DNA of 64,000 nt from Prevotella sp. GTDB lineage: Bacteria; Bacteroidota; Bacteroidia; Bacteroidales; Bacteroidaceae. Within the stretch, counting starts at the first letter, position 1. Each line of letters begins with the position of its first letter. Under the pieces are notes generated by a model. The model did no database searches and was not told the DNA's origin. It saw nothing but the letters and a program-made list of their open reading frames with translations. Shown one piece after another: positions 1 to 64,000 of this stretch. The translations under genes were made by a program, and so were the position numbers. Location: NCBI GenBank assembly GCA_017410365.1, contig JAFQQY010000033.1:1-64000 (forward strand), in the 5' to 3' direction.

Positions 1-389
1 CCCGCCACTCCTACCAACGATAATACATGGTTTCAATCCACGCACCCACATGGGGTGCGACATCCGTGTGCGCATAGAAACGTTTACTCTCTGAGGTTTC
101 AATCCACGCACCCACATGGGGTGCGACGAGGCGGGCGTGCCGTTGCCGTATTGCATATCAAGTTTCAATCCACGCACCCACATGGGGTGCGACCACCTGT
201 ACTTGCATCCTGCATACCATACGTCTGTTTCAATCCACGCACCCACATGGGGTGCGACTACAGGCAGGTTAAAGTTACCGTATGTCTGCGAGTTTCAATC
301 CACGCACCCACATGGGGTGCGACTTCACAGCATCCATTAAGAAGATGCTAAGAGTAAGTTTCAATCCACGCACCCACATGGGGTGCGAC
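1..389 (-). CRISPR. Type I-C CRISPR array, leader-proximal end
   Basis: Six identical 32-bp repeats are visible at 30-61, 96-127, 162-193, 227-258, 292-323 and 358-389. On the plus strand they begin GTTTCAATCCACGCA and end GGGGTGCGAC, with an internal palindrome (GCACCC/GGGTGC). Five complete spacers are 33 or 34 nt long, and bases 1-29 are part of a sixth, so the array continues left of the window. The reverse complement ends GTGGATTGAAAC, the usual 3' end of type I-C repeats, so the crRNA is transcribed on the minus strand, leftwards, away from cas2. I saw no match by eye between a spacer and the rest of the window. Small reading frames in the array are repeat artefacts. Confidence 0.98.
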
Positions 390-555
390 TGTATAAGTGC
401 AAAATTACTAATAATTAGATAATTAGAAGTTGTTTTTTGCGAATATATTTTTTAATATGCCAATTATACTTTGACAAGATTCTGATAATTCTATAAGTTA
501 TTAATATAGAGAGAGTGCGAAAATGTGGGCTTTTTTGTATCACTTTATATTCGCA
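390..555 (-). promoter_or_regulatory. CRISPR leader
   Basis: This AT-rich stretch lies between the last repeat and the end of cas2. Position and repeat orientation make it the leader, holding the promoter for the leftward array transcript and the site where Cas1-Cas2 add spacers. No gene fits in it. The promoter itself was not pinpointed. Confidence 0.8.
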
Positions 556-846
556 TTATATTATTAAAGGGTCATTTACATTAAAAGATGTTGTTTTGCC
601 TAATGTTATGGTATGGAGTTTACTATTATTGTTTATTCTGTAGAAACGGATGCTATCAGATTGGTTGTCAATGATAGAAGACAACTTGCTTTTTAAAATA
701 GCGAACTGCGCTTCTGTTACTTCACACTCAAATACAGAGTTCTGGACACGTTGCCCATAGTCTTTACAAACTTTGGCAACTTGCCTTAATCTTTTCTGAC
801 CTTCTTCGCTAATGGTTTCTACGTCGTAAGTTATTAGTATGGTCAT
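556..846 (-). CDS. cas2: CRISPR-associated endonuclease Cas2 (type I-C)
   Basis: The gene encodes 96 residues, normal for Cas2, the small ferredoxin-fold partner of Cas1 in the spacer-integration complex. The N-terminus reads MTILITYDVET, with the conserved Asp after the first beta strand (YDV), followed by a helix of the form GQKRLRQVAKVCKDYG and the NSVFEC strand typical of the family. It lies 4 bp downstream of cas1 and is the last gene of the minus-strand cas operon, directly before the leader and array. Nothing looks broken. The adaptation module therefore appears intact even though the effector gene upstream is interrupted. Confidence 0.95.
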   Translation of the reverse strand: MTILITYDVETISEEGQKRLRQVAKVCKDYGQRVQNSVFECEVTEAQFAILKSKLSSIIDNQSDSIRFYRINNNSKLHTITLGKTTSFNVNDPLII

Positions 847-850
847 TCTA

Positions 851-1873
851 TTATTTAATTATGAAAACAGGATAATCGTCTATGTCGTTTCTCAAATATC
901 TGGCTAACAGCATGGCTTGTGTATAAGGCAACAGACCTATTGGTATTTTTTCGTTTAGATATGGGTGAGATATGATGTCTTTTTTCCTATTTTGCCATGC
1001 AGATATAAAGGTCTTGCGGCCATTGTCTGTTAGGATTACACCTTTCTCACCTTGATACAAGAAGTCAGTCTTTGCAATCTGTCTTTTGTTAATTAGCGAT
1101 AACACAAATCTGTCTCCAAGATATGCTCTAAGTTCTTCCATTAAATCCAAAGACAAAGAAGTGCGCCCTGGACGCAATGAGTGCAAGAAGCCGACATAAG
1201 GATCAAGTCCAACAGTCTCTAATGCGGCAGTAATATCGTTTGCTATAAGGGTATAGGCCAAAGATAACATAGCATTAATCGCATCTTTTGGAGGTCGGCG
1301 GTTTCTGCCTGAAAAAGGAAAATCACATTTTTGCTGTATTATCAGATTGGGGAATGCATTGAAATAATGGTTTGCAGCCATGCCTTCAATACCCATAACA
1401 TCAGATTTGCTTCCTGCACGCAAGATATGTTGTTTGCATATATCTAAATTCTTTGCCGCCTCTTCTACTTCTATGTTGTCGCCATAGTCTCTTATGAATC
1501 TTCTAAGTATATTGCGGTAGTTCTGTATCTTTCCTGCAATCATTAATTTAGAAAGATGTAGAGAACAGTTTTCATCTTCAGAAAGTTGGTATTGGGCTTT
1601 TCGCAAAAATACATTTCCCTTTGTTCCTCCTTGGATTCTGCTAATAAATCTGCCATGAGGGGAAAGGAATGTTAATGAAACTCCATTGTCAGTACAGAGT
1701 TTCATTAATCCTGGACTTGCTCCCATATATCCAAATGTAACAATAGATTCTATGTTAATAATTGGAATTCGGAAAACTTCTTCTTGCTTTATGGATACAA
1801 CAACGTTCATTCCATCCTTGCTTAGATATGATTCTGGCGTTGTTATGTAAAGGGTATTAAGTAGTTTCCTCAT
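851..1873 (-). CDS. cas1: CRISPR-associated integrase Cas1 (type I-C)
   Basis: This is a 340-residue Cas1 of the I-C subtype, the integrase that inserts new spacers at the leader end of the array. The N-terminal beta domain starts MRKLLNTLYITTPESYLS. The helical catalytic domain carries the segments EGMAANHYFNAF (catalytic Glu), DPYVGFLHSLRPGR (catalytic His) and SLDLMEELR (acidic residues). The start overlaps the end of cas4 by 17 bp, which points to translational coupling in one transcript. Length and motifs are complete. Expression now depends on a promoter downstream of, or inside, the element that splits cas8c. Confidence 0.96.
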   Translation of the reverse strand: MRKLLNTLYITTPESYLSKDGMNVVVSIKQEEVFRIPIINIESIVTFGYMGASPGLMKLCTDNGVSLTFLSPHGRFISRIQGGTKGNVFLRKAQYQLSEDENCSLHLSKLMIAGKIQNYRNILRRFIRDYGDNIEVEEAAKNLDICKQHILRAGSKSDVMGIEGMAANHYFNAFPNLIIQQKCDFPFSGRNRRPPKDAINAMLSLAYTLIANDITAALETVGLDPYVGFLHSLRPGRTSLSLDLMEELRAYLGDRFVLSLINKRQIAKTDFLYQGEKGVILTDNGRKTFISAWQNRKKDIISHPYLNEKIPIGLLPYTQAMLLARYLRNDIDDYPVFIIK

Positions 1874-2528
1874 ACAGATTTTTTTTTAAATAATAAGATG
1901 CTTTCGTGCAATTTGAAGATTCTGGCATGCAAATGTCTTTAAGTGAACATTTCATGCAATGCTTGCCGTAATTGATAGGAGGCAATTTGCCATCTTTGTA
2001 TATAGCATGCATTGCCGACGCGCACGAAGCGACTATATCGCGCAAATATTCTGTTATTGCTATTTCTTCCCGATGATGGGTTTCGCCGTAATATATTGCA
2101 CCTTTATCAATGCTTATTCCATATTGTTCTTCTAAACAAATTGCTTGTGCAGCCAGTTGTACCTCGTCAATTTCATTGCGTTTTGGTCTTCCGCGTTTAT
2201 ACTCTATTGGGTACAGGCGCCAATAACCGGGATATTTTGGATGGCATATACTGTTGGTTTCATCATCAGAAGGATGTAGTTCAACAATATCAGTTATTCC
2301 ATATAGTCCTAATTCATGTGATGCAATATTTACAGAACGCAGTGTAATATATTCGCCATGTTTCTGACGATATGAGGGTTCATCTACATGTTTGTGCAGA
2401 ATTTCCCCCTCAATGGTAAGATGATTGTCTTCCCATTGCTGGTCTATATGGATTAATGCCCATTGTCGGGGACAGAACCTAAAGTGCTGAATCCCCGACA
2501 GCATGAGCATATCTTCGTCGTTGTACAT
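1857..2528 (-). CDS. cas4: CRISPR-associated exonuclease Cas4
   Basis: This is a 223-residue Cas4, a PD-(D/E)XK nuclease with an iron-sulfur cluster that trims prespacers and selects the PAM side. Visible hallmarks are the first cluster cysteine in FRFCPRQWAL, the nuclease core residues in ITDIVEL and PIEYKRGRPK, the QLAAQA motif, and the C-terminal cysteine group CMKCSLKDIC that completes the cluster. It starts 2 bp after cas7c and overlaps cas1. All catalytic and cluster residues are in place, so it looks functional. Confidence 0.95.
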   Translation of the reverse strand: MYNDEDMLMLSGIQHFRFCPRQWALIHIDQQWEDNHLTIEGEILHKHVDEPSYRQKHGEYITLRSVNIASHELGLYGITDIVELHPSDDETNSICHPKYPGYWRLYPIEYKRGRPKRNEIDEVQLAAQAICLEEQYGISIDKGAIYYGETHHREEIAITEYLRDIVASCASAMHAIYKDGKLPPINYGKHCMKCSLKDICMPESSNCTKASYYLKKNLYEETT

Positions 2529-2530
2529 TA

Positions 2531-3415
2531 TTAAATCAGTTCCTCGATAGTAACACCTTGAGGTAAATTGTCTTTGTCGATATTTACATTGTAATCAGAG
2601 AAAGAGCGTGGTACATCAACGTCTTGTTTCTTTTCTACTTTTACAAGGTCGAACAATTTGTTAGCAGGGGCATTACCGAGTACTGATTCATGCTTGAACA
2701 CAATCAATTTCTGTGCGCTCATCAATCCTCGGGCAGCAGAGCGATCGATATCGAACATGTTTTTCAAAGCATCCCAAAAAAGTTCCATATCCTCTTCTGA
2801 GAATCCTGTCTGATTGGCTAAATTTGCAGAAATAAAACCATGGCAAACGTAGAGACCATAAGGAACTGTGGCTTTACGACCTTGTATCCCCACTTGAGAT
2901 TCGTAACTCTTTTCTTCATCCCTTGCAGCACAAACTGTCAATGCATGTTCCATTGAGACTATCGGGTCGCAACTTCTTGCGAAGGTCATTTGTATAGCCC
3001 CTCGTACCTGTCCTGCATTTGCACCTGTTGAAAGAACTGCTCCAAAAGTACGTACATCATAAAATTTTTCGCACATTCTCTTTCTTCCAGATTCGACCTG
3101 TTCTGGTTTTGCTTTATCTTTAACTTTTAATTCAATGCCTAAATCTTTATATGCATTTCTTATTTCCTTGTTAATAAATACTTCTTCTCCAGAAATTTCT
3201 TTTGATTTGACCAAAATATCATTTCCTTCAATTCCCGCTTTTGCTACTTGCACATAGTTCCTAACTTTACGCTTCAGGCAAACATCTGTTACAAGTCCCA
3301 TTCCTGTTTCTGCATCTACTCGTGGCAAGTTACCTGCGTCAGGGTCGCCATTAGGATTACCATCCTGTACATCAAAGATGTAAACGAAATCAATTCTGTT
3401 TTTAAGTTCTGACAT
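2531..3415 (-). CDS. cas7: Type I-C Cascade backbone protein Cas7 (Csd2)
   Basis: This 294-residue Csd2/Cas7c would form the crRNA-binding filament of the type I-C interference complex. The N-terminus has the family signature FVYIFDVQDGNPNGDPD followed by LPRVDAETG. Further on are GAVLSTG and GQVRGAIQMTFARS, both typical of the RAMP-fold backbone subunit. It sits 20 bp downstream of the severed 3' end of cas8c and 2 bp upstream of cas4. The gene is intact, but a complete Cascade is not expected because its large subunit gene is split by the mobile element. Confidence 0.95.
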   Translation of the reverse strand: MSELKNRIDFVYIFDVQDGNPNGDPDAGNLPRVDAETGMGLVTDVCLKRKVRNYVQVAKAGIEGNDILVKSKEISGEEVFINKEIRNAYKDLGIELKVKDKAKPEQVESGRKRMCEKFYDVRTFGAVLSTGANAGQVRGAIQMTFARSCDPIVSMEHALTVCAARDEEKSYESQVGIQGRKATVPYGLYVCHGFISANLANQTGFSEEDMELFWDALKNMFDIDRSAARGLMSAQKLIVFKHESVLGNAPANKLFDLVKVEKKQDVDVPRSFSDYNVNIDKDNLPQGVTIEELI

Positions 3416-3434
3416 AATAGTATGATTTTAATTG

Positions 3435-3724
3435 TTATTCTTCGTTATTATTCTCTTCGCTCTTTATAAAAAAGTCTTGGCGTTGGTGATAATAGCCAAT
3501 GAAGAAACGCCCTTGGTCATCCATGCTAAGATGATTGGGGAACCCTTTTAGTTTATTAATTATCTCTTGTTTCTTCCTTTCGAAAAGAATCATATCTTTT
3601 CTGTCAAGTTTATCAGAATGATGAACTGAAAGATTTAAGATTGTAGGTAAAACCGTTGATGGTGCAGTTGAAGCGGAGTTCATGTAATTACTTCTTAGAT
3701 TTGTGAAATAGTCATTCTCACGAT
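3435..3724 (-). pseudogene. cas8c: 3' fragment of cas8c (csd1), severed by the mobile element
   Basis: Translated on the minus strand from the element boundary, this reads as the last 93 residues of Cas8c. It contains NYMNSASTAPSTVLPTIL, HHSDKLDRKD and the family C-terminal signature LSMDDQGRFFIGYYHQRQ. An ATG within it (3681-3683) could start an 82-residue peptide. The other 497 native residues lie 14.5 kb away at 18262-19752. Joining the halves and counting CTCACGAT once keeps the frame and gives about 590 residues. The gene is a clean insertion mutant, not decayed. Cas11c, known in other I-C systems to be made from an internal start in the 3' part of cas8c, would also be disrupted. Confidence 0.93.
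3717..3724. repeat. Left target-site duplication CTCACGAT
   Basis: The eight bases CTCACGAT directly precede the left inverted repeat and recur at 18262-18269 directly after the right inverted repeat. Eight base pairs is the duplication length known for IS1595-family transposition. The duplicated bases belong to cas8c codons (Arg-Glu with neighbours). Confidence 0.9.
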
Positions 3725-3749
3725 GGTGACAGCATACGAAAAGACCCTA
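3725..3749. repeat. Left terminal inverted repeat of the transposon
   Basis: The outermost 25 bp begin GGTGAC and contain TACGAAAA. Aligned to the reverse complement of 18237-18261, 20 of 25 positions match: GGTGAC, TACGAAAA and ACCC are shared, and the mismatches are scattered. This is the expected outer recognition sequence for the DDE transposase at 16285-17403. Confidence 0.87.
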
Positions 3750-4281
3750 AACCCGTGACAAAATTTCTTGAAACCCCAATAAATAAAGGCGTCACGGCAA
3801 ATGGCGACAATTCGGAAAAATTTGGTAAAAACCACACTAAATCACTGGATTTTGTCATGAAAACCACACTAAAAGCCACTAAAAAGCCACGATTTTCTGT
3901 AAACTGCCATTAAAAAGTGGCTCTAAGACCATGTATGGCCACGGAAGAGCCACGAAAATTTGCCCAGAGTTTATAAAATCAGCTAAGCAACTCAAAAGAC
4001 CGCCTATGTGCCGTTGCTTAATTTCTTGGTCGGTGGTCTAAGAGGTTGCGTGGTATAGTGTTAGCACTTTGTTAGAAACCCCAATTATAATTTTCTCATA
4101 AGGATTGTAAAAATCCGTAGTACAGAAAAATTGAAGAATCATAAAACGATGCCCGCCTATTGTCTGAGAAGATAGTAGGCGGTTTTATTTGTCGTATGAT
4201 TTTTCAATCATATCTCAAATAAGTCTTTTACAACGCAATTATTAAGATAAATGTAAGACATAATTTGAAACAAAGAACGAT
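3750..4281. other. Left end of the transposon, gene-free
   Basis: No credible coding frame is present over about 530 bp. The stretch holds several GCCACG/GTCACGG motifs, including GGCCACGGAAGAGCCACG at 3937-3954, which recurs almost unchanged near the right end (18204-18222). Such subterminal repeats could bind transposase. A hairpin with a T-rich tail follows at 4153-4190. The promoter for the fibre operon presumably lies here but could not be assigned with confidence. Confidence 0.6.
4153..4190 (+). terminator. Hairpin with T-rich tail upstream of the fibre operon
   Basis: CCGCCTATTGTCT pairs with AGATAGTAGGCGG across a short GAGA-type loop, allowing two G-T pairs, and is followed by TTTTATTT. 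It looks like a rho-independent terminator on the plus strand. It could insulate the fibre operon from transcription entering through the left end, or act as a 5' attenuator for it. Confidence 0.6.
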
Positions 4282-5115
4282 ATGGCAGATAGAGTACAAT
4301 TCCGCAGAGACTTGGCCGTTAATTGGTATGCCTATAACCCAATACTTTTGGAAGGTGAAGTCGCTTTTGACATAGACACCGACCAGTATAAAGTAGGTGA
4401 TGGCGTACATAATTGGCGTGACCTTGTATATCGTGGCTTACCTTGCGTTCAGCAAAAAGGTACGTCAACGACAACCCCAATGTCACAAAAGGCGGTCACG
4501 GATGAACTAACCGAAATGCAAGCCGAGATAGATGCCTTGGTAGCAGGTGCAAAGATGGCGGTTACGGTATCGCCTGCTTGCATATACAAGAATGCTGCTA
4601 CTGAGGTTACAATCACCGCAACGGTCAGCAATGTTACGCCATCCGAGATTTCAATCCGAGAGGATAGCCAAAGCGGTACAGTTATAGCAACGAATACTGA
4701 TGCAAGAAGTGTTTCGATAAGGAAAACTTATACTTTGAATGATAACCAAAAGTCTTTCTTTGGACTTTCGACTTATAAGAGCATTAATATTAACGGCAGC
4801 GTAAACCTGCAAGCACGTTATCCGATTTTCTATGGCTTTGGACGTACTGCCGCTGATATTGCCGTTTCAGGTTCAAGACTTTCGGCACGTACATCCGCCA
4901 CGGGTTCATATCCATCGGTTACGGCTGCGGAAGATGGCGTGAATTACTATATTCTTGTTCCAACGGACATTCCTGCATTGTCGAGTTTCACGATGGGTGG
5001 CGCTCCATACGTTATGACCAGTACAACGGAAACTATCGAGGGTGTAACATATCGGGTTTACAAGTCTGGAGCCATATATAACACTGGTGCAGTGGTTCAA
5101 GTTGTAGCATCCTAA
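4282..5115 (+). CDS. Tail-fibre-like protein with tropism-determinant-type N-terminus
   Basis: The gene encodes 277 residues with no signal peptide. Residues 1-55 (MADRVQFRRDLAVNWY, GEVAFDIDTDQYKVGDG) match the small N-terminal fold of phage receptor-binding proteins of the Mtd/tail-fibre type, seen again in the protein at 6612. A linker GTSTTTPMSQKAVTDEL, a motif I recognise from Bacteroidales phage fibres, leads into a short helix. A beta-rich C-terminal part of about 180 residues follows, of unknown fold. It is the first gene of a tightly packed plus-strand operon, 15 bp before the next. A virion attachment or fibre-tip role is inferred from these motifs; no phage structural gene lies nearby. 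Confidence 0.7.
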   Translation: MADRVQFRRDLAVNWYAYNPILLEGEVAFDIDTDQYKVGDGVHNWRDLVYRGLPCVQQKGTSTTTPMSQKAVTDELTEMQAEIDALVAGAKMAVTVSPACIYKNAATEVTITATVSNVTPSEISIREDSQSGTVIATNTDARSVSIRKTYTLNDNQKSFFGLSTYKSININGSVNLQARYPIFYGFGRTAADIAVSGSRLSARTSATGSYPSVTAAEDGVNYYILVPTDIPALSSFTMGGAPYVMTSTTETIEGVTYRVYKSGAIYNTGAVVQVVAS

Positions 5116-5130
5116 AACGGAAAAATAGAT

Positions 5131-6315
5131 ATGACAAAGAAGAATATTACAAAAGGAAAGATAGGAAATGCGCTTACCTCAACCGCTGCCGACCACGTTG
5201 TAGCAGTAGCGCATGATATTTTTGACGAGGCAAAGCAGCAGTATCAATCGGAGATAAATCAGAACAATCAAGGTGTTATAGACTTTCTTGGTGTAGTTGC
5301 TATCACGTCAGACTATTTCACCGATGGAGCGTATATTACGACTGGTGCTGCCATTGGTACGATTATAGACATGTACAATACAACCGCTAATGAAGATTAT
5401 CGGTGTGCAATATTGGAGTGTCTGCATGGTCAGAAATTTACTATAAACGGAGAGGGTGGCACTGGCGCACGTCTCTGGGCTTTCGTTGATACTAATGGTA
5501 AGTTATTGACAGTTGCTTCACCTAATGCCGCAGGAAAGAATATTGTCATTGAGGCACCTACTAACGCAAGATACGTTATTTTCAATGACTATGGTTGCAC
5601 TGGTACATTCTTTATCGGTGAAACTAAGGTTAATGAGAATAATGAGAAATTGCAGAAGATGCTGCGCACTGTCACTAATGACACGTATCTTTCTGCGCTG
5701 ATAGATGGTGAGGGTCATATCCTTTGTGCATTTAAGACTGATGGTGAGGTATATATACCAAAAGGAATGTCCGAGGATGCGAAGAAAGCCGTTACTGCAC
5801 TCAACGTTTCACTTAACGATGAAGTAGAGGCACGTTCCAAGGTCATACGAGAGATTGAGCATAGCGATGGTCAGCAGTATCTATATGCCATTATAGACGC
5901 AGAGAGCAATGTTCTTTTGGCTTGCTATGAAGATGGTACTACATATATTCCAAAGGGAGTTCCCGAAGATGTTAAGAAGATTGTCAAGTTATTAGATGCA
6001 CGTTTGAACTTTCTTGAAGACAAAGTAAAGATTAGCAATCGTTCAGACTTTATTCTTGCTTTTGAGGATGCAGATGGTAAACTGCTTGGCGGTTGGAAAC
6101 TTGATGGCTCTTTATTCGTTCCAAGGGGTATGACGGAAGATGCTCGCAAGGCATTGGAAGATAACGTACTTTGTATTGAAATGGATGATGAAACGGGTGA
6201 TGTCTATGGTTTGTTTGGTGAAGATGGTAATATCGAGGACGTGACTATGGACGAGGAAACTGGCGATATAGTAGCCACGATGAGAGTAGAAGCAACAACA
6301 TTAATAAAAGAATAA
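5131..6315 (+). CDS. Fibre-like protein with three short internal repeats
   Basis: The gene encodes 394 residues without a signal peptide. After an N-terminal region (MTKKNITKGKIGNALTST) and a beta-rich domain, three repeats follow from about residue 185, each reading roughly Y/F-x-x-A-x-x-D-x-x-G/S-x-x-L, then K/E-D-G-x-x-Y/F-x-P-K/R-G-x-x-E-D. Examples are YIPKGMSEDAKK, YIPKGVPEDVKK and FVPRGMTEDARK. The same repeat occurs in the 1035-residue protein downstream, so the two share a modular stalk. The C-terminus is very acidic (DDETGD, DEETGD). The gene is 4 bp before the next one. A stalk or adaptor in a fibre-like assembly is the best guess. Confidence 0.6.
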   Translation: MTKKNITKGKIGNALTSTAADHVVAVAHDIFDEAKQQYQSEINQNNQGVIDFLGVVAITSDYFTDGAYITTGAAIGTIIDMYNTTANEDYRCAILECLHGQKFTINGEGGTGARLWAFVDTNGKLLTVASPNAAGKNIVIEAPTNARYVIFNDYGCTGTFFIGETKVNENNEKLQKMLRTVTNDTYLSALIDGEGHILCAFKTDGEVYIPKGMSEDAKKAVTALNVSLNDEVEARSKVIREIEHSDGQQYLYAIIDAESNVLLACYEDGTTYIPKGVPEDVKKIVKLLDARLNFLEDKVKISNRSDFILAFEDADGKLLGGWKLDGSLFVPRGMTEDARKALEDNVLCIEMDDETGDVYGLFGEDGNIEDVTMDEETGDIVATMRVEATTLIKE

Positions 6316-6319
6316 GAAT

Positions 6320-6598
6320 ATGGGAATAGTTAAAAAGTGGCTTGGTCGTTTGCCCGTAGTCGTAGGTGACAGCTGGGAAGATGGCAAGCCTTATCTCAAA
6401 AAAAATCGGGTCATACTATTTGGCAGTGAATTTGAGTCCAAAGAGGATAATAATCTTACACCGCCAGCAACGTATGACGAGGAAGCAAAGACTGTTACGT
6501 TCAACACTGAAAAGTGGCGTATTATTTCCAATGGTACTGACGCATGGTTAGCTGCCCAGAAAATCGACCAGATTGAGGGCGGTTTTGCCGTAGAATAA
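6320..6598 (+). CDS. Small fibre-operon protein, unknown
   Basis: This is a 92-residue protein with no signal peptide and no recognised domain (MGIVKKWLGRLPVVVGDSWE). It ends EGGFAVE, resembling the EGGFTLN ending of the protein at 6612, which hints at a shared C-terminal interaction tail. Spacing of 4 bp upstream and 13 bp downstream places it firmly in the fibre operon. Its small size and position suggest a connector or adaptor between larger fibre subunits, but that is inference from context only. Confidence 0.6.
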   Translation: MGIVKKWLGRLPVVVGDSWEDGKPYLKKNRVILFGSEFESKEDNNLTPPATYDEEAKTVTFNTEKWRIISNGTDAWLAAQKIDQIEGGFAVE

Positions 6599-6611
6599 AA
6601 CCGAATGAGTT

Positions 6612-6872
6612 ATGGCAGACAGAATGCAATTCAGACGAGACACTAAAGCAAATTGGGCGCATTACAATCCAATCCTATTTGATGGTGAGGTTGGTATTTG
6701 CACCGATGATGCTAATCTCTATAAGGTTGGTAATGGTGTTGACGCTTGGAACTCACTGCCCTTTCGTGGTTTTGATGGTACGGTGGTTCATACTACAGGA
6801 AACAGTACTAATGCGGTAATGTCACAAAAGGCGGTTACTGAGGAATTAGAGGGTGGTTTTACTTTGAATTAA
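6612..6872 (+). CDS. Minimal tropism-determinant-type N-terminal domain protein
   Basis: This 86-residue protein begins MADRMQFRRDTKANWAHYN and continues GEVGICTDDANLYKVGNG, a clear paralogue of residues 1-60 of the protein at 4282. It then has the linker GNSTNAVMSQKAVTEEL and stops, so it is only the attachment domain without a distal domain. It may be a standalone adaptor, or the remains of a once longer fibre. It sits 13 bp after the previous gene and 24 bp before the large CotH-like protein. Confidence 0.65.
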   Translation: MADRMQFRRDTKANWAHYNPILFDGEVGICTDDANLYKVGNGVDAWNSLPFRGFDGTVVHTTGNSTNAVMSQKAVTEELEGGFTLN

Positions 6873-6896
6873 CAAATTTCGTAATATTTCAATTAT

Positions 6897-9800
6897 ATGG
6901 GACAAATAGTAACAAAAAACGCAAGACCTAAGAGAGCGAATTTAATCGCAATCCAGACTGGTTCTTGGTCTGACTATGTGCCCTCTGCTAATGAGTTCAT
7001 CTTGGTTGATACGACCAATAGCATGACCGAGGGCGGTGAGGGCAAGTTTGATGCTTACATTGTCGGTGATGGTACTACCAAGGCACGGGATTTGAAGTTA
7101 TACGCAGACCAGCGTTTGATTTCAAATGACACCTATATCTTGGCGTTTACTGATGGTGAGGGCAGGGTTTTAATCGGTGTCCGCAAGGATGGTTCAACCT
7201 ATGTCGCAAAGGGTATTCCAGAAGACACAAGAAAGGAGTTGAACAACATTCTCAGTACGCTTGCTCAAATGGAGACTGATTGGTCACCAGAAATCTCTAA
7301 GTTGCAGTACGTTTTCATGATTCATCAGAATGACTACCTAACGGCATTTGTTGATATGCTCAACAATTTCCTATTCGGTGTCACAGCCAATGGTGATTTA
7401 GAAACGGCACGTAACATCATTATGAACAATACCAAGTTCTATGAGGGAGAGGGTGACGATGCGTTGTTCCACATCATCGATTCAAAACGTACTGTACTGC
7501 TCGACATTCTCAGCAATGGTCATATCGTTGCTGGTAACGGCATAACGCTTGACGGACGTAATAGCGGTGTATTCTATCGCAATTCGTTTGACTATCTCTT
7601 TGCTATGACGGATGCTAATGGTAAGGTATTGCTTGCCTATGACAAGCGCAAGGGTATCTACTGCCCGAAGATGACGGGTGTATTCGATGCCTATACCATT
7701 GACAACAAGGAGTATATCTTGGTATTTCTTGACCACAACGGCAATTTCCTTTGCGGTGTAAAGAAAGATGGCTCATTTGTAGCACCGAAGATTTCAATGG
7801 GTGGTATCAAGTACATTGAAAGTCCTGAGTTCATGTACGTTATTCTTGACGAGAGTGGTAAGATTCTTCAAGGCATCACCAGAAATGGAGAGACGTTTAT
7901 TCCAAAGGGTCAACCAGAGGAAACAAAGCAAGAAATTAAGGGAATGAAAAAACGTCTTGACACGTTGGAGGATATTCTCAATAACAGCGAGTTTAAGACT
8001 AAGGTTGACTATTCAGATAGTCCATTCCTACAAATACCAGAGCCACGTTATGCGGTAATTAATGTAATTTCTACCTTTAATCTGTCTAATCTCAGAAAGG
8101 CAGGATACAGCGGTGGTGTAAAGGGTGTAAACTATGACCTACCAACTCAGGTTGAGTTTTGGGATATGCAGGGTAATTACTTCAAGAAATGGACGTTAAT
8201 GTCTGCGCAAGGCAATTCGTCTATGGGATTCGTGAAGAAAAATCTCGCATTTGATTTTTTCAACCAAGACCCGACCGCAGAAGATTTTGATGAAGATGAT
8301 ACATTCTCATTCAGAATTGGAAATTGGGTTCCGCAAGATAGTTTCCATTTAAAAGCATATTATACAGACTTTTTCCGTGGCATTGGTCCATGTTCTTATG
8401 AACTTTATGAACGTATCGTAAAGACAAGAGGAAATAGAAAAGATAGACCTTGGAAGAAAGAACTGATTGATATGGATGCAATCGGAGTAACGTCCAAGAG
8501 TTTCGACAATCCTATTCAGGATGATTATGAACTGCAGTATGACACTGGTGCGCGTTGTTTCCCCGCAGGATTCCCTGTTATTGTTTTACAGAATGGCGTA
8601 TTCTATGGTGTGTACTCATGGCAGTTGAAGAAACACCGTGATAATATGCACCAGAGCAAATCAAAGCCTGAGCACATCCATCTTGACGGCACTCTTGCTC
8701 AGGCTTATATTTGGAATGGTAGAGCAAATATTGCTTGGGAGCAATTTGAAATTCGTAATCCTAAAAAATTGGTTTATGCTGAGCCGCATATTGATGCCGA
8801 AAGCGGAGATTATACATATAAGTACGATGGCGATGTAGCACAAGCAGAAATCGCAGGTACGGATGAAAAACTTGGTGCATATAAAGGCGATTGGTCTGCT
8901 GGGTATAATGATGGCAACGGCTATGAATTGAACGCTATTGTAAGATGGACTGACGAAAATAATGAAAAGCATTATTTCATCAATCAAGTAGATGATAACA
9001 AGAAAGAGCCTACTATTGATTTCGACAGAGAGAGAAATATTGATAAAGACCCTGACTTCAAGAACAAGACAAAGTGCGGCTGGATTAACTGCACTAATAC
9101 AGTTAAGGTGAAAGACTATATCATGAATCTTTCTGATAGAATTGCAGAATTGAAAGCCGCTGATGCCACTGGCGTATCTGCTGATGTTAAGGCTCTTTAT
9201 GAGCAATATTTCGACCCCGAAAATATTATTGACTACACCATCGTATCAGACCTTATCCGAAATGATGATGGTTATAGTAAGAACTGGCAGTGGTTCACTT
9301 ATGATGGTGTAAAGTGGTATGTCGGATTGTACGATGTTGACATGTCCTTTGGAGGTGACTTTAGAGGTGATAGGCTAAGAACTCCTATTAACTACCACAT
9401 GGGTACAAGCCTGAATATTCCTACTGGCTATATCAATAAGTATTACGATACAGAATTGAAAGCAAGATTCAAGGAATTGATGGACGCTGGTATTATCACC
9501 GCTGAGAGTATTTTCAGAATTGTCTATGATTGGACTATGCGTGTAAGCGAACATTACTTTGAGCAAGAATGGATTAAATGGTCTAATGCTCCATGTATTG
9601 GTGAAAGCGTTGTTAGAACGGCATATTGGGATGCTTTGCTTGATGAGCATAATAAGAAACTCACTATGACAGAGGCTCAGTTTAAGGCTCAAAATATCTA
9701 TGAGTTTGACCCAACCAACGTCAAAAAGGATGGAGATAATAATCCTATTTGGTATGACGAAGAGCATACAAAGACACTTGCTTATGCTGCTGGTGATAGA

Positions 9801-10004
9801 GTGTATTTCGGACTTGATAGCGTAATGGGTTTTTATGGTTTTGAGTGCTTACAAGACGTTCCAACTGTAGATGGAGCAAGTAAGAGAGCAACCTCAACTT
9901 ATTCACCCATTAGTTATTTCCGACATACGGATAATATTTATAGAATACAAAAGTGGATTGAGCAAGAGGTATCTAACATGATTACGCTTTATGACTATGA
10001 GTGA
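6897..10004 (+). CDS. Large fibre-like protein with CotH-kinase-like region
   Basis: The gene encodes 1035 residues with no signal peptide. Residues 1-60 resemble a fibre N-terminal domain (FILVDTTNSM, YIVGDGTTKARDLKLY). About six copies of the D-x-x-G-x-x-L/K-x-D-G repeat follow to about residue 355 and match those in the 5131 gene. From about 380 to the end it resembles the CotH kinase family: NSSMGFVKKNLAFDF, NGVFYGVYSWQLKKHRDNM, then YVGLYDVDMSFGG as the metal-binding Asp segment. CotH proteins are atypical protein kinases; finding one fused to a fibre stalk in a DGR cassette is unusual. Whether it is catalytic or a structural reuse cannot be told from sequence. Confidence 0.7.
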   Translation: MGQIVTKNARPKRANLIAIQTGSWSDYVPSANEFILVDTTNSMTEGGEGKFDAYIVGDGTTKARDLKLYADQRLISNDTYILAFTDGEGRVLIGVRKDGSTYVAKGIPEDTRKELNNILSTLAQMETDWSPEISKLQYVFMIHQNDYLTAFVDMLNNFLFGVTANGDLETARNIIMNNTKFYEGEGDDALFHIIDSKRTVLLDILSNGHIVAGNGITLDGRNSGVFYRNSFDYLFAMTDANGKVLLAYDKRKGIYCPKMTGVFDAYTIDNKEYILVFLDHNGNFLCGVKKDGSFVAPKISMGGIKYIESPEFMYVILDESGKILQGITRNGETFIPKGQPEETKQEIKGMKKRLDTLEDILNNSEFKTKVDYSDSPFLQIPEPRYAVINVISTFNLSNLRKAGYSGGVKGVNYDLPTQVEFWDMQGNYFKKWTLMSAQGNSSMGFVKKNLAFDFFNQDPTAEDFDEDDTFSFRIGNWVPQDSFHLKAYYTDFFRGIGPCSYELYERIVKTRGNRKDRPWKKELIDMDAIGVTSKSFDNPIQDDYELQYDTGARCFPAGFPVIVLQNGVFYGVYSWQLKKHRDNMHQSKSKPEHIHLDGTLAQAYIWNGRANIAWEQFEIRNPKKLVYAEPHIDAESGDYTYKYDGDVAQAEIAGTDEKLGAYKGDWSAGYNDGNGYELNAIVRWTDENNEKHYFINQVDDNKKEPTIDFDRERNIDKDPDFKNKTKCGWINCTNTVKVKDYIMNLSDRIAELKAADATGVSADVKALYEQYFDPENIIDYTIVSDLIRNDDGYSKNWQWFTYDGVKWYVGLYDVDMSFGGDFRGDRLRTPINYHMGTSLNIPTGYINKYYDTELKARFKELMDAGIITAESIFRIVYDWTMRVSEHYFEQEWIKWSNAPCIGESVVRTAYWDALLDEHNKKLTMTEAQFKAQNIYEFDPTNVKKDGDNNPIWYDEEHTKTLAYAAGDRVYFGLDSVMGFYGFECLQDVPTVDGASKRATSTYSPISYFRHTDNIYRIQKWIEQEVSNMITLYDYE

Positions 10005-10021
10005 TGAAAATCCTCATAGTC
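9993..10021 (+). terminator. Perfect 9-bp hairpin across the end of the CotH-like gene
   Basis: GACTATGAG pairs exactly with CTCATAGTC across an 11-base loop, straddling the stop codon at 10002-10004. There is no T-tract, so it may limit read-through or protect the 3' end, letting the variable protein downstream be expressed at a different level from the fibre genes. Confidence 0.5.
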
Positions 10022-10109
10022 GAAAGCAGTATCATAAAATCAAATATTAGGTTACAAAGAAACCATTACAAGTAATTTTTAAGTTTAACAATTTTAAATC
10101 ACAACAAAG

Positions 10110-11705
10110 ATGGCAGAACAAAAATGTTTAGTCATTCAGACTCCTGGGGTTGCTACAGATAGCGACCTCAAGAAGCTGGAGAACTATGTAGGTATTGAGT
10201 TCCTGCGTGGTTCAAGTGATGGTGGTGGTGACAACGGCTATTATCGCATGATTGGCGATGAGACGCTTTTGAAGAGACTACCTATTCACAATGCAATCAA
10301 GAATGCGCTTGTCAAGTCTGGCGTGGTTACCACAAACCTCAATCAGGTGAATTGGAATCAGAGCGAGGCAGGTGCTGTAGTTTCGCTTGCTGGCGAGGAT
10401 GGTAGTGACGTGATTCAGACCTTCCCGAAGATGTACCTCATCAACGGTGGTTCTAATCCTAACTACATTCGTTACATTGTCAGTGATGATGCCTTCTCGT
10501 ATGATGGTGATGTAGCCAAGGAGGTAACAGCCTTTGGTGAGACACCTGACTATGAGACCCTGCTCAATGGTATCTCACGTTGTATCGCTAATGACACTGT
10601 GGCTGGCTCTCAGGGTGCTGGTCTTGGTACCAACTACAGCGACACATCGTTTGGTAACACGGCTGGTATGGGACGTCCAAAGACCCAGACAAGCCGTTAT
10701 GTGTATGAGTCATCTGCTCGTCAGAAGAACACTAACAAGAATACTAACCTGCCTTACTGCAATGCTACTCATCAGGATGCTGAGGTTATCCTTGCCCTGC
10801 TGTACATTGAGTGCCGCACACGTATTCTCGTTAATGTATTCGGTCATGGTATCTCCAGCAACGTTGCTCCAACGGAGGCAACTTGGGGAACTGTCAGCGG
10901 TGTACGTATCACGAAGCAAGACCAGACAAAGTTGTACTACACTCTGGGTGGTACGATTTTCGTCAATGGTACATCAAGCAACCTCTGGAATGCAATTAAC
11001 AATTCATTCCCATTGCTGAAGTGCTTGGAGGCTCAGAAAGCCGTTTCTGATGGCGCAACTCTGGAGCCTGTATATGATGCCGATGGTAACAAACTCGCAG
11101 GTATTGCCGAGGGTGTCATGACTGGTATCTGGACTAAGACATTCTCATTCTCTTTGGCTGGTTTTGCAACTACAGCTGCTGGCGAGACTGAGACTGTTAC
11201 AGTTGATGTTGTTCTGCGTGTTCCTATGTGGCGTGGTAAGACCAACTTCATGGGTAACGTATGGAGTTGGCGTTCTGGTGTTGAGGTTCTCAACTATATG
11301 GCAAGCGGTGTGACGCATAACGTTCTGTTCCGTGCTCCATCTATCGAGGCAATCGTTACCGATACAGACGAGGCAGTTAAGGCTGCTAAGGGTCAGTTCG
11401 CATTCGAGACCGCTTATGACGAGGTTTGTGACCTTGGCGCTAATAGCGGTTGGATGAAGGACGATGCCGTTGATGGCGATTGGAACTCAATCGTAGGTAT
11501 CAACGTAGGTGCTGCAATCAACAACTACATTTCGGCATATACCTATATCGCTGCAGGTGTTGAGGGCCAGTATGCTCGTCGTGGTGTTCGCGTGGGTGGC
11601 TCTGCGTCCGGTGCCTATGTGGTTCCTCGCCTTTGCGCTGCGTCCTTTGCTCCTTCCTATGCTGGTGCGGGCGTCGGCTCAGGCTTTCGTGTGGCCTTGG
11701 CCTAA
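10110..11705 (+). CDS. DGR variable protein, C-type-lectin-like C-terminus
   Basis: The gene encodes 531 residues, beginning MAEQKCLVIQTPGVATDSD, with no signal peptide. The C-terminal 150 residues look like the C-type-lectin/formylglycine-generating-enzyme fold used by DGR targets (WRGKTNFMGNVWSWRSG, then the terminal GSGFRV). Residues about 492-528 are encoded by the variable repeat. Relative to the template, 15 residues are altered, most at template Asn codons, giving Ser, Gly, Tyr, Leu, Ala and Phe. It is the probable receptor-binding or display protein of the cassette. A 105-bp gap with a hairpin separates it from the fibre operon upstream, and the small protein, template repeat and reverse transcriptase follow. 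Confidence 0.9.
   Translation: MAEQKCLVIQTPGVATDSDLKKLENYVGIEFLRGSSDGGGDNGYYRMIGDETLLKRLPIHNAIKNALVKSGVVTTNLNQVNWNQSEAGAVVSLAGEDGSDVIQTFPKMYLINGGSNPNYIRYIVSDDAFSYDGDVAKEVTAFGETPDYETLLNGISRCIANDTVAGSQGAGLGTNYSDTSFGNTAGMGRPKTQTSRYVYESSARQKNTNKNTNLPYCNATHQDAEVILALLYIECRTRILVNVFGHGISSNVAPTEATWGTVSGVRITKQDQTKLYYTLGGTIFVNGTSSNLWNAINNSFPLLKCLEAQKAVSDGATLEPVYDADGNKLAGIAEGVMTGIWTKTFSFSLAGFATTAAGETETVTVDVVLRVPMWRGKTNFMGNVWSWRSGVEVLNYMASGVTHNVLFRAPSIEAIVTDTDEAVKAAKGQFAFETAYDEVCDLGANSGWMKDDAVDGDWNSIVGINVGAAINNYISAYTYIAAGVEGQYARRGVRVGGSASGAYVVPRLCAASFAPSYAGAGVGSGFRVALA
11582..11694 (+). repeat. DGR variable repeat (VR)
   Basis: These 113 bp align without gaps to the template repeat at 12335-12447. I counted 27 differences, all where the template has A; none of the non-A positions differ, and 27 of the 30 template adenines are changed. 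This is the signature of adenine-specific mutagenic retrohoming. The VR lies at the very 3' end of the variable-protein gene, ending 11 bp before its last base. Confidence 0.97.
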
Positions 11706-11806
11706 ATCGAAAGTCTGCGAGCACTTGCCCCGCAAACAAAGATTGCTGCGTAAGCGGAAATCGACTTGCGGCACAAGGCAACTGGTAAGTGCGAGCAATA
11801 ATTAAA

Positions 11807-11853
11807 GGTGGTTAGGAGCTGGTTTCATCCACATGGCCACACTCCTAACCGCC
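11807..11853 (+). terminator. Hairpin downstream of the VR
   Basis: GGTGGTTAGGAG pairs with CTCCTAACCGCC (one G-T pair) across a 23-base loop, about 110 bp after the VR. Hairpins just downstream of VR are known to help target recognition in other DGRs. It could equally be an intergenic terminator or attenuator before the next gene, although no T-tract follows. Confidence 0.55.
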
Positions 11854-11899
11854 TTATACTAAAAGAAACGTTTAACAACAAATTAAAATAGAAAAGATT

Positions 11900-12229
11900 A
11901 TGTATATTCAGAATTTAGCCTCAGCTGAACAACCTCAGTTGCAGGATTGGGGCGATAAGAAACATGTTCCTCTGAATGTCCGTGAGGTAGAGGGTGTTGA
12001 CGAGAATGGCGACCCCAAGACCAGTTATCTTCATGACTGCGTTGAAAAGGTTGATACACCTATCACGGTTGACAATATCGTCAAGGCTGCTGTCGAGGCA
12101 GAGTTCAGCGCAGAAGAGCGTGAGTATGTTACTCGCAATTTCTCTAAGCGCAAGGATGCACTCGTCAAGCGTTACAAGGACTTTGTCGAGGACATCACCG
12201 ACAAGGCTGAGGCTGCTGGTTATGAGTAA
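11900..12229 (+). CDS. Small acidic DGR-cassette protein (not clearly Avd)
   Basis: The gene encodes 109 residues between the variable protein and the template repeat, the place usually occupied by the accessory protein Avd. Avd is a basic four-helix bundle. This protein instead has a beta-type N-terminal half (MYIQNLASAEQPQLQDWGDK, HVPLNVREVEGVDENGD) and only a helical C-terminal part (AEEREYVTRNFSKRKDALV). It may be a distinct accessory factor, a fibre chaperone or an ordinary phage-type protein. No family was recognised. The start is supported by an AT-rich leader typical of Bacteroidetes. Confidence 0.65.
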   Translation: MYIQNLASAEQPQLQDWGDKKHVPLNVREVEGVDENGDPKTSYLHDCVEKVDTPITVDNIVKAAVEAEFSAEEREYVTRNFSKRKDALVKRYKDFVEDITDKAEAAGYE

Positions 12230-12585
12230 TCGGTAGTTTCTCCTGCTAAGTGTGCAATGGTAAGACAGCCGTCAATGTTCCCCCAAGGGTATTATAGGTT
12301 TGTAATGTAAGCGGAAAGGGTGAGCGTGGCGGGTTGGTGTTCACGTGGGTGGCAATGCGAACAATGACAATGTGGTTCCTCGCAATTGCAATGCGAACAA
12401 TGCTCCATCCAATGCTAATACGAACATCGGCTCAGGCTTTAGAGTGGGAAGTAAATGCGAACAACTCTTGCCACGCTCATCCTCACCAGCAGGGTGAAAG
12501 ATAACAGACAAGGCAACGTAGTACGAGGTTGCTTGCTTATTAGTAGTGAATTAACGAAAGTTAGCAGAAATGGCTTTCCACACGA
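12230..12585 (+). ncRNA. Template-repeat RNA region of the DGR
   Basis: There is no coding frame between the small protein and the reverse transcriptase. The stretch contains the template repeat at 12335-12447 with about 105 bp before and 138 bp after it, the arrangement in which DGR template RNA is transcribed. A TAAGCGGAAA motif at 12308-12317 also occurs after the VR at 11751-11760, and a GTAAATGCGAACAA motif just after TR recurs after VR in altered form. These flanks probably belong to the functional RNA. Confidence 0.75.
12335..12447 (+). repeat. DGR template repeat (TR)
   Basis: This 113-bp template is rich in AAC/AAT codons when read in the VR frame, which maximises amino-acid diversity after A mutagenesis. 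It aligns gap-free with VR 11582-11694, with changes only at TR adenines. It lies 753 bp downstream of the VR and 138 bp upstream of the reverse-transcriptase start, in the same orientation. Confidence 0.97.
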
Positions 12586-14052
12586 ATGAATACAGTTGCT
12601 AATGCTTGGGAAAGTTTTGTTCAGGATGATAACATAAGGAAAGCAATTCACGATTCCAGCCAAGATAAGCTGGATATGGCTTATGTTCAACGAGTAAACC
12701 GAAATCTTGAGTATTATGTAAACGAATTAAAACGCATGTTCCTGACGGGTACTTATCATATGCACCCATTTCAGGAAATGTCAAAGAAAAGTGGAAACAA
12801 GATAAGACATATCAAAAAGTCGCCATTCTATCCTGACCGCATCACGCAGCACATGGTTGCTAATGTAATGCTACCACGTTGGGATAAATCGCTTACAAAT
12901 ACAACTTATGCCAGTTGGAAGAAAAGAGGAATAAACAGCAAGGTCAAAGATTATAACTTCAACCACAAATTGCGAAGTGAAATAGATTCATATCCGCTAT
13001 CGGTTGAACTCTATGCGTTGAATCTTGATTTTCTGCATTGCTATGATAGCGTAGATGCCGATGTCATGATGTACGTAGTGCGTAAGTTTCTCCGCAACGA
13101 GAAACTTATTGCTGTTATAGAGGAATTTGTACGCAAGACGAAAGGCATACCGCTGGGCAGCTATCTCAGTCAGTTGCTTATAAACATTCTTCTTGAACTT
13201 GTTAATCGTTTCTGTCTTGAAGTTCTACATGTAACGCCATTTCGCTACATGGATAATATTGTAATCGTTGGAACTGACAAGCATGAATTACATCAGGTTC
13301 AGTGGCGCATAATGCAATTTGTCTGGTATGAATTGCACATGGAAATAAATCGCCATCGGCAAGTATTTCCTATCGGACGTAATCGTGATGAAAGAGGTAT
13401 TGACGTAGTAGGCTATGTTTATTATCGGACATTCACACTTATAAGGAAATCTATAAAGGTTGCGGCATATCGCAAACGCCATAAGCCTAAGAGTATGTCG
13501 AGTTACTTTGGGCTGATGCAGAAATGCGATGCTATAAACCTGATGAAAAGTATTAGACGTAAAATCAAAGAAGACAAGAAACAAAGAGACTGTATGCAGA
13601 AGTTGACCGACATAAAGCATATCAAGAAAGTCGAAAGACCGTTTGGTGGTAAGAAAATCAAGATTGAAAAAGTCGTTGATAAGCCAATCGTTGTGCTTGA
13701 TTGTGGCATCTTCAATAGCATAAAGAGACCTGGGACTACATTCGTAAAACTCCAGATTGTCTTCAAGAAAAAGAAACGCTTTATCTCAGGAAACTACAAG
13801 CTGATAAAGAAAGTTGTCCGTCAGATAGACCGAAAGACCGACCTGCCTTTTGAGACTGTGATACGCTTCAATCGAGGTTACTATTTTGAAGGTACTTTGA
13901 AAGAGGATGATGATTATATGTACGACCCATCCGAGGAATTGGAATTTGACGATTCTGATGGCAATTGGTTGAATGAGAAGAAAAAGAAAACGCTGCCGTT
14001 CTATAATGAAGAATTAGACGAAGATTTGGATGATGAAGAGCAAGAGGAATAA
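12586..14052 (+). CDS. DGR reverse transcriptase
   Basis: The gene encodes 488 residues, longer than many DGR enzymes because of a basic, then acidic, C-terminal extension. Motifs in order are RHIKKSPFYPDRITQHM (fingers), YASWKKRG, catalytic Asp at about 148 in LDFLHCYDSVD, the DGR-type I-P-L-G-S-x-x-S-Q at 188-196, the active-site box YMDN at 221-224, and DVVGYVYY (thumb side). The G-x-x-x-S-Q form separates DGR enzymes from retron and group II intron types. The second Asp of the usual Y-x-D-D box is Asn here. The enzyme would copy TR RNA with A-specific errors and replace VR. It follows the TR region in the same strand. Confidence 0.93.
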   Translation: MNTVANAWESFVQDDNIRKAIHDSSQDKLDMAYVQRVNRNLEYYVNELKRMFLTGTYHMHPFQEMSKKSGNKIRHIKKSPFYPDRITQHMVANVMLPRWDKSLTNTTYASWKKRGINSKVKDYNFNHKLRSEIDSYPLSVELYALNLDFLHCYDSVDADVMMYVVRKFLRNEKLIAVIEEFVRKTKGIPLGSYLSQLLINILLELVNRFCLEVLHVTPFRYMDNIVIVGTDKHELHQVQWRIMQFVWYELHMEINRHRQVFPIGRNRDERGIDVVGYVYYRTFTLIRKSIKVAAYRKRHKPKSMSSYFGLMQKCDAINLMKSIRRKIKEDKKQRDCMQKLTDIKHIKKVERPFGGKKIKIEKVVDKPIVVLDCGIFNSIKRPGTTFVKLQIVFKKKKRFISGNYKLIKKVVRQIDRKTDLPFETVIRFNRGYYFEGTLKEDDDYMYDPSEELEFDDSDGNWLNEKKKKTLPFYNEELDEDLDDEEQEE

Positions 14053-14188
14053 GACCGCCTCAGCGTTTATACAGCTATAAAGATACCAGTTAATGGTTTG
14101 CCATAAATATGATAAGGACTGAGTAGGGCATCTATCGGCTATCATCTATCAATCACATTTGATAACCCCTGCCTGAAAAGTCCTTTTT

Positions 14189-14219
14189 AATGAGGGTAGT
14201 CTTACAAACCACCCTCATT
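14189..14219. terminator. Bidirectional terminator between converging halves of the element
   Basis: AATGAGGGT pairs with ACCCTCATT, with TTTTTAA before and TTTCCTTTTT after it. It separates the reverse transcriptase (plus strand) from the minus-strand gene ending at 14226, and has T-runs suitable for both directions. Confidence 0.75.
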
Positions 14220-14225
14220 TCCTTT

Positions 14226-14705
14226 TTATCCATCATACCATTCATCTTCTCCATCGTCTTTATACAGATAATAACTTTCCTTCAATATCTTTTCCATCAT
14301 ATCTACAGCAGCATCAAGCAGACAAGAGCCCGATGCACTTAAACGACAAATGCCGTTATCGGTAACGTACTTAATGGAATTTCTATTAATGACAAGTTTA
14401 AATGTAAATGGTTCTTCATTGTCGATAACGTTTCCATCTTCATCGTAGGCAGATGGTATCGTATCGGGTAGCATATGAATAAGTTTACCCAGAGACCAAG
14501 CAGCCGAATGGTATTTGCTTGTTTCCGCTTTCTTCAAGTCCGATGGAGCCTCAATCCTAATCGGCTTTTCCCTGACGTTCATAACACCATCGACTTTCTC
14601 AAAGGTTGAATCGACAATGTAATCCGCAGTCCTAAGTTTCAGACCAGCATAAAAGAGCCGTTTACTTTGCTCTAAGTTTGTAATAGAATAATTGCGCATA
14701 AGCAT
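14226..14705 (-). CDS. Unknown protein of the transposon
   Basis: The gene encodes 159 residues that are soluble and mostly acidic, with no signal peptide or membrane segment. The sequence includes SAAWSLGKLIHMLPDTI and a negatively charged end (DDGEDEWYDG). I do not recognise a family; the style resembles uncharacterised phage or plasmid proteins of Bacteroidales. It converges on the reverse transcriptase through a shared terminator. Either Met1 or Met3 could be the start. Nothing in its position says whether it serves the DGR or the transposase. Confidence 0.55.
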   Translation of the reverse strand: MLMRNYSITNLEQSKRLFYAGLKLRTADYIVDSTFEKVDGVMNVREKPIRIEAPSDLKKAETSKYHSAAWSLGKLIHMLPDTIPSAYDEDGNVIDNEEPFTFKLVINRNSIKYVTDNGICRLSASGSCLLDAAVDMMEKILKESYYLYKDDGEDEWYDG

Positions 14706-14777
14706 GAGTTTTATAAGTGAGCGTATAAGTTACTATCTGAATAGTGAAGGGCAGCGAGCAAGGCAGGAAACTTGGTG

Positions 14778-15155
14778 TTATGTGGTTTCCTTGTCCTTTG
14801 ACATCTTTTCTAAAAGTTCTTCCATCTTTCGATAATGCTCTTCACGTTCCTGACGTTCTTCTTCTGCATTTTCTTCGAGCATCTTTTTCTTAATAGCCTT
14901 TGATGATGCATACCCCATAAGTGGAGTGGAAATTATCATAAGGATAAGATACAACGGAGAAAAATACATATATGACAGAACATTTAATATGTCGCTGAAT
15001 TTAAGCGCATGTCTGATATCGGTCATTGTAGAAAGCAGAATGATTACAAATCCCATAAAAATTGGGAATACAATACCGAAACCTACAATCCATTTAACGA
15101 CTGTCATTTGGAAATGTAGTTTGCCCCTTTCTTCAATTTCTTCTAATGTGTACAT
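14778..15155 (-). CDS. Small two-helix membrane protein
   Basis: The gene encodes 125 residues. Two hydrophobic segments (about residues 21-45, IVGFGIVFPIFMGFVIILL, and about 60-85, around MYFSPLYLILMIIS) are followed by a long charged C-terminal helix rich in Glu and Lys that is probably a coiled coil on the cytoplasmic side. No family was recognised. It is separated by 72 bp from the next minus-strand gene. Small membrane proteins in mobile elements are sometimes immunity or superinfection factors, but nothing here shows that directly. Confidence 0.55.
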   Translation of the reverse strand: MYTLEEIEERGKLHFQMTVVKWIVGFGIVFPIFMGFVIILLSTMTDIRHALKFSDILNVLSYMYFSPLYLILMIISTPLMGYASSKAIKKKMLEENAEEERQEREEHYRKMEELLEKMSKDKETT

Positions 15156-15156
15156 A

Positions 15157-15332
15157 TTGGCGATATTTTACGAGTTTAACAATTTGAATGAAAAGGTGGA
15201 CTGCTCCATCCGTCACACCTCGTAGAGTATCGCCAAACACTCGTCTATATGCACAGATGGGCAGCCCACTTGTATGAACTGCCGTCTGTGCCTCCATATA
15301 GACCCATGTTTAAATTTGGCGATTTTAACGAG
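15157..15332. ncRNA. Highly structured non-coding stretch
   Basis: TTGGCGATATTTTACGAG at 15157-15174 is mirrored by CTCGTAGAGTATCGCCAA at 15219-15236, and a direct copy of the first arm recurs at 15316-15332. Between them is a very strong hairpin, 15243-15303, with arms GTCTATATG/CATATAGAC, CACAGA/TCTGTG and GGCAG/CTGCC. No T-tract follows, and no open frame covers it. It may be a small RNA, a regulatory leader for the gene at 14778, or a protein-binding site array. Confidence 0.6.
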
Positions 15333-15408
15333 GGTGAGACACATTCGTCGGTGCAAAGATACGAAATGTTTGGCGAATAAAAGAGCATTTTACGAAAAAC
15401 TTTATTAT

Positions 15409-15597
15409 TTATTGTTCTGGAGCGTTATCTTCATTAGATAAATAATCAATAATTTCGTTGCAGAGGGCATTCAATTCTCTAAAGTTTAACAATGGAAGTC
15501 CGTGTGACGTTCCATCTTTTACAGCCGATACACGAATGTTACGTTCATCCTTGTCTGTAAAGTCGTCCTTTTCTATTTTGAATTTGTAGGCACTCAT
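15409..15597 (-). CDS. Small unknown protein
   Basis: The gene encodes 62 residues (MSAYKFKIEKDDFTDKDERN) that are charged, soluble and of no recognised family. Its ATG overlaps the stop codon of the upstream gene by 4 bp (ATGA), which supports that it is truly translated as part of a two-gene unit. The predicted pattern is a beta hairpin followed by a helix. It could be half of a small two-component module with its neighbour. Confidence 0.5.
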   Translation of the reverse strand: MSAYKFKIEKDDFTDKDERNIRVSAVKDGTSHGLPLLNFRELNALCNEIIDYLSNEDNAPEQ

Positions 15598-15803
15598 AAT
15601 TCGTAATCTAATAAAGATTGTATAGTGGCATTAATTTCATCATCATTCGCAAAATTTCCACCGCTAAATAAAAGCATGTGTGGAGTTTTGTCCTCATTAA
15701 GAAGATAGCAAGCAATTGATATTTTATCATCCTTGTTGAATTTTTGAATATCAATTTGTTCAGGATATGCCTGCTGAAATAGCATTAAAGTATATCTTGT
15801 CAT
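15594..15803 (-). CDS. Small unknown protein, coupled to the next gene
   Basis: The gene encodes 69 residues (MTRYTLMLFQQAYPEQIDIQ) that are soluble and mildly acidic, with no known motif. It overlaps the downstream 62-residue gene by 4 bp. Together with the 60-residue gene just upstream (19 bp away) this forms a run of three tiny genes between the structured stretch and the transposase. The function is unknown. Confidence 0.5.
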   Translation of the reverse strand: MTRYTLMLFQQAYPEQIDIQKFNKDDKISIACYLLNEDKTPHMLLFSGGNFANDDEINATIQSLLDYEL

Positions 15804-15822
15804 AATCTAAGCGTTATTAATG

Positions 15823-16005
15823 TTATTTTCCATAAAATGCTTTTCTGAATGCTTGTTCTAAGAGGTCTGCCGTATGATGTAAGGCGGGGTCATTTACTCT
15901 ACTTTCAAAGCGGTTGTTATTATCTGTGTTAATATCCAACCAAGAGTTGCATCTAATTCTATTCATAATCTCAATATCTAAATATTTCTTCTGTGAATAA
16001 TTCAT
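15823..16005 (-). CDS. Small unknown protein
   Basis: The gene encodes 60 residues (MNYSQKKYLDIEIMNRIRCN), with a helical C-terminus (LLEQAFRKAFYG) and no signal peptide. No family was recognised. It is the first of three closely spaced minus-strand mini-genes. The spacing supports that it is real, but it could also be a chance frame in AT-rich DNA. Confidence 0.4.
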   Translation of the reverse strand: MNYSQKKYLDIEIMNRIRCNSWLDINTDNNNRFESRVNDPALHHTADLLEQAFRKAFYGK

Positions 16006-16094
16006 CTATCAAACTCTGCCACGCACGATGCTTACACCGCTCAGTGGTTATGATAGCCCAAAGGCTAAAGATGGGGATAATAGCAACAATCATT

Positions 16095-16487
16095 TTAATT
16101 CGGAATACCACTTAATCCAAATAATATCACTGTATTTTGTTCAAACTCAGCTTCATCTGCTAATAGTTCATCCATGATGACATCGAAATCTACAGAAACA
16201 TTATTCTCTTGCATTTCTAATTCAAGTTGTCGCCTGCGTTCAACGAAATACGGCTCATCACTGTCAAGTAGAGGAATGTAGCATCTACCCTTGGGATGCT
16301 TGGCTTTCTTGCCCTGCTTGGAAACCTGCTTTGAAAGCTGCTTCGACCTTTGCTTGCTGTTGAGCAGCTTTCTTTGCTTTCTTTTCTTCTTTAGCCTGCT
16401 CTTTTCTTTCTTGCTCTTCTTTCCAGATTGGCCATTGTTCGTCTGCAATTTCAAGGAGCTGTCTTCTGTTACGTTCTTTGAATTCAT
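16095..16487 (-). CDS. Alternative-frame frame overlapping the transposase 3' end
   Basis: A 130-codon frame begins inside the transposase gene in a different frame and runs 190 bp past the transposase stop. The overlapped part is a lysine-rich shadow of the transposase tail. The unique part (GRCYIPLLDSDEPYFVERRR, LELEMQENNVSVDFDVI, then MDELLADEAEFEQNT) has normal protein composition and looks coding. It could be a frameshifted transposase extension, a separate gene with a non-ATG start near 16290, or a relic. Confidence in translation from the ATG at 16487 is low. Confidence 0.3.
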   Translation of the reverse strand: MNSKNVTEDSSLKLQTNNGQSGKKSKKEKSRLKKKRKQRKLLNSKQRSKQLSKQVSKQGKKAKHPKGRCYIPLLDSDEPYFVERRRQLELEMQENNVSVDFDVIMDELLADEAEFEQNTVILFGLSGIPN

Positions 16488-17403
16488 TTACAATTTCGTT
16501 ATAAGTTGTTTGGTACTCAATGTTATCGAAAAATTCTTCAAATCTTTCCTTGTCAGTAACTTTGCGAGTGTTATAACGAAACGCAAATTCATCAAAATAT
16601 CGGTGCATATGAGCACCGCTACACATATTATAGCAACCAGAGAAAGAACGTTTGCAGAAATTTCCCCAAAAGCCTTCAATGTTATTTGTATAGGCATCGT
16701 CAATTACATATTTACCCTTGCCGTGGTCAACTACCTTATGGTTATACTCTTTCTTGATTGTATTATATCCTTGCCACTCATCCATATAGAGCATAGCATC
16801 TTTATCTACAGTTTCACGTATTGGTTTGGTAAGAGATTTAGACTTGGTGTCTATTGTCACTTTACATACGACAATGCCGTTACGTTGTAGCATACCCATT
16901 ACGGCTGTCTTGTCTGCATGGGAGCGACCTTGTGATTTGGGTAATCTCTTATTCTTATGACGAAACTGATTCTTGCCTCCAACAAAAGTTTCATCAAGTT
17001 CTATTTCGCCAGCGAGCAGTCCGCCAGTATAGACGAATGCGCCACGGATTTTCATTAGCATAAGCCAAGCAGATTTGGGTGTGATACTAACGTCTCTTGC
17101 TAATTGTAATGCAGATAGACCTTTCTTTCTGGAGGTAAGCAGATAGATTGCGAAAAACCACTTCCAAAGAGGTATTTTAGAGCCGTGAAATATCGTGCCA
17201 ACCGTGACATTAAAATTCTTACCAGTTTTTCCGCAACGATATTTCCCGTCACCACGCTTGTAAACTTTTGCCTCTGAATCGTATGGAGATACTACTCTTT
17301 TAGGCCAACGTTTCTTTTCCAGAAACCTAATGCAACTTTGCTCTGTGGGGAATGCCTTGTGAAAGTTGCTAAAATCCGTGAAGTTTAATTTTACCTTTTT
17401 CAT
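16285..17403 (-). CDS. IS1595-family (ISXO2-type) transposase
   Basis: The gene encodes 372 residues. The N-terminal part follows the IS1595 zinc-ribbon layout but keeps only Cys57 of the expected four cysteines (SPYDSEAKVYKRGDGKYRCG). The DDE-type domain shows EIELDETFVGG (Asp137), LYMDEWQGYN (Asp208), TNNIEGFWGNFCKR (Asn241/Glu243) and the ISXO2 signature HRYFDEFAFRYNTR. A lysine- and glutamine-rich tail from about 330 is extra. It is the only mobility gene seen between the terminal inverted repeats, and the 8-bp target duplication is what this family makes. It should catalyse cut-and-paste or cointegrate movement of the whole element. Confidence 0.92.
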   Translation of the reverse strand: MKKVKLNFTDFSNFHKAFPTEQSCIRFLEKKRWPKRVVSPYDSEAKVYKRGDGKYRCGKTGKNFNVTVGTIFHGSKIPLWKWFFAIYLLTSRKKGLSALQLARDVSITPKSAWLMLMKIRGAFVYTGGLLAGEIELDETFVGGKNQFRHKNKRLPKSQGRSHADKTAVMGMLQRNGIVVCKVTIDTKSKSLTKPIRETVDKDAMLYMDEWQGYNTIKKEYNHKVVDHGKGKYVIDDAYTNNIEGFWGNFCKRSFSGCYNMCSGAHMHRYFDEFAFRYNTRKVTDKERFEEFFDNIEYQTTYNEIVNEFKERNRRQLLEIADEQWPIWKEEQERKEQAKEEKKAKKAAQQQAKVEAAFKAGFQAGQESQASQG

Positions 17404-17891
17404 ATTGACAAATCTTTAAGTTACTTACTTTGTCATAAATAACTTTGCAAAGGTTTTGTCACGATATTAAAATTCCTTTAGATTGTTAAAATTGACAAGA
17501 AGTTAATCCGAGTTGTTCGTTTGGAAATTGGGGAAATGTTCTATTAACATAAAGTTTCTTAACAGCGTTTTATAATATCGGAGTGCTTGGATGGCTGTAG
17601 TCCCAACTGACGAGTAGGCGGTGCGTTGCACCTTGGAAGCACTGACTAAAAATATAATATGAGCCCCGCAGCAGTGGTAGGACTCTCATATGCTGCAATT
17701 TTCGTTCTTTGAATACATTATTATATAGTGCTGTGATTTGACGATTAGGAGTTGAAACCATACTCAGGTTCAGGGTATAAGTGACGGGAAGACAATTCTG
17801 GTGCGGTCTGCCAAAGCAAGGAAATAGGAAAGTAGCAAAGAACGGCACTATTATTTATAAGAGGACTGAGGGAGAGTTCATTCACACCAGA

Positions 17892-18005
17892 TTAACGTCT
17901 TGTATAATACGCAACAAGTTCCCATTGGCCCTGAGAGTTGCGCTCAAAACGTGAAAAGAGAAATATTAAATTATCCATCTTTATTCGTTGTTTTGATTTG
18001 GACAT
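17892..18005 (-). CDS. Possible 37-residue peptide
   Basis: An ATG at 18005 opens a frame reading MSKSKQRIKMDNLIFLFSRF and ending VAYYTRR. It lies downstream of the leftward promoter-like box near 18085, and the same frame stays open for another 45 codons past the stop. Composition is protein-like, but length and lack of known relatives leave it doubtful; the region may be a structured RNA instead. Confidence 0.2.
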   Translation of the reverse strand: MSKSKQRIKMDNLIFLFSRFERNSQGQWELVAYYTRR

Positions 18006-18203
18006 TTAAAGTGTCCTTGTTAAATTGAGCGTTCTGTGTATAGAGTTCCCTCAGTCCTTATTTCTTTGTCATTCTTTTGCGGTTGCAAAGGTACAAAATA
18101 AAATCCGAATAATGACAACGTTTAGAAAAATAGCCGCTTACCACTTAGCAAACGGCTTTGTTATTATGATGGCCACGGCAGTGCCACGCTTGCGTCACGG
18201 TTG

Positions 18204-18222
18204 GGCCACGGGAGAGCCACGG
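18204..18222. repeat. Right subterminal repeat GGCCACGGGAGAGCCACGG
   Basis: This stretch matches 3937-3954 near the left end at 17 of 18 positions, in the same orientation. Further GCCACGG copies lie just to its left (18174-18190). Clustered motifs inside both ends of a transposon are typical of accessory transposase-binding sites. Confidence 0.6.
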
Positions 18223-18236
18223 CTTTCAAAAAATCA

Positions 18237-18261
18237 TGGGGTATTTTCGTAAACGGTCACC
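18237..18261. repeat. Right terminal inverted repeat of the transposon
   Basis: Read on the minus strand it begins GGTGACCG and contains TACGAAAA, matching 20 of 25 positions of the left end (3725-3749). It also supplies the final 11 foreign codons of the truncated Cas8c reading frame. Confidence 0.87.
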
Positions 18262-18269
18262 CTCACGAT
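18262..18269. repeat. Right target-site duplication CTCACGAT
   Basis: This is an exact copy of 3717-3724. On the minus strand it reads ATCGTGAG and carries the last native cas8c codons before the element. Confidence 0.9.
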
Positions 18270-19748
18270 TACTGATTTCTTGAATTCTCTCTAAAACAGC
18301 AAACAATCTGCCGCAGAGATAACCTTGGTTTCTGTTTTCTTTGTCTAACATAATATCTATTTTTTGTTCTTTATTCTTTAATCTGTTGAGATATGCCTTG
18401 ATGATAGCGGCACGAGTTGTAACCCACCCTTTTTTATATGCATCATCCCATTTTTTATTATCTAATCCTGCTCGAATTCGTCTCATGCAAGATGCGAATA
18501 GTGGCTGTGGATAGGATAATCCTTGAAATATACTTTTTACAACAGCTTCTGGTAGATTGGGTGTTACTTCAGACACCTTGCCATCTAATGTCACAGCTGA
18601 AAGAATTGAACGTAAACCCGAGTATGGTTTCTGCTCTTTTCTTCCGTCAACAATCTCCATATCAAGGAAATGACGATTAATAAGTTCTGCAAAGTCTTTC
18701 AAAAGTATTTCCGCCCAATATGTTACAGCAATACGTGCCGAGTTTGGGGCTAAACCTAAAATATAGAACCTATCATCCAATGAAGTTTTTAGGTTGCCTT
18801 TATATATAGCTTCAAATACCTTTCTAACTTGTTCAATTTTTTTGTTAGGGTCGTCATTATTCTCTTGGAAACCAAACATACTGAAGATACCGTCTTCTAC
18901 CATACGTCCTGCTTCGTTATTATTAGAAGCCCAGAAGATAAAGGTTCTGTTTCCTATAAAGAATTTATTGCGGGAATTAGTACGTAATAAATGATTTAAT
19001 GCTGTTGTGTATGCAAACTCGGCAAACTCTGAAATAGGGGCATTTAGCCCCATCTTTTTCCCATATGAATCGTATCCTGAACTTACTTGAAACGATACGA
19101 GTTTCGCATTGCTCTTACCTTTATTTATATATGTACTATAGGTCGTATTTACTGGCTTTGCCTTTTGGCCTGTTACAAGACACAATGCAGACTCATTCTC
19201 ATTCACAACATTGTCTATCTTGTTCTTAATTACCTCTTTGTCTGATGCGGATAATACTGAATTCCCAACTATGCGGAATGTAATATTTTTGTTTAAAGAC
19301 CTACATAACCCTTCCCAATTCGGATCTTTTTGCATAGTTTCAATAGTATTCTGGTTATACTGTTGATAAAAGAGATACACAGCCTTTACATATTCATTAT
19401 CAGGCAAAACACAATAAAGCAATTTTACATCTTCTATAAATGCCTCATAATTTTTTTTATTCTTTTTAATCTCTTCTGCTATATTTATTTGTTTTCCAAA
19501 CTTAACTTCTTTCAACCCCAACACATACGAACCGTTATCGCCAAGGCAGTGCGGTATAGGGGAAGAAGTTCTTTCTTCTGGTCTAAATGTCAGTAAATCT
19601 ATTCCATTATTGTCTCCCAAAGATTCAAAACCTTTGAATTTGCCGTTTTTATCAATTAAAATGGCATATCTGAAGTTTACAAATGCTGTTTGATAAGGTG
19701 GCAAAGCGTCTTTGCATCTCTCATAATAGTCATAAAGTGCTTTCAATA

Positions 19749-20459
19749 TCATCTCAATACCTCCTCATTATTTCTTGGTGGAACAATAATAACTCCATTC
19801 TCCATCTTTGCGCGATAGAACATCGCTGGTGGATTCTTCAAGTCGGTTTCAAAGTCCATATCATAAAGCATGATGCCAAAGTCATGGTTGTCTAGGATTG
19901 ATAGTTGCAATTTCTCATTTGCAGGATTTACAAGTCTGAAATTGGCTACACATTCTCTTGTGCCAAGATATGGTTGATTAAAACATTGCCCCTTGCTTGC
20001 ACGACGTTCAAACATGGCATTGTATTTACCTGGATTCTCATTCTGTCGTTCGTTTGTGTCAAACAGACTTGGTTCTTCGTTTTTTCTAAGCTCTTTTCGA
20101 ATAAATACTAGTTTTGCCCATAGCCTGTAACGTACATCTTTCAACATCAGACTGTTCTTTTGCTGACGTTTGTCTTCGATGTAGATGGAACCAGATTTCA
20201 AATTGCCAACAGCACCAACTTCATTTCGCCTAATATTACACCACTTTATTGGATTAAGAACTTCAATCTTTGTAACCTCCCACCTGATAGCAGGTTTCCA
20301 AAAGATCGCCTCAAAGATGGCACGGGCTGCAGATGGGGTAATAACATCATAGCTAACACGCTCAACCTTTAGTTCCGGGCGTGTAAAGCATGCATAATCA
20401 CCCCAAACTTCCAAACAAAATTCTTTATCGTGATATTCCATATGTTTATTCATCGTCAT
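19749..20459 (-). CDS. cas5: Type I-C Cas5 (Cas5d), crRNA-processing nuclease
   Basis: This is a 236-residue Cas5d. In I-C systems this subunit replaces Cas6, cuts the crRNA precursor in the repeat and caps the 5' handle. Recognisable parts are CLEVWGDYACFTRPELKVER, YDVITPSAARAIFEAIFWKP, ending in the family segment with WEVTKIEVLNPI, and RASKGQCFNQPYLGTREC. Its start overlaps the Bro-N gene by 14 bp and its end overlaps cas8c by 4 bp, so all three are one translation-coupled unit. Met1, Met3 or Met7 could be the start. Confidence 0.94.
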   Translation of the reverse strand: MTMNKHMEYHDKEFCLEVWGDYACFTRPELKVERVSYDVITPSAARAIFEAIFWKPAIRWEVTKIEVLNPIKWCNIRRNEVGAVGNLKSGSIYIEDKRQQKNSLMLKDVRYRLWAKLVFIRKELRKNEEPSLFDTNERQNENPGKYNAMFERRASKGQCFNQPYLGTRECVANFRLVNPANEKLQLSILDNHDFGIMLYDMDFETDLKNPPAMFYRAKMENGVIIVPPRNNEEVLR

Positions 20460-21309
20460 TGTTTGAATTTTCTATTTGTTTATTATCTTTCTGTCCTTCA
20501 AAAAATCTTTTAGCAGAGAGAACAGAAACTACAGGTCTGCCTGTTTTTGACTCCAATTTTTCTTTTGCAACTCGGGCTACTTCACCTCCCTCAGATGCGC
20601 ATTGCATATTTTCTGAAAAATCTTGTGGATTCTTAGCTTTAGTGATGCTTGTGGTTGACAACTCCGCCAACATGTTAAGAACGAGTTCCTCATTAGTCAT
20701 GTTATCTCGAAGATTCTCTTTCCCTAAGCCTTTAAAGCGTTTGTATTCTTTAGCAGTCTTGCCTGCCCATGTCTTATAAATAATATCAGTAAGGGTGGCA
20801 TATTGTATGCCTTCTTCGACATTGTGCAGTTTCCACTGGTCAGTCAAATCCTTGCGAATTTCAATGCTCTTAAGCCGTTGGTTTATCCAATTATCAGAGT
20901 ACCCCAATCGTTTATAGTCAAGTAAAGCCTGATTGATGCTTAATTCAGGATCTTGCATTTGATCAAGTCGCTCTGCTGCAACTTGTGCCATCCATCGTTT
21001 AAAAGGCTCTGCCTTGGGTGAAGGTATTGATTGGATAATGCGGAAGACCCCTTCTGTATCTGCTGCAATCTCTTTATGATGTTTCCCGTCGGCACTGGTC
21101 ATCTTAACTAGGGTACAAATTGTACCCCAGTTGGCTTTTAGCTCAGAATCACGGCTTTTCATCTTCTTGATATATTGTTTGGGATCTTTGCTGTCGGTTA
21201 AAACCTCAACAATATCGGAGATTGAGAAAAACCATTTTTCTAATTCATCATCCCAGACAGTACGGACTTTCTTCTCTTCGAATATCTTTATAGATTCCTT
21301 TTTTGTCAT
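20446..21309 (-). CDS. Bro-N / DinD-like protein inside the cas operon
   Basis: The gene encodes 287 residues. The N-terminal about 110 residues have the Bro-N/antirepressor layout (VRTVWDDELEKWFFSISDIV, VLTDSKDPKQYIKKMKSRD, then DTEGVFRIIQSIPSPKAEPF). The remainder, including GYSDNWINQRL and a Lys/Glu-rich C-terminal part with VAKEKLESKTGRPVVS, resembles DinD-type relatives. Such proteins are DNA-binding factors linked to phages or DNA damage. It is 3 bp after cas3 and overlaps cas5c by 14 bp, so it is expressed as part of the cas operon. Core I-C operons do not normally include this gene. It may be a regulator, a repurposed antirepressor or an anti-phage partner. Confidence 0.8.
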   Translation of the reverse strand: MTKKESIKIFEEKKVRTVWDDELEKWFFSISDIVEVLTDSKDPKQYIKKMKSRDSELKANWGTICTLVKMTSADGKHHKEIAADTEGVFRIIQSIPSPKAEPFKRWMAQVAAERLDQMQDPELSINQALLDYKRLGYSDNWINQRLKSIEIRKDLTDQWKLHNVEEGIQYATLTDIIYKTWAGKTAKEYKRFKGLGKENLRDNMTNEELVLNMLAELSTTSITKAKNPQDFSENMQCASEGGEVARVAKEKLESKTGRPVVSVLSAKRFFEGQKDNKQIENSNNDDE

Positions 21310-21312
21310 ATT

Positions 21313-23487
21313 TTATATAATATAAGTTTCTTCAAGCCATTTGTTGTCAGTTACCAATCCTACCTTGTTATCATAGAATTTTGGAGATTGTATGCCATAG
21401 ATACCTTCTAAAATTTCTTCTATAGCACCTGCTTTATTGAGAATGTCAAAATCTCTTTTCCTGATATTCACGGAATATTGTGACATATTCCTCATTAGGT
21501 TGTAGGATATTCCATCCGTTTTTAACCTATGCACAAAATCCATGCCACACTTCCAATTGACAATCACAGATATTGTGCTGTCATCTATAAGTTTAAATTT
21601 ATTTGATGCTTCTTCAAATTGCATTTCTTGTTTATACAATAAATCTTTAATGTTTGCTTTGTCAAAATTATCAATTCTGGAATGGAGTTGATAAAAATAT
21701 TTATTCATTGCTTCTGGAGAAAACCAGTCGATATTATCATTATACACATTCTTCCGTGCGTTATTCGTTTGCGTGATAAATCCAGATGGCAATTTGTTTT
21801 CTAAGGCAAAGACATATGTTGTGCATATTCCCAACTTTCCCTCCCTATTGCATCTTCCTGCAGCTTGCAGAATAGAATCAAGTCCAGCTTCCTGTCGGTA
21901 CACAACTGGGAAGTCTATATCAACTCCAGCTTCTATAAGTTGCGTGGCAATAACTCTTATGACAGTATTTGAATTATCCTTTAACGCTTTTTTTATTTCC
22001 AGAATAGTTTCTTTTACATGTTCTGGACACATCATTCTTGAAAGATGGAAACACAAACCATCTTTAGGCAAACGAGTATATATTTCTTTTGCATCCTTTC
22101 TTGTATTGACAATACACAATACACGTTGATGTTTGCCAATTTGACAAGCAATTTGTTCATAAGATTGTGGATTGTCATTAATTTCTAGTTTTACTCGTCT
22201 AAGCCTATCATGCAAATTTGCCTCATGGGGTATTATTTCATGAATATGTGGTAATGCATCAAATCCTACCATTGGATTACATCCATTAATTCTACCAGAC
22301 AAGATTGGCTGACTTGCTGTTGTAAATAAAACAGATACGTTGAAAATACTGTTCAATGTATTGAGTACATCTACAATAGGACGAAGAAACGCCATTGGCA
22401 GTGTTTGAACCTCATCGAGTATGATTACACTATTTGCAATGTTATGCAGCTTACGGCAATCTGAAGGTCTGTTGCTGAATAAAGATTCAAATAATTGAAC
22501 GTTGGTAGTAACTATTATTGGATAATCCCAGTTCTCTGTCGCAAGTCTTAATTTCAGTGATAATTCTTTTTCAATATTGGCAGATGTGTTTACATTAGAA
22601 TGATGTTCAAGAACATTCTCACAACCGAATATACTTTTTAATACCGATGCCGTTTGGGTTATAATACTTGTGTAAGGTATGGCAATAATAATACGTCTTT
22701 GCTTATTTGTTTTGGCATGGCGTAAAGCCCATAGAATTGAAGATAATGTTTTGCCGCCTCCTGTTGGTACTGTCAGACTATAGAAATCAATGTCGCCACT
22801 GCTTTGATTTATGCAATAGTCTTGCACTTCATTCCTTATTTTATTGACATCTGTATCTTGTGCATTATTCTTCAAACAATTAAGGTGAGATTCTAATTTT
22901 GTTAATAATTCCTCAATAGAAGATTTTCCTCCACGTAATTTACTTTGCTCTGGTTGCATGAACTGCTCAGTATCTAAATAATCGGCATCAACCAAACAAC
23001 TATATAGCATACGTATTATATGGTTGATGTCTTCTCGCCTTTTTGCTGGAGGCAAATTAAGTTTTGCTTCTATTTGAGGAATTGCAATGTCAGAAGGTAA
23101 CTCTTTTTTAAGAACAAATGCTTTGTCTCCTTCATCATACAATCCCCTATGATGCCCCATGATAATATTGTCAATAAATTGATAATATGGGGGATTGTTG
23201 AATAGTTTCTTGGCAATTAATGCTCCTACATAGGCATGATTATAATCACCATCCACATGAATGTTTTCGTATCCACTGGCTGACTTTATATGTTGTTGGA
23301 ATGTTTTCTGTTCCTTTCCCTTGTCATGCAGCAGTCCTAAAACTTTTCCCCATTCGCTCATACCAAATGAATCTGCAAACTCTGAGGCGAGTTTTGCAAC
23401 TCCTGCCTGATGTTTTTCGTTGGATTGAAATTCCCAATGATTATTATCATCTTTTTTGATATGAGATATTATCATTTTGCTATTCAT
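21313..23487 (-). CDS. cas3: CRISPR-associated helicase-nuclease Cas3 (type I-C)
   Basis: The gene encodes 724 residues. The N-terminal HD nuclease shows LLHDKGKEQ (His54-Asp55) and HAYVGALIA, with GHHRG at 111-115. The superfamily 2 helicase follows: Walker A VPTGGGKT at 240-247, DEVQ box at 358-361 in ILDEVQTLP, SAT-like FTTASQP, and motif VI QAAGRCNREG. Cas3 unwinds and degrades the non-target strand once Cascade is bound. It is the first gene of the minus-strand cas operon. Its coding sequence is complete, but without an intact Cas8c it should have no recruitment platform. Confidence 0.96.
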   Translation of the reverse strand: MNSKMIISHIKKDDNNHWEFQSNEKHQAGVAKLASEFADSFGMSEWGKVLGLLHDKGKEQKTFQQHIKSASGYENIHVDGDYNHAYVGALIAKKLFNNPPYYQFIDNIIMGHHRGLYDEGDKAFVLKKELPSDIAIPQIEAKLNLPPAKRREDINHIIRMLYSCLVDADYLDTEQFMQPEQSKLRGGKSSIEELLTKLESHLNCLKNNAQDTDVNKIRNEVQDYCINQSSGDIDFYSLTVPTGGGKTLSSILWALRHAKTNKQRRIIIAIPYTSIITQTASVLKSIFGCENVLEHHSNVNTSANIEKELSLKLRLATENWDYPIIVTTNVQLFESLFSNRPSDCRKLHNIANSVIILDEVQTLPMAFLRPIVDVLNTLNSIFNVSVLFTTASQPILSGRINGCNPMVGFDALPHIHEIIPHEANLHDRLRRVKLEINDNPQSYEQIACQIGKHQRVLCIVNTRKDAKEIYTRLPKDGLCFHLSRMMCPEHVKETILEIKKALKDNSNTVIRVIATQLIEAGVDIDFPVVYRQEAGLDSILQAAGRCNREGKLGICTTYVFALENKLPSGFITQTNNARKNVYNDNIDWFSPEAMNKYFYQLHSRIDNFDKANIKDLLYKQEMQFEEASNKFKLIDDSTISVIVNWKCGMDFVHRLKTDGISYNLMRNMSQYSVNIRKRDFDILNKAGAIEEILEGIYGIQSPKFYDNKVGLVTDNKWLEETYII

Positions 23488-23502
23488 TTATTAGTTTCTG
23501 CA

Positions 23503-23537
23503 AAAATAATAAATATTTCCCAAACCCAAGCAACAAA
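23503..23537 (-). promoter_or_regulatory. cas3: Probable promoter of the cas operon
   Basis: Upstream of cas3 on the minus strand is TTATTTTTGCAG, close to the Bacteroidetes -7 form TAnnTTTGC, with a TTTG about 20 bp further upstream. It lies some 20 bp before the cas3 ATG, leaving a very short leader. Exact positions are approximate. Confidence 0.4.
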
Positions 23538-23968
23538 AATAAATTGCAAGGCTTGCAAATTAAGGTTTTTTGTGGCGGGGGCTTTAAGACAGGAGGACAA
23601 AGTTTTTAAAACGCACGGACAGAAGAACAGAAAGGCTTTCGTTTATCGTTCTGCATTATTCGTTTTTTTTATCGCCACTTCAGAGTTCTGAAACGGCCGT
23701 TTACGACATCTAAATGGGCCGATTAGCACTCGTAACTGCACCACTTTTGAGATGTAAACAGACAAGGAGTTTTCACCTTGCATCGTGCAATAAAATTCTT
23801 AAAATTACTTAAAAGCATCGAAAAAGCGCCCAAAAATGTAGGTAAAATTTTCTTATACACTGCATCTAACGCACATTGTATCAATTGGTTAACCATAAAA
23901 ATGTAGGATGTATGAGAAATGTTGAAAATATTTTCTTGGGAGTGTTGTGACGCGTAAATTTATGTATA
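23538..23968. other. Gene-free stretch upstream of the cas operon
   Basis: No credible coding frame is present. Two small hairpins occur: CAAGG/CCTTG and TTGCA/TGCAA around 23770-23810. A GGTTAACC palindrome lies near 23887-23894. I see nothing else that can be named. Confidence 0.5.
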
Positions 23969-24547
23969 GGGATTCTGGGATTTTTTTGACACAAAGACAG
24001 ATTTTTATTCTAAGGATGTTGGGATTTAAGGGATTGGTTTTGACATATAGACAGGTTTTGTTTATTTGGACAGAGAGACAAATTTTATTCTAAGGATATT
24101 GGGATTTAAGGATTGGTTTTGACATATAGACAGGTTTTGTTTATTTGGACAGAGAGACTGATTTTATTCTAAGGATATTGGGATTTAAGGGATTGGTTTG
24201 ACACAAAGACAGGTTTTGTTTATTTGGACAGAGAGCCAGATTTTATTCTAGGGATGTTGGGATTTAAGGGATTGGTTTGACACAAAGACAGGTTTTGTTT
24301 ATTTGGACAGAGAGCCCGATTTTATTCTAAGGATATTGGGATTTAAGGATTGGTTTGACACAAAGACAGGTTTTGTTTATTTGGACAGAGAAACTGATTT
24401 TATTCTAAGGATATTGGGATTTAAGGGATTGGATTTGACATATAGACAGGTTTTGTTTATTTGGACAGAGAGACTGATTTTATTCTAAGGATATTGGGAT
24501 TTAAGGGATTGGTTTGACACAAAGACAGGTTTTGTTTATTGGGACAG
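23969..24547. repeat. Tandem array of about 80-bp units
   Basis: Seven near-full copies and one partial copy stand head to tail. Each carries the landmarks GACAGGTTTTGTTTATTTGG, TTTTATTCTAAGGATATTGG and GATTTAAGGGATTGG in order. Copies alternate between GACATATAGAC and GACACAAAGAC variants, and some lack one G in GGGATTGG, which suggests slipped-strand or recombinational copy-number change. The apparent open frames inside are by-products of the repeat. The array sits about 480 bp upstream of cas3. Confidence 0.9.
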
Positions 24548-25063
24548 AAATTACAAGAAATTATTATGATTAATGTGGTGTTGTTCTTAAAGGTTCTCCC
24601 AATAAAGGATTGAAGAATTGAAAAATTGAAGGATTGAAGACTGCGAAGCTGATGAGCGAATGCGAATAATTGAAGGATAGAATTTATTACAAAGCAAATT
24701 GTTCTCCCTCTTGAAAAGGGGGAGATAGAGGGGGATGTAAAGGAGTTAGGAATTAAGAATTCAGAGTGAGCATTTACAAACCCCACCTAACCTTCCCTTG
24801 CTAAAGGGAGGAAATAATCTCTCCCGCAAATAATCCGTCCTTTTTTTCGCATAGCTCAAGGAAACTCCTCTTTAGCGAAGCGATAACTTCCTATAACTCC
24901 CTTTAACTTCTTTCAAAAAAGCATCCGTCTGAACTCCTAAGCGAAGCGTCACTCCTGAACTCCTACACTCCTTTTAAAATAGAGCTCCTGTACTCCTTAA
25001 AAATAGCCCTCCTGTCAAAAAAGACTAAAGATTCGTAATCATTCATTCTGAAAGAACACTGGA
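24548..25063. repeat. Repeat-rich intergenic spacer
   Basis: About 500 bp of low-complexity families that recur across the window: GGATTGAAGAATTGAA-type runs (24600-24680), GGGGGAGATAGAGGGG and CTAAAGGGAGG hairpin-like pieces (24700-24815), and CACTCCT/GAACTCCT runs (24930-25015). No gene was found. Confidence 0.7.
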
Positions 25064-25090
25064 TTGCAGAAATCGCTATATTTGCAGAGG
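25064..25090 (+). promoter_or_regulatory. Bacteroidetes-type promoter
   Basis: CTATATTTGCAG matches the -7 form TAnnTTTGC and lies about 25 bp upstream of the ATG at 25112. This is why the earlier in-frame ATG at 25064, which would precede or overlap the promoter, is rejected as a start. Confidence 0.6.
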
Positions 25091-25111
25091 ACAATTTTAA
25101 TTCAGGATGAC

Positions 25112-25396
25112 ATGAAGAATTTAGGTATTATGGTTGATGCAATGCGACAGTGCATTGACAACTACATGGTGAGAAACAGCAAGACAGAGATTGATGAGAG
25201 AGAGGCTAACGGCGAACTGGAACGGGCAGGACTGTTAGGCGACGACAACAGCCACCCGGGCAAGCCGCTAAGGGAATTGCTCGACACCCTGAGAGACTCA
25301 GACATGCTACCCCCGAATATCATATACAGGAGCGGGATATGGCACATCAGACATTCAAAGACGATTGCCATAGGAATGATTATCTTTCAGTTTTAG
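25112..25396 (+). CDS. Small unknown protein
   Basis: The gene encodes 94 residues from MKNLGIMVDAMRQCIDNYMV. The protein is soluble, with a predicted helix at the start and a short C-terminal strand region (IIYRSGIWHIRHSKT). It has no signal peptide and I recognise no family. A clear promoter box precedes it, which supports expression. It is monocistronic, with 123 bp to the OmpA lipoprotein, which has its own promoter-like box (GTAAATTTGCAG near 25468-25479). Confidence 0.6.
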   Translation: MKNLGIMVDAMRQCIDNYMVRNSKTEIDEREANGELERAGLLGDDNSHPGKPLRELLDTLRDSDMLPPNIIYRSGIWHIRHSKTIAIGMIIFQF

Positions 25397-25519
25397 ACAA
25401 AATAGACTAAATTCCTTAAATAATCATAAACAAGTTTCACTTTTTCTGTTTTCATTCGTCATATTAGTAAATTTGCAGAAATTTTACTGCATAATATTTG
25501 ACGTAATAAAAAGAAGATT

Positions 25520-26395
25520 ATGAAAAAGATTGTTATGATTTCATTGGCTGCTGCAACAGTATTGATGAGCAGCTGCGTTAGTAAGAAAGAATTAGTGAAC
25601 TGTCAGACCAAGAGCAAGGAGCTGATGGAGAAATATAAGGCAATGGCTGAAGATTACCAGAAGGCTAAAGAGCAACTGGCTGCATGCAACGCACGCTCTA
25701 CATCGCTAAATGAACAGTTGGCGCAGCAGAAGGAGCAACTGGCACAGCAGAAGAAGGACTATGCCGCTCTGCATACCGCACTGGACAAGAGTCTGACAAA
25801 CGCAAGTCAGAACAACATCAGCATCGACAAGTTGGTTGACCAGATTAACGAGTCAAACCAGTACATCCGCCACTTGGTTGAGGTGAAGAGCAAGAGCGAC
25901 TCGCTGAACATGGTACTGACAAACAACCTGACACGTTCACTGAGTCGTGAGGAACTGAAGGAGGTTGACGTGCAGGTGCTAAAGGGTGTGGTTTACATCT
26001 CTCTGGCAGACAACATGCTCTACAAGAGCGGTTCTTACGAGATAAACGACCGCGCAGCCGAGACTCTGAGCAAGATTGCGAAGATTATCAAGGACTACAA
26101 GGATTATGACGTGCTGATTGAGGGTAACACAGACAACGTGCCCATCTCACGCGAAAACATCCGCAACAACTGGGACCTCTCTTGCTTGCGTGCATCAAGC
26201 GTGGTTCAGGCTTTGCAAACAAAGTATGGCGTTGACCCTAAGCGTCTGACTGCCGGTGGTCGTGGTGAGTACAATCCGCTGACTGACAACGATAGTGCAT
26301 TGGGCAAGCAGCGCAACCGCCGCACACAGATTATCATTACTCCTAAGCTCGACCAGTTCATGGAGTTGATTGACCAGGCACCGGAGGAGAATTAA
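25520..26395 (+). CDS. OmpA-family outer-membrane lipoprotein
   Basis: The gene encodes 291 residues. The lipoprotein signal is MKKIVMISLAAATVLMSSC, with Cys19 as the lipidation site. Residues about 25-150 form a long coiled coil (KELMEKYKAMAEDYQKAKEQ, then Gln/Lys heptads). The C-terminal OmpA peptidoglycan-binding domain spans about 165-280, with DVLIEGNTDNVPIS, NWDLSCLRASSVVQ and GKQRNRRTQIII, the last holding the conserved Arg. The protein would tether the outer membrane to peptidoglycan. The promoter-like box lies about 45 bp upstream and a GC-rich hairpin repeat starts right after the stop. Confidence 0.9.
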   Translation: MKKIVMISLAAATVLMSSCVSKKELVNCQTKSKELMEKYKAMAEDYQKAKEQLAACNARSTSLNEQLAQQKEQLAQQKKDYAALHTALDKSLTNASQNNISIDKLVDQINESNQYIRHLVEVKSKSDSLNMVLTNNLTRSLSREELKEVDVQVLKGVVYISLADNMLYKSGSYEINDRAAETLSKIAKIIKDYKDYDVLIEGNTDNVPISRENIRNNWDLSCLRASSVVQALQTKYGVDPKRLTAGGRGEYNPLTDNDSALGKQRNRRTQIIITPKLDQFMELIDQAPEEN

Positions 26396-26600
26396 AGACC
26401 TCCCCCAGCCCCTCCGAAGGAGGGGAGGTTTGGTGAGGGATGAAAGACTGAAAGTTGAAGGATTGAAAGATTGAAAAATTGAAGGATTGAAGGATTGAAA
26501 GATTGAAAAATTGAAGACTGTTACCAAGCATACGTCTACACTCCTGCACTCCTGTACTCCTACACTCCTTAAAAATAGTTCTCCAACACTCCCCCAAAAA
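26396..26600. repeat. Hairpin repeat and low-complexity runs
   Basis: The stretch starts with CCCCTCCGAAGGAGGGG, a 7-bp GC stem on a GAA loop nested in CCTCCC/GGGAGG, probably a terminator for the OmpA gene. It continues with about five GGATTGAAAGATTGAA-type units (26440-26520) and CACTCCTGTACTCCT runs (26530-26590). The same families occur at 24600-25015 and 27628-27775. Confidence 0.7.
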
Positions 26601-26621
26601 TCTTAACTCCTAAAAAAAGAA

Positions 26622-27641
26622 ATGAGAAGTTTTGCTTCAGACAACAATAGCAGCGTCCATCCGAAAGTGATGGACGCACTGCTTAATGCCAATAGCGGTC
26701 ATGCCATAGGATATGGCGACGACCCTTGGACGGCAGAGGCTACAGAGATAGTAAAGAAACAGTTTGCCCGCCCATGCGAGGCTCTGTTCGTGTTTAACGG
26801 TACTGGTAGCAACACCATGGCTCTGCAGATGATGACGCGACCATATCACATCATCTTCTGTGCAGAGACAGGTCATATAGCAGTGGATGAGTGCGGTGCT
26901 CCAGGAAAGGCTACGGGATGCTTCATGCGCACGATACCAACTCCTGACGGCAAACTGACACCGGAACTGCTACGCCCACACATGATAAACTTCGGTGTGG
27001 AGCACCACTCACAACCGGGAGCGATATACATCAGCCAGTGCAGTGAGATGGGAACAATATACAAACCGGAGGAGGTGAAGGCACTGTGCGACTTTGCCCA
27101 TAGTCACGGCTTGCTCGTCCACATGGATGGCGCACGCATAAGCAATGCTGCAGCGGCACTGGGCCTGTCGCTCGACGAGGTATCAGGAGCATGCGGTATT
27201 GACACCCTGACACTGGGCGGCACGAAGAACGGATTGATGGGTGCGGAGTGTGTGGTGATATTCAATCAAGACCTGGTGAAGGAGGCACGCTACGCTCGCA
27301 AGCAGTCGTGCCAACTGGCAAGCAAGATGCGCTATGTGGCGTGTCAGTTTACGGCATTCCTGAAAGACAACCTGTGGTTGGAGTGCGCCGAGAATGCCAA
27401 TCGTCTGGCAAGGAAACTATACGACGAACTGGTGAAGATGCCTAACGTTAGGTTCACCCAACCGATGGAAAGCAACCAGCTGTTTCTCATAATGCCAAAG
27501 GAAATTGAGCAGAAGTTGCACGAGAAATACTATTTCTACTACTGGAACGAGGAGATTGGAGAGATGAGACTCGTCACATCGTGGGACAGTACCGACGAGG
27601 ATGTTGAGGGGCTGATTGAGTATATTAGGGACCTCCCCTAA
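26622..27641 (+). CDS. ltaE: L-threonine aldolase, low-specificity type
   Basis: The gene encodes 339 residues of a PLP fold-type I enzyme that splits threonine or allo-threonine to glycine and acetaldehyde in the cytoplasm. The N-terminus MRSFASDNNSSVHPKVMDAL and GYGDDPWTAEA are family signatures. The PLP Lys lies in TLGGTKNGLMG and the cofactor Asp in HMDGARISNAAAAL. Length is normal. The last few codons (RDLP, stop) are contributed by the GC-rich intergenic repeat, which begins at the gene end, so the natural C-terminus may have been slightly altered by that repeat. Confidence 0.92.
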   Translation: MRSFASDNNSSVHPKVMDALLNANSGHAIGYGDDPWTAEATEIVKKQFARPCEALFVFNGTGSNTMALQMMTRPYHIIFCAETGHIAVDECGAPGKATGCFMRTIPTPDGKLTPELLRPHMINFGVEHHSQPGAIYISQCSEMGTIYKPEEVKALCDFAHSHGLLVHMDGARISNAAAALGLSLDEVSGACGIDTLTLGGTKNGLMGAECVVIFNQDLVKEARYARKQSCQLASKMRYVACQFTAFLKDNLWLECAENANRLARKLYDELVKMPNVRFTQPMESNQLFLIMPKEIEQKLHEKYYFYYWNEEIGEMRLVTSWDSTDEDVEGLIEYIRDLP

Positions 27642-27780
27642 CCCCTCCGAAGGAGGGGAATATGGATGAGGGGTGAGAGTTGAAGGATTGAAGAGTTGAA
27701 GGGTTGAAGAGTTGAAGACTGCGAAGCTGATGAGCGAAGGCGAATAATTGAAGGGTTGAAGACTGCTACCAAAGCATTTA
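27628..27780. repeat. Hairpin repeat and GGATTGAAG runs after ltaE
   Basis: CCCCTCCGAAGGAGGGG recurs here, overlapping the ltaE stop codon, then GGATTGAAGAGTTGAAGGG-type units and the phrase GCGAAGCTGATGAGCGAA, which also occurs at 24645 and, in part, at 37490. The hairpin probably terminates ltaE. Confidence 0.65.
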
Positions 27781-27836
27781 ACTTAACTCATGAACTTATA
27801 AACTCAAAAACTCACAAACTCACATAAAACAGCATT

Positions 27837-28799
27837 ATGAACAACAAAAGAAAAACTAACCTATTGCTCGTGGCGATACTGGCGATAGCATGTCTATTGC
27901 CGACAACCGCCAGCGCAAAGACCAAGCTTTGCAATCCTAAAGCAAGCAAGGAGGCGAAAGCACTCTACAAGAAACTGCAACGGATTCAGAAAGACGGCAA
28001 GATGCTTTCCGGACAGATGTGGGCGCCATGGGGTATCGACGAGATTGAGAAGGTAAAGGAGATTACGGGCAAGTATCCTGCCGTGAGAGGGCATGACCTG
28101 ATTCACGACCGAAGTAACCAGCGAGAGGTGGAACTGATGACCGACTGGCACCGCCGGGGCGGCATAGTTACTCTGATGTGGCACTGGGGCGCCCCTACCA
28201 AGGGTGAGGGCTACGAGCAGAGCAAGATGACCATCGACGTGACAAAATGCTTTGTTGACGGTACGGCAGAGAACAAAGCGATGTGGGACGACCTGAAGCG
28301 TGTGGCTGACTGGCTGACGATTCTTCGCGACGAGAAGGTGCCGGTGCTGTGGCGACCGATGCATGAGTTTGACGGCAAATGGTTCTGGTATGGCAAGGGC
28401 GGAGGAAAGAACTTCGTAAGACTATGGGAAACGATGTTCAACTACTTCACAAAGGAGCGAAAGCTGAACAACCTGATTTGGGTGTTGCCACACAGCGGCA
28501 ACATCGATACAACGTATATGGTAAGTCAGAAGTTGTTTGACATTGCCGGTCCTGACACCTACTCGGAGAAAGCACAACAGGGATTGTACTACAAGACGGA
28601 AGAGATGTACGGCAAGGGAAGGATGATACCGCTGCACGAATGCGGCACTCTGCCCGACCCTGAGAAGTGCAAGAAGAACAATACGAGGTGGATATGGTGG
28701 ATGTTATGGCACACGGGACATCTTACCGACCATAACAAAGAGGTACTGATAAGGATTTACAATCATCCGGATGTGCTGACGCTGGAGGAAATACAATAG
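27837..28799 (+). CDS. Secreted glycoside hydrolase family 26 (mannanase-like)
   Basis: The gene encodes 320 residues with a Sec signal (LLLVAILAIACLLPTTASA). The GH26 barrel is shown by LSGQMWAPWG, VTLMWHWGAP, the acid/base Glu in LWRPMHEFDGKWFWYG and the nucleophile Glu in MIPLHECGTLPD. The family mostly contains beta-mannanases, so hydrolysis of mannan or glucomannan is likely, in the periplasm or outside. It stands alone, not in an obvious polysaccharide locus for mannan, and is followed by a clear terminator. Confidence 0.88.
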   Translation: MNNKRKTNLLLVAILAIACLLPTTASAKTKLCNPKASKEAKALYKKLQRIQKDGKMLSGQMWAPWGIDEIEKVKEITGKYPAVRGHDLIHDRSNQREVELMTDWHRRGGIVTLMWHWGAPTKGEGYEQSKMTIDVTKCFVDGTAENKAMWDDLKRVADWLTILRDEKVPVLWRPMHEFDGKWFWYGKGGGKNFVRLWETMFNYFTKERKLNNLIWVLPHSGNIDTTYMVSQKLFDIAGPDTYSEKAQQGLYYKTEEMYGKGRMIPLHECGTLPDPEKCKKNNTRWIWWMLWHTGHLTDHNKEVLIRIYNHPDVLTLEEIQ

Positions 28800-28836
28800 A
28801 AGGAGATAAAAGAAGGTAGAAGGAGGCAGAAGAAGA

Positions 28837-28881
28837 TAGAGGACATTACCGCTTGATATGGCAATGTCCTCTATTTTTATT
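28837..28881 (+). terminator. Rho-independent terminator after the GH26 gene
   Basis: TAGAGGACATT pairs perfectly with AATGTCCTCTA over 11 bp, followed by TTTTTATTTAT. Confidence 0.85.
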
Positions 28882-28917
28882 TATCCACCCCATTATTTCA
28901 TGGGGAGATAGAACTGC

Positions 28918-30798
28918 TTAATATTCAAGTACCAACACCTGGCGTGGACGGAGTTCTAAGTCTTTAGACAGGTCGTAGTAACGATTGGTGAGCACGTCTT
29001 TCACCCTTGCATTGCTGCCAATCACCTCAGCATAGCGTTTTACCTGCATTGTGGCTGCCGTTGACTTGCCGTTAAGAACGGTGAGCACAGTACGGCCGTT
29101 GTACTGGCGGGCGATGACATAGACACCCTGATAAGGGATGAACTGCGTCTGACTGCCCTTGGTAATTACGCTGTTGCCCTTGCGCCAGTGGAGCAGACGA
29201 CTGAGCCAGTTGAACATGGCATTCTCTGCCTTGGTACGCCCTTCGGCAGTAAAGGCATTATGGGTATCGCCGGGGAATCCGCCAGGGAAGTCCTTGCGCA
29301 CATAACCATCGGTAATCTCCTTGGTGCCATTCATCAGCACCTCCGTACCATAATACAGCTGTGGGATGCGGTTTACAGTGAGTAGCAACGCCAATGCCTG
29401 CTTCAGTGCCAACGTGTCGCGACCGTTGCCAAGGAAGCGGTCGGTATCGTGGTTCTCTATAAACGCCATCACACTTGACGGATTAGGATAGAGATAGTCG
29501 TAAACAAAGCTGTTGTAGATGCGGTTGTAACCCTTCCACCAGTCGTCGGTTTCCTCGTTCTTTGCCATGTTGAGCTTGTCGAAGAAACTGAAGTCCATTA
29601 CCGACTTGAGGTTGCTGTTTATCTTTGCCACCTTTGAACCGCCCTGCCATGCAGCTGTATAGGCAGGTTCTGTTACCCATGTCTCACCAACCACGTTGAA
29701 GTTAGGATACTCCTCGTTCAACTGTCTCATCCACTCTGCCATGGCTGCAGCATCGGCGTATGGATAGGTGTCCATGCGTATGCCGTCGATGCCGACGGTT
29801 TCTATCCACCAAATACTGTTCTGGATGAGGTAGGTCATGACATGAGGATTCTTCTGATTGAGGTCGGGCATGCTTGGCACAAACCAACCATCTACTGTTT
29901 CCTTCAGGTCAACCTTGCTTGCGTATGGGTCGAGCACTGGAGTAAGCTTATAGCTTGTCTGCAGATAAAGATCGTTGGTTTCCTTCTTTCCCTCCTGCTT
30001 TGCCTTTTCCAACCACTCAGGAGTGTTCAACCAGTCGCGGGTTGGCATATCTTCTACCCACGGATGTTCCAAACCGCAGTGGTTGAAAATCATATCCATA
30101 ACGATTTTCAGTCCTTTGGCGTGAGCCTCATCGGTGAGTCGCTTATACTCCTCGTTGGTACCGAAACGCGGGTCAACACGGTAGTAGTCGGTAGTGGCAT
30201 AGCCGTGATAGGTGCTGAAGCCGTTGTTGTCGGGCGAATTGTTCTCCAGCACAGGAGTGAACCAAAGAGCCGTAACACCCAGTTGGTTGAAATAGTCGAG
30301 ATGCTGGCGGATGCCTTCAAGGTCGCCGCCATGGCGCAAGCTCGGTTGAGTGCGGTCGTTCTTATATGCATTCATACCCTTTATCTGGTCGTTGTCAGTG
30401 CTGCCACTAGCAAAGCGGTCGGGCATAAGCATATAGAGCACGTCTTCGTTAGTAAAACCGTGACGCTCTGCACCAGCTTTCTCGCGCTGCTTCAACTGGT
30501 ACTTCACCTTCTTACCATCTAGTTTCAGAGTCATCTCGCCCGGTTGTGCACCGCTTAGGTTAAGATATACCAAAAGGTAGTTAGGGCTGTCGAGCTGGAC
30601 GATGCGCTCGATTGTTGCACCGGGATAGTCGGTTGTCACTTCTGCCTCTTTGATGTTCTTACCATAGAGCATCAGCTGCACCGTTGGGTTCTTCATTCCC
30701 GCATACCAGAAAGTAGGGTCGATGCGGTCGACCTTCACTGCTGCATTCATCATCGTGGTGTATAATGCAAGTGTAATTAATAGGAATATTTTTTTCAT
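28918..30798 (-). CDS. Secreted GH13 alpha-amylase / neopullulanase
   Basis: The gene encodes 626 residues. A signal peptide (MKKIFLLITLALYTTMMNA) is followed by a beta-sandwich N-domain typical of cyclomaltodextrinases (residues 20-115), the GH13 barrel and a C-terminal beta domain. Catalytic residues are Asp in GIRMDTYPYAD, Glu in VVGETWVTEP and Asp in FIENHDTDRF; IFNHCGLEHPW gives the conserved His. The layout matches SusA-type neopullulanases that cut maltodextrins in the periplasm. It lies 130 bp downstream of the pullulanase, separated by repeat DNA, and is the last of the minus-strand starch genes. Confidence 0.9.
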   Translation of the reverse strand: MKKIFLLITLALYTTMMNAAVKVDRIDPTFWYAGMKNPTVQLMLYGKNIKEAEVTTDYPGATIERIVQLDSPNYLLVYLNLSGAQPGEMTLKLDGKKVKYQLKQREKAGAERHGFTNEDVLYMLMPDRFASGSTDNDQIKGMNAYKNDRTQPSLRHGGDLEGIRQHLDYFNQLGVTALWFTPVLENNSPDNNGFSTYHGYATTDYYRVDPRFGTNEEYKRLTDEAHAKGLKIVMDMIFNHCGLEHPWVEDMPTRDWLNTPEWLEKAKQEGKKETNDLYLQTSYKLTPVLDPYASKVDLKETVDGWFVPSMPDLNQKNPHVMTYLIQNSIWWIETVGIDGIRMDTYPYADAAAMAEWMRQLNEEYPNFNVVGETWVTEPAYTAAWQGGSKVAKINSNLKSVMDFSFFDKLNMAKNEETDDWWKGYNRIYNSFVYDYLYPNPSSVMAFIENHDTDRFLGNGRDTLALKQALALLLTVNRIPQLYYGTEVLMNGTKEITDGYVRKDFPGGFPGDTHNAFTAEGRTKAENAMFNWLSRLLHWRKGNSVITKGSQTQFIPYQGVYVIARQYNGRTVLTVLNGKSTAATMQVKRYAEVIGSNARVKDVLTNRYYDLSKDLELRPRQVLVLEY

Positions 30799-30928
30799 GT
30801 TTTATTTAGTTGATGAGTTGATGAGTTGACGAGTTGACGAGTTGATTGTTCAAATTGATATTAACCAAGAATCACAAAGACTATTAACTTGTTTACTTGT
30901 CAACTTGTTTACTCGTCAACTTCTCTAC
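30799..30928. repeat. GTTGACGAGTTGACGAG-type repeat spacer
   Basis: The space between the two GH13 genes has TTGATGAGTTGACGAG runs (30806-30845) and the inverse ACTTGTTTACTCGTCAACTT run (30885-30925), so the transcript could fold into a long imperfect hairpin. The family also occurs at 34610-34730, 42390-42460, 43150-43200, 52575-52680, 53910-54025 and 60355-60460. Confidence 0.7.
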
Positions 30929-32836
30929 TTAATTATGTATTATCAAAGCCGACTGTGGCAATGCGGTTGCCTTGTTGCCGTTCATGTTGCCCATGCCCTG
31001 TTCGTTGATAACGCCCCCCATGGCAACAATGGTGTATTTGCCTTCAGGAATGTTTACCGACTGCGGTGTCTTGTTGGCATTAAGCACAACAATGATGTCG
31101 CGCCAGTCGTCGCGTCCAGCATAGTTCTTCAGGCGGAAGGCAACAACATTCTTAGGAGCGTCGAGGAACTCAAGGTGCTTGCGCACGAGGTCGGCACTGC
31201 CAAGGCGGAAGGCAGGATGGTTCTTACGAAGCTGGATGAGCTTCTGATAATACTCCAGCACCTGCGGATAGCGTTTCATATTGTCCCAGTCGAGACGGTT
31301 GACAGAGTCGGGCGAGTTGTAACTGTTGTGAACACCCTTCTTGTCGCGAAGCATCTCCTCGCCGCTGAGCATGAACGGCACACCCTGACTGGTGAAGACT
31401 GCTGTCTGTGCCAGAAGGTTGAGACGTATCAGTTCGTCCATGGATATGCCTGGGATGCTGCTCTTCAGACGGTCAACAAGACACATGTCGTCGTGACAGC
31501 TCACATAACTGATCATCTGTGTAGGTTCTGTTGCCCATGCCACCTTGGTGTAGTTAACCTTTGAGTAGTCGAGTTGCGGATGCTCTATGGCACCGGCAAT
31601 ACCGAACTTGATGCTTTCTTCATTGTCTGGCTTGCAGGCAAGGAAGGCTGCCTTGTGGTCGTCGTTGAACGGACCGCGCAAAGCATCGCGTATCTCATCG
31701 CTGAAAGCACCGATGCCCGGCATCTGCTGTATGTTTGCCTTCAGACCGAGTTTCTCTGTCGGGTAGGCACAAGAACCGGCGCTCCATCCCTCACCATATA
31801 TATATATCGTAGGGTCTATCTCATCAACGGCCTTGCGTATCTGATTCATTGTCTCTATGTCATGAACGCCCATGAGGTCGAAACGGAAACCGTCAATATG
31901 ATATTCGTTTATCCAGTATTTCACCGACTCAATCATATACTTGCGCATCATCTCCTGCTCACTGGCTGTTTCGTTGCCGCAACCAGAACCGTTGGAATAC
32001 TGTCCGTCGGCGGTCTTGCGATAGAAGTAGTCGGGATATGTGCGCTGGAAATTGCTACCGTCGATGTCCCAGGTGTGGTTATACACAACATCGAGGATAA
32101 CGCGGATGCCAGCCTTGTGGAGTGCCTGCACCATCTGCTTGAACTCCTTGATACGTGTTGCCGGTGTATAAGGGTCGGTAGAATAAGAACCCTCGGGCAC
32201 GTTATAGTTCACAGGGTCATAGCCCCAGTTATACTGCGGTTCACTGAGACGGGTCTCGTCAACCGAGGCATAGTCGTATGACGGCAGTATGTGAATGGCA
32301 TTGACGCCAAGCGCCTTCAGGTGGTCGATGGCCTTCTGCTCTGTAAGCGCGAGGAACTTGCCCTTGTGCTGCAAGCCAGACGACGGGGCGATAGAGAAAT
32401 CGCGGTGGTGCATCTCGTAGATGACGAGGTCGGCAGGCGACTTTATCACCGGGCGCACATCACTCGCCCACCCCTCCGGGTCGGTTGTGCTCATGTCGAT
32501 AATAGCCGCGCGCTTACCGTTTACGCCTACTGCCTTTGCAAACAATCCGGCACACTCGCCACGCCCCATGTCGAAAGTATAGAAGCGATTCATCATATCG
32601 CCCTTGACGGTGGCCTCCCAAGTATTCTCGCCCGCAAGCTTCATCTTCACGGTCTTCATGGCCTTGCCCTTCTGTCCTTCAGCATAGATGCGTACCTTCA
32701 CGTTCTTTGCCTTGCTTGGTGCAAACACCTTGAAAGTGGTTTGTGCTGGTGTATAGTCAGCCTCCTTGAAGTCTTGAGCGACAACGGACTTCGGCAAAAT
32801 CATTGTCATCAGTCCCATAACTATCCATTTCTTCAT
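30929..32836 (-). CDS. pulA: Type I pullulanase (GH13), secreted
   Basis: The gene encodes 635 residues. A signal peptide (MKKWIVMGLMTMILPKSVVA) precedes a CBM48-like domain (YTPAQTTFKVFAPSKAKNVK) and a GH13 barrel. The pullulanase signature YNWGYDPVNYNVPEG is present. Catalytic residues are Asp in FRFDLMGVHD, Glu in IYGEGWSAG and Asp in SCHDDMCLVDR. The enzyme debranches alpha-1,6 links in starch fragments so that amylase and GH97 can finish them. A TATCTTTGCCG box lies upstream on the same strand, near 32905-32920. It may be co-transcribed with the amylase. Confidence 0.92.
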   Translation of the reverse strand: MKKWIVMGLMTMILPKSVVAQDFKEADYTPAQTTFKVFAPSKAKNVKVRIYAEGQKGKAMKTVKMKLAGENTWEATVKGDMMNRFYTFDMGRGECAGLFAKAVGVNGKRAAIIDMSTTDPEGWASDVRPVIKSPADLVIYEMHHRDFSIAPSSGLQHKGKFLALTEQKAIDHLKALGVNAIHILPSYDYASVDETRLSEPQYNWGYDPVNYNVPEGSYSTDPYTPATRIKEFKQMVQALHKAGIRVILDVVYNHTWDIDGSNFQRTYPDYFYRKTADGQYSNGSGCGNETASEQEMMRKYMIESVKYWINEYHIDGFRFDLMGVHDIETMNQIRKAVDEIDPTIYIYGEGWSAGSCAYPTEKLGLKANIQQMPGIGAFSDEIRDALRGPFNDDHKAAFLACKPDNEESIKFGIAGAIEHPQLDYSKVNYTKVAWATEPTQMISYVSCHDDMCLVDRLKSSIPGISMDELIRLNLLAQTAVFTSQGVPFMLSGEEMLRDKKGVHNSYNSPDSVNRLDWDNMKRYPQVLEYYQKLIQLRKNHPAFRLGSADLVRKHLEFLDAPKNVVAFRLKNYAGRDDWRDIIVVLNANKTPQSVNIPEGKYTIVAMGGVINEQGMGNMNGNKATALPQSALIIHN

Positions 32837-33174
32837 ATTAGAATTGTAAAAATTGAAATATTGAAAATAACCATTAAGCTTTAACCATTAAGAATTAAGC
32901 ATTAATATACGGCAAAGATACATTATTTAGTCCACACGGCAATATGTTTTATGCTTTTTAATTTTATAAGTTGTTAAAACGATTGCATTATATGCCAGTC
33001 TTTAAAGATAACGACCGCCCAAAACTAATTAACAACAGGCAAGATACCTGCAATTATACGACTCCGAAACAAAAAGCAACAAGAAAAAAGTTGTATATGA
33101 AAAAAAAGTTGTATATTTGCCAACAATAACCGATGACTATAATAATTTATCAACTACCCTAAGCGTTGCAACAC
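32837..33174. promoter_or_regulatory. Divergent promoter region
   Basis: The space between pulA (leftwards) and the VTC gene (rightwards) holds promoter-like boxes: TATCTTTGCCG on the minus strand near 32910, and GTATATTTGCC near 33110-33120 on the plus strand, about 55 bp before the VTC ATG. It is otherwise AT-rich without a gene. Confidence 0.55.
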
Positions 33175-33930
33175 ATGCTTGACATACTTAACACATACGC
33201 CACAATATCTTTAGGCGAGATGAAGGCGGTGCGACTGATGAATCGCATCGACACCAAGTATGTCACAACTATGCCCATGCTTATCAGGCTTCTGGAAATA
33301 GCACAACCGGAGTATATGGTGCAGAGTATAGACGGTGCGCTGAATATGCCATACTACACCCTCTACTACGAAACTCCTGATGCCCACATGTACATGGAGC
33401 ACCTGCATGGCAGAAAGCGCAGACAGAAAATACGCATAAGAAAATATGTGCACTCGGGCGTGGCTTTCCTTGAGATAAAGAACAAGAACAACAAGGGGCG
33501 CACAAAGAAAAAGCGCATAGAATATGTTGAGGGCAATGTGGCAGAGCAGGAACTGTTCATCAACGAAAAAGCCAACTATGCCTATTCTGATCTTAGCAAG
33601 AGAATAGAAAACAAGTTCTCGCGCATAACCCTAGTGAACAAAGGAAAGACCGAGCGACTCACCATTGACACCAACCTTAGATTCCACAATCTGAAGAGCG
33701 GCGGCGTATGTGCTGTGGAAGGGTTGGTGATAATCGAGCACAAACGCGACGGCAACGTCTTTTCACCCATCTCGGCCATGTTGAACCAGCTGCGCATATT
33801 CCCTGCAAAGTTCAGCAAGTATTGCATGGGGATGGCACTGACAGACAGCAGTTTGAAAAGCAACCGTTTCAAACCGCGATTGCGTATGGTAAGAAAGATT
33901 TGCAATGTGAATAATAACATTAACTTTTAG
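33175..33930 (+). CDS. VTC-domain protein (polyphosphate-polymerase type)
   Basis: The gene encodes 251 residues from the ATG at 33175; a TTG nine bases upstream is less likely. The VTC tunnel fold is indicated by RLMNRIDTKYVT, YYTLYYETPDAHMYMEHLHG, the basic strand QKIRIRKYVHSG, FLEIKNKNNKGRTKKKR and SGGVCAVEGLVIIEHKRD. Eukaryotic VTC4 makes polyphosphate from ATP inside such a tunnel; bacterial relatives are mostly uncharacterised. It heads a four-gene operon with a DUF4956 membrane protein 8 bp downstream, a pairing seen in many bacteria. Confidence 0.85.
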   Translation: MLDILNTYATISLGEMKAVRLMNRIDTKYVTTMPMLIRLLEIAQPEYMVQSIDGALNMPYYTLYYETPDAHMYMEHLHGRKRRQKIRIRKYVHSGVAFLEIKNKNNKGRTKKKRIEYVEGNVAEQELFINEKANYAYSDLSKRIENKFSRITLVNKGKTERLTIDTNLRFHNLKSGGVCAVEGLVIIEHKRDGNVFSPISAMLNQLRIFPAKFSKYCMGMALTDSSLKSNRFKPRLRMVRKICNVNNNINF

Positions 33931-33938
33931 AATAAATT

Positions 33939-34607
33939 ATGGAATTCATGGAAGAACTTGAAACCTTTGAAGCAACACTGATTGATGCCAGTGACATCGG
34001 AAGTCTTTTGATTAGATTTCTGTTCAACGCCATTTTTATATGGTTTGTAATCCACAAACTGTATTACCCAAAGAGTCAGCGCAAGGACTATTACTTTACG
34101 TTTGCCGTCATCAGCGTCAGCATCTTCTTCCTTATCTATCTGCTGGGAGGAGTGAAGATAAAGGTTGGATTCGCACTCGGTCTCTTTGCCATCTTCGGCA
34201 TCATACGCTACCGAACGGAGTCGATGAACGTGCGAGAAATGACTTATCTCTTCACTATCATTGCCATGACCGTGGTCAATGCCCTCGGCGTAACGCTCAG
34301 CTATGGCGAATTGTTCCTTACCAACCTGATATTCATCGTCTGCATACGTCTGGCTGAGAACCAACCATGGCTGAAGCATGTGTCGGAGAAATTGGTCATG
34401 TACGACCGCATTGACCTCATAACACCTGATAAGCGCGAGGAGATGATGGAAGATCTGCACAAACGCCTTGGCGTAGACATTAAGAAGGTTGAAGTGGGAG
34501 CTGTCGATTTCCTTCGTGACATTGCCATGATAAAGGTATATTATGACGACCCGCACGAGACAAGCAACACCGTAAACAAGATAATGAAATTTCCGAAGGA
34601 AGGATAG
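33939..34607 (+). CDS. DUF4956 membrane protein
   Basis: The gene encodes 222 residues with about four membrane segments (LLIRFLFNAIFIWFVIHKLY, YYFTFAVISVSIFFLIYLLG, VGFALGLFAIFGIIRYRTES, then YLFTIIAMTVVNALGVTL) and a cytoplasmic C-terminal domain of about 70 residues (MEDLHKRLGVDIKKVEVG). The family commonly travels with VTC-domain proteins and may move or anchor the polymer product. It starts 8 bp after the VTC gene. Between it and the next gene is a repeat-containing spacer. Confidence 0.85.
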   Translation: MEFMEELETFEATLIDASDIGSLLIRFLFNAIFIWFVIHKLYYPKSQRKDYYFTFAVISVSIFFLIYLLGGVKIKVGFALGLFAIFGIIRYRTESMNVREMTYLFTIIAMTVVNALGVTLSYGELFLTNLIFIVCIRLAENQPWLKHVSEKLVMYDRIDLITPDKREEMMEDLHKRLGVDIKKVEVGAVDFLRDIAMIKVYYDDPHETSNTVNKIMKFPKEG

Positions 34608-34740
34608 GAGAAGTAAGCAAGTTGACGAGTAAACAAGTTAACAAGTTGACAAGTAAATTGTTTTTGTGTTTCTTGGTAAGCGTCAACAGAATCAAACAAC
34701 TCGTCAACTTGTCAACTCGTCAACTTATAAACTAAAAAAT
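34608..34740. repeat. GTTGACAAGTTGACGAG-type repeat spacer
   Basis: The spacer carries both orientations of the dispersed repeat (GTTGACGAGTAAACAAG at 34621, CTTGTCAACTCGTCAACTT at 34707), able to form a long stem. It creates a false 25-codon extension of the next gene with the peptide TTRQLVNSST. Confidence 0.7.
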
Positions 34741-35463
34741 ATGAAGATAAGACAAATATTCATAGCTTTTGCTTTGGCAGCAGCGACATTGCCAACAATG
34801 GCACAGAGTCTTTGGACAACTGTAGAGGCAGAGAAAAAGATTGTAGGTAACTTGGGCGCATACGCCGAACTGGAGTACCGCACACATGACGGAATGGAAT
34901 CGACAGAACGCTTTTCGGGAACCTTAGGGTTGGAATACAAGATATTCAAGTTCTTGAAGGCAAATGCCGGTTATTCGTATATCCACCAGCAGACGGAGGA
35001 TGAGGTGACGAAGAAAGGCAACTTCATTCCTGCTTATTGGCAACCGCGCCATAGAGGGTTCTTTGCTCTTACAGGCAGCTATAAGTGGAAGAACTTCGAG
35101 TTCTCGCTCCGTGAGAGATACCAATATACTTATCGCACCGAGCAATCGGTGGATAAGTTTGACGAGGATGGCGACCGCAAGGCCGACGAACTGGTGGAAG
35201 GTAAGGGAAAACACATCTTGCGCTCACGTCTTGAGGTGGAATACAAGATAAAGAAGTGCGACATCACTCCATTCATATCTTACGAGCTTTACAGCGGATT
35301 GCAGGAAGCGATGGCAACCGACAAGATGCGCTACACTGTGGGTGCGTCATACAAGATAAACAAGAAACATTCTGTAAACGCTTACTACCGCTATATCGAC
35401 CATAGCGACGATGACGAATCGGCTGGTCATATCATAGGTATTGGATATAAAATTAAATTGTAA
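34741..35463 (+). CDS. DUF2490 outer-membrane beta-barrel protein
   Basis: The gene encodes 240 residues from MKIRQIFIAFALAAATLPTMA, a Sec signal peptide; the longer frame from 34666 reads through repeat DNA and is rejected. The mature part alternates as in a small outer-membrane barrel (SLWTTVEAEKKIVGNLGAY, FSLRERYQYTYR, YTVGASYKINKKHS) and ends in a typical barrel strand IIGIGYKIKL. Family DUF2490 has no firm function. It sits 3 bp before the next lipoprotein gene and may provide an exit or anchor for the VTC/DUF4956 product. Confidence 0.82.
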   Translation: MKIRQIFIAFALAAATLPTMAQSLWTTVEAEKKIVGNLGAYAELEYRTHDGMESTERFSGTLGLEYKIFKFLKANAGYSYIHQQTEDEVTKKGNFIPAYWQPRHRGFFALTGSYKWKNFEFSLRERYQYTYRTEQSVDKFDEDGDRKADELVEGKGKHILRSRLEVEYKIKKCDITPFISYELYSGLQEAMATDKMRYTVGASYKINKKHSVNAYYRYIDHSDDDESAGHIIGIGYKIKL

Positions 35464-35466
35464 ATT

Positions 35467-37203
35467 ATGAAAAAGAAATATATCTACTTGTTGCTTTCGG
35501 CATTCGTTGCCTGCAACATCGCTTGCTCTTCATCGGATGATGATGAAGAAGTAGTGCCGCCACCTCCAACACCTGAACAAGGTGAGGGAGAAAAGCCTGA
35601 ACCGCCGACTCCGCCAGTTGAAGACGGCGACGACATACCTGCCTATGACTATGACATAGTGCAGTGGAACGGTGAGAAGGCTGACGATGCCGCTAACGAC
35701 AAACCAAGCTATGACGTGGACTTGTATTACGAGGCAAACGCTTTCTCTAACATCGTTGAGGTGATATATGATGGCAACAAAGCCACTGTAACCTCAACAA
35801 GCAGTAAGATAAAATACAATGTTACCGACGCTTACGTAACTATCGACCTGCTTACCAATCTGGTGAAAAACACCGAGATTATAGTTAGCGGAAAGAGCGA
35901 CGACGGCGGACTGAAGATTTACGGCAAAAACAAGTATAAGCTTACGATGAACGGTGTTGAACTGTCGTCAAGACGCGGACCTGCCATCAACAACCAGAAC
36001 AAGAAAGCGCTGTTTGTACACTTGAATGAAGGTACGACAAATATCCTGAAAGACAGCACTATTTATGTTGACGATGCTCACTATGTGGAGACAACGGCAG
36101 CCGAGGAAGACCGCAAGGGTTGCTTCTTCAGCGAGGGCAACATGGTGTTCAGTGGCACTGGTGTATTGCAAGTGGCTGCAAGATATCGCCATGGCATAGC
36201 TACCGACTCATGGCTGTACACTCGTCCTGGTGTAACCATCGCCATAACCGAGGCAGCCAAGAACGGCATCCACGTTAAGGGTGACATCGACGACAATATG
36301 GGCGTGAAGATTGCGGGCGGACTCATCCACACCTGCATTGCGTCTCCTGCCGGCAAGGCTATCAAGACCGACCACAGCGTAGAGATAAGCGGCGGCAAAC
36401 TGGTATTATGCACAACAGGCGACGCTATCTACGACGCCGAAACCAACGACTTGTCATCAGCTGCCGGCATCAACAGCGACGGTGCCGTAACCATCAGTGG
36501 CGGTAATGTTACGATAAAGAGCAAGGGTGCTGCCGGCAAGGGCATTAATGTCACTACCGACCTGACCATCAGCGGTGGCGAGGTATTCGTGGCCACAACA
36601 GGAAACCGCTACGAATATTCTACCGAGCTCACCTCTTCGCCAAAGGCGGTAAAGACCGACGGCAACATAACCTTCAGTGGCGGTAAACTTACCATTGCAG
36701 CTACAGGCAAGAGCGACGGCGCAGAGGGTTTGGAGTGCAAGAAGACACTAAGCATCAGCGGTGGCGACATCAATGTTTATGCTTACGACGATGCCATTAG
36801 TGCTACTGAGCAACTGACTATAAGCAACGGAACGGTTTACACCTATTCAAGTGCCAACGATGGTATTGACGTCAACGGCATACTGACCATCGACGGCGGA
36901 ACCGTTACTGCCATCGGCGGACAAGTTCCTGAGGGTGGCATCGACGTTGACGTAAATGGCAAGTTCTTGATTAACGGCGGCACTGTAGTTGCACTTGGTG
37001 GCATGATGGAGCAACAGCCTGATGCAGCCGGCAAGCAGAGCAGCGTAATAGTAAACAACCTGAAAATAAACAAGGGCGACAAACTTATAGCAAAAGATGC
37101 TAGTGGTAAAGAAATCATTGCCCTTGCATCGCCCCGCACATTCAGCGAGAGCAGTATATGTATGAGTGCCACAGGCATTGCAACAGTAGAAAAGGCGGAA
37201 TAA
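35467..37203 (+). CDS. Cthe_2159-like carbohydrate-binding lipoprotein
   Basis: The gene encodes 578 residues. The lipoprotein signal is KKKYIYLLLSAFVACNIAC, followed by an acidic and proline-rich spacer (SSSDDDEEVVPPPPTP) as in surface lipoproteins. From about residue 95 there is a right-handed beta-helix with many ISGG turns (AVTISGGNVTIKSKG, LTISGGEVFVATTG, TLSISGGDINVYAYDD). This is the pattern of Cthe_2159-type calcium- and polysaccharide-binding proteins (DUF4353). It ends the VTC operon. In other bacteria this set often includes a CotH kinase; here CotH is missing from the operon. Confidence 0.85.
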   Translation: MKKKYIYLLLSAFVACNIACSSSDDDEEVVPPPPTPEQGEGEKPEPPTPPVEDGDDIPAYDYDIVQWNGEKADDAANDKPSYDVDLYYEANAFSNIVEVIYDGNKATVTSTSSKIKYNVTDAYVTIDLLTNLVKNTEIIVSGKSDDGGLKIYGKNKYKLTMNGVELSSRRGPAINNQNKKALFVHLNEGTTNILKDSTIYVDDAHYVETTAAEEDRKGCFFSEGNMVFSGTGVLQVAARYRHGIATDSWLYTRPGVTIAITEAAKNGIHVKGDIDDNMGVKIAGGLIHTCIASPAGKAIKTDHSVEISGGKLVLCTTGDAIYDAETNDLSSAAGINSDGAVTISGGNVTIKSKGAAGKGINVTTDLTISGGEVFVATTGNRYEYSTELTSSPKAVKTDGNITFSGGKLTIAATGKSDGAEGLECKKTLSISGGDINVYAYDDAISATEQLTISNGTVYTYSSANDGIDVNGILTIDGGTVTAIGGQVPEGGIDVDVNGKFLINGGTVVALGGMMEQQPDAAGKQSSVIVNNLKINKGDKLIAKDASGKEIIALASPRTFSESSICMSATGIATVEKAE

Positions 37204-37584
37204 GTCTGGACTAAACATACGTCGAATACATAGTTTGTTTTTATCTTAAAACAACGAATTACACTAATTAAACGAATTGCTTTTCAATATAATTGATTCG
37301 TGAAATTAGTGTAATTTGTGGTTTATTTATGTATGTATTTTTGTCAAAACCACAACTACGAGTTGATGAGCAAATGCGAATAATTACACGAATTAAACGA
37401 ATTGCTTTTCAATATAATTAATTCGTCAAATTCGTTTAATTCGTTGTTTATTAAAGTATGCCTTTTATCAAAGCCACAACTACGAGTTGATGAGCGAATG
37501 CGAATAATTACACCAATTAAACGAATTGCTTTTCAATATAATTGATTCGTAAAATTAGTGTAATTCGTGGTTTCAAAACGAATT
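37204..37584. repeat. Three tandem copies of a long imperfect palindrome
   Basis: About 70-bp palindromic units lie at 37254-37323, 37382-37448 and 37505-37573, each with a common core AATTGCTTTTCAATATAATT. Between them the phrase CCACAACTACGAGTTGATGAG is repeated. The palindromes could act as bidirectional terminators between the converging genes, but three copies exceed that need. Related AATTAAACGAATT palindromes occur at 39280 and 58810-58980. No gene is present. Confidence 0.75.
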
Positions 37585-38202
37585 TCAATTTAAAAATATC
37601 ACCAATACACTCAGTTGGATAATCAGAATTACAGGTACAACAGTTTTATACACTCCCTTTTTGTAAAGAAGCAAATCAATGAAATAGGCAACAGCCAATA
37701 TCAAAAGATATACAGAGTCTGATGATGATGTTTCAAAGAATCCAAATAAAGAAGCGGCACTACAAATCAATTGCAAAGCAAATAAAATCTGCACTACCCA
37801 ATGATTGAATATTGCACGATAATACTCTACTGGCAAATTGTTGAAGTCCTTTTTAAATACAGCAATCAATTCAAAAACGGCAATAGCAAGAATCAGCCAC
37901 CAGAAACTGACTGTTGATAGCGGGGCAGTTGAATAATATATCTGAAGACCAACAACAGATATAGCAATGTCAAGCAAAGCATCTTTCGGGCTGTCGGTCA
38001 TATAGTTAATAAACTGAGACTTGTCGATATTATACACACGTGCAGCACATATCACCCACGAAGCAAAAAGTAAAAAAATAAGTACTACATTTGTGTAGAA
38101 CATCTTGTCTGAAGATTCCACAACTGGGAGCACTGCTATCAGCAGCAAGGCAATACGCGGAAACACCGACTTTGCCATCAAAGCAAATTTATCAAAATTC
38201 AT
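37585..38202 (-). CDS. Unknown multi-pass membrane protein
   Basis: The gene encodes 205 residues with about six hydrophobic segments (FPRIALLLIAVLPVVE, FYTNVVLIFLLFASWVICAA, LDIAISVVGLQIYY, FWWLILAIAVFELIAVF, then VQILFALQLICSAASLFGF and LLILAVAYFIDLLLY). No family was recognised. It has its own short upstream spacer with a GTACCTTTGCA-like promoter box on the minus strand near 38237-38247. Confidence 0.7.
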   Translation of the reverse strand: MNFDKFALMAKSVFPRIALLLIAVLPVVESSDKMFYTNVVLIFLLFASWVICAARVYNIDKSQFINYMTDSPKDALLDIAISVVGLQIYYSTAPLSTVSFWWLILAIAVFELIAVFKKDFNNLPVEYYRAIFNHWVVQILFALQLICSAASLFGFFETSSSDSVYLLILAVAYFIDLLLYKKGVYKTVVPVILIIQLSVLVIFLN

Positions 38203-38313
38203 TGTCGTAATTTTAGTTTATTGTTGATTATGTTTGCAAAGGTACAATAATAATAGCAGATTGCAAAATATTGAGTTGGTAATCTGCTATATAAAGACAA
38301 TTAATTATATTTT

Positions 38314-38862
38314 CTAGAATCTCAAACCTAACGATACGTAATATCCGCTATAGTTAGAGAAACCTTCATTACGATAATCGCGGAACTTATAACCGATGCC
38401 TATCACAGGCGTGATGCCCCTCTTGCTGCTCTCGCCATACCAATAGATACCTGCTGAATATGTAGTGTTCTTTAAGTCTGTGCTGTTTACTGTTGTTGTA
38501 ACATCAGCCCTTAGCTCGAAATTGTTGAAATCCTTTGATTTCGGAAACAGTTTGAATCCAAGACCACCACCAATATTAATTGCTTTGTTGTAATCAACCG
38601 TCATTCCGTTCTTCGGCACAAAATGGTCAGCCTGACCTATGGCATGGATAGATAATCTGTTACCGATACTGTAGTTCAAATCAAGTTTTGCACCGAATGG
38701 CATCATTTTCTTGAATGGAGAGCCTGCCTCAAAAGATGTTTCAAGATGAAGCGGGTCCAACCAACTCTTTGTAGTTTCCTGAGCACTTGTGTTCTGGCTG
38801 AAAGCACAGAAAATCAAACAGCACATAATGGCTTTGATTGTAATTCTTTTAAATGGTTTCAT
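38314..38862 (-). CDS. Small outer-membrane beta-barrel protein
   Basis: The gene encodes 182 residues. A signal peptide (IMCCLIFCAFSQNTSA) leads into amphipathic strands (LDLNYSIGNRLSIHAIG, FELRADVTTTVNS, TYSAGIYWYGESS) and a C-terminal aromatic strand GYYVSLGLRF typical of proteins inserted by the Bam complex. The family is unknown. A stand-alone gene with a TACTTTTGCAG box on the minus strand near 38895. Confidence 0.7.
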   Translation of the reverse strand: MKPFKRITIKAIMCCLIFCAFSQNTSAQETTKSWLDPLHLETSFEAGSPFKKMMPFGAKLDLNYSIGNRLSIHAIGQADHFVPKNGMTVDYNKAINIGGGLGFKLFPKSKDFNNFELRADVTTTVNSTDLKNTTYSAGIYWYGESSKRGITPVIGIGYKFRDYRNEGFSNYSGYYVSLGLRF

Positions 38863-39403
38863 AACTTATTATAAATTAAAATTTTTAAAGATGCTGCAAA
38901 AGTAAGCAAATCAAATATGTTAATCGCGAGTTTCGTAATAATCCAATGGCAATTTAACTCGTTAAAGTACAAATTACCATTGGTTAAGTTAATATTCAGT
39001 TAAATTAATATCGGTTTATCTTTTTCAACTTTTCTACCAAAGCCTTAAAAAAACAATAAACCACGGCCCCGAAAACCACTTGGCAATTACAAGTTTTCTA
39101 CAAATATCTTGTAATCCGATTACACGCACCGTGTAAAACCATTACAAGCACCGTGTAAAACTATTACAAGCACCGTGTAAAAACATTACAACGCCTTTGT
39201 AGGTGAGTTACAAAGGCGTTGTAATACATTAATTTCTTGTTGTCTTATTTCTCCTTCTGACAGTCAACAGTGAGATTAATTCGCTTAATTCGTTTAATTA
39301 TTCGCATTTGCTCATCAACTCGTAGTTGTCGTTAAAAATATCAGTCTTTATGTCTAAAACAACGAATTTAACGAATTCTCATTTGTCTTTATGTCAAAAC
39401 AAA
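38863..39403. repeat. Gene-free stretch with short palindromic repeats
   Basis: Three copies of ATTACAAGCACCGTGTAAAA (39119-39181), the first with ACACG in place of ACAAG, precede a strong hairpin at 39185-39225 (ATTACAACGCCTTTGTA with TTACAAAGGCGTTGTAAT). An AATTAAACGAATT-type piece follows at 39270-39330. A comparable array built on GTATAC lies at 55562-55628. I found no coding frame. Confidence 0.7.
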
Positions 39404-41551
<2,148 letters not shown>

Positions 41552-41560
41552 TTATTGTTT

Positions 41561-41578
41561 TTTTTTTGGGGGGGGGCT
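41561..41578. repeat. T-run followed by G-run between malQ and the GH97 gene
   Basis: A run of T directly followed by a run of nine G lies in the 73-bp space upstream of the GH97 start. A similar T-run/G-run lies at 63781-63798, upstream of bcp's neighbour. Such tracts slip easily and could vary expression. Confidence 0.5.
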
Positions 41579-41612
41579 AGGATTCCTAGGGGTTCCTAAG
41601 GTTTAGCTGGAT

Positions 41613-44435
41613 TTACCTCCCGCTCAACCTAATCATATCGCGCATCTCGTTGTTGAAGTCGTTGGCTTCAAGGAGCTGTTCGATAGTGAGGTGCATGCGA
41701 TAACGCCAGTAGTGGCGCGGGTTGGCAGGGATGTTGATACGCTCGGCATTGGCATCTGGCAACCTGAGCTGTTCGTCAAGAGACAGCCAGTCTTGCAATG
41801 ACAGCAAGCAAAGCATTGACGGACACATCAGATGACGCACGACAATCTCCTTGGCAAGCCATCCCGGCAGCGGATGAGGAGCACCACCGCCACGATGCAA
41901 CACATTATTATAATATTTCTGTGCACGTTCTTTGTCCTCGTCCCACCATTGGCGAAGAGTTGACATGTCGTGGGTTGAGATGGTGCATACCGAGCGGTAA
42001 GGGTTGCGAGACAGACGGCCGAACTCAACCTGAGGGTCTTTAGGCATTGACTGAATCTCGAGACTCAGTATGCGCAACTCATTCATCACCCATGGCACGC
42101 AATCGGGCACCATACCGAGGTCTTCGGCGCATACAAGCATGCGGGTAGCTTCGCAGAGGCGTGGCAGTTTCTTCATCGCCTCCTGATACCAGAACTGGTT
42201 GTTGCGACGATAGAAATAGTCAACATACAGACGGTCGAAAGCCTGCTTGTCGCAGTCGTAAAGAGTCTCGTAGATATAATCGCTCTGCACTCCGATGCGC
42301 GGATGATACATATTGCCTCCCTTGCGGTCGCGAACAAAGAGCACATTGCTGATAAGCGAGTAGAGACCTTCTTTTATTTCAGTTGAGAAGTTGACGAGTT
42401 GACAAGTTGACGAGTTGGTTGTTTCAGTTGACGAGTTGACGAGTTGACGAGTTGACGAGTTAGTTGCACCTGAAGGTGATGTCTGAACTCCTACACTCCT
42501 ACACTCCTTAACTCCTACTCTCTTGAAATACTCCTCCACCTTGCGCTGTGTGTCAAACTCAGGCTTCATGGCATAGCGGCCATCGGATGTAGGCACGAGG
42601 AAATGGTTGCGCACTGCATCTGCTTGTTCCTTGAAAATACGCTCCAGCACCCAATCGGTGATAAACGGCTTGGTGAAGAACTCCTCTTGGAACTTCAGTC
42701 CGTAACTCTCTATCTCCTCCGGTGACATGGCAAGCGATGGCGAGAACTGTCCGAGCAGTCCGTGAACGGCATCAATAGGAATCTCCCAGATGCGGAAGAA
42801 ACCGAGCACGTGGTCGATACGATAGGCATCGAAGTACTCTGCCATCTTTCGGAAACGGCGCACCCACCATGAACAACCGTCTTCGAGCATCACATCCCAG
42901 TTGTAGGTTGGGAAGCCCCAGTTCTGACCGTTCACCGAGAATGCATCAGGTGGTGCTCCTGCCTGGCCGTTCATATTGAAATAGCGTGGTTCTACCCATG
43001 CCTCAACACCGTCGCGACTGATACCGATAGGAATATCGCCCTTGAGCAGTACCTGCTTTGAACGTGCATACTCGTGAGCTGCACGCATCTGGGCATCGAG
43101 GTTGAACTGTACGTAGTACCAGAAGTCAGGGGTAGTTAACGAGTTGTTATTTTCAGTTGACGAGTTGACGAGTTGACGAGTTGACGAGTTGCTTGATTCA
43201 GAAGGCAATGCCTGAACTCCTTCACTCCTACACTCCTTCACTCCTACATTCCTGATATACTCCTCATCCCTCTTAACACTAAACTCTGCGTATGGCACAA
43301 GCCACTCTTGGTTCTGCTCGAAGAACTGCTTGTATGCCTTTGTTCGCTTTACCTTGTTCCATTCCTGTGCAAAGAGTTCACCAAGATATGCCATCTTGGC
43401 GTTGTTCACACGCTCATAATCAATCTGCGGCAGCGCATTCAGTTCAATGCGCAACTGCTCGTAGTAGTTGCGACGTGCAGCATCCTTAAGCTCAGGCAAC
43501 TGGCGCAAATCGGTATATTGCGGATGCAAGGCATAGATGCTTATGCTGTTGTAAGGATAAGAATCTGTCCAGGTGTGAGTGATGTTGGTGTCGTTGATAG
43601 GCAGAATCTGAATAGCCTTCTGCTCCGTAAGTGCAGCCCAGTCAACCATCTTTTTCAGGTCGCCGAAGTCGCCCACGCCAAAACTGCCCTCACTACGCAA
43701 AGAGAACACCGGGATAACCGTTCCGGCGCACTTCCAAGGGTAGATAGAGAAATGAGCCTGTTCCAATTCATAGACCACCGTTTCTCCCTTTTTCAGTTCT
43801 GGAATAATGAGAGTGCGGTTCTGCCCGTTTTCCCACATCAAGGTAACATCGTTATCGTCGTTTAGGACAACGAACTTAAATTCAACAAGCGGACGTGAGA
43901 ACTGGTTTGCATCAAGTATTATCATCCATTCCTTTGACTGCTGTTCATACATAGGCAGCGCCTTCAGTGCTTCCCAATTGCCTAAAGAAGCATCGTCGCC
44001 AATCAAAGCCAATCGCTCACCGGCACGCAACTGCGGAGCACGTGTCTTCAGAATTATCGCGCTCGAACACTTCTTGCTTTCCATCTTTGCAGCATTGTCG
44101 CACTGGTCGAAAGCAGAGCTGTAGAGATAAGAGTCGTCGGGCACGTCTATCCAATAGTCGTAAGAAGCGCACATAGCATCTTTGGCGGCAACAGGCATAA
44201 GACGGTGGGGAGCCACCAACCACTCATGGCGCAACTCAACACCGTCATGAACCACACTATAATAATAGTTAATATGCTCGCCTGCCTTCATCGTGCGACT
44301 AAACTGACACTGCCAGTTCTCGCCATCGTTGGTCTGCATAGCATATTGCTCTGTTGCTCCATTTTTATCAAAGACATTCAGCACGAGCTGTTCGCCAAAT
44401 GCCGTGCGATACTTAATATTGAATAGTAAATTCAT
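41613..44435 (-). CDS. malQ: 4-alpha-glucanotransferase (GH77) with repeat-peptide insertions
   Basis: The gene encodes 940 residues. Two N-terminal starch-binding CBM20-like domains (residues 1-120 and about 130-245) precede a GH77 barrel: SEGSFGVGDFGDLKKMVDWA, ILPINDTNITHTWTDSYPYN, VLLKGDIPIGI, catalytic Asp in FDAYRIDHVLGFFR, Glu in VCAEDLGMVPDCV and ISTHDMSTLRQWW. It is cytoplasmic disproportionating enzyme of maltodextrin use. At about residues 396-432 and 636-683 the protein carries translated intergenic repeats (VGVKECRS then NSSTRQLVNSST) that replace normal loop sequence without breaking the frame. A perfect GCAAACGTTTGC palindrome lies about 100 bp upstream. Confidence 0.9.
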   Translation of the reverse strand: MNLLFNIKYRTAFGEQLVLNVFDKNGATEQYAMQTNDGENWQCQFSRTMKAGEHINYYYSVVHDGVELRHEWLVAPHRLMPVAAKDAMCASYDYWIDVPDDSYLYSSAFDQCDNAAKMESKKCSSAIILKTRAPQLRAGERLALIGDDASLGNWEALKALPMYEQQSKEWMIILDANQFSRPLVEFKFVVLNDDNDVTLMWENGQNRTLIIPELKKGETVVYELEQAHFSIYPWKCAGTVIPVFSLRSEGSFGVGDFGDLKKMVDWAALTEQKAIQILPINDTNITHTWTDSYPYNSISIYALHPQYTDLRQLPELKDAARRNYYEQLRIELNALPQIDYERVNNAKMAYLGELFAQEWNKVKRTKAYKQFFEQNQEWLVPYAEFSVKRDEEYIRNVGVKECRSEGVQALPSESSNSSTRQLVNSSTENNNSLTTPDFWYYVQFNLDAQMRAAHEYARSKQVLLKGDIPIGISRDGVEAWVEPRYFNMNGQAGAPPDAFSVNGQNWGFPTYNWDVMLEDGCSWWVRRFRKMAEYFDAYRIDHVLGFFRIWEIPIDAVHGLLGQFSPSLAMSPEEIESYGLKFQEEFFTKPFITDWVLERIFKEQADAVRNHFLVPTSDGRYAMKPEFDTQRKVEEYFKRVGVKECRSVGVQTSPSGATNSSTRQLVNSSTETTNSSTCQLVNFSTEIKEGLYSLISNVLFVRDRKGGNMYHPRIGVQSDYIYETLYDCDKQAFDRLYVDYFYRRNNQFWYQEAMKKLPRLCEATRMLVCAEDLGMVPDCVPWVMNELRILSLEIQSMPKDPQVEFGRLSRNPYRSVCTISTHDMSTLRQWWDEDKERAQKYYNNVLHRGGGAPHPLPGWLAKEIVVRHLMCPSMLCLLSLQDWLSLDEQLRLPDANAERINIPANPRHYWRYRMHLTIEQLLEANDFNNEMRDMIRLSGR
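42379..42530. repeat. Dispersed repeat inserted in malQ, second site
   Basis: GTTGACGAGTTGACAAGTTG units and CTCCTACACTCCTACACTCC units, both otherwise intergenic families, are read in frame here as NSSTRQLVNSST and GVKECRSVGV. They add about 50 residues in a loop of the GH77 domain. Confidence 0.85.
43140..43250. repeat. Dispersed repeat inserted in malQ, first site
   Basis: The same two repeat families in the same order as at 42379-42530, here adding about 37 residues between the SVKRDEEYIRN and TTPDFWYYVQ segments. The frame is kept. Confidence 0.85.
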
Positions 44436-44532
44436 AGTCTTCAGCCGTTTATTTTAATATTAACGGAGGTAAAGTTACGAATTAATATTTTCCGCTACTT
44501 GTGATTAACGAATGTTTGCACAAACAAACGGC

Positions 44533-44544
44533 GCAAACGTTTGC
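44533..44544. promoter_or_regulatory. LacI-type operator upstream of malQ
   Basis: GCAAACGTTTGC is a perfect 12-bp palindrome of the CG-centred type bound by LacI/GalR regulators. It lies about 100 bp upstream of malQ and matches the site before the amylase at 55770 exactly. Confidence 0.7.
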
Positions 44545-44628
44545 ATCAATAGAAGTTAAATAAAAACAAAAAGGCTTTCATTCATCTGCTTTCATAATGC
44601 CCAAGCTCACGAGGCTGGCATATTACTT

Positions 44629-45189
44629 TCAGAATCTTATTGACAAATCCAGACTGCCCGGCGCTACGGCTACACTGAGCTTGTCAGTCTTAAACACCTT
44701 GCCACTGAGATAGTAACTTAATTCCGTGCCCATCACTCCTATGGCAGCACCTGTCGCAACATCATACCATCGGTGACGGTCTTTAGCCACGCGGTCGACG
44801 GCAACGAAAGTAGCTACGCCATATCCTGCAATGCTTACCCACGGAGAATAATGCCCGAACTCTTTATGCAGTGTATGGGCACCGGCAAATGCAAATGTTG
44901 CATGACCAGAAGGAAACGAATAGTTGTCGCTATGATCTGGACGCTCTTTCCTTATTACATGTTTTAATATCAGAGTCGTTCCGCCTGCAATGCCATAAGC
45001 TACTCCTGCTGAGAACCCCAGCTGCTCCCAACTCTCACTACGACTCTCCAGACCACAGGCTTTTAATATCAATACAGATGCCATCGGCGTATGCTCAAGA
45101 ACATCGTCGATGGCATCTGAATGCCGTTGCTGCGCGGAAGCACTATGCGCACAAAGGCAGATTAATATGTAAAGACAAAAACACTTCAT
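44629..45189 (-). CDS. PAP2-family phosphatase
   Basis: The gene encodes 186 residues. A signal peptide (FCLYILICLCAHSASA) precedes a short PAP2 domain. The three phosphatase motifs are KHVIRKERP, the PSGH motif in YSFPSGHATFAFAG, and VDRVAKDRHRWYDVATG with the catalytic His and Asp. Members dephosphorylate lipid phosphates such as undecaprenyl pyrophosphate or phosphatidylglycerol phosphate. The protein is short and has few membrane helices, so a periplasmic or outer-membrane position is likely. Its place inside the starch group may be incidental. Confidence 0.85.
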   Translation of the reverse strand: MKCFCLYILICLCAHSASAQQRHSDAIDDVLEHTPMASVLILKACGLESRSESWEQLGFSAGVAYGIAGGTTLILKHVIRKERPDHSDNYSFPSGHATFAFAGAHTLHKEFGHYSPWVSIAGYGVATFVAVDRVAKDRHRWYDVATGAAIGVMGTELSYYLSGKVFKTDKLSVAVAPGSLDLSIRF

Positions 45190-45255
45190 AAAGCAAAGAT
45201 AATAATTTTTACCGAATTATCAAGCCTCATGCTTGTCTTTTAAATATTATTCTGT

Positions 45256-46557
45256 TTACTTCTCTTTTATTACGAATACGCAAGCAGAACCAATGATGAG
45301 AGATACTCCAGCTATGACAAGCATACTGCTCTGCACTCCACCTACAAGACCAAGAATAGTTCCGCCAAGAGCTGCCGCTACAATCTGAGGCAGACAGATG
45401 GTGCCATTGAAGAGACCGAGATAAACACCCATGTGACCATGTCCTTCAAGGGCATTGGTAAGCAGCGTAAACGGCATGGCAAGCATTGCTGCCCATGCAC
45501 AACCTATAAGGAGATATGGAACGAACAGCACATATTGGTTGCCGATGAACGGTATCATGGCGAAGCCTATGCCGCCTAGAACAAGACTAAGCGAATAGGC
45601 AATCTTCCGACTTGGAAGCAATGGCAATACAACAGCCCAAAGCATACTGCCTACAGCCTGTACGGCAAAGAGCACGCCAACCCAGTTGCCTGCCTCCTGA
45701 TAGCCTGCCGACGCCACGTCTGTAGTACCCCAACAGGTATCTGCAATGGCACCATTGGTATAGGTCCACATATACATAAAGGCCGCCCAGCAGAAGAACT
45801 GCACCAGTCCTACCGTCCAGAATGCAGACGGAGCTTTCTTCAAGAGCACAAACCAGTTTGCCGAACCACCATCTTCATCTTGCTTTTGCGGATTGTATTC
45901 CGCATACTCCTCTGGAGTCCATTCTTTTACCTTCAATGTGGTGTAAATGACACAAAGAATCATTATTGCAGCACCTACATAGAAGGAATAAATGACAGAA
46001 TCTGGCACAACACCTTGAGCTGCTACATTGCTAATGCCCAAGAACGTGAACAGGAACGGGAACAGATAGCCTGCCAGCGAGCCGGCATTGCAAAGGAAAC
46101 TCTGAATAGAATATGCCAAAGTCTTCTGCTTCTCATTCACCATATCACCTACAAGCATCTTGAACGGTTGCATTGCTACATTGATGCTGGTGTCAAGAAG
46201 CATCAGCGACACAAGACCGAAGGTCATAACTGCCGACAATGCAAGACCTAACGAACCGGCATTAGGCAAAAGACACATGACTGCAACCGAAACGGCTGCA
46301 CCTATAAAAAGATAAGGAATACGACGACCAAAGCGGCACCATGTCTTATCGCTCAACGTACCTACAATCGGTTGCGCAATAATACCCATTAGCGGTGGCA
46401 GTATCCAAAAATAACTCAAGTTATGAGGGTCGGCACCTAGCGTAGCGAATATGCGCGAGATATTGGCACTCTGCAAAGCGTAAGCAATCTGCACACCAAA
46501 GAATCCAAAACTTAGATTCCATAATTTCCAAAACGACAAATCCGGTTTCTGTTTCAT
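45256..46557 (-). CDS. Major-facilitator sugar transporter (maltose type)
   Basis: The gene encodes 433 residues with about 12 membrane segments. The start (WKLWNLSFGFFGVQIAYALQ) and PPLMGIIAQPIVGTLSDKTWCRFGRR are typical of the SLC45/GPH-like transporters found beside starch genes in Bacteroidetes. The loop DKTWCRFGRRIPY is the conserved motif between helices 2 and 3. It would bring maltose or short maltodextrins across the inner membrane for MalQ. It lies 22 bp upstream, in reading order downstream, of the LacI-type regulator gene, so the two are probably one operon. Confidence 0.88.
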   Translation of the reverse strand: MKQKPDLSFWKLWNLSFGFFGVQIAYALQSANISRIFATLGADPHNLSYFWILPPLMGIIAQPIVGTLSDKTWCRFGRRIPYLFIGAAVSVAVMCLLPNAGSLGLALSAVMTFGLVSLMLLDTSINVAMQPFKMLVGDMVNEKQKTLAYSIQSFLCNAGSLAGYLFPFLFTFLGISNVAAQGVVPDSVIYSFYVGAAIMILCVIYTTLKVKEWTPEEYAEYNPQKQDEDGGSANWFVLLKKAPSAFWTVGLVQFFCWAAFMYMWTYTNGAIADTCWGTTDVASAGYQEAGNWVGVLFAVQAVGSMLWAVVLPLLPSRKIAYSLSLVLGGIGFAMIPFIGNQYVLFVPYLLIGCAWAAMLAMPFTLLTNALEGHGHMGVYLGLFNGTICLPQIVAAALGGTILGLVGGVQSSMLVIAGVSLIIGSACVFVIKEK

Positions 46558-46578
46558 ATGTATTTTTATTTAAGACTC

Positions 46579-47604
46579 CTACTTAGTTGTTCCTCTGATA
46601 ATCAAGCGTGTTCTTACTATTCTCTTTTCTGCCTTATCCCTAGGGATTAGCCCCTCGACATGCCCGATCAATATATTAGCGGCCTCTTCACCAACCACTC
46701 TGCCTCGCTGCTCTACCGTGGTAAGCATCGGGTCGCAAGAGATAGCACGGTTTCCATTAGTAAAACCACAAATAGATACATCTTCCGGCACTCTAAGTCC
46801 CATTCTCTTGGCTGTATAAAGAATGCCGATAGCCGTATCATCATTAACGGCAAAGAATCCGTCGGGTCTGTTTGGTGAAGTGAGAATCTCTGGCGTTATC
46901 GCTTCTGCATCAGCACGATTGTCACAGAAATGCGTCAGACTTTCATCTATCGGCAAACCATGTTTTAATAATGCATCTTTATAGCCATTGAAACGGTTTT
47001 TTGATATTTCGAGCGACATTGAGGAACCATAGAATGCAATTCTCTTGCAACCAGTCTCTATCAAATGAGACACTGCCGTGTATGCTCCGAAATAATCATC
47101 AACCACTACCCTACTGGCATTTACACCCGTACATATTCTATCATAGAAAACAAGCGGAACCCCAGCATCCATTATGCGTTGGAAATGATCGTATTTCATA
47201 GTGTCTTTTGCCTGAGACACTATAATTCCGCATACCTTGTTCTCCATAAACGATTGGCATATTTTTACTTCACGCTCATATTTTTCATCGCTCTGGGCGA
47301 CCATGATACGGTAACCACGGGCACTGGCCTCTTCTTCAATGCCAGCCAGAATTGTTGCGAAATAATAATGAATCATTTCGGGGATAATCACACCGATAAT
47401 CTTTATCGGCATAACTTTGCTATGGCGCAGTGACTCTGCTATCACGTTGGGAGAGAAATTATGCTCACGGGCATATTGCTGAATGGCAGCACGACGCTCA
47501 GCACTGATTCTCGGCGAATCCTTTAGAGCTCGTGACACAGTTGCTACAGAAATGCCAAATTCCCGAGCAATGTCTTTCATTGTCAGTGGGGCCTTCTCTT
47601 TCAT
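46579..47604 (-). CDS. LacI-family transcription regulator of the starch locus
   Basis: The gene encodes 341 residues from MKEKAPLTMKDIAREFGI; the 47-codon upstream extension lacks sense and is rejected. The N-terminal helix-turn-helix (TMKDIAREFGISVATVSRAL) and hinge are classic LacI, followed by a periplasmic-binding-like effector domain (VIIPEMIHYYFATILAGIEE, GVPLVFYDRICTGV, FFAVNDDTAIGILYTAKRMG). It is divergently placed to susC across 240 bp with two operator-like palindromes. Bacteroides thetaiotaomicron instead uses the membrane activator SusR, so LacI-type control here is a different wiring. Confidence 0.92.
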   Translation of the reverse strand: MKEKAPLTMKDIAREFGISVATVSRALKDSPRISAERRAAIQQYAREHNFSPNVIAESLRHSKVMPIKIIGVIIPEMIHYYFATILAGIEEEASARGYRIMVAQSDEKYEREVKICQSFMENKVCGIIVSQAKDTMKYDHFQRIMDAGVPLVFYDRICTGVNASRVVVDDYFGAYTAVSHLIETGCKRIAFYGSSMSLEISKNRFNGYKDALLKHGLPIDESLTHFCDNRADAEAITPEILTSPNRPDGFFAVNDDTAIGILYTAKRMGLRVPEDVSICGFTNGNRAISCDPMLTTVEQRGRVVGEEAANILIGHVEGLIPRDKAEKRIVRTRLIIRGTTK

Positions 47605-47654
47605 AACACGTATTCCTAATATTTCCAATAGCAAAGATAAAGAATAAGGATTGT

Positions 47655-47666
47655 GCAAAGGGTTGC
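47655..47666. promoter_or_regulatory. Operator-like palindrome, regulator/susC spacer (1)
   Basis: GCAAAGGGTTGC differs at two positions from the perfect operator GCAAACGTTTGC. It lies 51 bp upstream of the regulator start and suggests self-control. Confidence 0.5.
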
Positions 47667-47695
47667 ACGCAAATAAAAGATGCATAAATATTTGC

Positions 47696-47707
47696 GCAAC
47701 CGTTTGC
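47696..47707. promoter_or_regulatory. Operator-like palindrome, regulator/susC spacer (2)
   Basis: GCAACCGTTTGC differs at one position from the perfect operator. It lies 138 bp upstream of susC and 30 bp from the first site in the spacer. Confidence 0.6.
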
Positions 47708-47844
47708 ATAACCAAATAAAATAAATTAACTAACAAAAGAGACAACGAAATTAAAAGAAACCTAACTTTGCAGATGGTAAGGTATATTATGCCTACATGC
47801 CAAGAATAATATATTATAATGTACTAACTTAAATAAAAATCAAA

Positions 47845-50800
47845 ATGAAGCAGGTAAACATTAGAATTCCTTTTAGGTTCATGGTCCTGATGTTTGGACT
47901 ATGCCTATCATTGGGAGCCTTTGCACAGATTGCTGTGAAAGGACATGTCAAGGATGCTGCAGGCGAACCGATTATCGGTGCTACCATTCGCGTCGCCGGC
48001 AGTCAGGCAGCCACCGTGAGCGACTTCGATGGTAACTTTACTATCAAAGCCGAGCAGGGTGCAACTCTCAACGTTTCATACGTTGGCTACCAGCCAGCAA
48101 CAGTTAAGGCTGCACCAAACGTTATCGTTGTTTTGCAAGACGATGCAAAGATGCTTGAGAACATCGTTGTTATCGGTTATGGTGTTGCCAAGAAGAGCGA
48201 CCTTACCGGTTCGGTGACAGCAGTAAAGCCAGACACCAAGAACAAGGGTGTAGTCGTTAACCCTCAAGACATGATTGTCGGCAAGATTGCCGGTGTTAAT
48301 GTAACAAGTAGCGACGGTACTCCTGGCGGTGGTGCTCAGATTCGTATCCGTGGAGGTTCTTCACTGAACAGTAGCAACGACCCACTTATCGTTATCGACG
48401 GTGTGCCTATGGGTACACAGGGCATCAAGGGAGTTGCCAACCCTCTGTCACTCATCAACCCACAGGACATCGAAAGCTTTAACGTTCTGAAAGACGCTTC
48501 TGCCACTGCCATCTATGGTAGCCGTGGTTCTAATGGTGTTATCATCATCACTACAAAGAAAGGCCGCAAGGGTCAAGCACCTGCAATTTCTTACTCAGGA
48601 AGCCTCACACTCAGTACAAAGAAAAAGACCATCGACGTAATGGACGGCAACGAGTATCGTGCATTCATTAAGGACATTTGGGGCGAGGAGAGCGATGCTT
48701 ACAAGGCACTTGGTACAGCCAACACTGATTGGCAGGACGAGATTATGCGCACAGCAGTCAGCACAGACCACAATGTAACTCTGAGCGGTGCTTTCAAGAA
48801 CTTGCCTTACCGCGTTTCTCTTGGTTACACAAGTCAGGAGGGTATCATCAAGACATCTGAGTTTGATCGCTACACAGCTGCAATCAACCTCAATCCTTCT
48901 TTCTTGGACGACCACCTCACAATGAACTTGAACGCAAAGGGTATGTACTCAAGAAGCCAGTTCGCTAACGGCGAGGCTATCAGCGATGCCATCGCATTCG
49001 ACCCTACACAGGATCCACATGCATACACATCAGAGTACCACAAGGCTATGTTTGACAAGTATGACGCAGAAAACGGTCTGATTCCAGGCACATCAATGCG
49101 TCAGGCACTGAAGAACTTCGGCGGTTATTTCGAGTGGCCAATGGCAGGTGCATACAACGACAGTTCATGGCCATACACATACAACAACCTGGCACAGAAG
49201 AACCCTCTGGCTATTCTTTACGAGAAGGACGATGTTGCCCACAGCCGTGCTTTCATCGGTAGCGCAGACATCGACTATAAGGTCCATGGCCTAGAAGACT
49301 TACGTTTGCACATGACACTCGGTGCTGACCTTTCAAAGGGTCGCCAGCACACTACCGTAACCCCAGCGTCTCCACAGTCAATATACTATGGTAGCGACGG
49401 TGCTGACGAGATATTCAAGCGCAACCTTTCTCTGAGCGCATACGCACAGTATTATAAGGACTTCAACAAGAACCATCACTTCGACATCATGGGTGGTTAC
49501 GAGTGGCAGCACTTCTATCATAGCCAGAACAACGACTATGTAAGCTATTATCCACTTACGAACAACGATGCTTCACTTGCAGGTACTCCACGTCCACACA
49601 CACCTTATTCTTATAAGACAGAGAACTATCTCGTTTCATTCTTCGGCCGTGCAAACTATATCCTCAACGAGCGCTACTACCTGACAGCAACTGTTCGCTA
49701 CGACGGTTCTTCACGCTTCAAGGATCACTGGGCATTGTTCCCATCATTCGCATTGGCATGGAAAATCAAGGAAGAGGCATTCCTGAAGAACGCCGACTGG
49801 TTGTCAGACCTCAAGCTCCGTCTTGGTTATGGTAAGACTGGTCAGCAGGATATCGGCAGCAACTATGCTTGGATTCCTACATACTCTATGTCAACAGGTA
49901 CAAACGGATTCTATCCAGTGGCTGGCGACGGTACACTCTATCGTCCAGACAACTTCACACCAGACCTGAAGTGGGAAACAACTACAACCTACAACGCCGG
50001 TCTTGACTTTGGTTTCGCAGACCAGCGCCTCACCGGTAGCATTGATGTTTACTTCCGTGAGACAACAGACCTATTGAACTACGCTCCTACAGTTTCTATG
50101 TCAGCATTCCGCAACCAGGCATGGCAGAACATCGGTTCTCTTGAGAACAAGGGTATCGAGTTGTCACTCGACTGGAAGGCAATCCGCACAAAGGACTTGT
50201 TCTGGACACTCAACTACAACTTCACATACAACAAGAACGAGATTACCGACCTCAGCGGCGTTTCTACAGACGGTCAGCCTGTTCCTAACACCGGTCTTAC
50301 AATCGGTACAGACAAATACTTGCAGTACAACCAGGTTGGTCAGCCATACAACTCATTCTACGTTTACCAGCAGGCATATGATGCCAATGGCAAGGCTATC
50401 GAAAACTGTGTTGTTGACCGCAACGGCGACGGCCAGATTACAGAGGGCGACCGCTACTTCTACAAGAGCCCAGCTGCTCCTGTAACAATGGGCTTCGCAT
50501 CTCGTCTTGAATACAAGAAGTGGGACCTCGGCTTCTCTCTGCGTGCAAGCTTTGACAACTACGTATTCAACAATATTGAATCTGGCAATGCAAACTTGAA
50601 CAAGAATGAAGTTTGGGCATCTACCAACTTCCTTTCTAACCGTCCTGTATCAGCTATTGCTGACGGTTGGCAGACTTACTCTCCAACAGCATTGCTTTCA
50701 GACCGCTATGTACACAACGCTTCATTCCTGAAGTGCGACAACATCACTCTCGGTTATTCATTCGATGGCCTTGGCAGCGACGAGAAGTACAAGGGAGTTA

Positions 50801-50943
50801 GCGGACGTCTGTATGCAACAGTATCAAACGTGTTTACTATTACAAATTATGACGGTATAGACCCTGAAATCGCAGGCGGATACGACAACGAGCTCTATCC
50901 ACGCCCACTTTCATTCATCTTTGGTCTGAACCTGAATTTCTAA
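47845..50943 (+). CDS. susC: SusC-type TonB-dependent starch-oligosaccharide receptor
   Basis: The gene encodes 1032 residues. Signal peptide (RFMVLMFGLCLSLGAFAQ), then a carboxypeptidase-regulatory-like domain (VKGHVKDAAGEPIIGATIRV, about 30-110), a TonB box region (ENIVVIGYG), the plug (IVGKIAGVNVTSSDGTPGGG, IRIRGGSSLNSSNDPLIVID) and a 22-strand barrel ending in LSFIFGLNLNF. It imports maltooligosaccharides through the outer membrane with TonB energy and forms a bucket-lid pair with SusD, encoded 21 bp downstream. Expression should be set by the operator pair in the upstream spacer. Confidence 0.95.
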   Translation: MKQVNIRIPFRFMVLMFGLCLSLGAFAQIAVKGHVKDAAGEPIIGATIRVAGSQAATVSDFDGNFTIKAEQGATLNVSYVGYQPATVKAAPNVIVVLQDDAKMLENIVVIGYGVAKKSDLTGSVTAVKPDTKNKGVVVNPQDMIVGKIAGVNVTSSDGTPGGGAQIRIRGGSSLNSSNDPLIVIDGVPMGTQGIKGVANPLSLINPQDIESFNVLKDASATAIYGSRGSNGVIIITTKKGRKGQAPAISYSGSLTLSTKKKTIDVMDGNEYRAFIKDIWGEESDAYKALGTANTDWQDEIMRTAVSTDHNVTLSGAFKNLPYRVSLGYTSQEGIIKTSEFDRYTAAINLNPSFLDDHLTMNLNAKGMYSRSQFANGEAISDAIAFDPTQDPHAYTSEYHKAMFDKYDAENGLIPGTSMRQALKNFGGYFEWPMAGAYNDSSWPYTYNNLAQKNPLAILYEKDDVAHSRAFIGSADIDYKVHGLEDLRLHMTLGADLSKGRQHTTVTPASPQSIYYGSDGADEIFKRNLSLSAYAQYYKDFNKNHHFDIMGGYEWQHFYHSQNNDYVSYYPLTNNDASLAGTPRPHTPYSYKTENYLVSFFGRANYILNERYYLTATVRYDGSSRFKDHWALFPSFALAWKIKEEAFLKNADWLSDLKLRLGYGKTGQQDIGSNYAWIPTYSMSTGTNGFYPVAGDGTLYRPDNFTPDLKWETTTTYNAGLDFGFADQRLTGSIDVYFRETTDLLNYAPTVSMSAFRNQAWQNIGSLENKGIELSLDWKAIRTKDLFWTLNYNFTYNKNEITDLSGVSTDGQPVPNTGLTIGTDKYLQYNQVGQPYNSFYVYQQAYDANGKAIENCVVDRNGDGQITEGDRYFYKSPAAPVTMGFASRLEYKKWDLGFSLRASFDNYVFNNIESGNANLNKNEVWASTNFLSNRPVSAIADGWQTYSPTALLSDRYVHNASFLKCDNITLGYSFDGLGSDEKYKGVSGRLYATVSNVFTITNYDGIDPEIAGGYDNELYPRPLSFIFGLNLNF

Positions 50944-50964
50944 TTCTTTAAAATAAAAATAGTC

Positions 50965-52572
50965 ATGAAAAGATATATTAAAAATATTATTCCTGCTGCA
51001 GCCCTTGCGCTGACATTTGGAATGACATCTTGTACTGGCGACCTGGACGTAGAACCAATCGATCCGAACCTCTCTCTGCAATACGACATTCAGGGATTGT
51101 TCAACAAGTGCTACGCCAACATCGGTCTGGCTGGTAACGGCGGTGCCAACGGTGACTGTGACATCGACGGTCTTGATGGCGGTACAACAGGTTTCGTACG
51201 CCAGATGTGGAACTCAAACGAACTGACCACCGACGAGGCTATCTGCCACTGGGGTGACGACGGTATCCAGAGTTTCTGCTACAACACCTACGATGCTTCA
51301 CATCCTATGCTCAACGGATATTATGCACGTCTGACAACAGGTATCTCTTATTGCAACCACTATCTCGAAGTAGCTAGCGACTACGATGCCACAATGACTG
51401 CAGAAATCCGCTTCATCCGCGCATTACACTACTACATGTTGATGGATGCATACGGAAACATTCCTTTTGCAACCACTCTGACACAGCCTGAACGCATGAC
51501 ACGCGCAGAGGCTTATGCTTGGCTTGAAACAGAATTGCTCGACCTCGAGACTAGTCTTTCTGATGCAAAGGCCAAGAAGTCAAGCGATGCCAACTACGGC
51601 CGCGTAGACAAGGCTGCAGCATGGATGCTTCTTTCACGTCTCTATCTAAATGCTGAGGTATACACTGGTACTGCACAGTGGCAGAAGGCAGCCGACTATG
51701 CTCAGAAGGTTATGAACTCTACATACAAGCTCAACACTCAGAGCGTTAACGGCTGGAGCGCTTACCAAATGCTCTTTATGGGCGACAATGGCGAGACCAA
51801 CGCAGCTTACGAGGGCGTATTCCCTATCCTGCAGGACGGTTTGAAGACCACCAGCTGGGGAACATCACTCTATCTCATCGCTTCTACCTACGATGCAGAC
51901 ATGCATTCTAACCCTAACGACCCTATCGCAACAAACGGAACCGATCAGGTTTGGGGTGGTAACAAGGCACGTCCTGACCTCATCAAGAAGTTCTTCCCAG
52001 ATGGCAATGCTCCACAGGTAAACTCATACAACATGACAGAAGCAGCCGGTGACGACCGTGCACTCTTCGACGGTGTTGGCCGTGAAAGCATTGATAACAC
52101 AAAGGGTTATCTCGGTGATTTCAAGGATGGCTATGCTGTGGCTAAGTTTACAAACTTCAAGACAGACGGCAGCGCTGGTCATGACGCGACATTCCCTGAT
52201 ATGGACTACTTCTTCTTCCGTGTAGCAGAGGCTTACCTCACATACGCTGAGGCAACAGCACGCATCAACGGTGGAACTGCAACAGCAGAGGGTATCAACG
52301 CCATCAACGCATTGCGTGAGCGTGCAAATGCTGCTCCAAAGGCAGGTTTCTCTATGAACGACATTCTCGATGAGTGGAGCCGTGAGTTCTACTTCGAGGG
52401 CCGTCGCCGCGTCGACCTCATCCGTCACGGCAAGTTTGCAGGCAACTGCGACTACTCTTGGCAGTGGAAAGGTGGCGTGAAGGAAGGCCGCAACATAGAG
52501 GACTTCAGAATTATCTTTGCTATCCCAGCAGCACAGGTTAAGGGAGCAATTACTCAGAATCCAGGTTATTAA
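50965..52572 (+). CDS. susD: SusD-type starch-binding lipoprotein
   Basis: The gene encodes 535 residues. The lipoprotein signal ends at the cysteine of ALALTFGMTSC. The SusD/RagB fold is visible in YCNHYLEVASDYDA, AEIRFIRALHYYMLMDAYGN (a TPR-like helix) and EWSREFYFEGRRRVDLIRHG, which is the strongest family signature. It is the lid of the SusCD transporter and captures starch chains at the cell surface. It is directly downstream of susC. A spacer of dispersed repeats separates it from the SusE-like gene. Confidence 0.95.
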   Translation: MKRYIKNIIPAAALALTFGMTSCTGDLDVEPIDPNLSLQYDIQGLFNKCYANIGLAGNGGANGDCDIDGLDGGTTGFVRQMWNSNELTTDEAICHWGDDGIQSFCYNTYDASHPMLNGYYARLTTGISYCNHYLEVASDYDATMTAEIRFIRALHYYMLMDAYGNIPFATTLTQPERMTRAEAYAWLETELLDLETSLSDAKAKKSSDANYGRVDKAAAWMLLSRLYLNAEVYTGTAQWQKAADYAQKVMNSTYKLNTQSVNGWSAYQMLFMGDNGETNAAYEGVFPILQDGLKTTSWGTSLYLIASTYDADMHSNPNDPIATNGTDQVWGGNKARPDLIKKFFPDGNAPQVNSYNMTEAAGDDRALFDGVGRESIDNTKGYLGDFKDGYAVAKFTNFKTDGSAGHDATFPDMDYFFFRVAEAYLTYAEATARINGGTATAEGINAINALRERANAAPKAGFSMNDILDEWSREFYFEGRRRVDLIRHGKFAGNCDYSWQWKGGVKEGRNIEDFRIIFAIPAAQVKGAITQNPGY

Positions 52573-52699
52573 TATTAAGAAGTGGACAAGTTAACAAGTA
52601 GACGAGTAGACAAGTTAATACTTCAATAAAGTATGAGACAAATAACTCGTTAACCTGTCAACTCGTTAACTTGTCAACTAAATAAAGAAAACAACGATT
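52573..52699. repeat. Dispersed repeat between susD and the susE-like gene
   Basis: Both orientations of the GACAAGTTAACAAG/CTTGTCAACTCGTTAAC family face each other (52583-52618 and 52645-52680), allowing a long imperfect stem that may tune expression of the downstream binding proteins relative to susCD. Confidence 0.65.
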
Positions 52700-53908
52700 A
52701 TGAAAAATATATTAAAATCAACATTGCTGTTATTGTGCAGTATTTGCTTGTTCACCGCTTGTGACGATGACAACGATTCTAACCCTACACTACAGCAACC
52801 AACAACGTTCACTCTGAACACGCCATCATACGCTGCAACAGCTATCGACTTGGCTACTTCAATAGAGATACCTTTCACCTGGTCACAGCCAGCTTACGGT
52901 TTTCCTGTAGCAGCGCAGTATCAGTTGCAAGTTTCTCTCACTGACAGCTGGACTATATCTACCGACGAGGCAGCAGCCGACGAAAGCGGTGCTACAATCG
53001 CCGACTATGCTACTATCGAAGACATCTTCTCACAAGCCAAGGGCTCGCTCAATGCAGCTAAATTGGCTAAGGCATTGCAGCAGATTGGCCGCTGGCCTAT
53101 CGACGCCGTTCCTGCAGTACAGGAAATCAAGGTTCGTGCAATGTCTGCACTAGCTGGCGCGGAGAATGTATATTCAAATGTAGTTACAATCAAAGCCATC
53201 CCTTACTACGTAGAGCTCAAGGATGCAGCTCCTGTTCTGTGGTATCTCGTTGGTAGCTGTATCGGAGACGGTTCTTGGGGTAATGGCGCCGACAAGATTG
53301 GTACAGGTCTTATTCCTCTTATGACAATCGCTGGCGAGGAGTACGACAAGGCTACAGGTACAGGCAAGATTTCTTACACAGGTTTCTTCCCTGCAGGTGG
53401 CCAGTTCAAGCTCATCCAGGTGCCAGGCAGCTGGGATGCACAGAAGAACTTCGATTCTTTCGCAGGCATCGATACCAACCTCTTCGAAGGCAACTCTGAC
53501 GGCAACGTTTGTATCAAGGATGGTGCTGCAGGCTACTATACCGTTACTCTCGACACCAAGTCTGGCGATATCGCCATCGAGCCTTATACTGCCACAGAGC
53601 CACGCGTATTCTCTTCAATGGCAATGCCTGGCGGTCACAACGGATGGGATGCAGCCGGCAACGCCATGAACGCAACATTCACATACGATGGTGCAGAGAA
53701 CCACCTTTGGACAACACAGCTCACTCTCGATGCTGACAACGAACTGAAGTTTGCTGCCGATGGTGCATGGGACTTCAACTGGGGTGCAACAGAGTTCCCT
53801 TACGGTGCCGGAACACAGAACGGTGCAAACATCCCAGCCAAGGCTGGCAGCTACACCGTATTCCTGAACGACATCACAGGCCAGTATATGTTTATTGCTA
53901 ATGAATAA
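52700..53908 (+). CDS. susE: SusE-like surface starch-binding lipoprotein
   Basis: The gene encodes 402 residues. The lipoprotein signal (LLLLCSICLFTAC) and an acidic run DDDNDSN mark surface export. An N-terminal immunoglobulin-like SusE domain (residues about 30-165: FTLNTPSYAATAIDLAT, YQLQVSLTDSWT) is followed by two starch-binding modules (about 170-285 and 290-402) with aromatic residues WYLVGSCIGDGSWGN and MPGGHNGWDAAGNAM. It holds starch on the cell surface next to SusCD. Confidence 0.88.
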   Translation: MKNILKSTLLLLCSICLFTACDDDNDSNPTLQQPTTFTLNTPSYAATAIDLATSIEIPFTWSQPAYGFPVAAQYQLQVSLTDSWTISTDEAAADESGATIADYATIEDIFSQAKGSLNAAKLAKALQQIGRWPIDAVPAVQEIKVRAMSALAGAENVYSNVVTIKAIPYYVELKDAAPVLWYLVGSCIGDGSWGNGADKIGTGLIPLMTIAGEEYDKATGTGKISYTGFFPAGGQFKLIQVPGSWDAQKNFDSFAGIDTNLFEGNSDGNVCIKDGAAGYYTVTLDTKSGDIAIEPYTATEPRVFSSMAMPGGHNGWDAAGNAMNATFTYDGAENHLWTTQLTLDADNELKFAADGAWDFNWGATEFPYGAGTQNGANIPAKAGSYTVFLNDITGQYMFIANE

Positions 53909-54040
53909 ATAATTAAGTTGACGAGTAAACGAGTTGACAAGCTAATACAAATTGAAAGATGACAAGTTAATAGAACAAAGTCAAGCAACTTGTTTACTCG
54001 TGTACTCGTTAACTCGTCAACTAAAAAAAGAATAAAGACT
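53909..54040. repeat. Dispersed repeat between the susE- and susF-like genes
   Basis: GTTGACGAGTAAACGAGTTG (53914-53933) and CTTGTTTACTCGTGTACTCG (53989-54008) again form opposed arms of a long imperfect stem. Reading through it would add a false N-terminus (TRVLVNSSTKKR) to the next protein. Confidence 0.65.
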
Positions 54041-55426
54041 ATGAAGAAGATATTTTATATGCTGGGCTTAGTTTTGCTGACAGCAAGCTGCACAGAAGAT
54101 TATACAGACTGGGCAAACCCACAAGAAAACCCACAAGAAGAGGTTAAGACTGTCACAATGACAACCACCAACGCCTCTGACGTGGATTTCGCCAACCTTG
54201 AGTCAGACGCCGTACAGTTGTTTGTGCCAACAGTTACTGCGACCGACGAAAATAGTACCACCTATAAGGTGACTCTATGGAACGACGACAAGTCTGCATC
54301 ACAGGTAATAACAGCCGACAATGACGGATATGTTGTTGTTGACGAACTACGCACTGCCGTTGAGAACCTCTATGGCAAGCGCCCTGTTATGCGCACCATC
54401 AACTTCGACATCGAAGGCTATACAATTGTTAACGGTCAGAGTGTAAAGAACACTTCTACCGGTACAATCAACGTTACATTGACTGCTCCTTACATCAGTA
54501 CCACATACTACCTCATCGGTGCACCAAGCGAGTGGTTGCCAACATGTACCACTATGCCTTTCAGCCATAGCGGCAAGGACGTTTACGAAGACCCAGTGTT
54601 CACTGTTATGTTCCCAGTAACAGACGGTGAGACATGGTTTGCAATTGCCGATGACAAGACCGTCGCTTCTGGCGATTGGTCAATGGTTTTCGGTTGTGCT
54701 GAAGGTAACGGCAACAACGGAACAGAAGGACAACTCAAACGCCGCAATGAGCTTACAGACGACGGTTCTTGGAAAGTGGTTGTTGAAGGCGATGCCAAGT
54801 TCGTGAAGATGACTATCAACATGATGGACTGCACATATAAGCTCGAGAAGATGAACTTCGCAGAGTGGGCATGGATGCCAGGTGACCAGAACGGTTGGAA
54901 CCATGGTGCATCAGGCCGCCTACAGTCACCAGCATTCGACGGTGTTTACACAGGCTATGCTTATTTGAACGGTGGTTTCAAGATGACATCACAGGCAGAC
55001 TGGAACGGCACTAACTACGGTTGGGGTGCAACAGAGGGCCAGCTCTCTACCGACGGCGGTGCAGGCAACCTCTGGGCAGCAGAAGGTTTTTATGCCGTAA
55101 CTGGTGACTTCGCTAACCTCACATGGACCGTTACTCCTCAGTCATGGGGCATCATCGGTAGCGCAGCACCTGGCGGTTGGGACAGCGACAGCGACATGAC
55201 TTACGACACAACCAACAAGTGCCTTACAGCCACTCTCGACCTCACAGCCGGCGAAATCAAATTCCGTGCTAACGACGATTGGGGCATCAACTTTGGTGGT
55301 GACATCAATGACCTTGGTCGCGACGGTTCTAACATCGCAATAGCAGAGGCAGGCAACTACACAATCAACCTCTATCTGGAGCGCATTTCTTCAGACAAGT
55401 TCTATTGCACAATCACAAAGAATTAA
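54041..55426 (+). CDS. SusE/SusF-like surface starch-binding lipoprotein
   Basis: The gene encodes 461 residues from MKKIFYMLGLVLLTASC; an upstream ATG in the repeat is rejected. After the lipidation cysteine come an immunoglobulin-like domain (about 30-150) and three starch-binding modules, each beginning with a YLIGAPSEW / WAWMPGDQNGWN / WGIIGSAAPGGWDSD type motif whose tryptophans stack on starch. Together with the SusE-like protein it raises local starch at the surface. It ends the susCDE/F operon and is followed by a clear terminator. Confidence 0.87.
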   Translation: MKKIFYMLGLVLLTASCTEDYTDWANPQENPQEEVKTVTMTTTNASDVDFANLESDAVQLFVPTVTATDENSTTYKVTLWNDDKSASQVITADNDGYVVVDELRTAVENLYGKRPVMRTINFDIEGYTIVNGQSVKNTSTGTINVTLTAPYISTTYYLIGAPSEWLPTCTTMPFSHSGKDVYEDPVFTVMFPVTDGETWFAIADDKTVASGDWSMVFGCAEGNGNNGTEGQLKRRNELTDDGSWKVVVEGDAKFVKMTINMMDCTYKLEKMNFAEWAWMPGDQNGWNHGASGRLQSPAFDGVYTGYAYLNGGFKMTSQADWNGTNYGWGATEGQLSTDGGAGNLWAAEGFYAVTGDFANLTWTVTPQSWGIIGSAAPGGWDSDSDMTYDTTNKCLTATLDLTAGEIKFRANDDWGINFGGDINDLGRDGSNIAIAEAGNYTINLYLERISSDKFYCTITKN

Positions 55427-55458
55427 TCACCCGGTATTAGTCCGAGTATATTCTAATA

Positions 55459-55496
55459 AGGGGGCGTTCCTATCAGGAACGTCCCCTATTTTTTTA
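55459..55496 (+). terminator. Terminator of the sus operon
   Basis: GGGGCGTTCCT pairs with AGGAACGTCCCC (one bulge) across an ATC loop, followed by TATTTTTTT. Confidence 0.85.
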
Positions 55497-55769
55497 CAAC
55501 AAAATAGTCAAGCCTAACTTAATCAATGCCCATTAGCAGCTCATTTCCTTTAGGCCAAATTTGGTATACTGCCTGTATACTTTTGGTATACGCCGTGTAT
55601 ACCGATGGTATATAGGCTATATACCAAATTCGATGAATATGATTAATCCTTGAAAGAAGCAGGAACTGCAAACGTTTGCACGTTAATAATAATCAACATT
55701 ACATTATTATAAAACAGCATAGGAAATTAAATAGTAACTTCGCATCTGGATATATTATGTAATCAGCGT
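55497..55769 (+). promoter_or_regulatory. Control region of the downstream amylase
   Basis: The stretch holds a GTATAC-based palindrome array (55562-55628: GTATACTGCCTGTATAC, GTATACGCCGTGTATAC, GGTATATAGGCTATATACC) and, at 55667-55680, the operator TGCAAACGTTTGCA. A promoter-like TAGTAACTTCGCA box lies near 55732-55744. There is no gene. Confidence 0.6.
55667..55680. promoter_or_regulatory. LacI-type operator upstream of the amylase
   Basis: TGCAAACGTTTGCA is a perfect 14-bp palindrome 90 bp before the amylase ATG and shares its 12-bp core exactly with the site upstream of malQ at 44533. Confidence 0.75.
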
Positions 55770-57785
55770 ATGAGAAGATTATCTACACTTTTTCTTTCTA
55801 TGGCAATGCCGCTAATGATGCTGGCACAGGGATGGCCGGCAAACTACAGGGGCGTGATGCTACAGGGGTTCTTCTGGGACTCGTTCGTTGACACCCAATG
55901 GACAAACCTAGAGAATGAGGCAGACGAGATAGCGGAGTATTTTGACCTTGTGTGGGTACCACAGAGCGGTAACTGCAACACGTCGTACAACGTAATGGGT
56001 TATGCTCCAGTGTACTGGTGGGATCAGAATTGCACATTCGGAACGGAGGCACAGCTGCGCTCTATGATAAACAAATACAAGCAGAAGGGTGTGGGCGTGA
56101 TTGCCGACGTGGTGATAAACCACCGCGGTTCGGTGGGCGTGGGCGGTTCATGGGTCGATTTCCCTGCCGAGACCTATAAGGGCGTGACCTACCAACTGGG
56201 ACTGGCGGACATCTGCAAGAATGATGACGGCGGAAACACAGCGAAGAACTACCCTGTGACGGGTGCCAACGATACTGGCGAGGACTGGGGTGGTATGCGA
56301 GACCTGGACCATACGAGCAAGAACGTACAGGACAACGTGATTGCCTACCTGAAATTCTTGAAGAACGACCTTGGCTATACGGGGTTCCGCTACGACATGA
56401 CAAAGGGTTATGCAGCAAAATTTACGGCACTCTACAACTCTGCCGTAGGTGCAGAATATTCTGTGGGCGAATATTGGGACGGCAATGTTACGGCGCTTAA
56501 GACATGGTTGAACAATGCCAAAACCGACAACGTGATACAATCGGCAACATTTGATTTCACCACACGTTACAGCGTGCGCGATGCGTGCAACGGCAACAAC
56601 TGGAGCAAGTTGGCCAACCGCGGACTGGCAGGCGACAAGGCTTACCGTCGTTATGCGGTGACGTTCATTGAGAACCACGACACGCAATATCGCTCAGCCG
56701 ACTCACCTAACGACCCAATAAAGAATTACATTCAGGCGGGCAACGCCTTCATACTCTGCATGCCGGGCACTCCGTGCGTGTTCTTGCCTCACTGGAAGAG
56801 TTGCAAGAACGAGATAAAGCAACTCATCAGCATGCGCAAGTTGGCTGGCATAACCAACCAAAGCGGATATGCAGAGCGCAGCACTGCAGCAAACCTCTAT
56901 GCAGCCGAAGTGACTGGCGAAAAAGGCAAACTGATAGTGGCATGCGGTGGCGGTTCATATAGTCCATCGGCCGACTATGCACTTGCCATCACTGGCAACA
57001 ACTACAAGGTATATGCAGCGAAATCACTTGAGGCACCATGGGCAAGTGTACCTTCGGGAGAATTTGAAAAGGCATTCAACGTAACGCTGACCGCCCTGTC
57101 TTCCGATGCTGGCGCCAAACTTGTTTACACCACAAACGGCACAGAGCCAACAGCACAAAGCACCGCAGTAAGCAGCGGCACAGCAATAAGCATCAAGGAA
57201 TCGTGCACGCTGAAGGTGGGATTGCTGAGCTGTGGCATTGTGAAGAACGTCATAACAAGAAACTACAAGATAGAAGCGTTTGTTCCACACACAGCCACGG
57301 TGTATGTGAAAGATCCAGGATGGAGCCAGATATATTTCTACGCATGGGCAAACGATGCGAGCAACACACAGTTGAACGGCGGATGGCCGGGCAAAGTGGT
57401 GACAGACACAAAGGTGATTGACGGTGTGAAATGGTACTACAAGTCGTTTGACATAAAATCGAAGGACTACTCTTTCAACATCATCTTCGATAAGGGCAGC
57501 AGCAACGACCAGACTGTAGATATCGGTCCGATAAACGAGGACAAGTATTACGAGCTCTCTGCAACAAAGACCAACGGCAAATATACGGTTACTGACGTGA
57601 CGTCGAAGATAACGGCGGGCATCGACGGACCAACAGCAGAGGACTTGGGCAATGTCCCCGTGAGAATATACTCTATCAACGGACAGATGCTGCGCTCGCT
57701 GCCAAAAGGCAGTTCGGCAATAGAAGCTCTGAAGGATATGCCGAAGGGCATCTACATAATCAACGGAAGAAAAATTGTTAATTGA
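55770..57785 (+). CDS. Secreted multi-domain GH13 alpha-amylase
   Basis: The gene encodes 671 residues. A signal peptide (TLFLSMAMPLMMLAQG) precedes the GH13 barrel (RGVMLQGFFWDSF; His in DVVINHRGS; catalytic Asp in FRYDMTKGY, Glu in SVGEYWDGN, Asp in FIENHDTQYR), which ends near 410. A chitobiase-C-type domain (about 430-505, VYTTNGTEPTAQ), a CBM26-like starch-binding module (about 510-600, IYFYAWANDASN and GGWPG) and a C-terminal sorting-like tail (VRIYSINGQMLRSLPKG, IYIINGRKIVN) follow. The tail suggests type IX secretion to the surface or medium. It fills the SusG role by position. Confidence 0.9.
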   Translation: MRRLSTLFLSMAMPLMMLAQGWPANYRGVMLQGFFWDSFVDTQWTNLENEADEIAEYFDLVWVPQSGNCNTSYNVMGYAPVYWWDQNCTFGTEAQLRSMINKYKQKGVGVIADVVINHRGSVGVGGSWVDFPAETYKGVTYQLGLADICKNDDGGNTAKNYPVTGANDTGEDWGGMRDLDHTSKNVQDNVIAYLKFLKNDLGYTGFRYDMTKGYAAKFTALYNSAVGAEYSVGEYWDGNVTALKTWLNNAKTDNVIQSATFDFTTRYSVRDACNGNNWSKLANRGLAGDKAYRRYAVTFIENHDTQYRSADSPNDPIKNYIQAGNAFILCMPGTPCVFLPHWKSCKNEIKQLISMRKLAGITNQSGYAERSTAANLYAAEVTGEKGKLIVACGGGSYSPSADYALAITGNNYKVYAAKSLEAPWASVPSGEFEKAFNVTLTALSSDAGAKLVYTTNGTEPTAQSTAVSSGTAISIKESCTLKVGLLSCGIVKNVITRNYKIEAFVPHTATVYVKDPGWSQIYFYAWANDASNTQLNGGWPGKVVTDTKVIDGVKWYYKSFDIKSKDYSFNIIFDKGSSNDQTVDIGPINEDKYYELSATKTNGKYTVTDVTSKITAGIDGPTAEDLGNVPVRIYSINGQMLRSLPKGSSAIEALKDMPKGIYIINGRKIVN

Positions 57786-57810
57786 TGGTTTGTTTATAAT
57801 CTAAAAAGTA

Positions 57811-57847
57811 AAAAGACTCATCCGCGAGGACGAGTCTTTTTCCCTTT
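57811..57847. terminator. Bidirectional terminator after the amylase
   Basis: AAAAGACTC with inner TCC pairs with GGA and GAGTCTTTT around a GCGA loop, with A-runs before and T-runs after. It serves both the amylase and the converging small gene at 57870. Confidence 0.88.
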
Positions 57848-57869
57848 TTAAAACTGAATAATAAATTTA

Positions 57870-58148
57870 TTATTTCTTAGAACAGTTCTTATTGCAGTTC
57901 TGCTTATCCTTCTGACAGTTTGCCTTTTTCTGGCAATCCTGCTTGCACTCTGCCTTCTTGCAGTCTTTTTTGCACTCAGATTTGTCACAGTCTTTCTTAC
58001 ACTCTGCCTTCTTGCAATCTTTCTTGCAGTCGGCCTTCTTCACACACTCTTTCTTTGCACACTCCTTCTTCTGGCATTGTGCATTTGCCACATTACCGCC
58101 CAACATCATGGCAGCAAAAAGCATCATGGCAATCATTGATTTCTTCAT
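57870..58148 (-). CDS. Secreted Cys/Lys-rich repetitive small protein
   Basis: The gene encodes 92 residues. A signal peptide (MIAMMLFAAMMLGGNVANA) is followed by about 70 residues made almost only of Cys, Lys, Asp, Glu, Ala and Gln, in a roughly 4- to 8-residue pattern KKDCKKAECKKDC. There are about 18 cysteines. Such a protein could bind metal ions, form disulphide networks in the periplasm or interact with negatively charged polymers. No family was recognised. The pattern is well kept at codon level and the gene has a terminator, so it appears expressed. Confidence 0.75.
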   Translation of the reverse strand: MKKSMIAMMLFAAMMLGGNVANAQCQKKECAKKECVKKADCKKDCKKAECKKDCDKSECKKDCKKAECKQDCQKKANCQKDKQNCNKNCSKK

Positions 58149-58248
58149 GAACTAAATTTATTTAATGGTTTAATATTTATTCTAAACAGCAAATATATAC
58201 ATAAAAATATATGTATGGGAGAAAAATGTGTTATAAAAACATAAATAA

Positions 58249-58800
58249 CTAATTATTCCTTACAACAAGCATCTGGCCGTCAAACCGCACACGATATTCT
58301 ATCAGTCGAAGACCATTGTCGGTTATGCCGTCGCTGTTGAGTTGATACTTGCGATTGCACTTGGCACAACACACAGTCTGTCCGTTGTCTGTCCACGTAA
58401 GGGGATAGCTGATGCCTGTGTAGGCATCAAGACAGTTGGGGCACTGACTGTCGTATGCCCTAAGTCCGTTGAAGTTAGAGCAACCTACGATGATGCTGTT
58501 GTTGGCACCCACCTGCCCCATCTGATAGTTCTCCTTGTCAGTTGAGAGAGTTAGTTTCTCCTGCTCCTTTCCATTATTGGAATAGATGAAAAGGTTAAAC
58601 ACTCCGAGCTCCTTCTTCACATCTACTCGGACAAAGGAACCGGGATTGGTGAGACAACGTGTGAGGGGACTGGCTATGTGCAACTGGGTGTTGAACGTGA
58701 ACTGGCACAGATATTCTCTGCTGTAGCGTTCTTCTCCGCTGTCGCACGCGACAAATGCCAGACTTACTATAATTGCCTTTATTATATTCTTCATTGCCAT
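58249..58800 (-). CDS. Unknown lipoprotein with two CxxC pairs
   Basis: The gene encodes 183 residues from the ATG at 58800, or 181 from 58794. The signal IIKAIIVSLAFVAC gives a lipidation site at the cysteine before DSGEERYSREY. The C-terminal half has CPNCLDAY and CAKCNRKYQL, two CxxC pairs about 30 residues apart, as in a zinc- or iron-binding fold; the spacing is reminiscent of Rieske-type domains but the His ligands are absent. The longer reading frame upstream crosses palindromic repeat DNA and is rejected. Confidence 0.75.
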   Translation of the reverse strand: MAMKNIIKAIIVSLAFVACDSGEERYSREYLCQFTFNTQLHIASPLTRCLTNPGSFVRVDVKKELGVFNLFIYSNNGKEQEKLTLSTDKENYQMGQVGANNSIIVGCSNFNGLRAYDSQCPNCLDAYTGISYPLTWTDNGQTVCCAKCNRKYQLNSDGITDNGLRLIEYRVRFDGQMLVVRNN

Positions 58801-58804
58801 TCTA

Positions 58805-58985
58805 TCTATACAACGAATTTCACTAATTAAACGAATTAATATATATGTCTCTATGTACAAAAATAATTAGTTAAATTCGCATGATTCGTTGTTCATTTTA
58901 ATACAACTATTTACACCAATTAAACGAATTAATATATGTCTCTATGTACAGAATCAATTAGTTAAATTTGCGTAATTAGTGGTCG
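58805..58985. repeat. Two copies of an AATTAAACGAATT palindromic repeat
   Basis: ACTAATTAAACGAATTAATATA (as two overlapping pieces) followed by GTCTCTATGTACA and an inverse arm occurs at 58813-58890 and again at 58913-58980. The family is the one seen at 37254-37573. It fills the space between the lipoprotein start and the argH stop. Confidence 0.65.
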
Positions 58986-58998
58986 TGATACTACATAA

Positions 58999-60339
58999 TC
59001 ACTCATCAGCAGATATCAGTGCCCTTTCCGCCTCAACGATTCGCTCGAAATGGAAGTCAGCTATGATCTTGTCCATGAGAGCCTGAATCTCCTCGTTCAT
59101 AAGGTTGCCAATGCTACCCTCGTGAGTGTGGTGGATGTCACGGTTAGGCTTGAAGTTGCCAGCCTCGATATCCAGTCCCACCTTCTTGTAGGCATCTCGG
59201 AACGGCATGCCCGCGGCTGCGAGACGGTTGACCTCCTCGACAGAGAAGATGGCATCATACATCGGATTATCCAAAATGTTCTCGTTTACCTCAATCTTAT
59301 TGATGATATAGGCAGCCATCTGCAGACAATCTTTCAGTTCATCGAAAGCAGGCAGGAACACCTCCTTGATAATCTGCAAGTCGCGGAAATAGCCCACCGG
59401 CAGGTTGTTCATGATGAGCATCACCTGCTGCGGCAGCGACTGCAGTTTGTTTGACTTGGCACGGATGAGTTCGAACACGTCGGGGTTCTTCTTGTGCGGC
59501 ATGATGCTTGAGCCAGTGGTACACTCCTTTGGCAACTTGACGAAAGAGAAGTTCTGACTGTTAAACATGCAGGCATCGAACGCCAGCTTTGCCAGTGTGC
59601 CGGCTATGGAGGCGATAGCGAACGCCACGTTGCGTTCCATCTTGCCACGCCCCATCTGCGCATAGACAACGTTGTAGGCCATGGTATCAAAACCGAGCAA
59701 CTGTGTTGTCATGGTACGGTTGAGCGGGAACGACGAACCGTAGCCGGCTGCAGAACCGAGCGGGTTGCGGTTGGTCATGCGGTAGGCAGCCTGCAGGAAC
59801 TGCATATCGTCGGTGAGGCTCTCTGCGTAGGCACCGAACCACAATCCGAACGAACTTGGCATGGCAATCTGCAAATGGGTGTAGCCTGGCATGAGCACGT
59901 TCTTATACTGGTTGCTCTTGGCAATGAGTTCATCGAAGAGCGTCTTTACCTCTGTGGCGATGTCCATCAGCTGACTGCGAGTGAAGAGCTTCAAATCAAC
60001 CAGCACCTGGTCGTTGCGCGAACGACCACTGTGAATCTTCTTGCCCATATCCCCCAGTTTGGCGGTGAGGAGCATCTCTACCTGAGAGTGAACGTCCTCC
60101 ACCCCTTCTTCTATGACAAACTCGCCACGCTCGCACATGGCATAGATATTCTTCAGTTCGGCAAGCAACTGCTTAAGTTCGTCGGCCTCAAGCAGTCCGA
60201 TGCTCTCAAGCATCGTGATATGTGCCATGGAACCAAGCACATCATACTTGGCCAGATAGAGGTCCATCTCGCGGTCGCGACCAACGGTGAAGCGCTCAAT
60301 CTCTTCGTTTACCTTAAAATTCTTTTCCCAGAGTTTCAT
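58999..60339 (-). CDS. argH: Argininosuccinate lyase
   Basis: The gene encodes 446 residues from MKLWEKNFKVNEEIERFTVG. It splits argininosuccinate into arginine and fumarate, the last step of arginine synthesis. Family signatures are EDVHSQVEMLLTAKLG, HSGRSRNDQVLVDLKLFTR, MPGYTHLQIAMPSSFG with the catalytic His, and the lyase signature GSSIMPHKKNPDVFELIR. A 23-codon extension upstream reads through dispersed repeat (QLVNSSTK) and is rejected. Length is slightly below that of proteobacterial ArgH, normal for Bacteroidetes. Confidence 0.95.
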   Translation of the reverse strand: MKLWEKNFKVNEEIERFTVGRDREMDLYLAKYDVLGSMAHITMLESIGLLEADELKQLLAELKNIYAMCERGEFVIEEGVEDVHSQVEMLLTAKLGDMGKKIHSGRSRNDQVLVDLKLFTRSQLMDIATEVKTLFDELIAKSNQYKNVLMPGYTHLQIAMPSSFGLWFGAYAESLTDDMQFLQAAYRMTNRNPLGSAAGYGSSFPLNRTMTTQLLGFDTMAYNVVYAQMGRGKMERNVAFAIASIAGTLAKLAFDACMFNSQNFSFVKLPKECTTGSSIMPHKKNPDVFELIRAKSNKLQSLPQQVMLIMNNLPVGYFRDLQIIKEVFLPAFDELKDCLQMAAYIINKIEVNENILDNPMYDAIFSVEEVNRLAAAGMPFRDAYKKVGLDIEAGNFKPNRDIHHTHEGSIGNLMNEEIQALMDKIIADFHFERIVEAERALISADE

Positions 60340-60354
60340 GTAATCAATTATTTT

Positions 60355-60460
60355 AGTTGACGAGTTGACAAGTTGACAAGTAAACAAGTTGTATGTATGA
60401 TATTCCAAGAAACAAGACTATTAACTTGTCAACTCGTCAACTTGTTTACTTGTCAACTCA
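60355..60460. repeat. Dispersed repeat upstream of argH
   Basis: GACGAGTTGACAAGTTGAC (60359-60377) and ACTTGTCAACTCGTCAACTT (60423-60442) form opposed arms. It is the same family as inside malQ. Confidence 0.7.
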
Positions 60461-60466
60461 TCCGCA

Positions 60467-60880
60467 TTACTCATACGGTATCATCGCCAAAGCATCTGCA
60501 ATCTTCTCTATACCGTCCTTCAACGGTCCGCTAACCATGCCCTTGAGCATGAAAGGAATGTCGGCATCAACAGTTACCTTCATCTTACTTGTGGTCTCGG
60601 TGACAGGAAGAACCTGTATCCAGAGGTTGAAAGGCATGGGCGACTGCACAGTCTCGAACTTGATGCACTTGGGTTCTTCGCGGTTGATGATGCGCAACTT
60701 TATCTCACCTACCGGAGATACGTTGACACTGACAGAATCCTTGTCAAAAGAGAATTCCTGCACCTTGTCGGCAGGTATGCGGTCGCGTACCTTCTCCAGA
60801 TTCTCAAGATTGCTTATCTTGTCATATACCGACTGCTGCGGATATGGAATCTGCTTAATGCTGCTCTCAAACTTGCTCAT
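60467..60880 (-). CDS. SRPBCC (START-like) family protein
   Basis: The gene encodes 137 residues (MSKFESSIKQIPYPQQSVYD). The helix-grip pattern is visible: a first strand, helices with ISNLENLEKVRDRI, a central sheet (IKLRIINREEPKCIKFETV, LWIQVLPVTETTSKMKVTVD) and a long C-terminal helix. Such proteins bind lipids or other hydrophobic ligands; the exact role is unknown. The start codon shares one base with the pyrE stop (TAATG), so the two are translationally coupled. Confidence 0.85.
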   Translation of the reverse strand: MSKFESSIKQIPYPQQSVYDKISNLENLEKVRDRIPADKVQEFSFDKDSVSVNVSPVGEIKLRIINREEPKCIKFETVQSPMPFNLWIQVLPVTETTSKMKVTVDADIPFMLKGMVSGPLKDGIEKIADALAMIPYE

Positions 60881-61512
60881 TACTTCTTCCAGTTTGCAGG
60901 GTCCTTACGCCATTCCTTCAATACCTCGATGTCGCTCTCCTTGATATAGCCTGTGGCAGCAGCCTGCTTCACAACAGCCTCGTAGTCGGTGAGAGTGATA
61001 AGCTTAACACCAGCCTCAGCAAATGCCTGCTCAGCAACAGGGAAACCGTAGGTGAAACTTGCCACCATTCCAACAACCTCTACGCCATACTCGCGCAGAG
61101 CAGCAACAGCCTTCAAACTGCTTCCGCCTGTAGAGATAAGATCTTCTACAACCACAACCTTGGCACCCTTCTCTATGTCGCCCTCAATCTGGTTGCCCAT
61201 ACCATGGTCTTTCGGTTTCGGACGAACGTAAGAGAACGGCATGCCAAGCTGGTCGGCAACAAGTGCGCCCTGTGCGATGGCACCAGTAGCAACACCCGAC
61301 ACACAGGTTGCCTCAGGGAAGTGTTCCTGTATGGCGTGGCAGAGTTCGAGTTTTACGAACGAACGCAGATTTGCGAACGACAGAGTCTTGCGATTGTCTG
61401 TATAGATTGGTGACTTCCAGCCTGAAGCCCATGTGAAAGGGTCGTTTGGCTGCAACTTCACTGCCTTAACCTCCAGCAGCTTTGAAGCAAATGTTTCCTT
61501 TATTGTACTCAT
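60880..61512 (-). CDS. pyrE: Orotate phosphoribosyltransferase
   Basis: The gene encodes 210 residues from MSTIKETFASKLLEVKAVKL. It joins orotate to PRPP in pyrimidine synthesis. Signatures are FTWASGWKSPIYTDNR, CVSGVATGAIAQGALVADQ, YVRPKPKDHGMGNQIEG (flexible catalytic loop) and the PRPP-binding motif VVVVEDLISTGGSSLKA. Length is normal. It is first in a two-gene unit with the SRPBCC protein. Confidence 0.95.
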   Translation of the reverse strand: MSTIKETFASKLLEVKAVKLQPNDPFTWASGWKSPIYTDNRKTLSFANLRSFVKLELCHAIQEHFPEATCVSGVATGAIAQGALVADQLGMPFSYVRPKPKDHGMGNQIEGDIEKGAKVVVVEDLISTGGSSLKAVAALREYGVEVVGMVASFTYGFPVAEQAFAEAGVKLITLTDYEAVVKQAAATGYIKESDIEVLKEWRKDPANWKK

Positions 61513-61670
61513 AATATTTAGCATTAAGTTATTTATACTTTTTTGCCTGTAAACTTCTTGACATCATTACAAGTCGGACAGCTGAAAGCCCGACACAATG
61601 CCCATATATCTGTTGCAAAGGTAATGCAAAAAAATGAATCTAAGATAAGAATCCTTATCTTTTATCATAA

Positions 61671-62618
61671 TTACCAACTCGAACTTGAACCGCCTCCACC
61701 AGAACTGCCGCCGCCGAAGCTGCCACCGGAGAATCCTCCGCCGCCACCGCCTCCGCCACGCATTCCGCTAAGCATGGAACCGATGATGATGCCGTTGAGC
61801 AGGTCGTTGTTGTGATTTGTGCCGTCGTCAATGATAGTGTCTCTTACCTCAACATGACCGCAGTTGCCGCATATATAGATTTCCTTCTTATGCTTGCATT
61901 TCTGCTTGTCGTAATAGTAATCTTTCGACATCAGTTTCAGCGCCCCTTGCTTCTTGCACGACTTGCACATCCTATGTACACGGTCACTGTGCCAAATCAT
62001 ATAGCCGCCAAGTGAAATGATGATGATGACAAACAGCAATGCTATCCATGGATTGCTTTCTTCATCTTGCTTCTTATTGGGGTCCATTGAGTCTTCAAGC
62101 ACCTTGTTTACGGCACGCATGCCCTTCAGCATGCCAGCGTCGGTATTGCCCTGCTTGAAGGCTGGAATCATATACGTTGTCTGAATCCTCTTGCTCAACG
62201 CATCGGTGAGTAACCCTTCAAGTCCATATCCGGTGTGGAAACGGATGGTTCGCTGGTCGGCAACGTAGGTAATAAGAAGTCCGTTGTTCTTCTCCTTGTC
62301 GCCGATGCCCCAGTAGCGGAAAAGGTTCTGAGAGAATTCAAACACATCGTCGTCGCCAATAGACGGAAGCATCACAACCATTGCCTGGATGCCAGTCTTC
62401 TGCTCCAAAGTGGTGAACATGCGGTTGATGGAGTCGCGCACCTCAGCAGAGAGCAACCTGTCGGGGTCGCTCACATGCTGGCGCAAGTCCTTGACATATA
62501 CGTTGGGAACGGTCTCTATGGTATATGCCTTTGATGAATGCTCTGATGTGTTTGCCGCGATACAGTTGCAGACAAAGGCCGACAGCAATACAATCAGAGA
62601 TAATAGTATCTTTCTCAA
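61671..62618 (-). CDS. TPM-domain membrane protein with glycine-rich tail
   Basis: The gene encodes 315 residues. A signal peptide (ILLSLIVLLSAFVCNCIA) precedes a TPM domain (about 45-175: VSDPDRLLSAEVRDSIN, GIQAMVVMLPSIGDDDVFEF, IRFHTGYGLEGLLTDALS), a membrane helix (WIALLFVIIIISLGGYMIW, about 192-210), a four-cysteine ribbon (CKSCKKQG and CGNCGHVE) and a Gly/Ser tail. The family is often linked to LemA and to envelope or photosystem maintenance. It follows lemA by 12 bp in the same operon. Confidence 0.9.
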   Translation of the reverse strand: MRKILLSLIVLLSAFVCNCIAANTSEHSSKAYTIETVPNVYVKDLRQHVSDPDRLLSAEVRDSINRMFTTLEQKTGIQAMVVMLPSIGDDDVFEFSQNLFRYWGIGDKEKNNGLLITYVADQRTIRFHTGYGLEGLLTDALSKRIQTTYMIPAFKQGNTDAGMLKGMRAVNKVLEDSMDPNKKQDEESNPWIALLFVIIIISLGGYMIWHSDRVHRMCKSCKKQGALKLMSKDYYYDKQKCKHKKEIYICGNCGHVEVRDTIIDDGTNHNNDLLNGIIIGSMLSGMRGGGGGGGGFSGGSFGGGSSGGGGSSSSW

Positions 62619-62630
62619 ATTATGTTTATT

Positions 62631-63227
62631 TTAAAACTGTACTTCAGGTGCTTTCTCTGCACCCTCTTGAGCTTCGAAGTATGCCTTCTTCTCAAAACCA
62701 AACATTCCAGCAAGGATATTCTTTGGAAACTTACGGATGGCGGTATTGTACTCCTTAGCGGCACCGTTGAAGTCGCGGCGGGCCACAGTGATACGGTTCT
62801 CAGTACCTTCCAACTGCGACTGTAGTTCTAAGAAGTTTTGATTTGCTTTCAGATCTGGATACTTCTCTACAACGAGCAACAACTTGCTCAATGCAGAACT
62901 AACACCATTCTGTGCCTTCTGATACTGCGCCATCTGCTCGGCTGTCATGTTCTCAGGGTCTACCTTTACACTTGTTGCCTCAGAGCGTGCCTTCACTACG
63001 CCCTCAAGTGTTTCCTTTTCGTGTGCGGCATATCCCTTAACAGTATTGACAAGATTAGGGATGAGGTCGGCACGGCGCTGATACTGCGTCTCCACATCAG
63101 CCCATTTGTTCTGAACGCCTTCATCCATTGACACGAGTCCGTTGTAACCAGACACACCCCAAATCAAAACTACTGCCACGATGGCAATTGTGATTACTAA
63201 TCCTAAATTCTTCTTGATAAATTCCAT
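62631..63227 (-). CDS. lemA: LemA-family membrane protein
   Basis: The gene encodes 198 residues. One N-terminal membrane helix (LGLVITIAIVAVVLIWGVSG) is followed by helical LemA repeats: VSMDEGVQNKWADVETQYQ, RADLIPNLVNTVKGYAAHEK, LLLVVEKYPDLKANQNFLEL, GTENRITVARRDFNGAAKEY. The family is a widespread membrane-anchored helical bundle of uncertain role, regularly paired with TPM-domain proteins as here. Length is typical. Confidence 0.93.
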   Translation of the reverse strand: MEFIKKNLGLVITIAIVAVVLIWGVSGYNGLVSMDEGVQNKWADVETQYQRRADLIPNLVNTVKGYAAHEKETLEGVVKARSEATSVKVDPENMTAEQMAQYQKAQNGVSSALSKLLLVVEKYPDLKANQNFLELQSQLEGTENRITVARRDFNGAAKEYNTAIRKFPKNILAGMFGFEKKAYFEAQEGAEKAPEVQF

Positions 63228-63290
63228 ATTTATATTATTTAATTGCTTTTATGTCGTCTAATATATATACAAATATCGTGCCAAACGGTT

Positions 63291-63752
63291 TTATCCTTTT
63301 ATATAATCAAGTATCTGCTCGGCATGAATCTTGGTTTTGATTTCCTTTGGACCGAATATTTTCTCTATTACGCCATTCTCGTCAACGAGGTATGTTGTGC
63401 GCAGGGTGCCGATGGTGCGACGGCCGCATGCCACCTTTTCGCCCCAGCATCCCAGTTGCTGCAGCAGAGTAGTCTCCGTGTCGGCTATCAGTGGAAAGTC
63501 AAGCTGGTAGGCATCGGCAAATTTCTTCTGCAGCGCTTCTTTGTCCTTGCTCACTCCGATGATGCTATAGCCAGCCGCCTCAAGCTCAGTCTTATGCTCT
63601 TGTAGAGAGCATGCCTCAGCGGTGCATCCGCTGGTGTTTGCCTTTGGATAACTGTAAAGTACTATCTTGCGACCCTTATAGTCGCTTGCTTTAATCTCAT
63701 TACCGTTCTGGTCTTTGCCCAGTATCTCCGGTATTCTGTCTCCGATGTTCAT
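63291..63752 (-). CDS. bcp: Thioredoxin-dependent peroxiredoxin (Bcp/PrxQ)
   Basis: The gene encodes 153 residues. It reduces peroxides with the peroxidatic cysteine in ANTSGCTAEACSLQEH; the second cysteine five residues later is the resolving one of the PrxQ type. The thioredoxin fold is supported by KIVLYSYPKANTSGC, YSIIGVSKDKEALQKKF and RTTYLVDENGVIEKIF. It has its own gene spacing on the minus strand, with a T-run/G-run just upstream of its start. Confidence 0.94.
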   Translation of the reverse strand: MNIGDRIPEILGKDQNGNEIKASDYKGRKIVLYSYPKANTSGCTAEACSLQEHKTELEAAGYSIIGVSKDKEALQKKFADAYQLDFPLIADTETTLLQQLGCWGEKVACGRRTIGTLRTTYLVDENGVIEKIFGPKEIKTKIHAEQILDYIKG

Positions 63753-63825
63753 GATTATTTGGGTTTTATTTTATTTTTGAGTTTTTTTAGGGGGGGGTAG
63801 GGGTTCTAGGATATTCTATTTGCCT

Positions 63826-64000
63826 TCACTCTTTCCTTTTCACTTTCATTATCTCAACAGGTCCGAACAGTCCTGACTCAAGTAGGGGAGAGTCTTTAGT
63901 GAAGAACTTGAAGGCATATACCGTCTTGCGACCCTTCGACGGGCGTGGCTTGCCCTCGCGCAACCAATCGGGTAGTTTTGCCATGTAATATCCGGCTGTA
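63826..64000 (-). CDS. 3' end of a large glycoside hydrolase (partial)
   Basis: The minus strand reads a protein end from the right edge: TAGYYMAKLPDWLREGKPRP, then SKGRKTVYAFKFFTKDSP, LLESGLFGPVEIMKV, stop at 63826-63828. This pattern (LP-x-WL, GKPRPS-x-R, DSPLLESGL-x-GPV) resembles the C-terminal beta domain of large glycosidases such as GH106 rhamnosidases or GH2-like enzymes. Only about 57 residues are visible; the rest lies outside the window. Confidence 0.6.
   Translation of the reverse strand, partial: TAGYYMAKLPDWLREGKPRPSKGRKTVYAFKFFTKDSPLLESGLFGPVEIMKVKRKE

What the first reader, a model, noticed from the sequence alone, without database searches (positions are those of the whole stretch)
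3725..18261. A transposon that carries a complete diversity-generating retroelement and fibre-like proteins
Seen: inverted repeats (20/25 match), exact 8-bp duplication, an IS1595/ISXO2-type transposase as the only mobility gene, and between them a DGR (VR, TR, RT) plus tail-fibre-like genes. Known: DGRs are usually in phages, prophages or fixed chromosomal sites, and IS1595-family elements duplicate 8 bp. Inference: a mobile unit that spreads a self-diversifying binding module by transposition. I do not know of this combination being described as one mobile element.
Basis: partly seen in the sequence, partly recalled or inferred. Interest (0 to 1): 0.92.

Follow-up and report, generated by a model that had tools for sequence, protein, structure and literature searches.

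The report
Transposon carrying a phage tail-fibre diversifier
A 14.5-kb jumping DNA element in a Prevotella-related bacterium carries a block of phage tail-fibre genes together with machinery that mutates the fibre tip, and it has landed inside a CRISPR defence gene; transposons as carriers of such machinery have been proposed before, but this is an unusually clear single case whose function is untested.

Summary
Bases 3725-18261 form one transposon: exact 8-bp duplication, 20/25-matching ends, one full-length IS1595-family transposase, and GCCAC pairs spaced 11 bp that occur in the window only near its two ends. It splits cas8c of a type I-C CRISPR operon; leaving it out gives one 590-codon ORF, and 5 of 5 relatives with cas8c have it uninterrupted. 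Inside is a DGR: TR and VR differ at 27 of 113 positions, all TR adenines.

The cargo is phage-derived: VR protein, 109-aa gene, TR and RT lie in the same order, beside an endolysin gene, in six loci, none with this transposase nearby. A sibling transposon in another genome has the same two passenger genes but other cargo, so the DGR module fills a cargo slot.

Limits: one copy, no second insertion found. The RT has YMDN where the six close relatives have YMDD, so present activity is uncertain; the clean TR/VR pair argues for recent activity, and other DGRs with YxDN exist. That DGRs travel on transposons was published in 2012. New here are the vehicle, the precise borders and the phage receptor-binding cargo. 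Its use is unknown; no related portal gene was found in the (89.4% complete) genome.

The parts
3717..3724 (.). target-site duplication, left copy (CTCACGAT)
   Evidence: exact match to 18262-18269; removal of one copy plus the element gives one cas8c ORF
3725..3749 (+). left inverted end
   Evidence: 20/25 identical to the right end; 18/22 against 12-15/22 in 20 shuffles
3870..3955 (+). left subterminal GCCAC pairs spaced 11 bp (3875/3886, 3938/3949)
   Evidence: four such pairs in 64 kb, two near each end; 200 shuffles mean 0.05, maximum 1; motif chosen after seeing it
4282..5115 (+). fibre-like protein, 277 aa, Mtd_N domain
   Evidence: PF18454 5.5e-12; phrog_6049 tail fiber 1.5e-12
5131..6315 (+). 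fibre-repeat protein, 394 aa
   Evidence: phrog_4201 tail fiber 8.6e-7; repeats match six phage-type loci
6320..6598 (+). small protein, 92 aa, no family
6612..6872 (+). short Mtd_N protein, 86 aa
   Evidence: PF18454 3e-12; 44% to the start of a 403-aa protein in phage contig L104
6897..10004 (+). fibre/CotH-kinase-like protein, 1035 aa
   Evidence: PF08757 2.1e-10; 44% over residues 169-647 to phage contig L102
10110..11705 (+). DGR target protein, 531 aa, VR at its C-terminus
   Evidence: 45-47% to proteins in six phage-type loci
11582..11694 (+). variable repeat (VR)
   Evidence: 27 of 113 positions differ from TR, all at TR adenines
11900..12229 (+). 109-aa protein between VR and TR, conserved in the phage module, not recognised as Avd
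   Evidence: 41-47% in six loci; no Pfam match
12335..12447 (+). template repeat (TR), non-coding
12586..14052 (+). DGR reverse transcriptase, 488 aa; motif 4 LGSYLSQ, motif 5 YMDN
   Evidence: PF00078; phrog_1423 1.9e-55; 39-45% to six phage-type RTs
14226..14705 (-). transposon passenger gene, 159 aa
   Evidence: 83% identical in sibling transposon L061
14778..15155 (-). transposon passenger gene, 125 aa, membrane-like by eye
   Evidence: 41% in sibling transposon L061, same order
15409..16005 (-). three small ORFs (62, 69, 60 aa), no Pfam family
16285..17403 (-). IS1595-family (ISXO2-like) transposase, 372 aa, full length
   Evidence: motifs DETFVGGK / MDEW / NNIEGFW..KR aligned with four relatives
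18167..18225 (+). right subterminal GCCAC pairs spaced 11 bp (18172/18183, 18205/18216)
18237..18261 (-). right inverted end
18262..18269 (.). target-site duplication, right copy
18270..19752 (-). interrupted cas8c, N-terminal part (type I-C)
   Evidence: TIGR01863 8.4e-92, profile 1-495 of 588, searched as ORF 18226-19752, which runs 44 bases into the TSD and element
3435..3716 (-). interrupted cas8c, C-terminal part
   Evidence: 66% to the C-terminus of intact Cas8c in L200, directly following the N part there

Best explanation
It is a 14,537-bp IS1595-family transposon with passenger genes. Next to the transposase it keeps two passenger genes that it shares with a sibling transposon; the far cargo slot, between these and the left end, holds what looks like a whole receptor-binding module of a Bacteroidales phage: Mtd_N and fibre-repeat proteins, a fibre/CotH protein, a DGR target protein, a 109-aa gene, the TR and the DGR reverse transcriptase. 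Shown: borders, duplication, interrupted gene and inferred empty site, sibling transposon with other cargo, phage kinship of the module, A-only TR/VR differences. Inferred: the transposase moved the whole unit into cas8c recently; the module came from a phage or prophage; the DGR was active until recently. By eye the fibre proteins have no export signal and would need a phage particle to act, so the module is most likely a hitch-hiking phage part that gains dispersal by the transposon and may be picked up again by phages through recombination. Loss of Cas8c is probably a side effect.
For: TSD and ends, not reached by 20 shuffles; GCCAC pairs near both ends only; continuous 590-codon cas8c after removing element and one TSD and uninterrupted cas8c in 5 of 5 relatives that have it; single full-length transposase; sibling transposon L061 (3461 bp, TSD ATTATTAA, GGTGA ends 16/22, same two passengers, no DGR); two further IS1595 elements with TSD and 22/22 ends, one with a restriction gene; VR protein, 109-aa gene and RT in the same order in 6 loci, each beside an endolysin gene; none of 84 RT loci holds the transposase in its stored stretch; TR/VR, also in 6 of 6 module relatives.
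Against: One copy found; no second copy of the ends among 398 genus genomes at up to 1 mismatch. Module relatives are only 39-47% identical in VR protein, 109-aa gene and RT, so the donor is unsampled and capture is not seen. The fibre part varies: similarity over the CotH region in 5 of 6 loci, Mtd_N in 1 of 6 (in L104 below the Pfam cut-off), so 'whole module' is a judgement. RT YMDN against YMDD in 6 of 6 close relatives suggests loss of the DGR after capture. The second Mtd_N gene is short (86 aa against 403 aa in L104). The 159-aa gene has distant matches in two genomes with no transposase in the held stretch (L185, 14.6 kb; L085, 3.2 kb), so it is not tied to this transposon alone. No phrog_156 portal in the genome.
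Confidence: 0.82

Rival explanations
1. A prophage remnant: a phage carrying this tail module integrated here, decayed to its tail-fibre part, and an IS1595 element landed beside it; the flanking repeats are coincidence.
For: The module is phage-type.
Against: Exact 8-bp TSD with matching ends at the outer borders of module plus transposase, GCCAC pairs near both outer ends, and cas8c that reads through when exactly this unit is left out. No capsid, portal, terminase or integrase family matched the element's proteins searched.
Confidence: 0.05
2. A dead passenger: the transposon caught phage DNA by accident, its RT is now inactive (YMDN), and the module decays without function.
For: YMDN against YMDD in 6 of 6 close relatives; shortened second Mtd_N gene; no phrog_156 portal in the genome.
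Against: The module ORFs are open; within the 113-bp pair TR and VR are identical at all 83 non-adenine positions, so little neutral decay since the last DGR round; three other DGRs with YxDN have TR/VR pairs with 0, 1 and 0 non-A differences in the best 70 bp.
Confidence: 0.35
3. A fibre shuttle under selection: the transposon moves receptor-binding modules between phages and chromosomes, or supplies diversified fibres in trans to resident phages, changing which cells they reach.
For: The cargo runs from fibre genes to the RT with no other recognised phage gene, and the slot holds other genes in a sibling.
Against: No second DGR-carrying sibling found (single queries found no relative at all); no phrog_156 portal in this genome.
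Confidence: 0.15
4. A defence or decoy device of the bacterium: fibres made in the cell block receptors or spoil incoming phages.
For: A related IS1595 element, L065, carries a methyl-dependent restriction enzyme (PADLOC mREase_II 3.8e-105). The 159-aa gene has a weak PADLOC match to BrxA (E 0.0012, 16.2 bits, residues 60-153).
Against: Of six element proteins scanned with PADLOC (RT, 159-aa, 125-aa, 109-aa, 92-aa, VR protein) only the RT, by general RT/DRT/CRISPR-RT models, and the weak BrxA match appear. No export signal by eye.
Confidence: 0.05

Closest known systems
IS1595-family elements with passenger genes (Siguier, Gagnevin and Chandler 2009, seen only as a reference-list entry in PMC3942029; details recalled)
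   Same: Transposase family, 8-bp duplications here and in three relatives, extra genes beside the transposase
   Different: 14.5 kb, cargo a phage receptor-binding module with a DGR, subterminal GCCAC pairs
DGRs reported on transposons and plasmids (DiGReF paper 2012, PMC3521204, passages read)
   Same: DGR thought to travel on a non-phage mobile element (Tn7-type sequences in Vibrio, plasmid in Shewanella)
   Different: In the passages those are cases of vicinity; here ends, duplication and empty site are defined, the vehicle is IS1595, and the target is a phage-type fibre module
Hankyphage, transposable Bacteroides phage with a DGR (PMC12135933, passages read)
   Same: DGR on a fibre gene, moved by transposition
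   Different: A phage that makes virions and has a MuA-like transposase; here no capsid, portal or packaging family matched. RT about 27% identical
DGR tail module in G210 (L062/L100) and phage contig L102
   Same: VR protein, 109-aa gene, TR and RT in the same order, 40-47% identical in VR protein and RT
   Different: G210: contig with portal, terminase, holin, endolysin and integrase matches; no IS1595 transposase in the pieces searched; RT YMDD
DGR loci shaped by transposons in Thiohalocapsa PB-PSB1 (PMC10907252, passages read)
   Same: Transposons take part in DGR evolution; that paper also cites transposon-linked transfer of a DGR between Gammaproteobacteria and transposons beside DGRs in CPR and DPANN
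   Different: In the passages read transposons break or duplicate DGR parts; no single transposon is shown bounding a DGR with its target

Membership tests
IS1595-family transposon | ISXO2/IS1595 transposase domain with conserved motifs | tested here: met
   PF12762 1.9e-36 full length, NF033547 4.8e-52, motifs aligned with four relatives
IS1595-family transposon | 8-bp target duplication (family value recalled and in the finding) | tested here: met
   CTCACGAT twice; L061, L065, L067 also 8 bp, but found by a search fixed at 8 bp
IS1595-family transposon | terminal inverted repeats | tested here: met
   20/25, 18/22 against 12-15/22 in 20 shuffles
IS1595-family transposon | actual transposition | not testable with these tools
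   no reads; no second copy found in the genome
Diversity-generating retroelement | TR/VR pair with substitutions at TR adenines | tested here: met
   27 of 27 mismatches at A over 113 bp
Diversity-generating retroelement | RT with SQ motif | tested here: met
   LGSYLSQ at residues 190-196; phrog_1423; SQ as a clade mark is a heading in PMC3521204
Diversity-generating retroelement | YxDD in RT motif 5 (recalled) | tested here: not met
   YMDN; YMDD in 6 of 6 close relatives, but YxDN in 4 of 27 aligned relatives, three of which were checked and have TR/VR
Diversity-generating retroelement | accessory gene avd (recalled) | tested here: inconclusive
   109-aa gene between VR and TR, no Pfam match
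Diversity-generating retroelement | ongoing diversification | not testable with these tools
   needs reads
Prophage | capsid, portal, terminase or integrase genes | tested here: not met
   none matched among the element's proteins searched with Pfam and PHROGs; no phrog_156 portal in the genome

The most novel reading that the evidence does not exclude
A dedicated fibre shuttle: a transposon family with an exchangeable cargo slot that moves complete self-diversifying phage receptor-binding modules between phage genomes and bacterial chromosomes, so that a phage's targeting device evolves and travels apart from the phage.
Probability: 0.15. Interest if true: 0.85.

Novelty: new variant of a known kind. 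Interest (0 to 1): 0.55.

Why it matters
DGRs are sporadically spread (PMC3521204 abstract, seen's passages), and in the passages read the vehicle is inferred mostly from vicinity. Here one vehicle has exact borders, an inferred empty site and a sibling with other cargo. If the unit is mobile, phage receptor-binding modules can move and diversify outside phages, and the landing in cas8c would remove CRISPR interference in the same step (inference).

Tried and rejected
Prophage-remnant reading: rejected because ends, duplication and cas8c read-through fit the whole unit. Second copies: the ends pattern with up to 1 mismatch in 398 genus genomes gave 7 matches in 6 genomes, 2 of them the element itself; the other 5 lie inside open reading frames, and the reversed control pattern hit 3 genomes, so these are taken as chance. 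Transposase query in genome contigs and RT, VR-protein and p159 queries in viral contigs found no relative; only the RT alignment did. In the genomes searched for both transposase and RT no shared contig appeared among the listed matches, the window's own apart. CRISPR spacers (6, the first cut by the window edge) match nothing in the loci then held or the rest of the window beyond 14 bases. Rfam: no match in 3500-18500 up to E 0.5. The hairpin after VR (z -1.1) and the fold of 17560-18060 (z -0.5) are not better than shuffles. VR protein: no solved relative, none in phage records. No further end-like site of 13 or more of 18 in window 1-22000, so a build by one-ended transposition is not visible. 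No convincing ends for L064, L066, L087, L088; L086 was not scanned. Aligned RTs: 27 of 29 loci; two gave no row. One YxDN locus, L057, was not checked for TR/VR.
Full report
What is there. The stretch 3725-18261 (14,537 bp) is bounded by an exact 8-bp duplication, CTCACGAT, and by ends that match at 20 of 25 positions. The best duplication-plus-ends pair in a 16.6-kb stretch around it scores 18 of 22; 20 shuffled sequences gave 12 to 15. GCCAC pairs spaced 11 bp occur four times in the 64-kb window, two within about 230 bp of the left end and two within about 90 bp of the right end; 200 shuffles gave a mean of 0.05 and a maximum of 1. The motif was chosen after seeing it, so the number is a guide only, and the sibling element L061 lacks it; still it ties the two ends to one element. 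Such sites may bind the transposase (inference).

The organism. G210, of the same genus, matches a contig of the same length titled 'uncultured Prevotellaceae bacterium', so the host is a Prevotellaceae member (inference).

Where it landed. To the right lie cas5, a gene without an NCBIfam match above cut-off and cas3; to the left cas7, cas4, cas1, cas2 and a CRISPR array (cas4 and cas2 named by eye). The element splits cas8c: the right part matches TIGR01863 positions 1-495 of 588. With the element and one duplication copy left out, the two parts form one open frame, 594 codons between stops and 590 from its ATG. Of 50 genomes searched 6 had cas8c, own included; in all 5 relatives the matches of our two parts follow one another directly, in L200 within one 567-codon frame (in L202 and L203 the C-part match is weak, about 1e-4). 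The frame is intact on both sides, so the insertion is probably recent (inference).

The transposase. The 372-aa protein is a full-length IS1595/ISXO2-type transposase with the conserved motifs of four relatives, two of them from Bacteroidales plasmids. It is the only such domain found in the genome, which has 55 contigs and is 89.4% complete. Relatives of it were found in 34 of 149 genomes, own included, mostly distant.

A sibling with other cargo. In G032 (L061) a 3461-bp element with duplication ATTATTAA and GGTGA-type ends (16 of 22) carries a broken transposase of the same kind (51% over residues 149-289), the 125-aa gene (41%) and the 159-aa gene (83%), in the same order. In place of the DGR module it has other small genes, one of them GIY-YIG-like just below the Pfam cut-off. 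Two more distant elements, L065 (6132 bp) and L067 (3691 bp), have 22/22 ends and 8-bp duplications; L065 carries several genes, one a methyl-dependent restriction enzyme, and L067 at least one ORF of 271 aa beside its transposase. So this transposon type carries varied genes, and the DGR module sits in a cargo slot. The 159-aa gene is rare: 3 of 298 relatives and 4 of 398 genus genomes, own genome included each time. Against a strict link, its two distant matches (G257, G059) have no transposase in the stretches held.

The cargo. In order: Mtd_N protein, fibre-repeat protein, 92-aa protein, short Mtd_N protein, CotH/fibre protein, VR protein, 109-aa protein, TR, RT. The RT alignment found 4 relatives in genome contigs (L100 is by length and place the G210 contig) and 126 in viral contigs, of which the best 80 were kept. 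Of these 84 loci, 6 (L098, L099, L100, L102, L103, L104) hold VR protein, 109-aa gene and RT in the same order, with fibre repeats before them in 6 of 6, similarity over the CotH region in 5 of 6 and over Mtd_N in 1 of 6 (Pfam CotH in 3 of 5 tested, Mtd_N in L104 below cut-off). None of the 84 holds the transposase or the two passenger genes in its stored stretch, and the whole records of L098, L099, L102 and L103 have no PF12762 match. An endolysin gene follows the RT within 4 kb in all 6; in G210 the contig also has portal, terminase, holin and integrase matches. L102-L104 are IMG/VR contigs. The module is therefore phage-type. A full-length VR protein is rare in the genus: of 398 genomes only G000 and G210 matched over the whole length; 7 more had partial matches.

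The DGR. TR and VR differ at 27 of 113 positions, every time at one of the 30 TR adenines; the 83 other positions are identical. The borders of the pair were set by a score tolerant of mismatches at A. All 6 module relatives have a TR/VR pair with no non-A difference in the best 70 bp. PADLOC's RT, DRT and CRISPR-RT models also match the RT, but TR and VR decide for a DGR. Motif 5 of the RT reads YMDN; all 6 close relatives have YMDD. Among 27 aligned RTs of the genus 4 have YxDN, and the three of these that I checked have TR/VR pairs of their own. So YMDN may mean loss or may be tolerated. The DiGReF authors took a clean TR/VR pair as a sign that an RT was lost only recently (PMC3521204, passage); the same argument holds here.

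How it most likely works. Shown: a unit with ends, duplication, transposase and inferred empty site. Inferred: it moved by its own transposase; its ancestor took up a phage receptor-binding module; the DGR was active until recently. By eye the fibre proteins have no export signal, so they would need a phage particle. No Mtd_N was found elsewhere in the genome and no phrog_156 portal, so here the module is probably idle. Whether phages take it back by recombination is open.

What is known. DGRs moving with phages, transposons and plasmids were reported in 2012 (PMC3521204, passages); a 2021 survey considered mobile elements as early carriers (PMC8144416, passages); a 2024 PNAS paper discusses transposons at DGR loci and cites transposon-linked DGR transfer (PMC10907252, passages); the hankyphage is a transposable phage with a DGR (PMC12135933, passages). 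A study of Bacteroides DGRs by Macadangdang et al. was not held; only its citation was seen. A search for DGR with IS1595 gave no paper. Other searches listed 20 of 31, 20 of 143, 13 of 13, 10 of 304 and 15 of 410 papers; no listed title or abstract start describes such an element, and most were not opened. The specific combination was thus not found in what I saw; the general idea is known.

Verdict. Spread by transposition is plausible but rests on one copy. A new variant of a known kind.

Noticed in passing
L093 (G189), L094 (G198), L095 (G066): DGR reverse transcriptases with YxDN instead of YxDD that have their own A-biased TR/VR pairs, so the second aspartate may not be essential in that DGR lineage.
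   Followed up: partly
L065:7737-13868: A 6132-bp IS1595-type element with identical 22-bp ends and 8-bp duplication that carries a PvuRts1I-like methyl-dependent restriction enzyme.
   Followed up: partly
window 20446-21309: A 287-aa gene between cas3 and cas5 in the type I-C operon, without an NCBIfam match above cut-off; by eye it resembles phage antirepressors.
   Followed up: no
window 3870-3955 and 18167-18225: GCCAC pairs spaced 11 bp near both ends of the element, in the same orientation; possible transposase binding sites.
   Followed up: partly
window 30-393: CRISPR array with 6 repeats beside a type I-C operon whose cas8c is interrupted; spacers match nothing in the loci held.
   Followed up: partly
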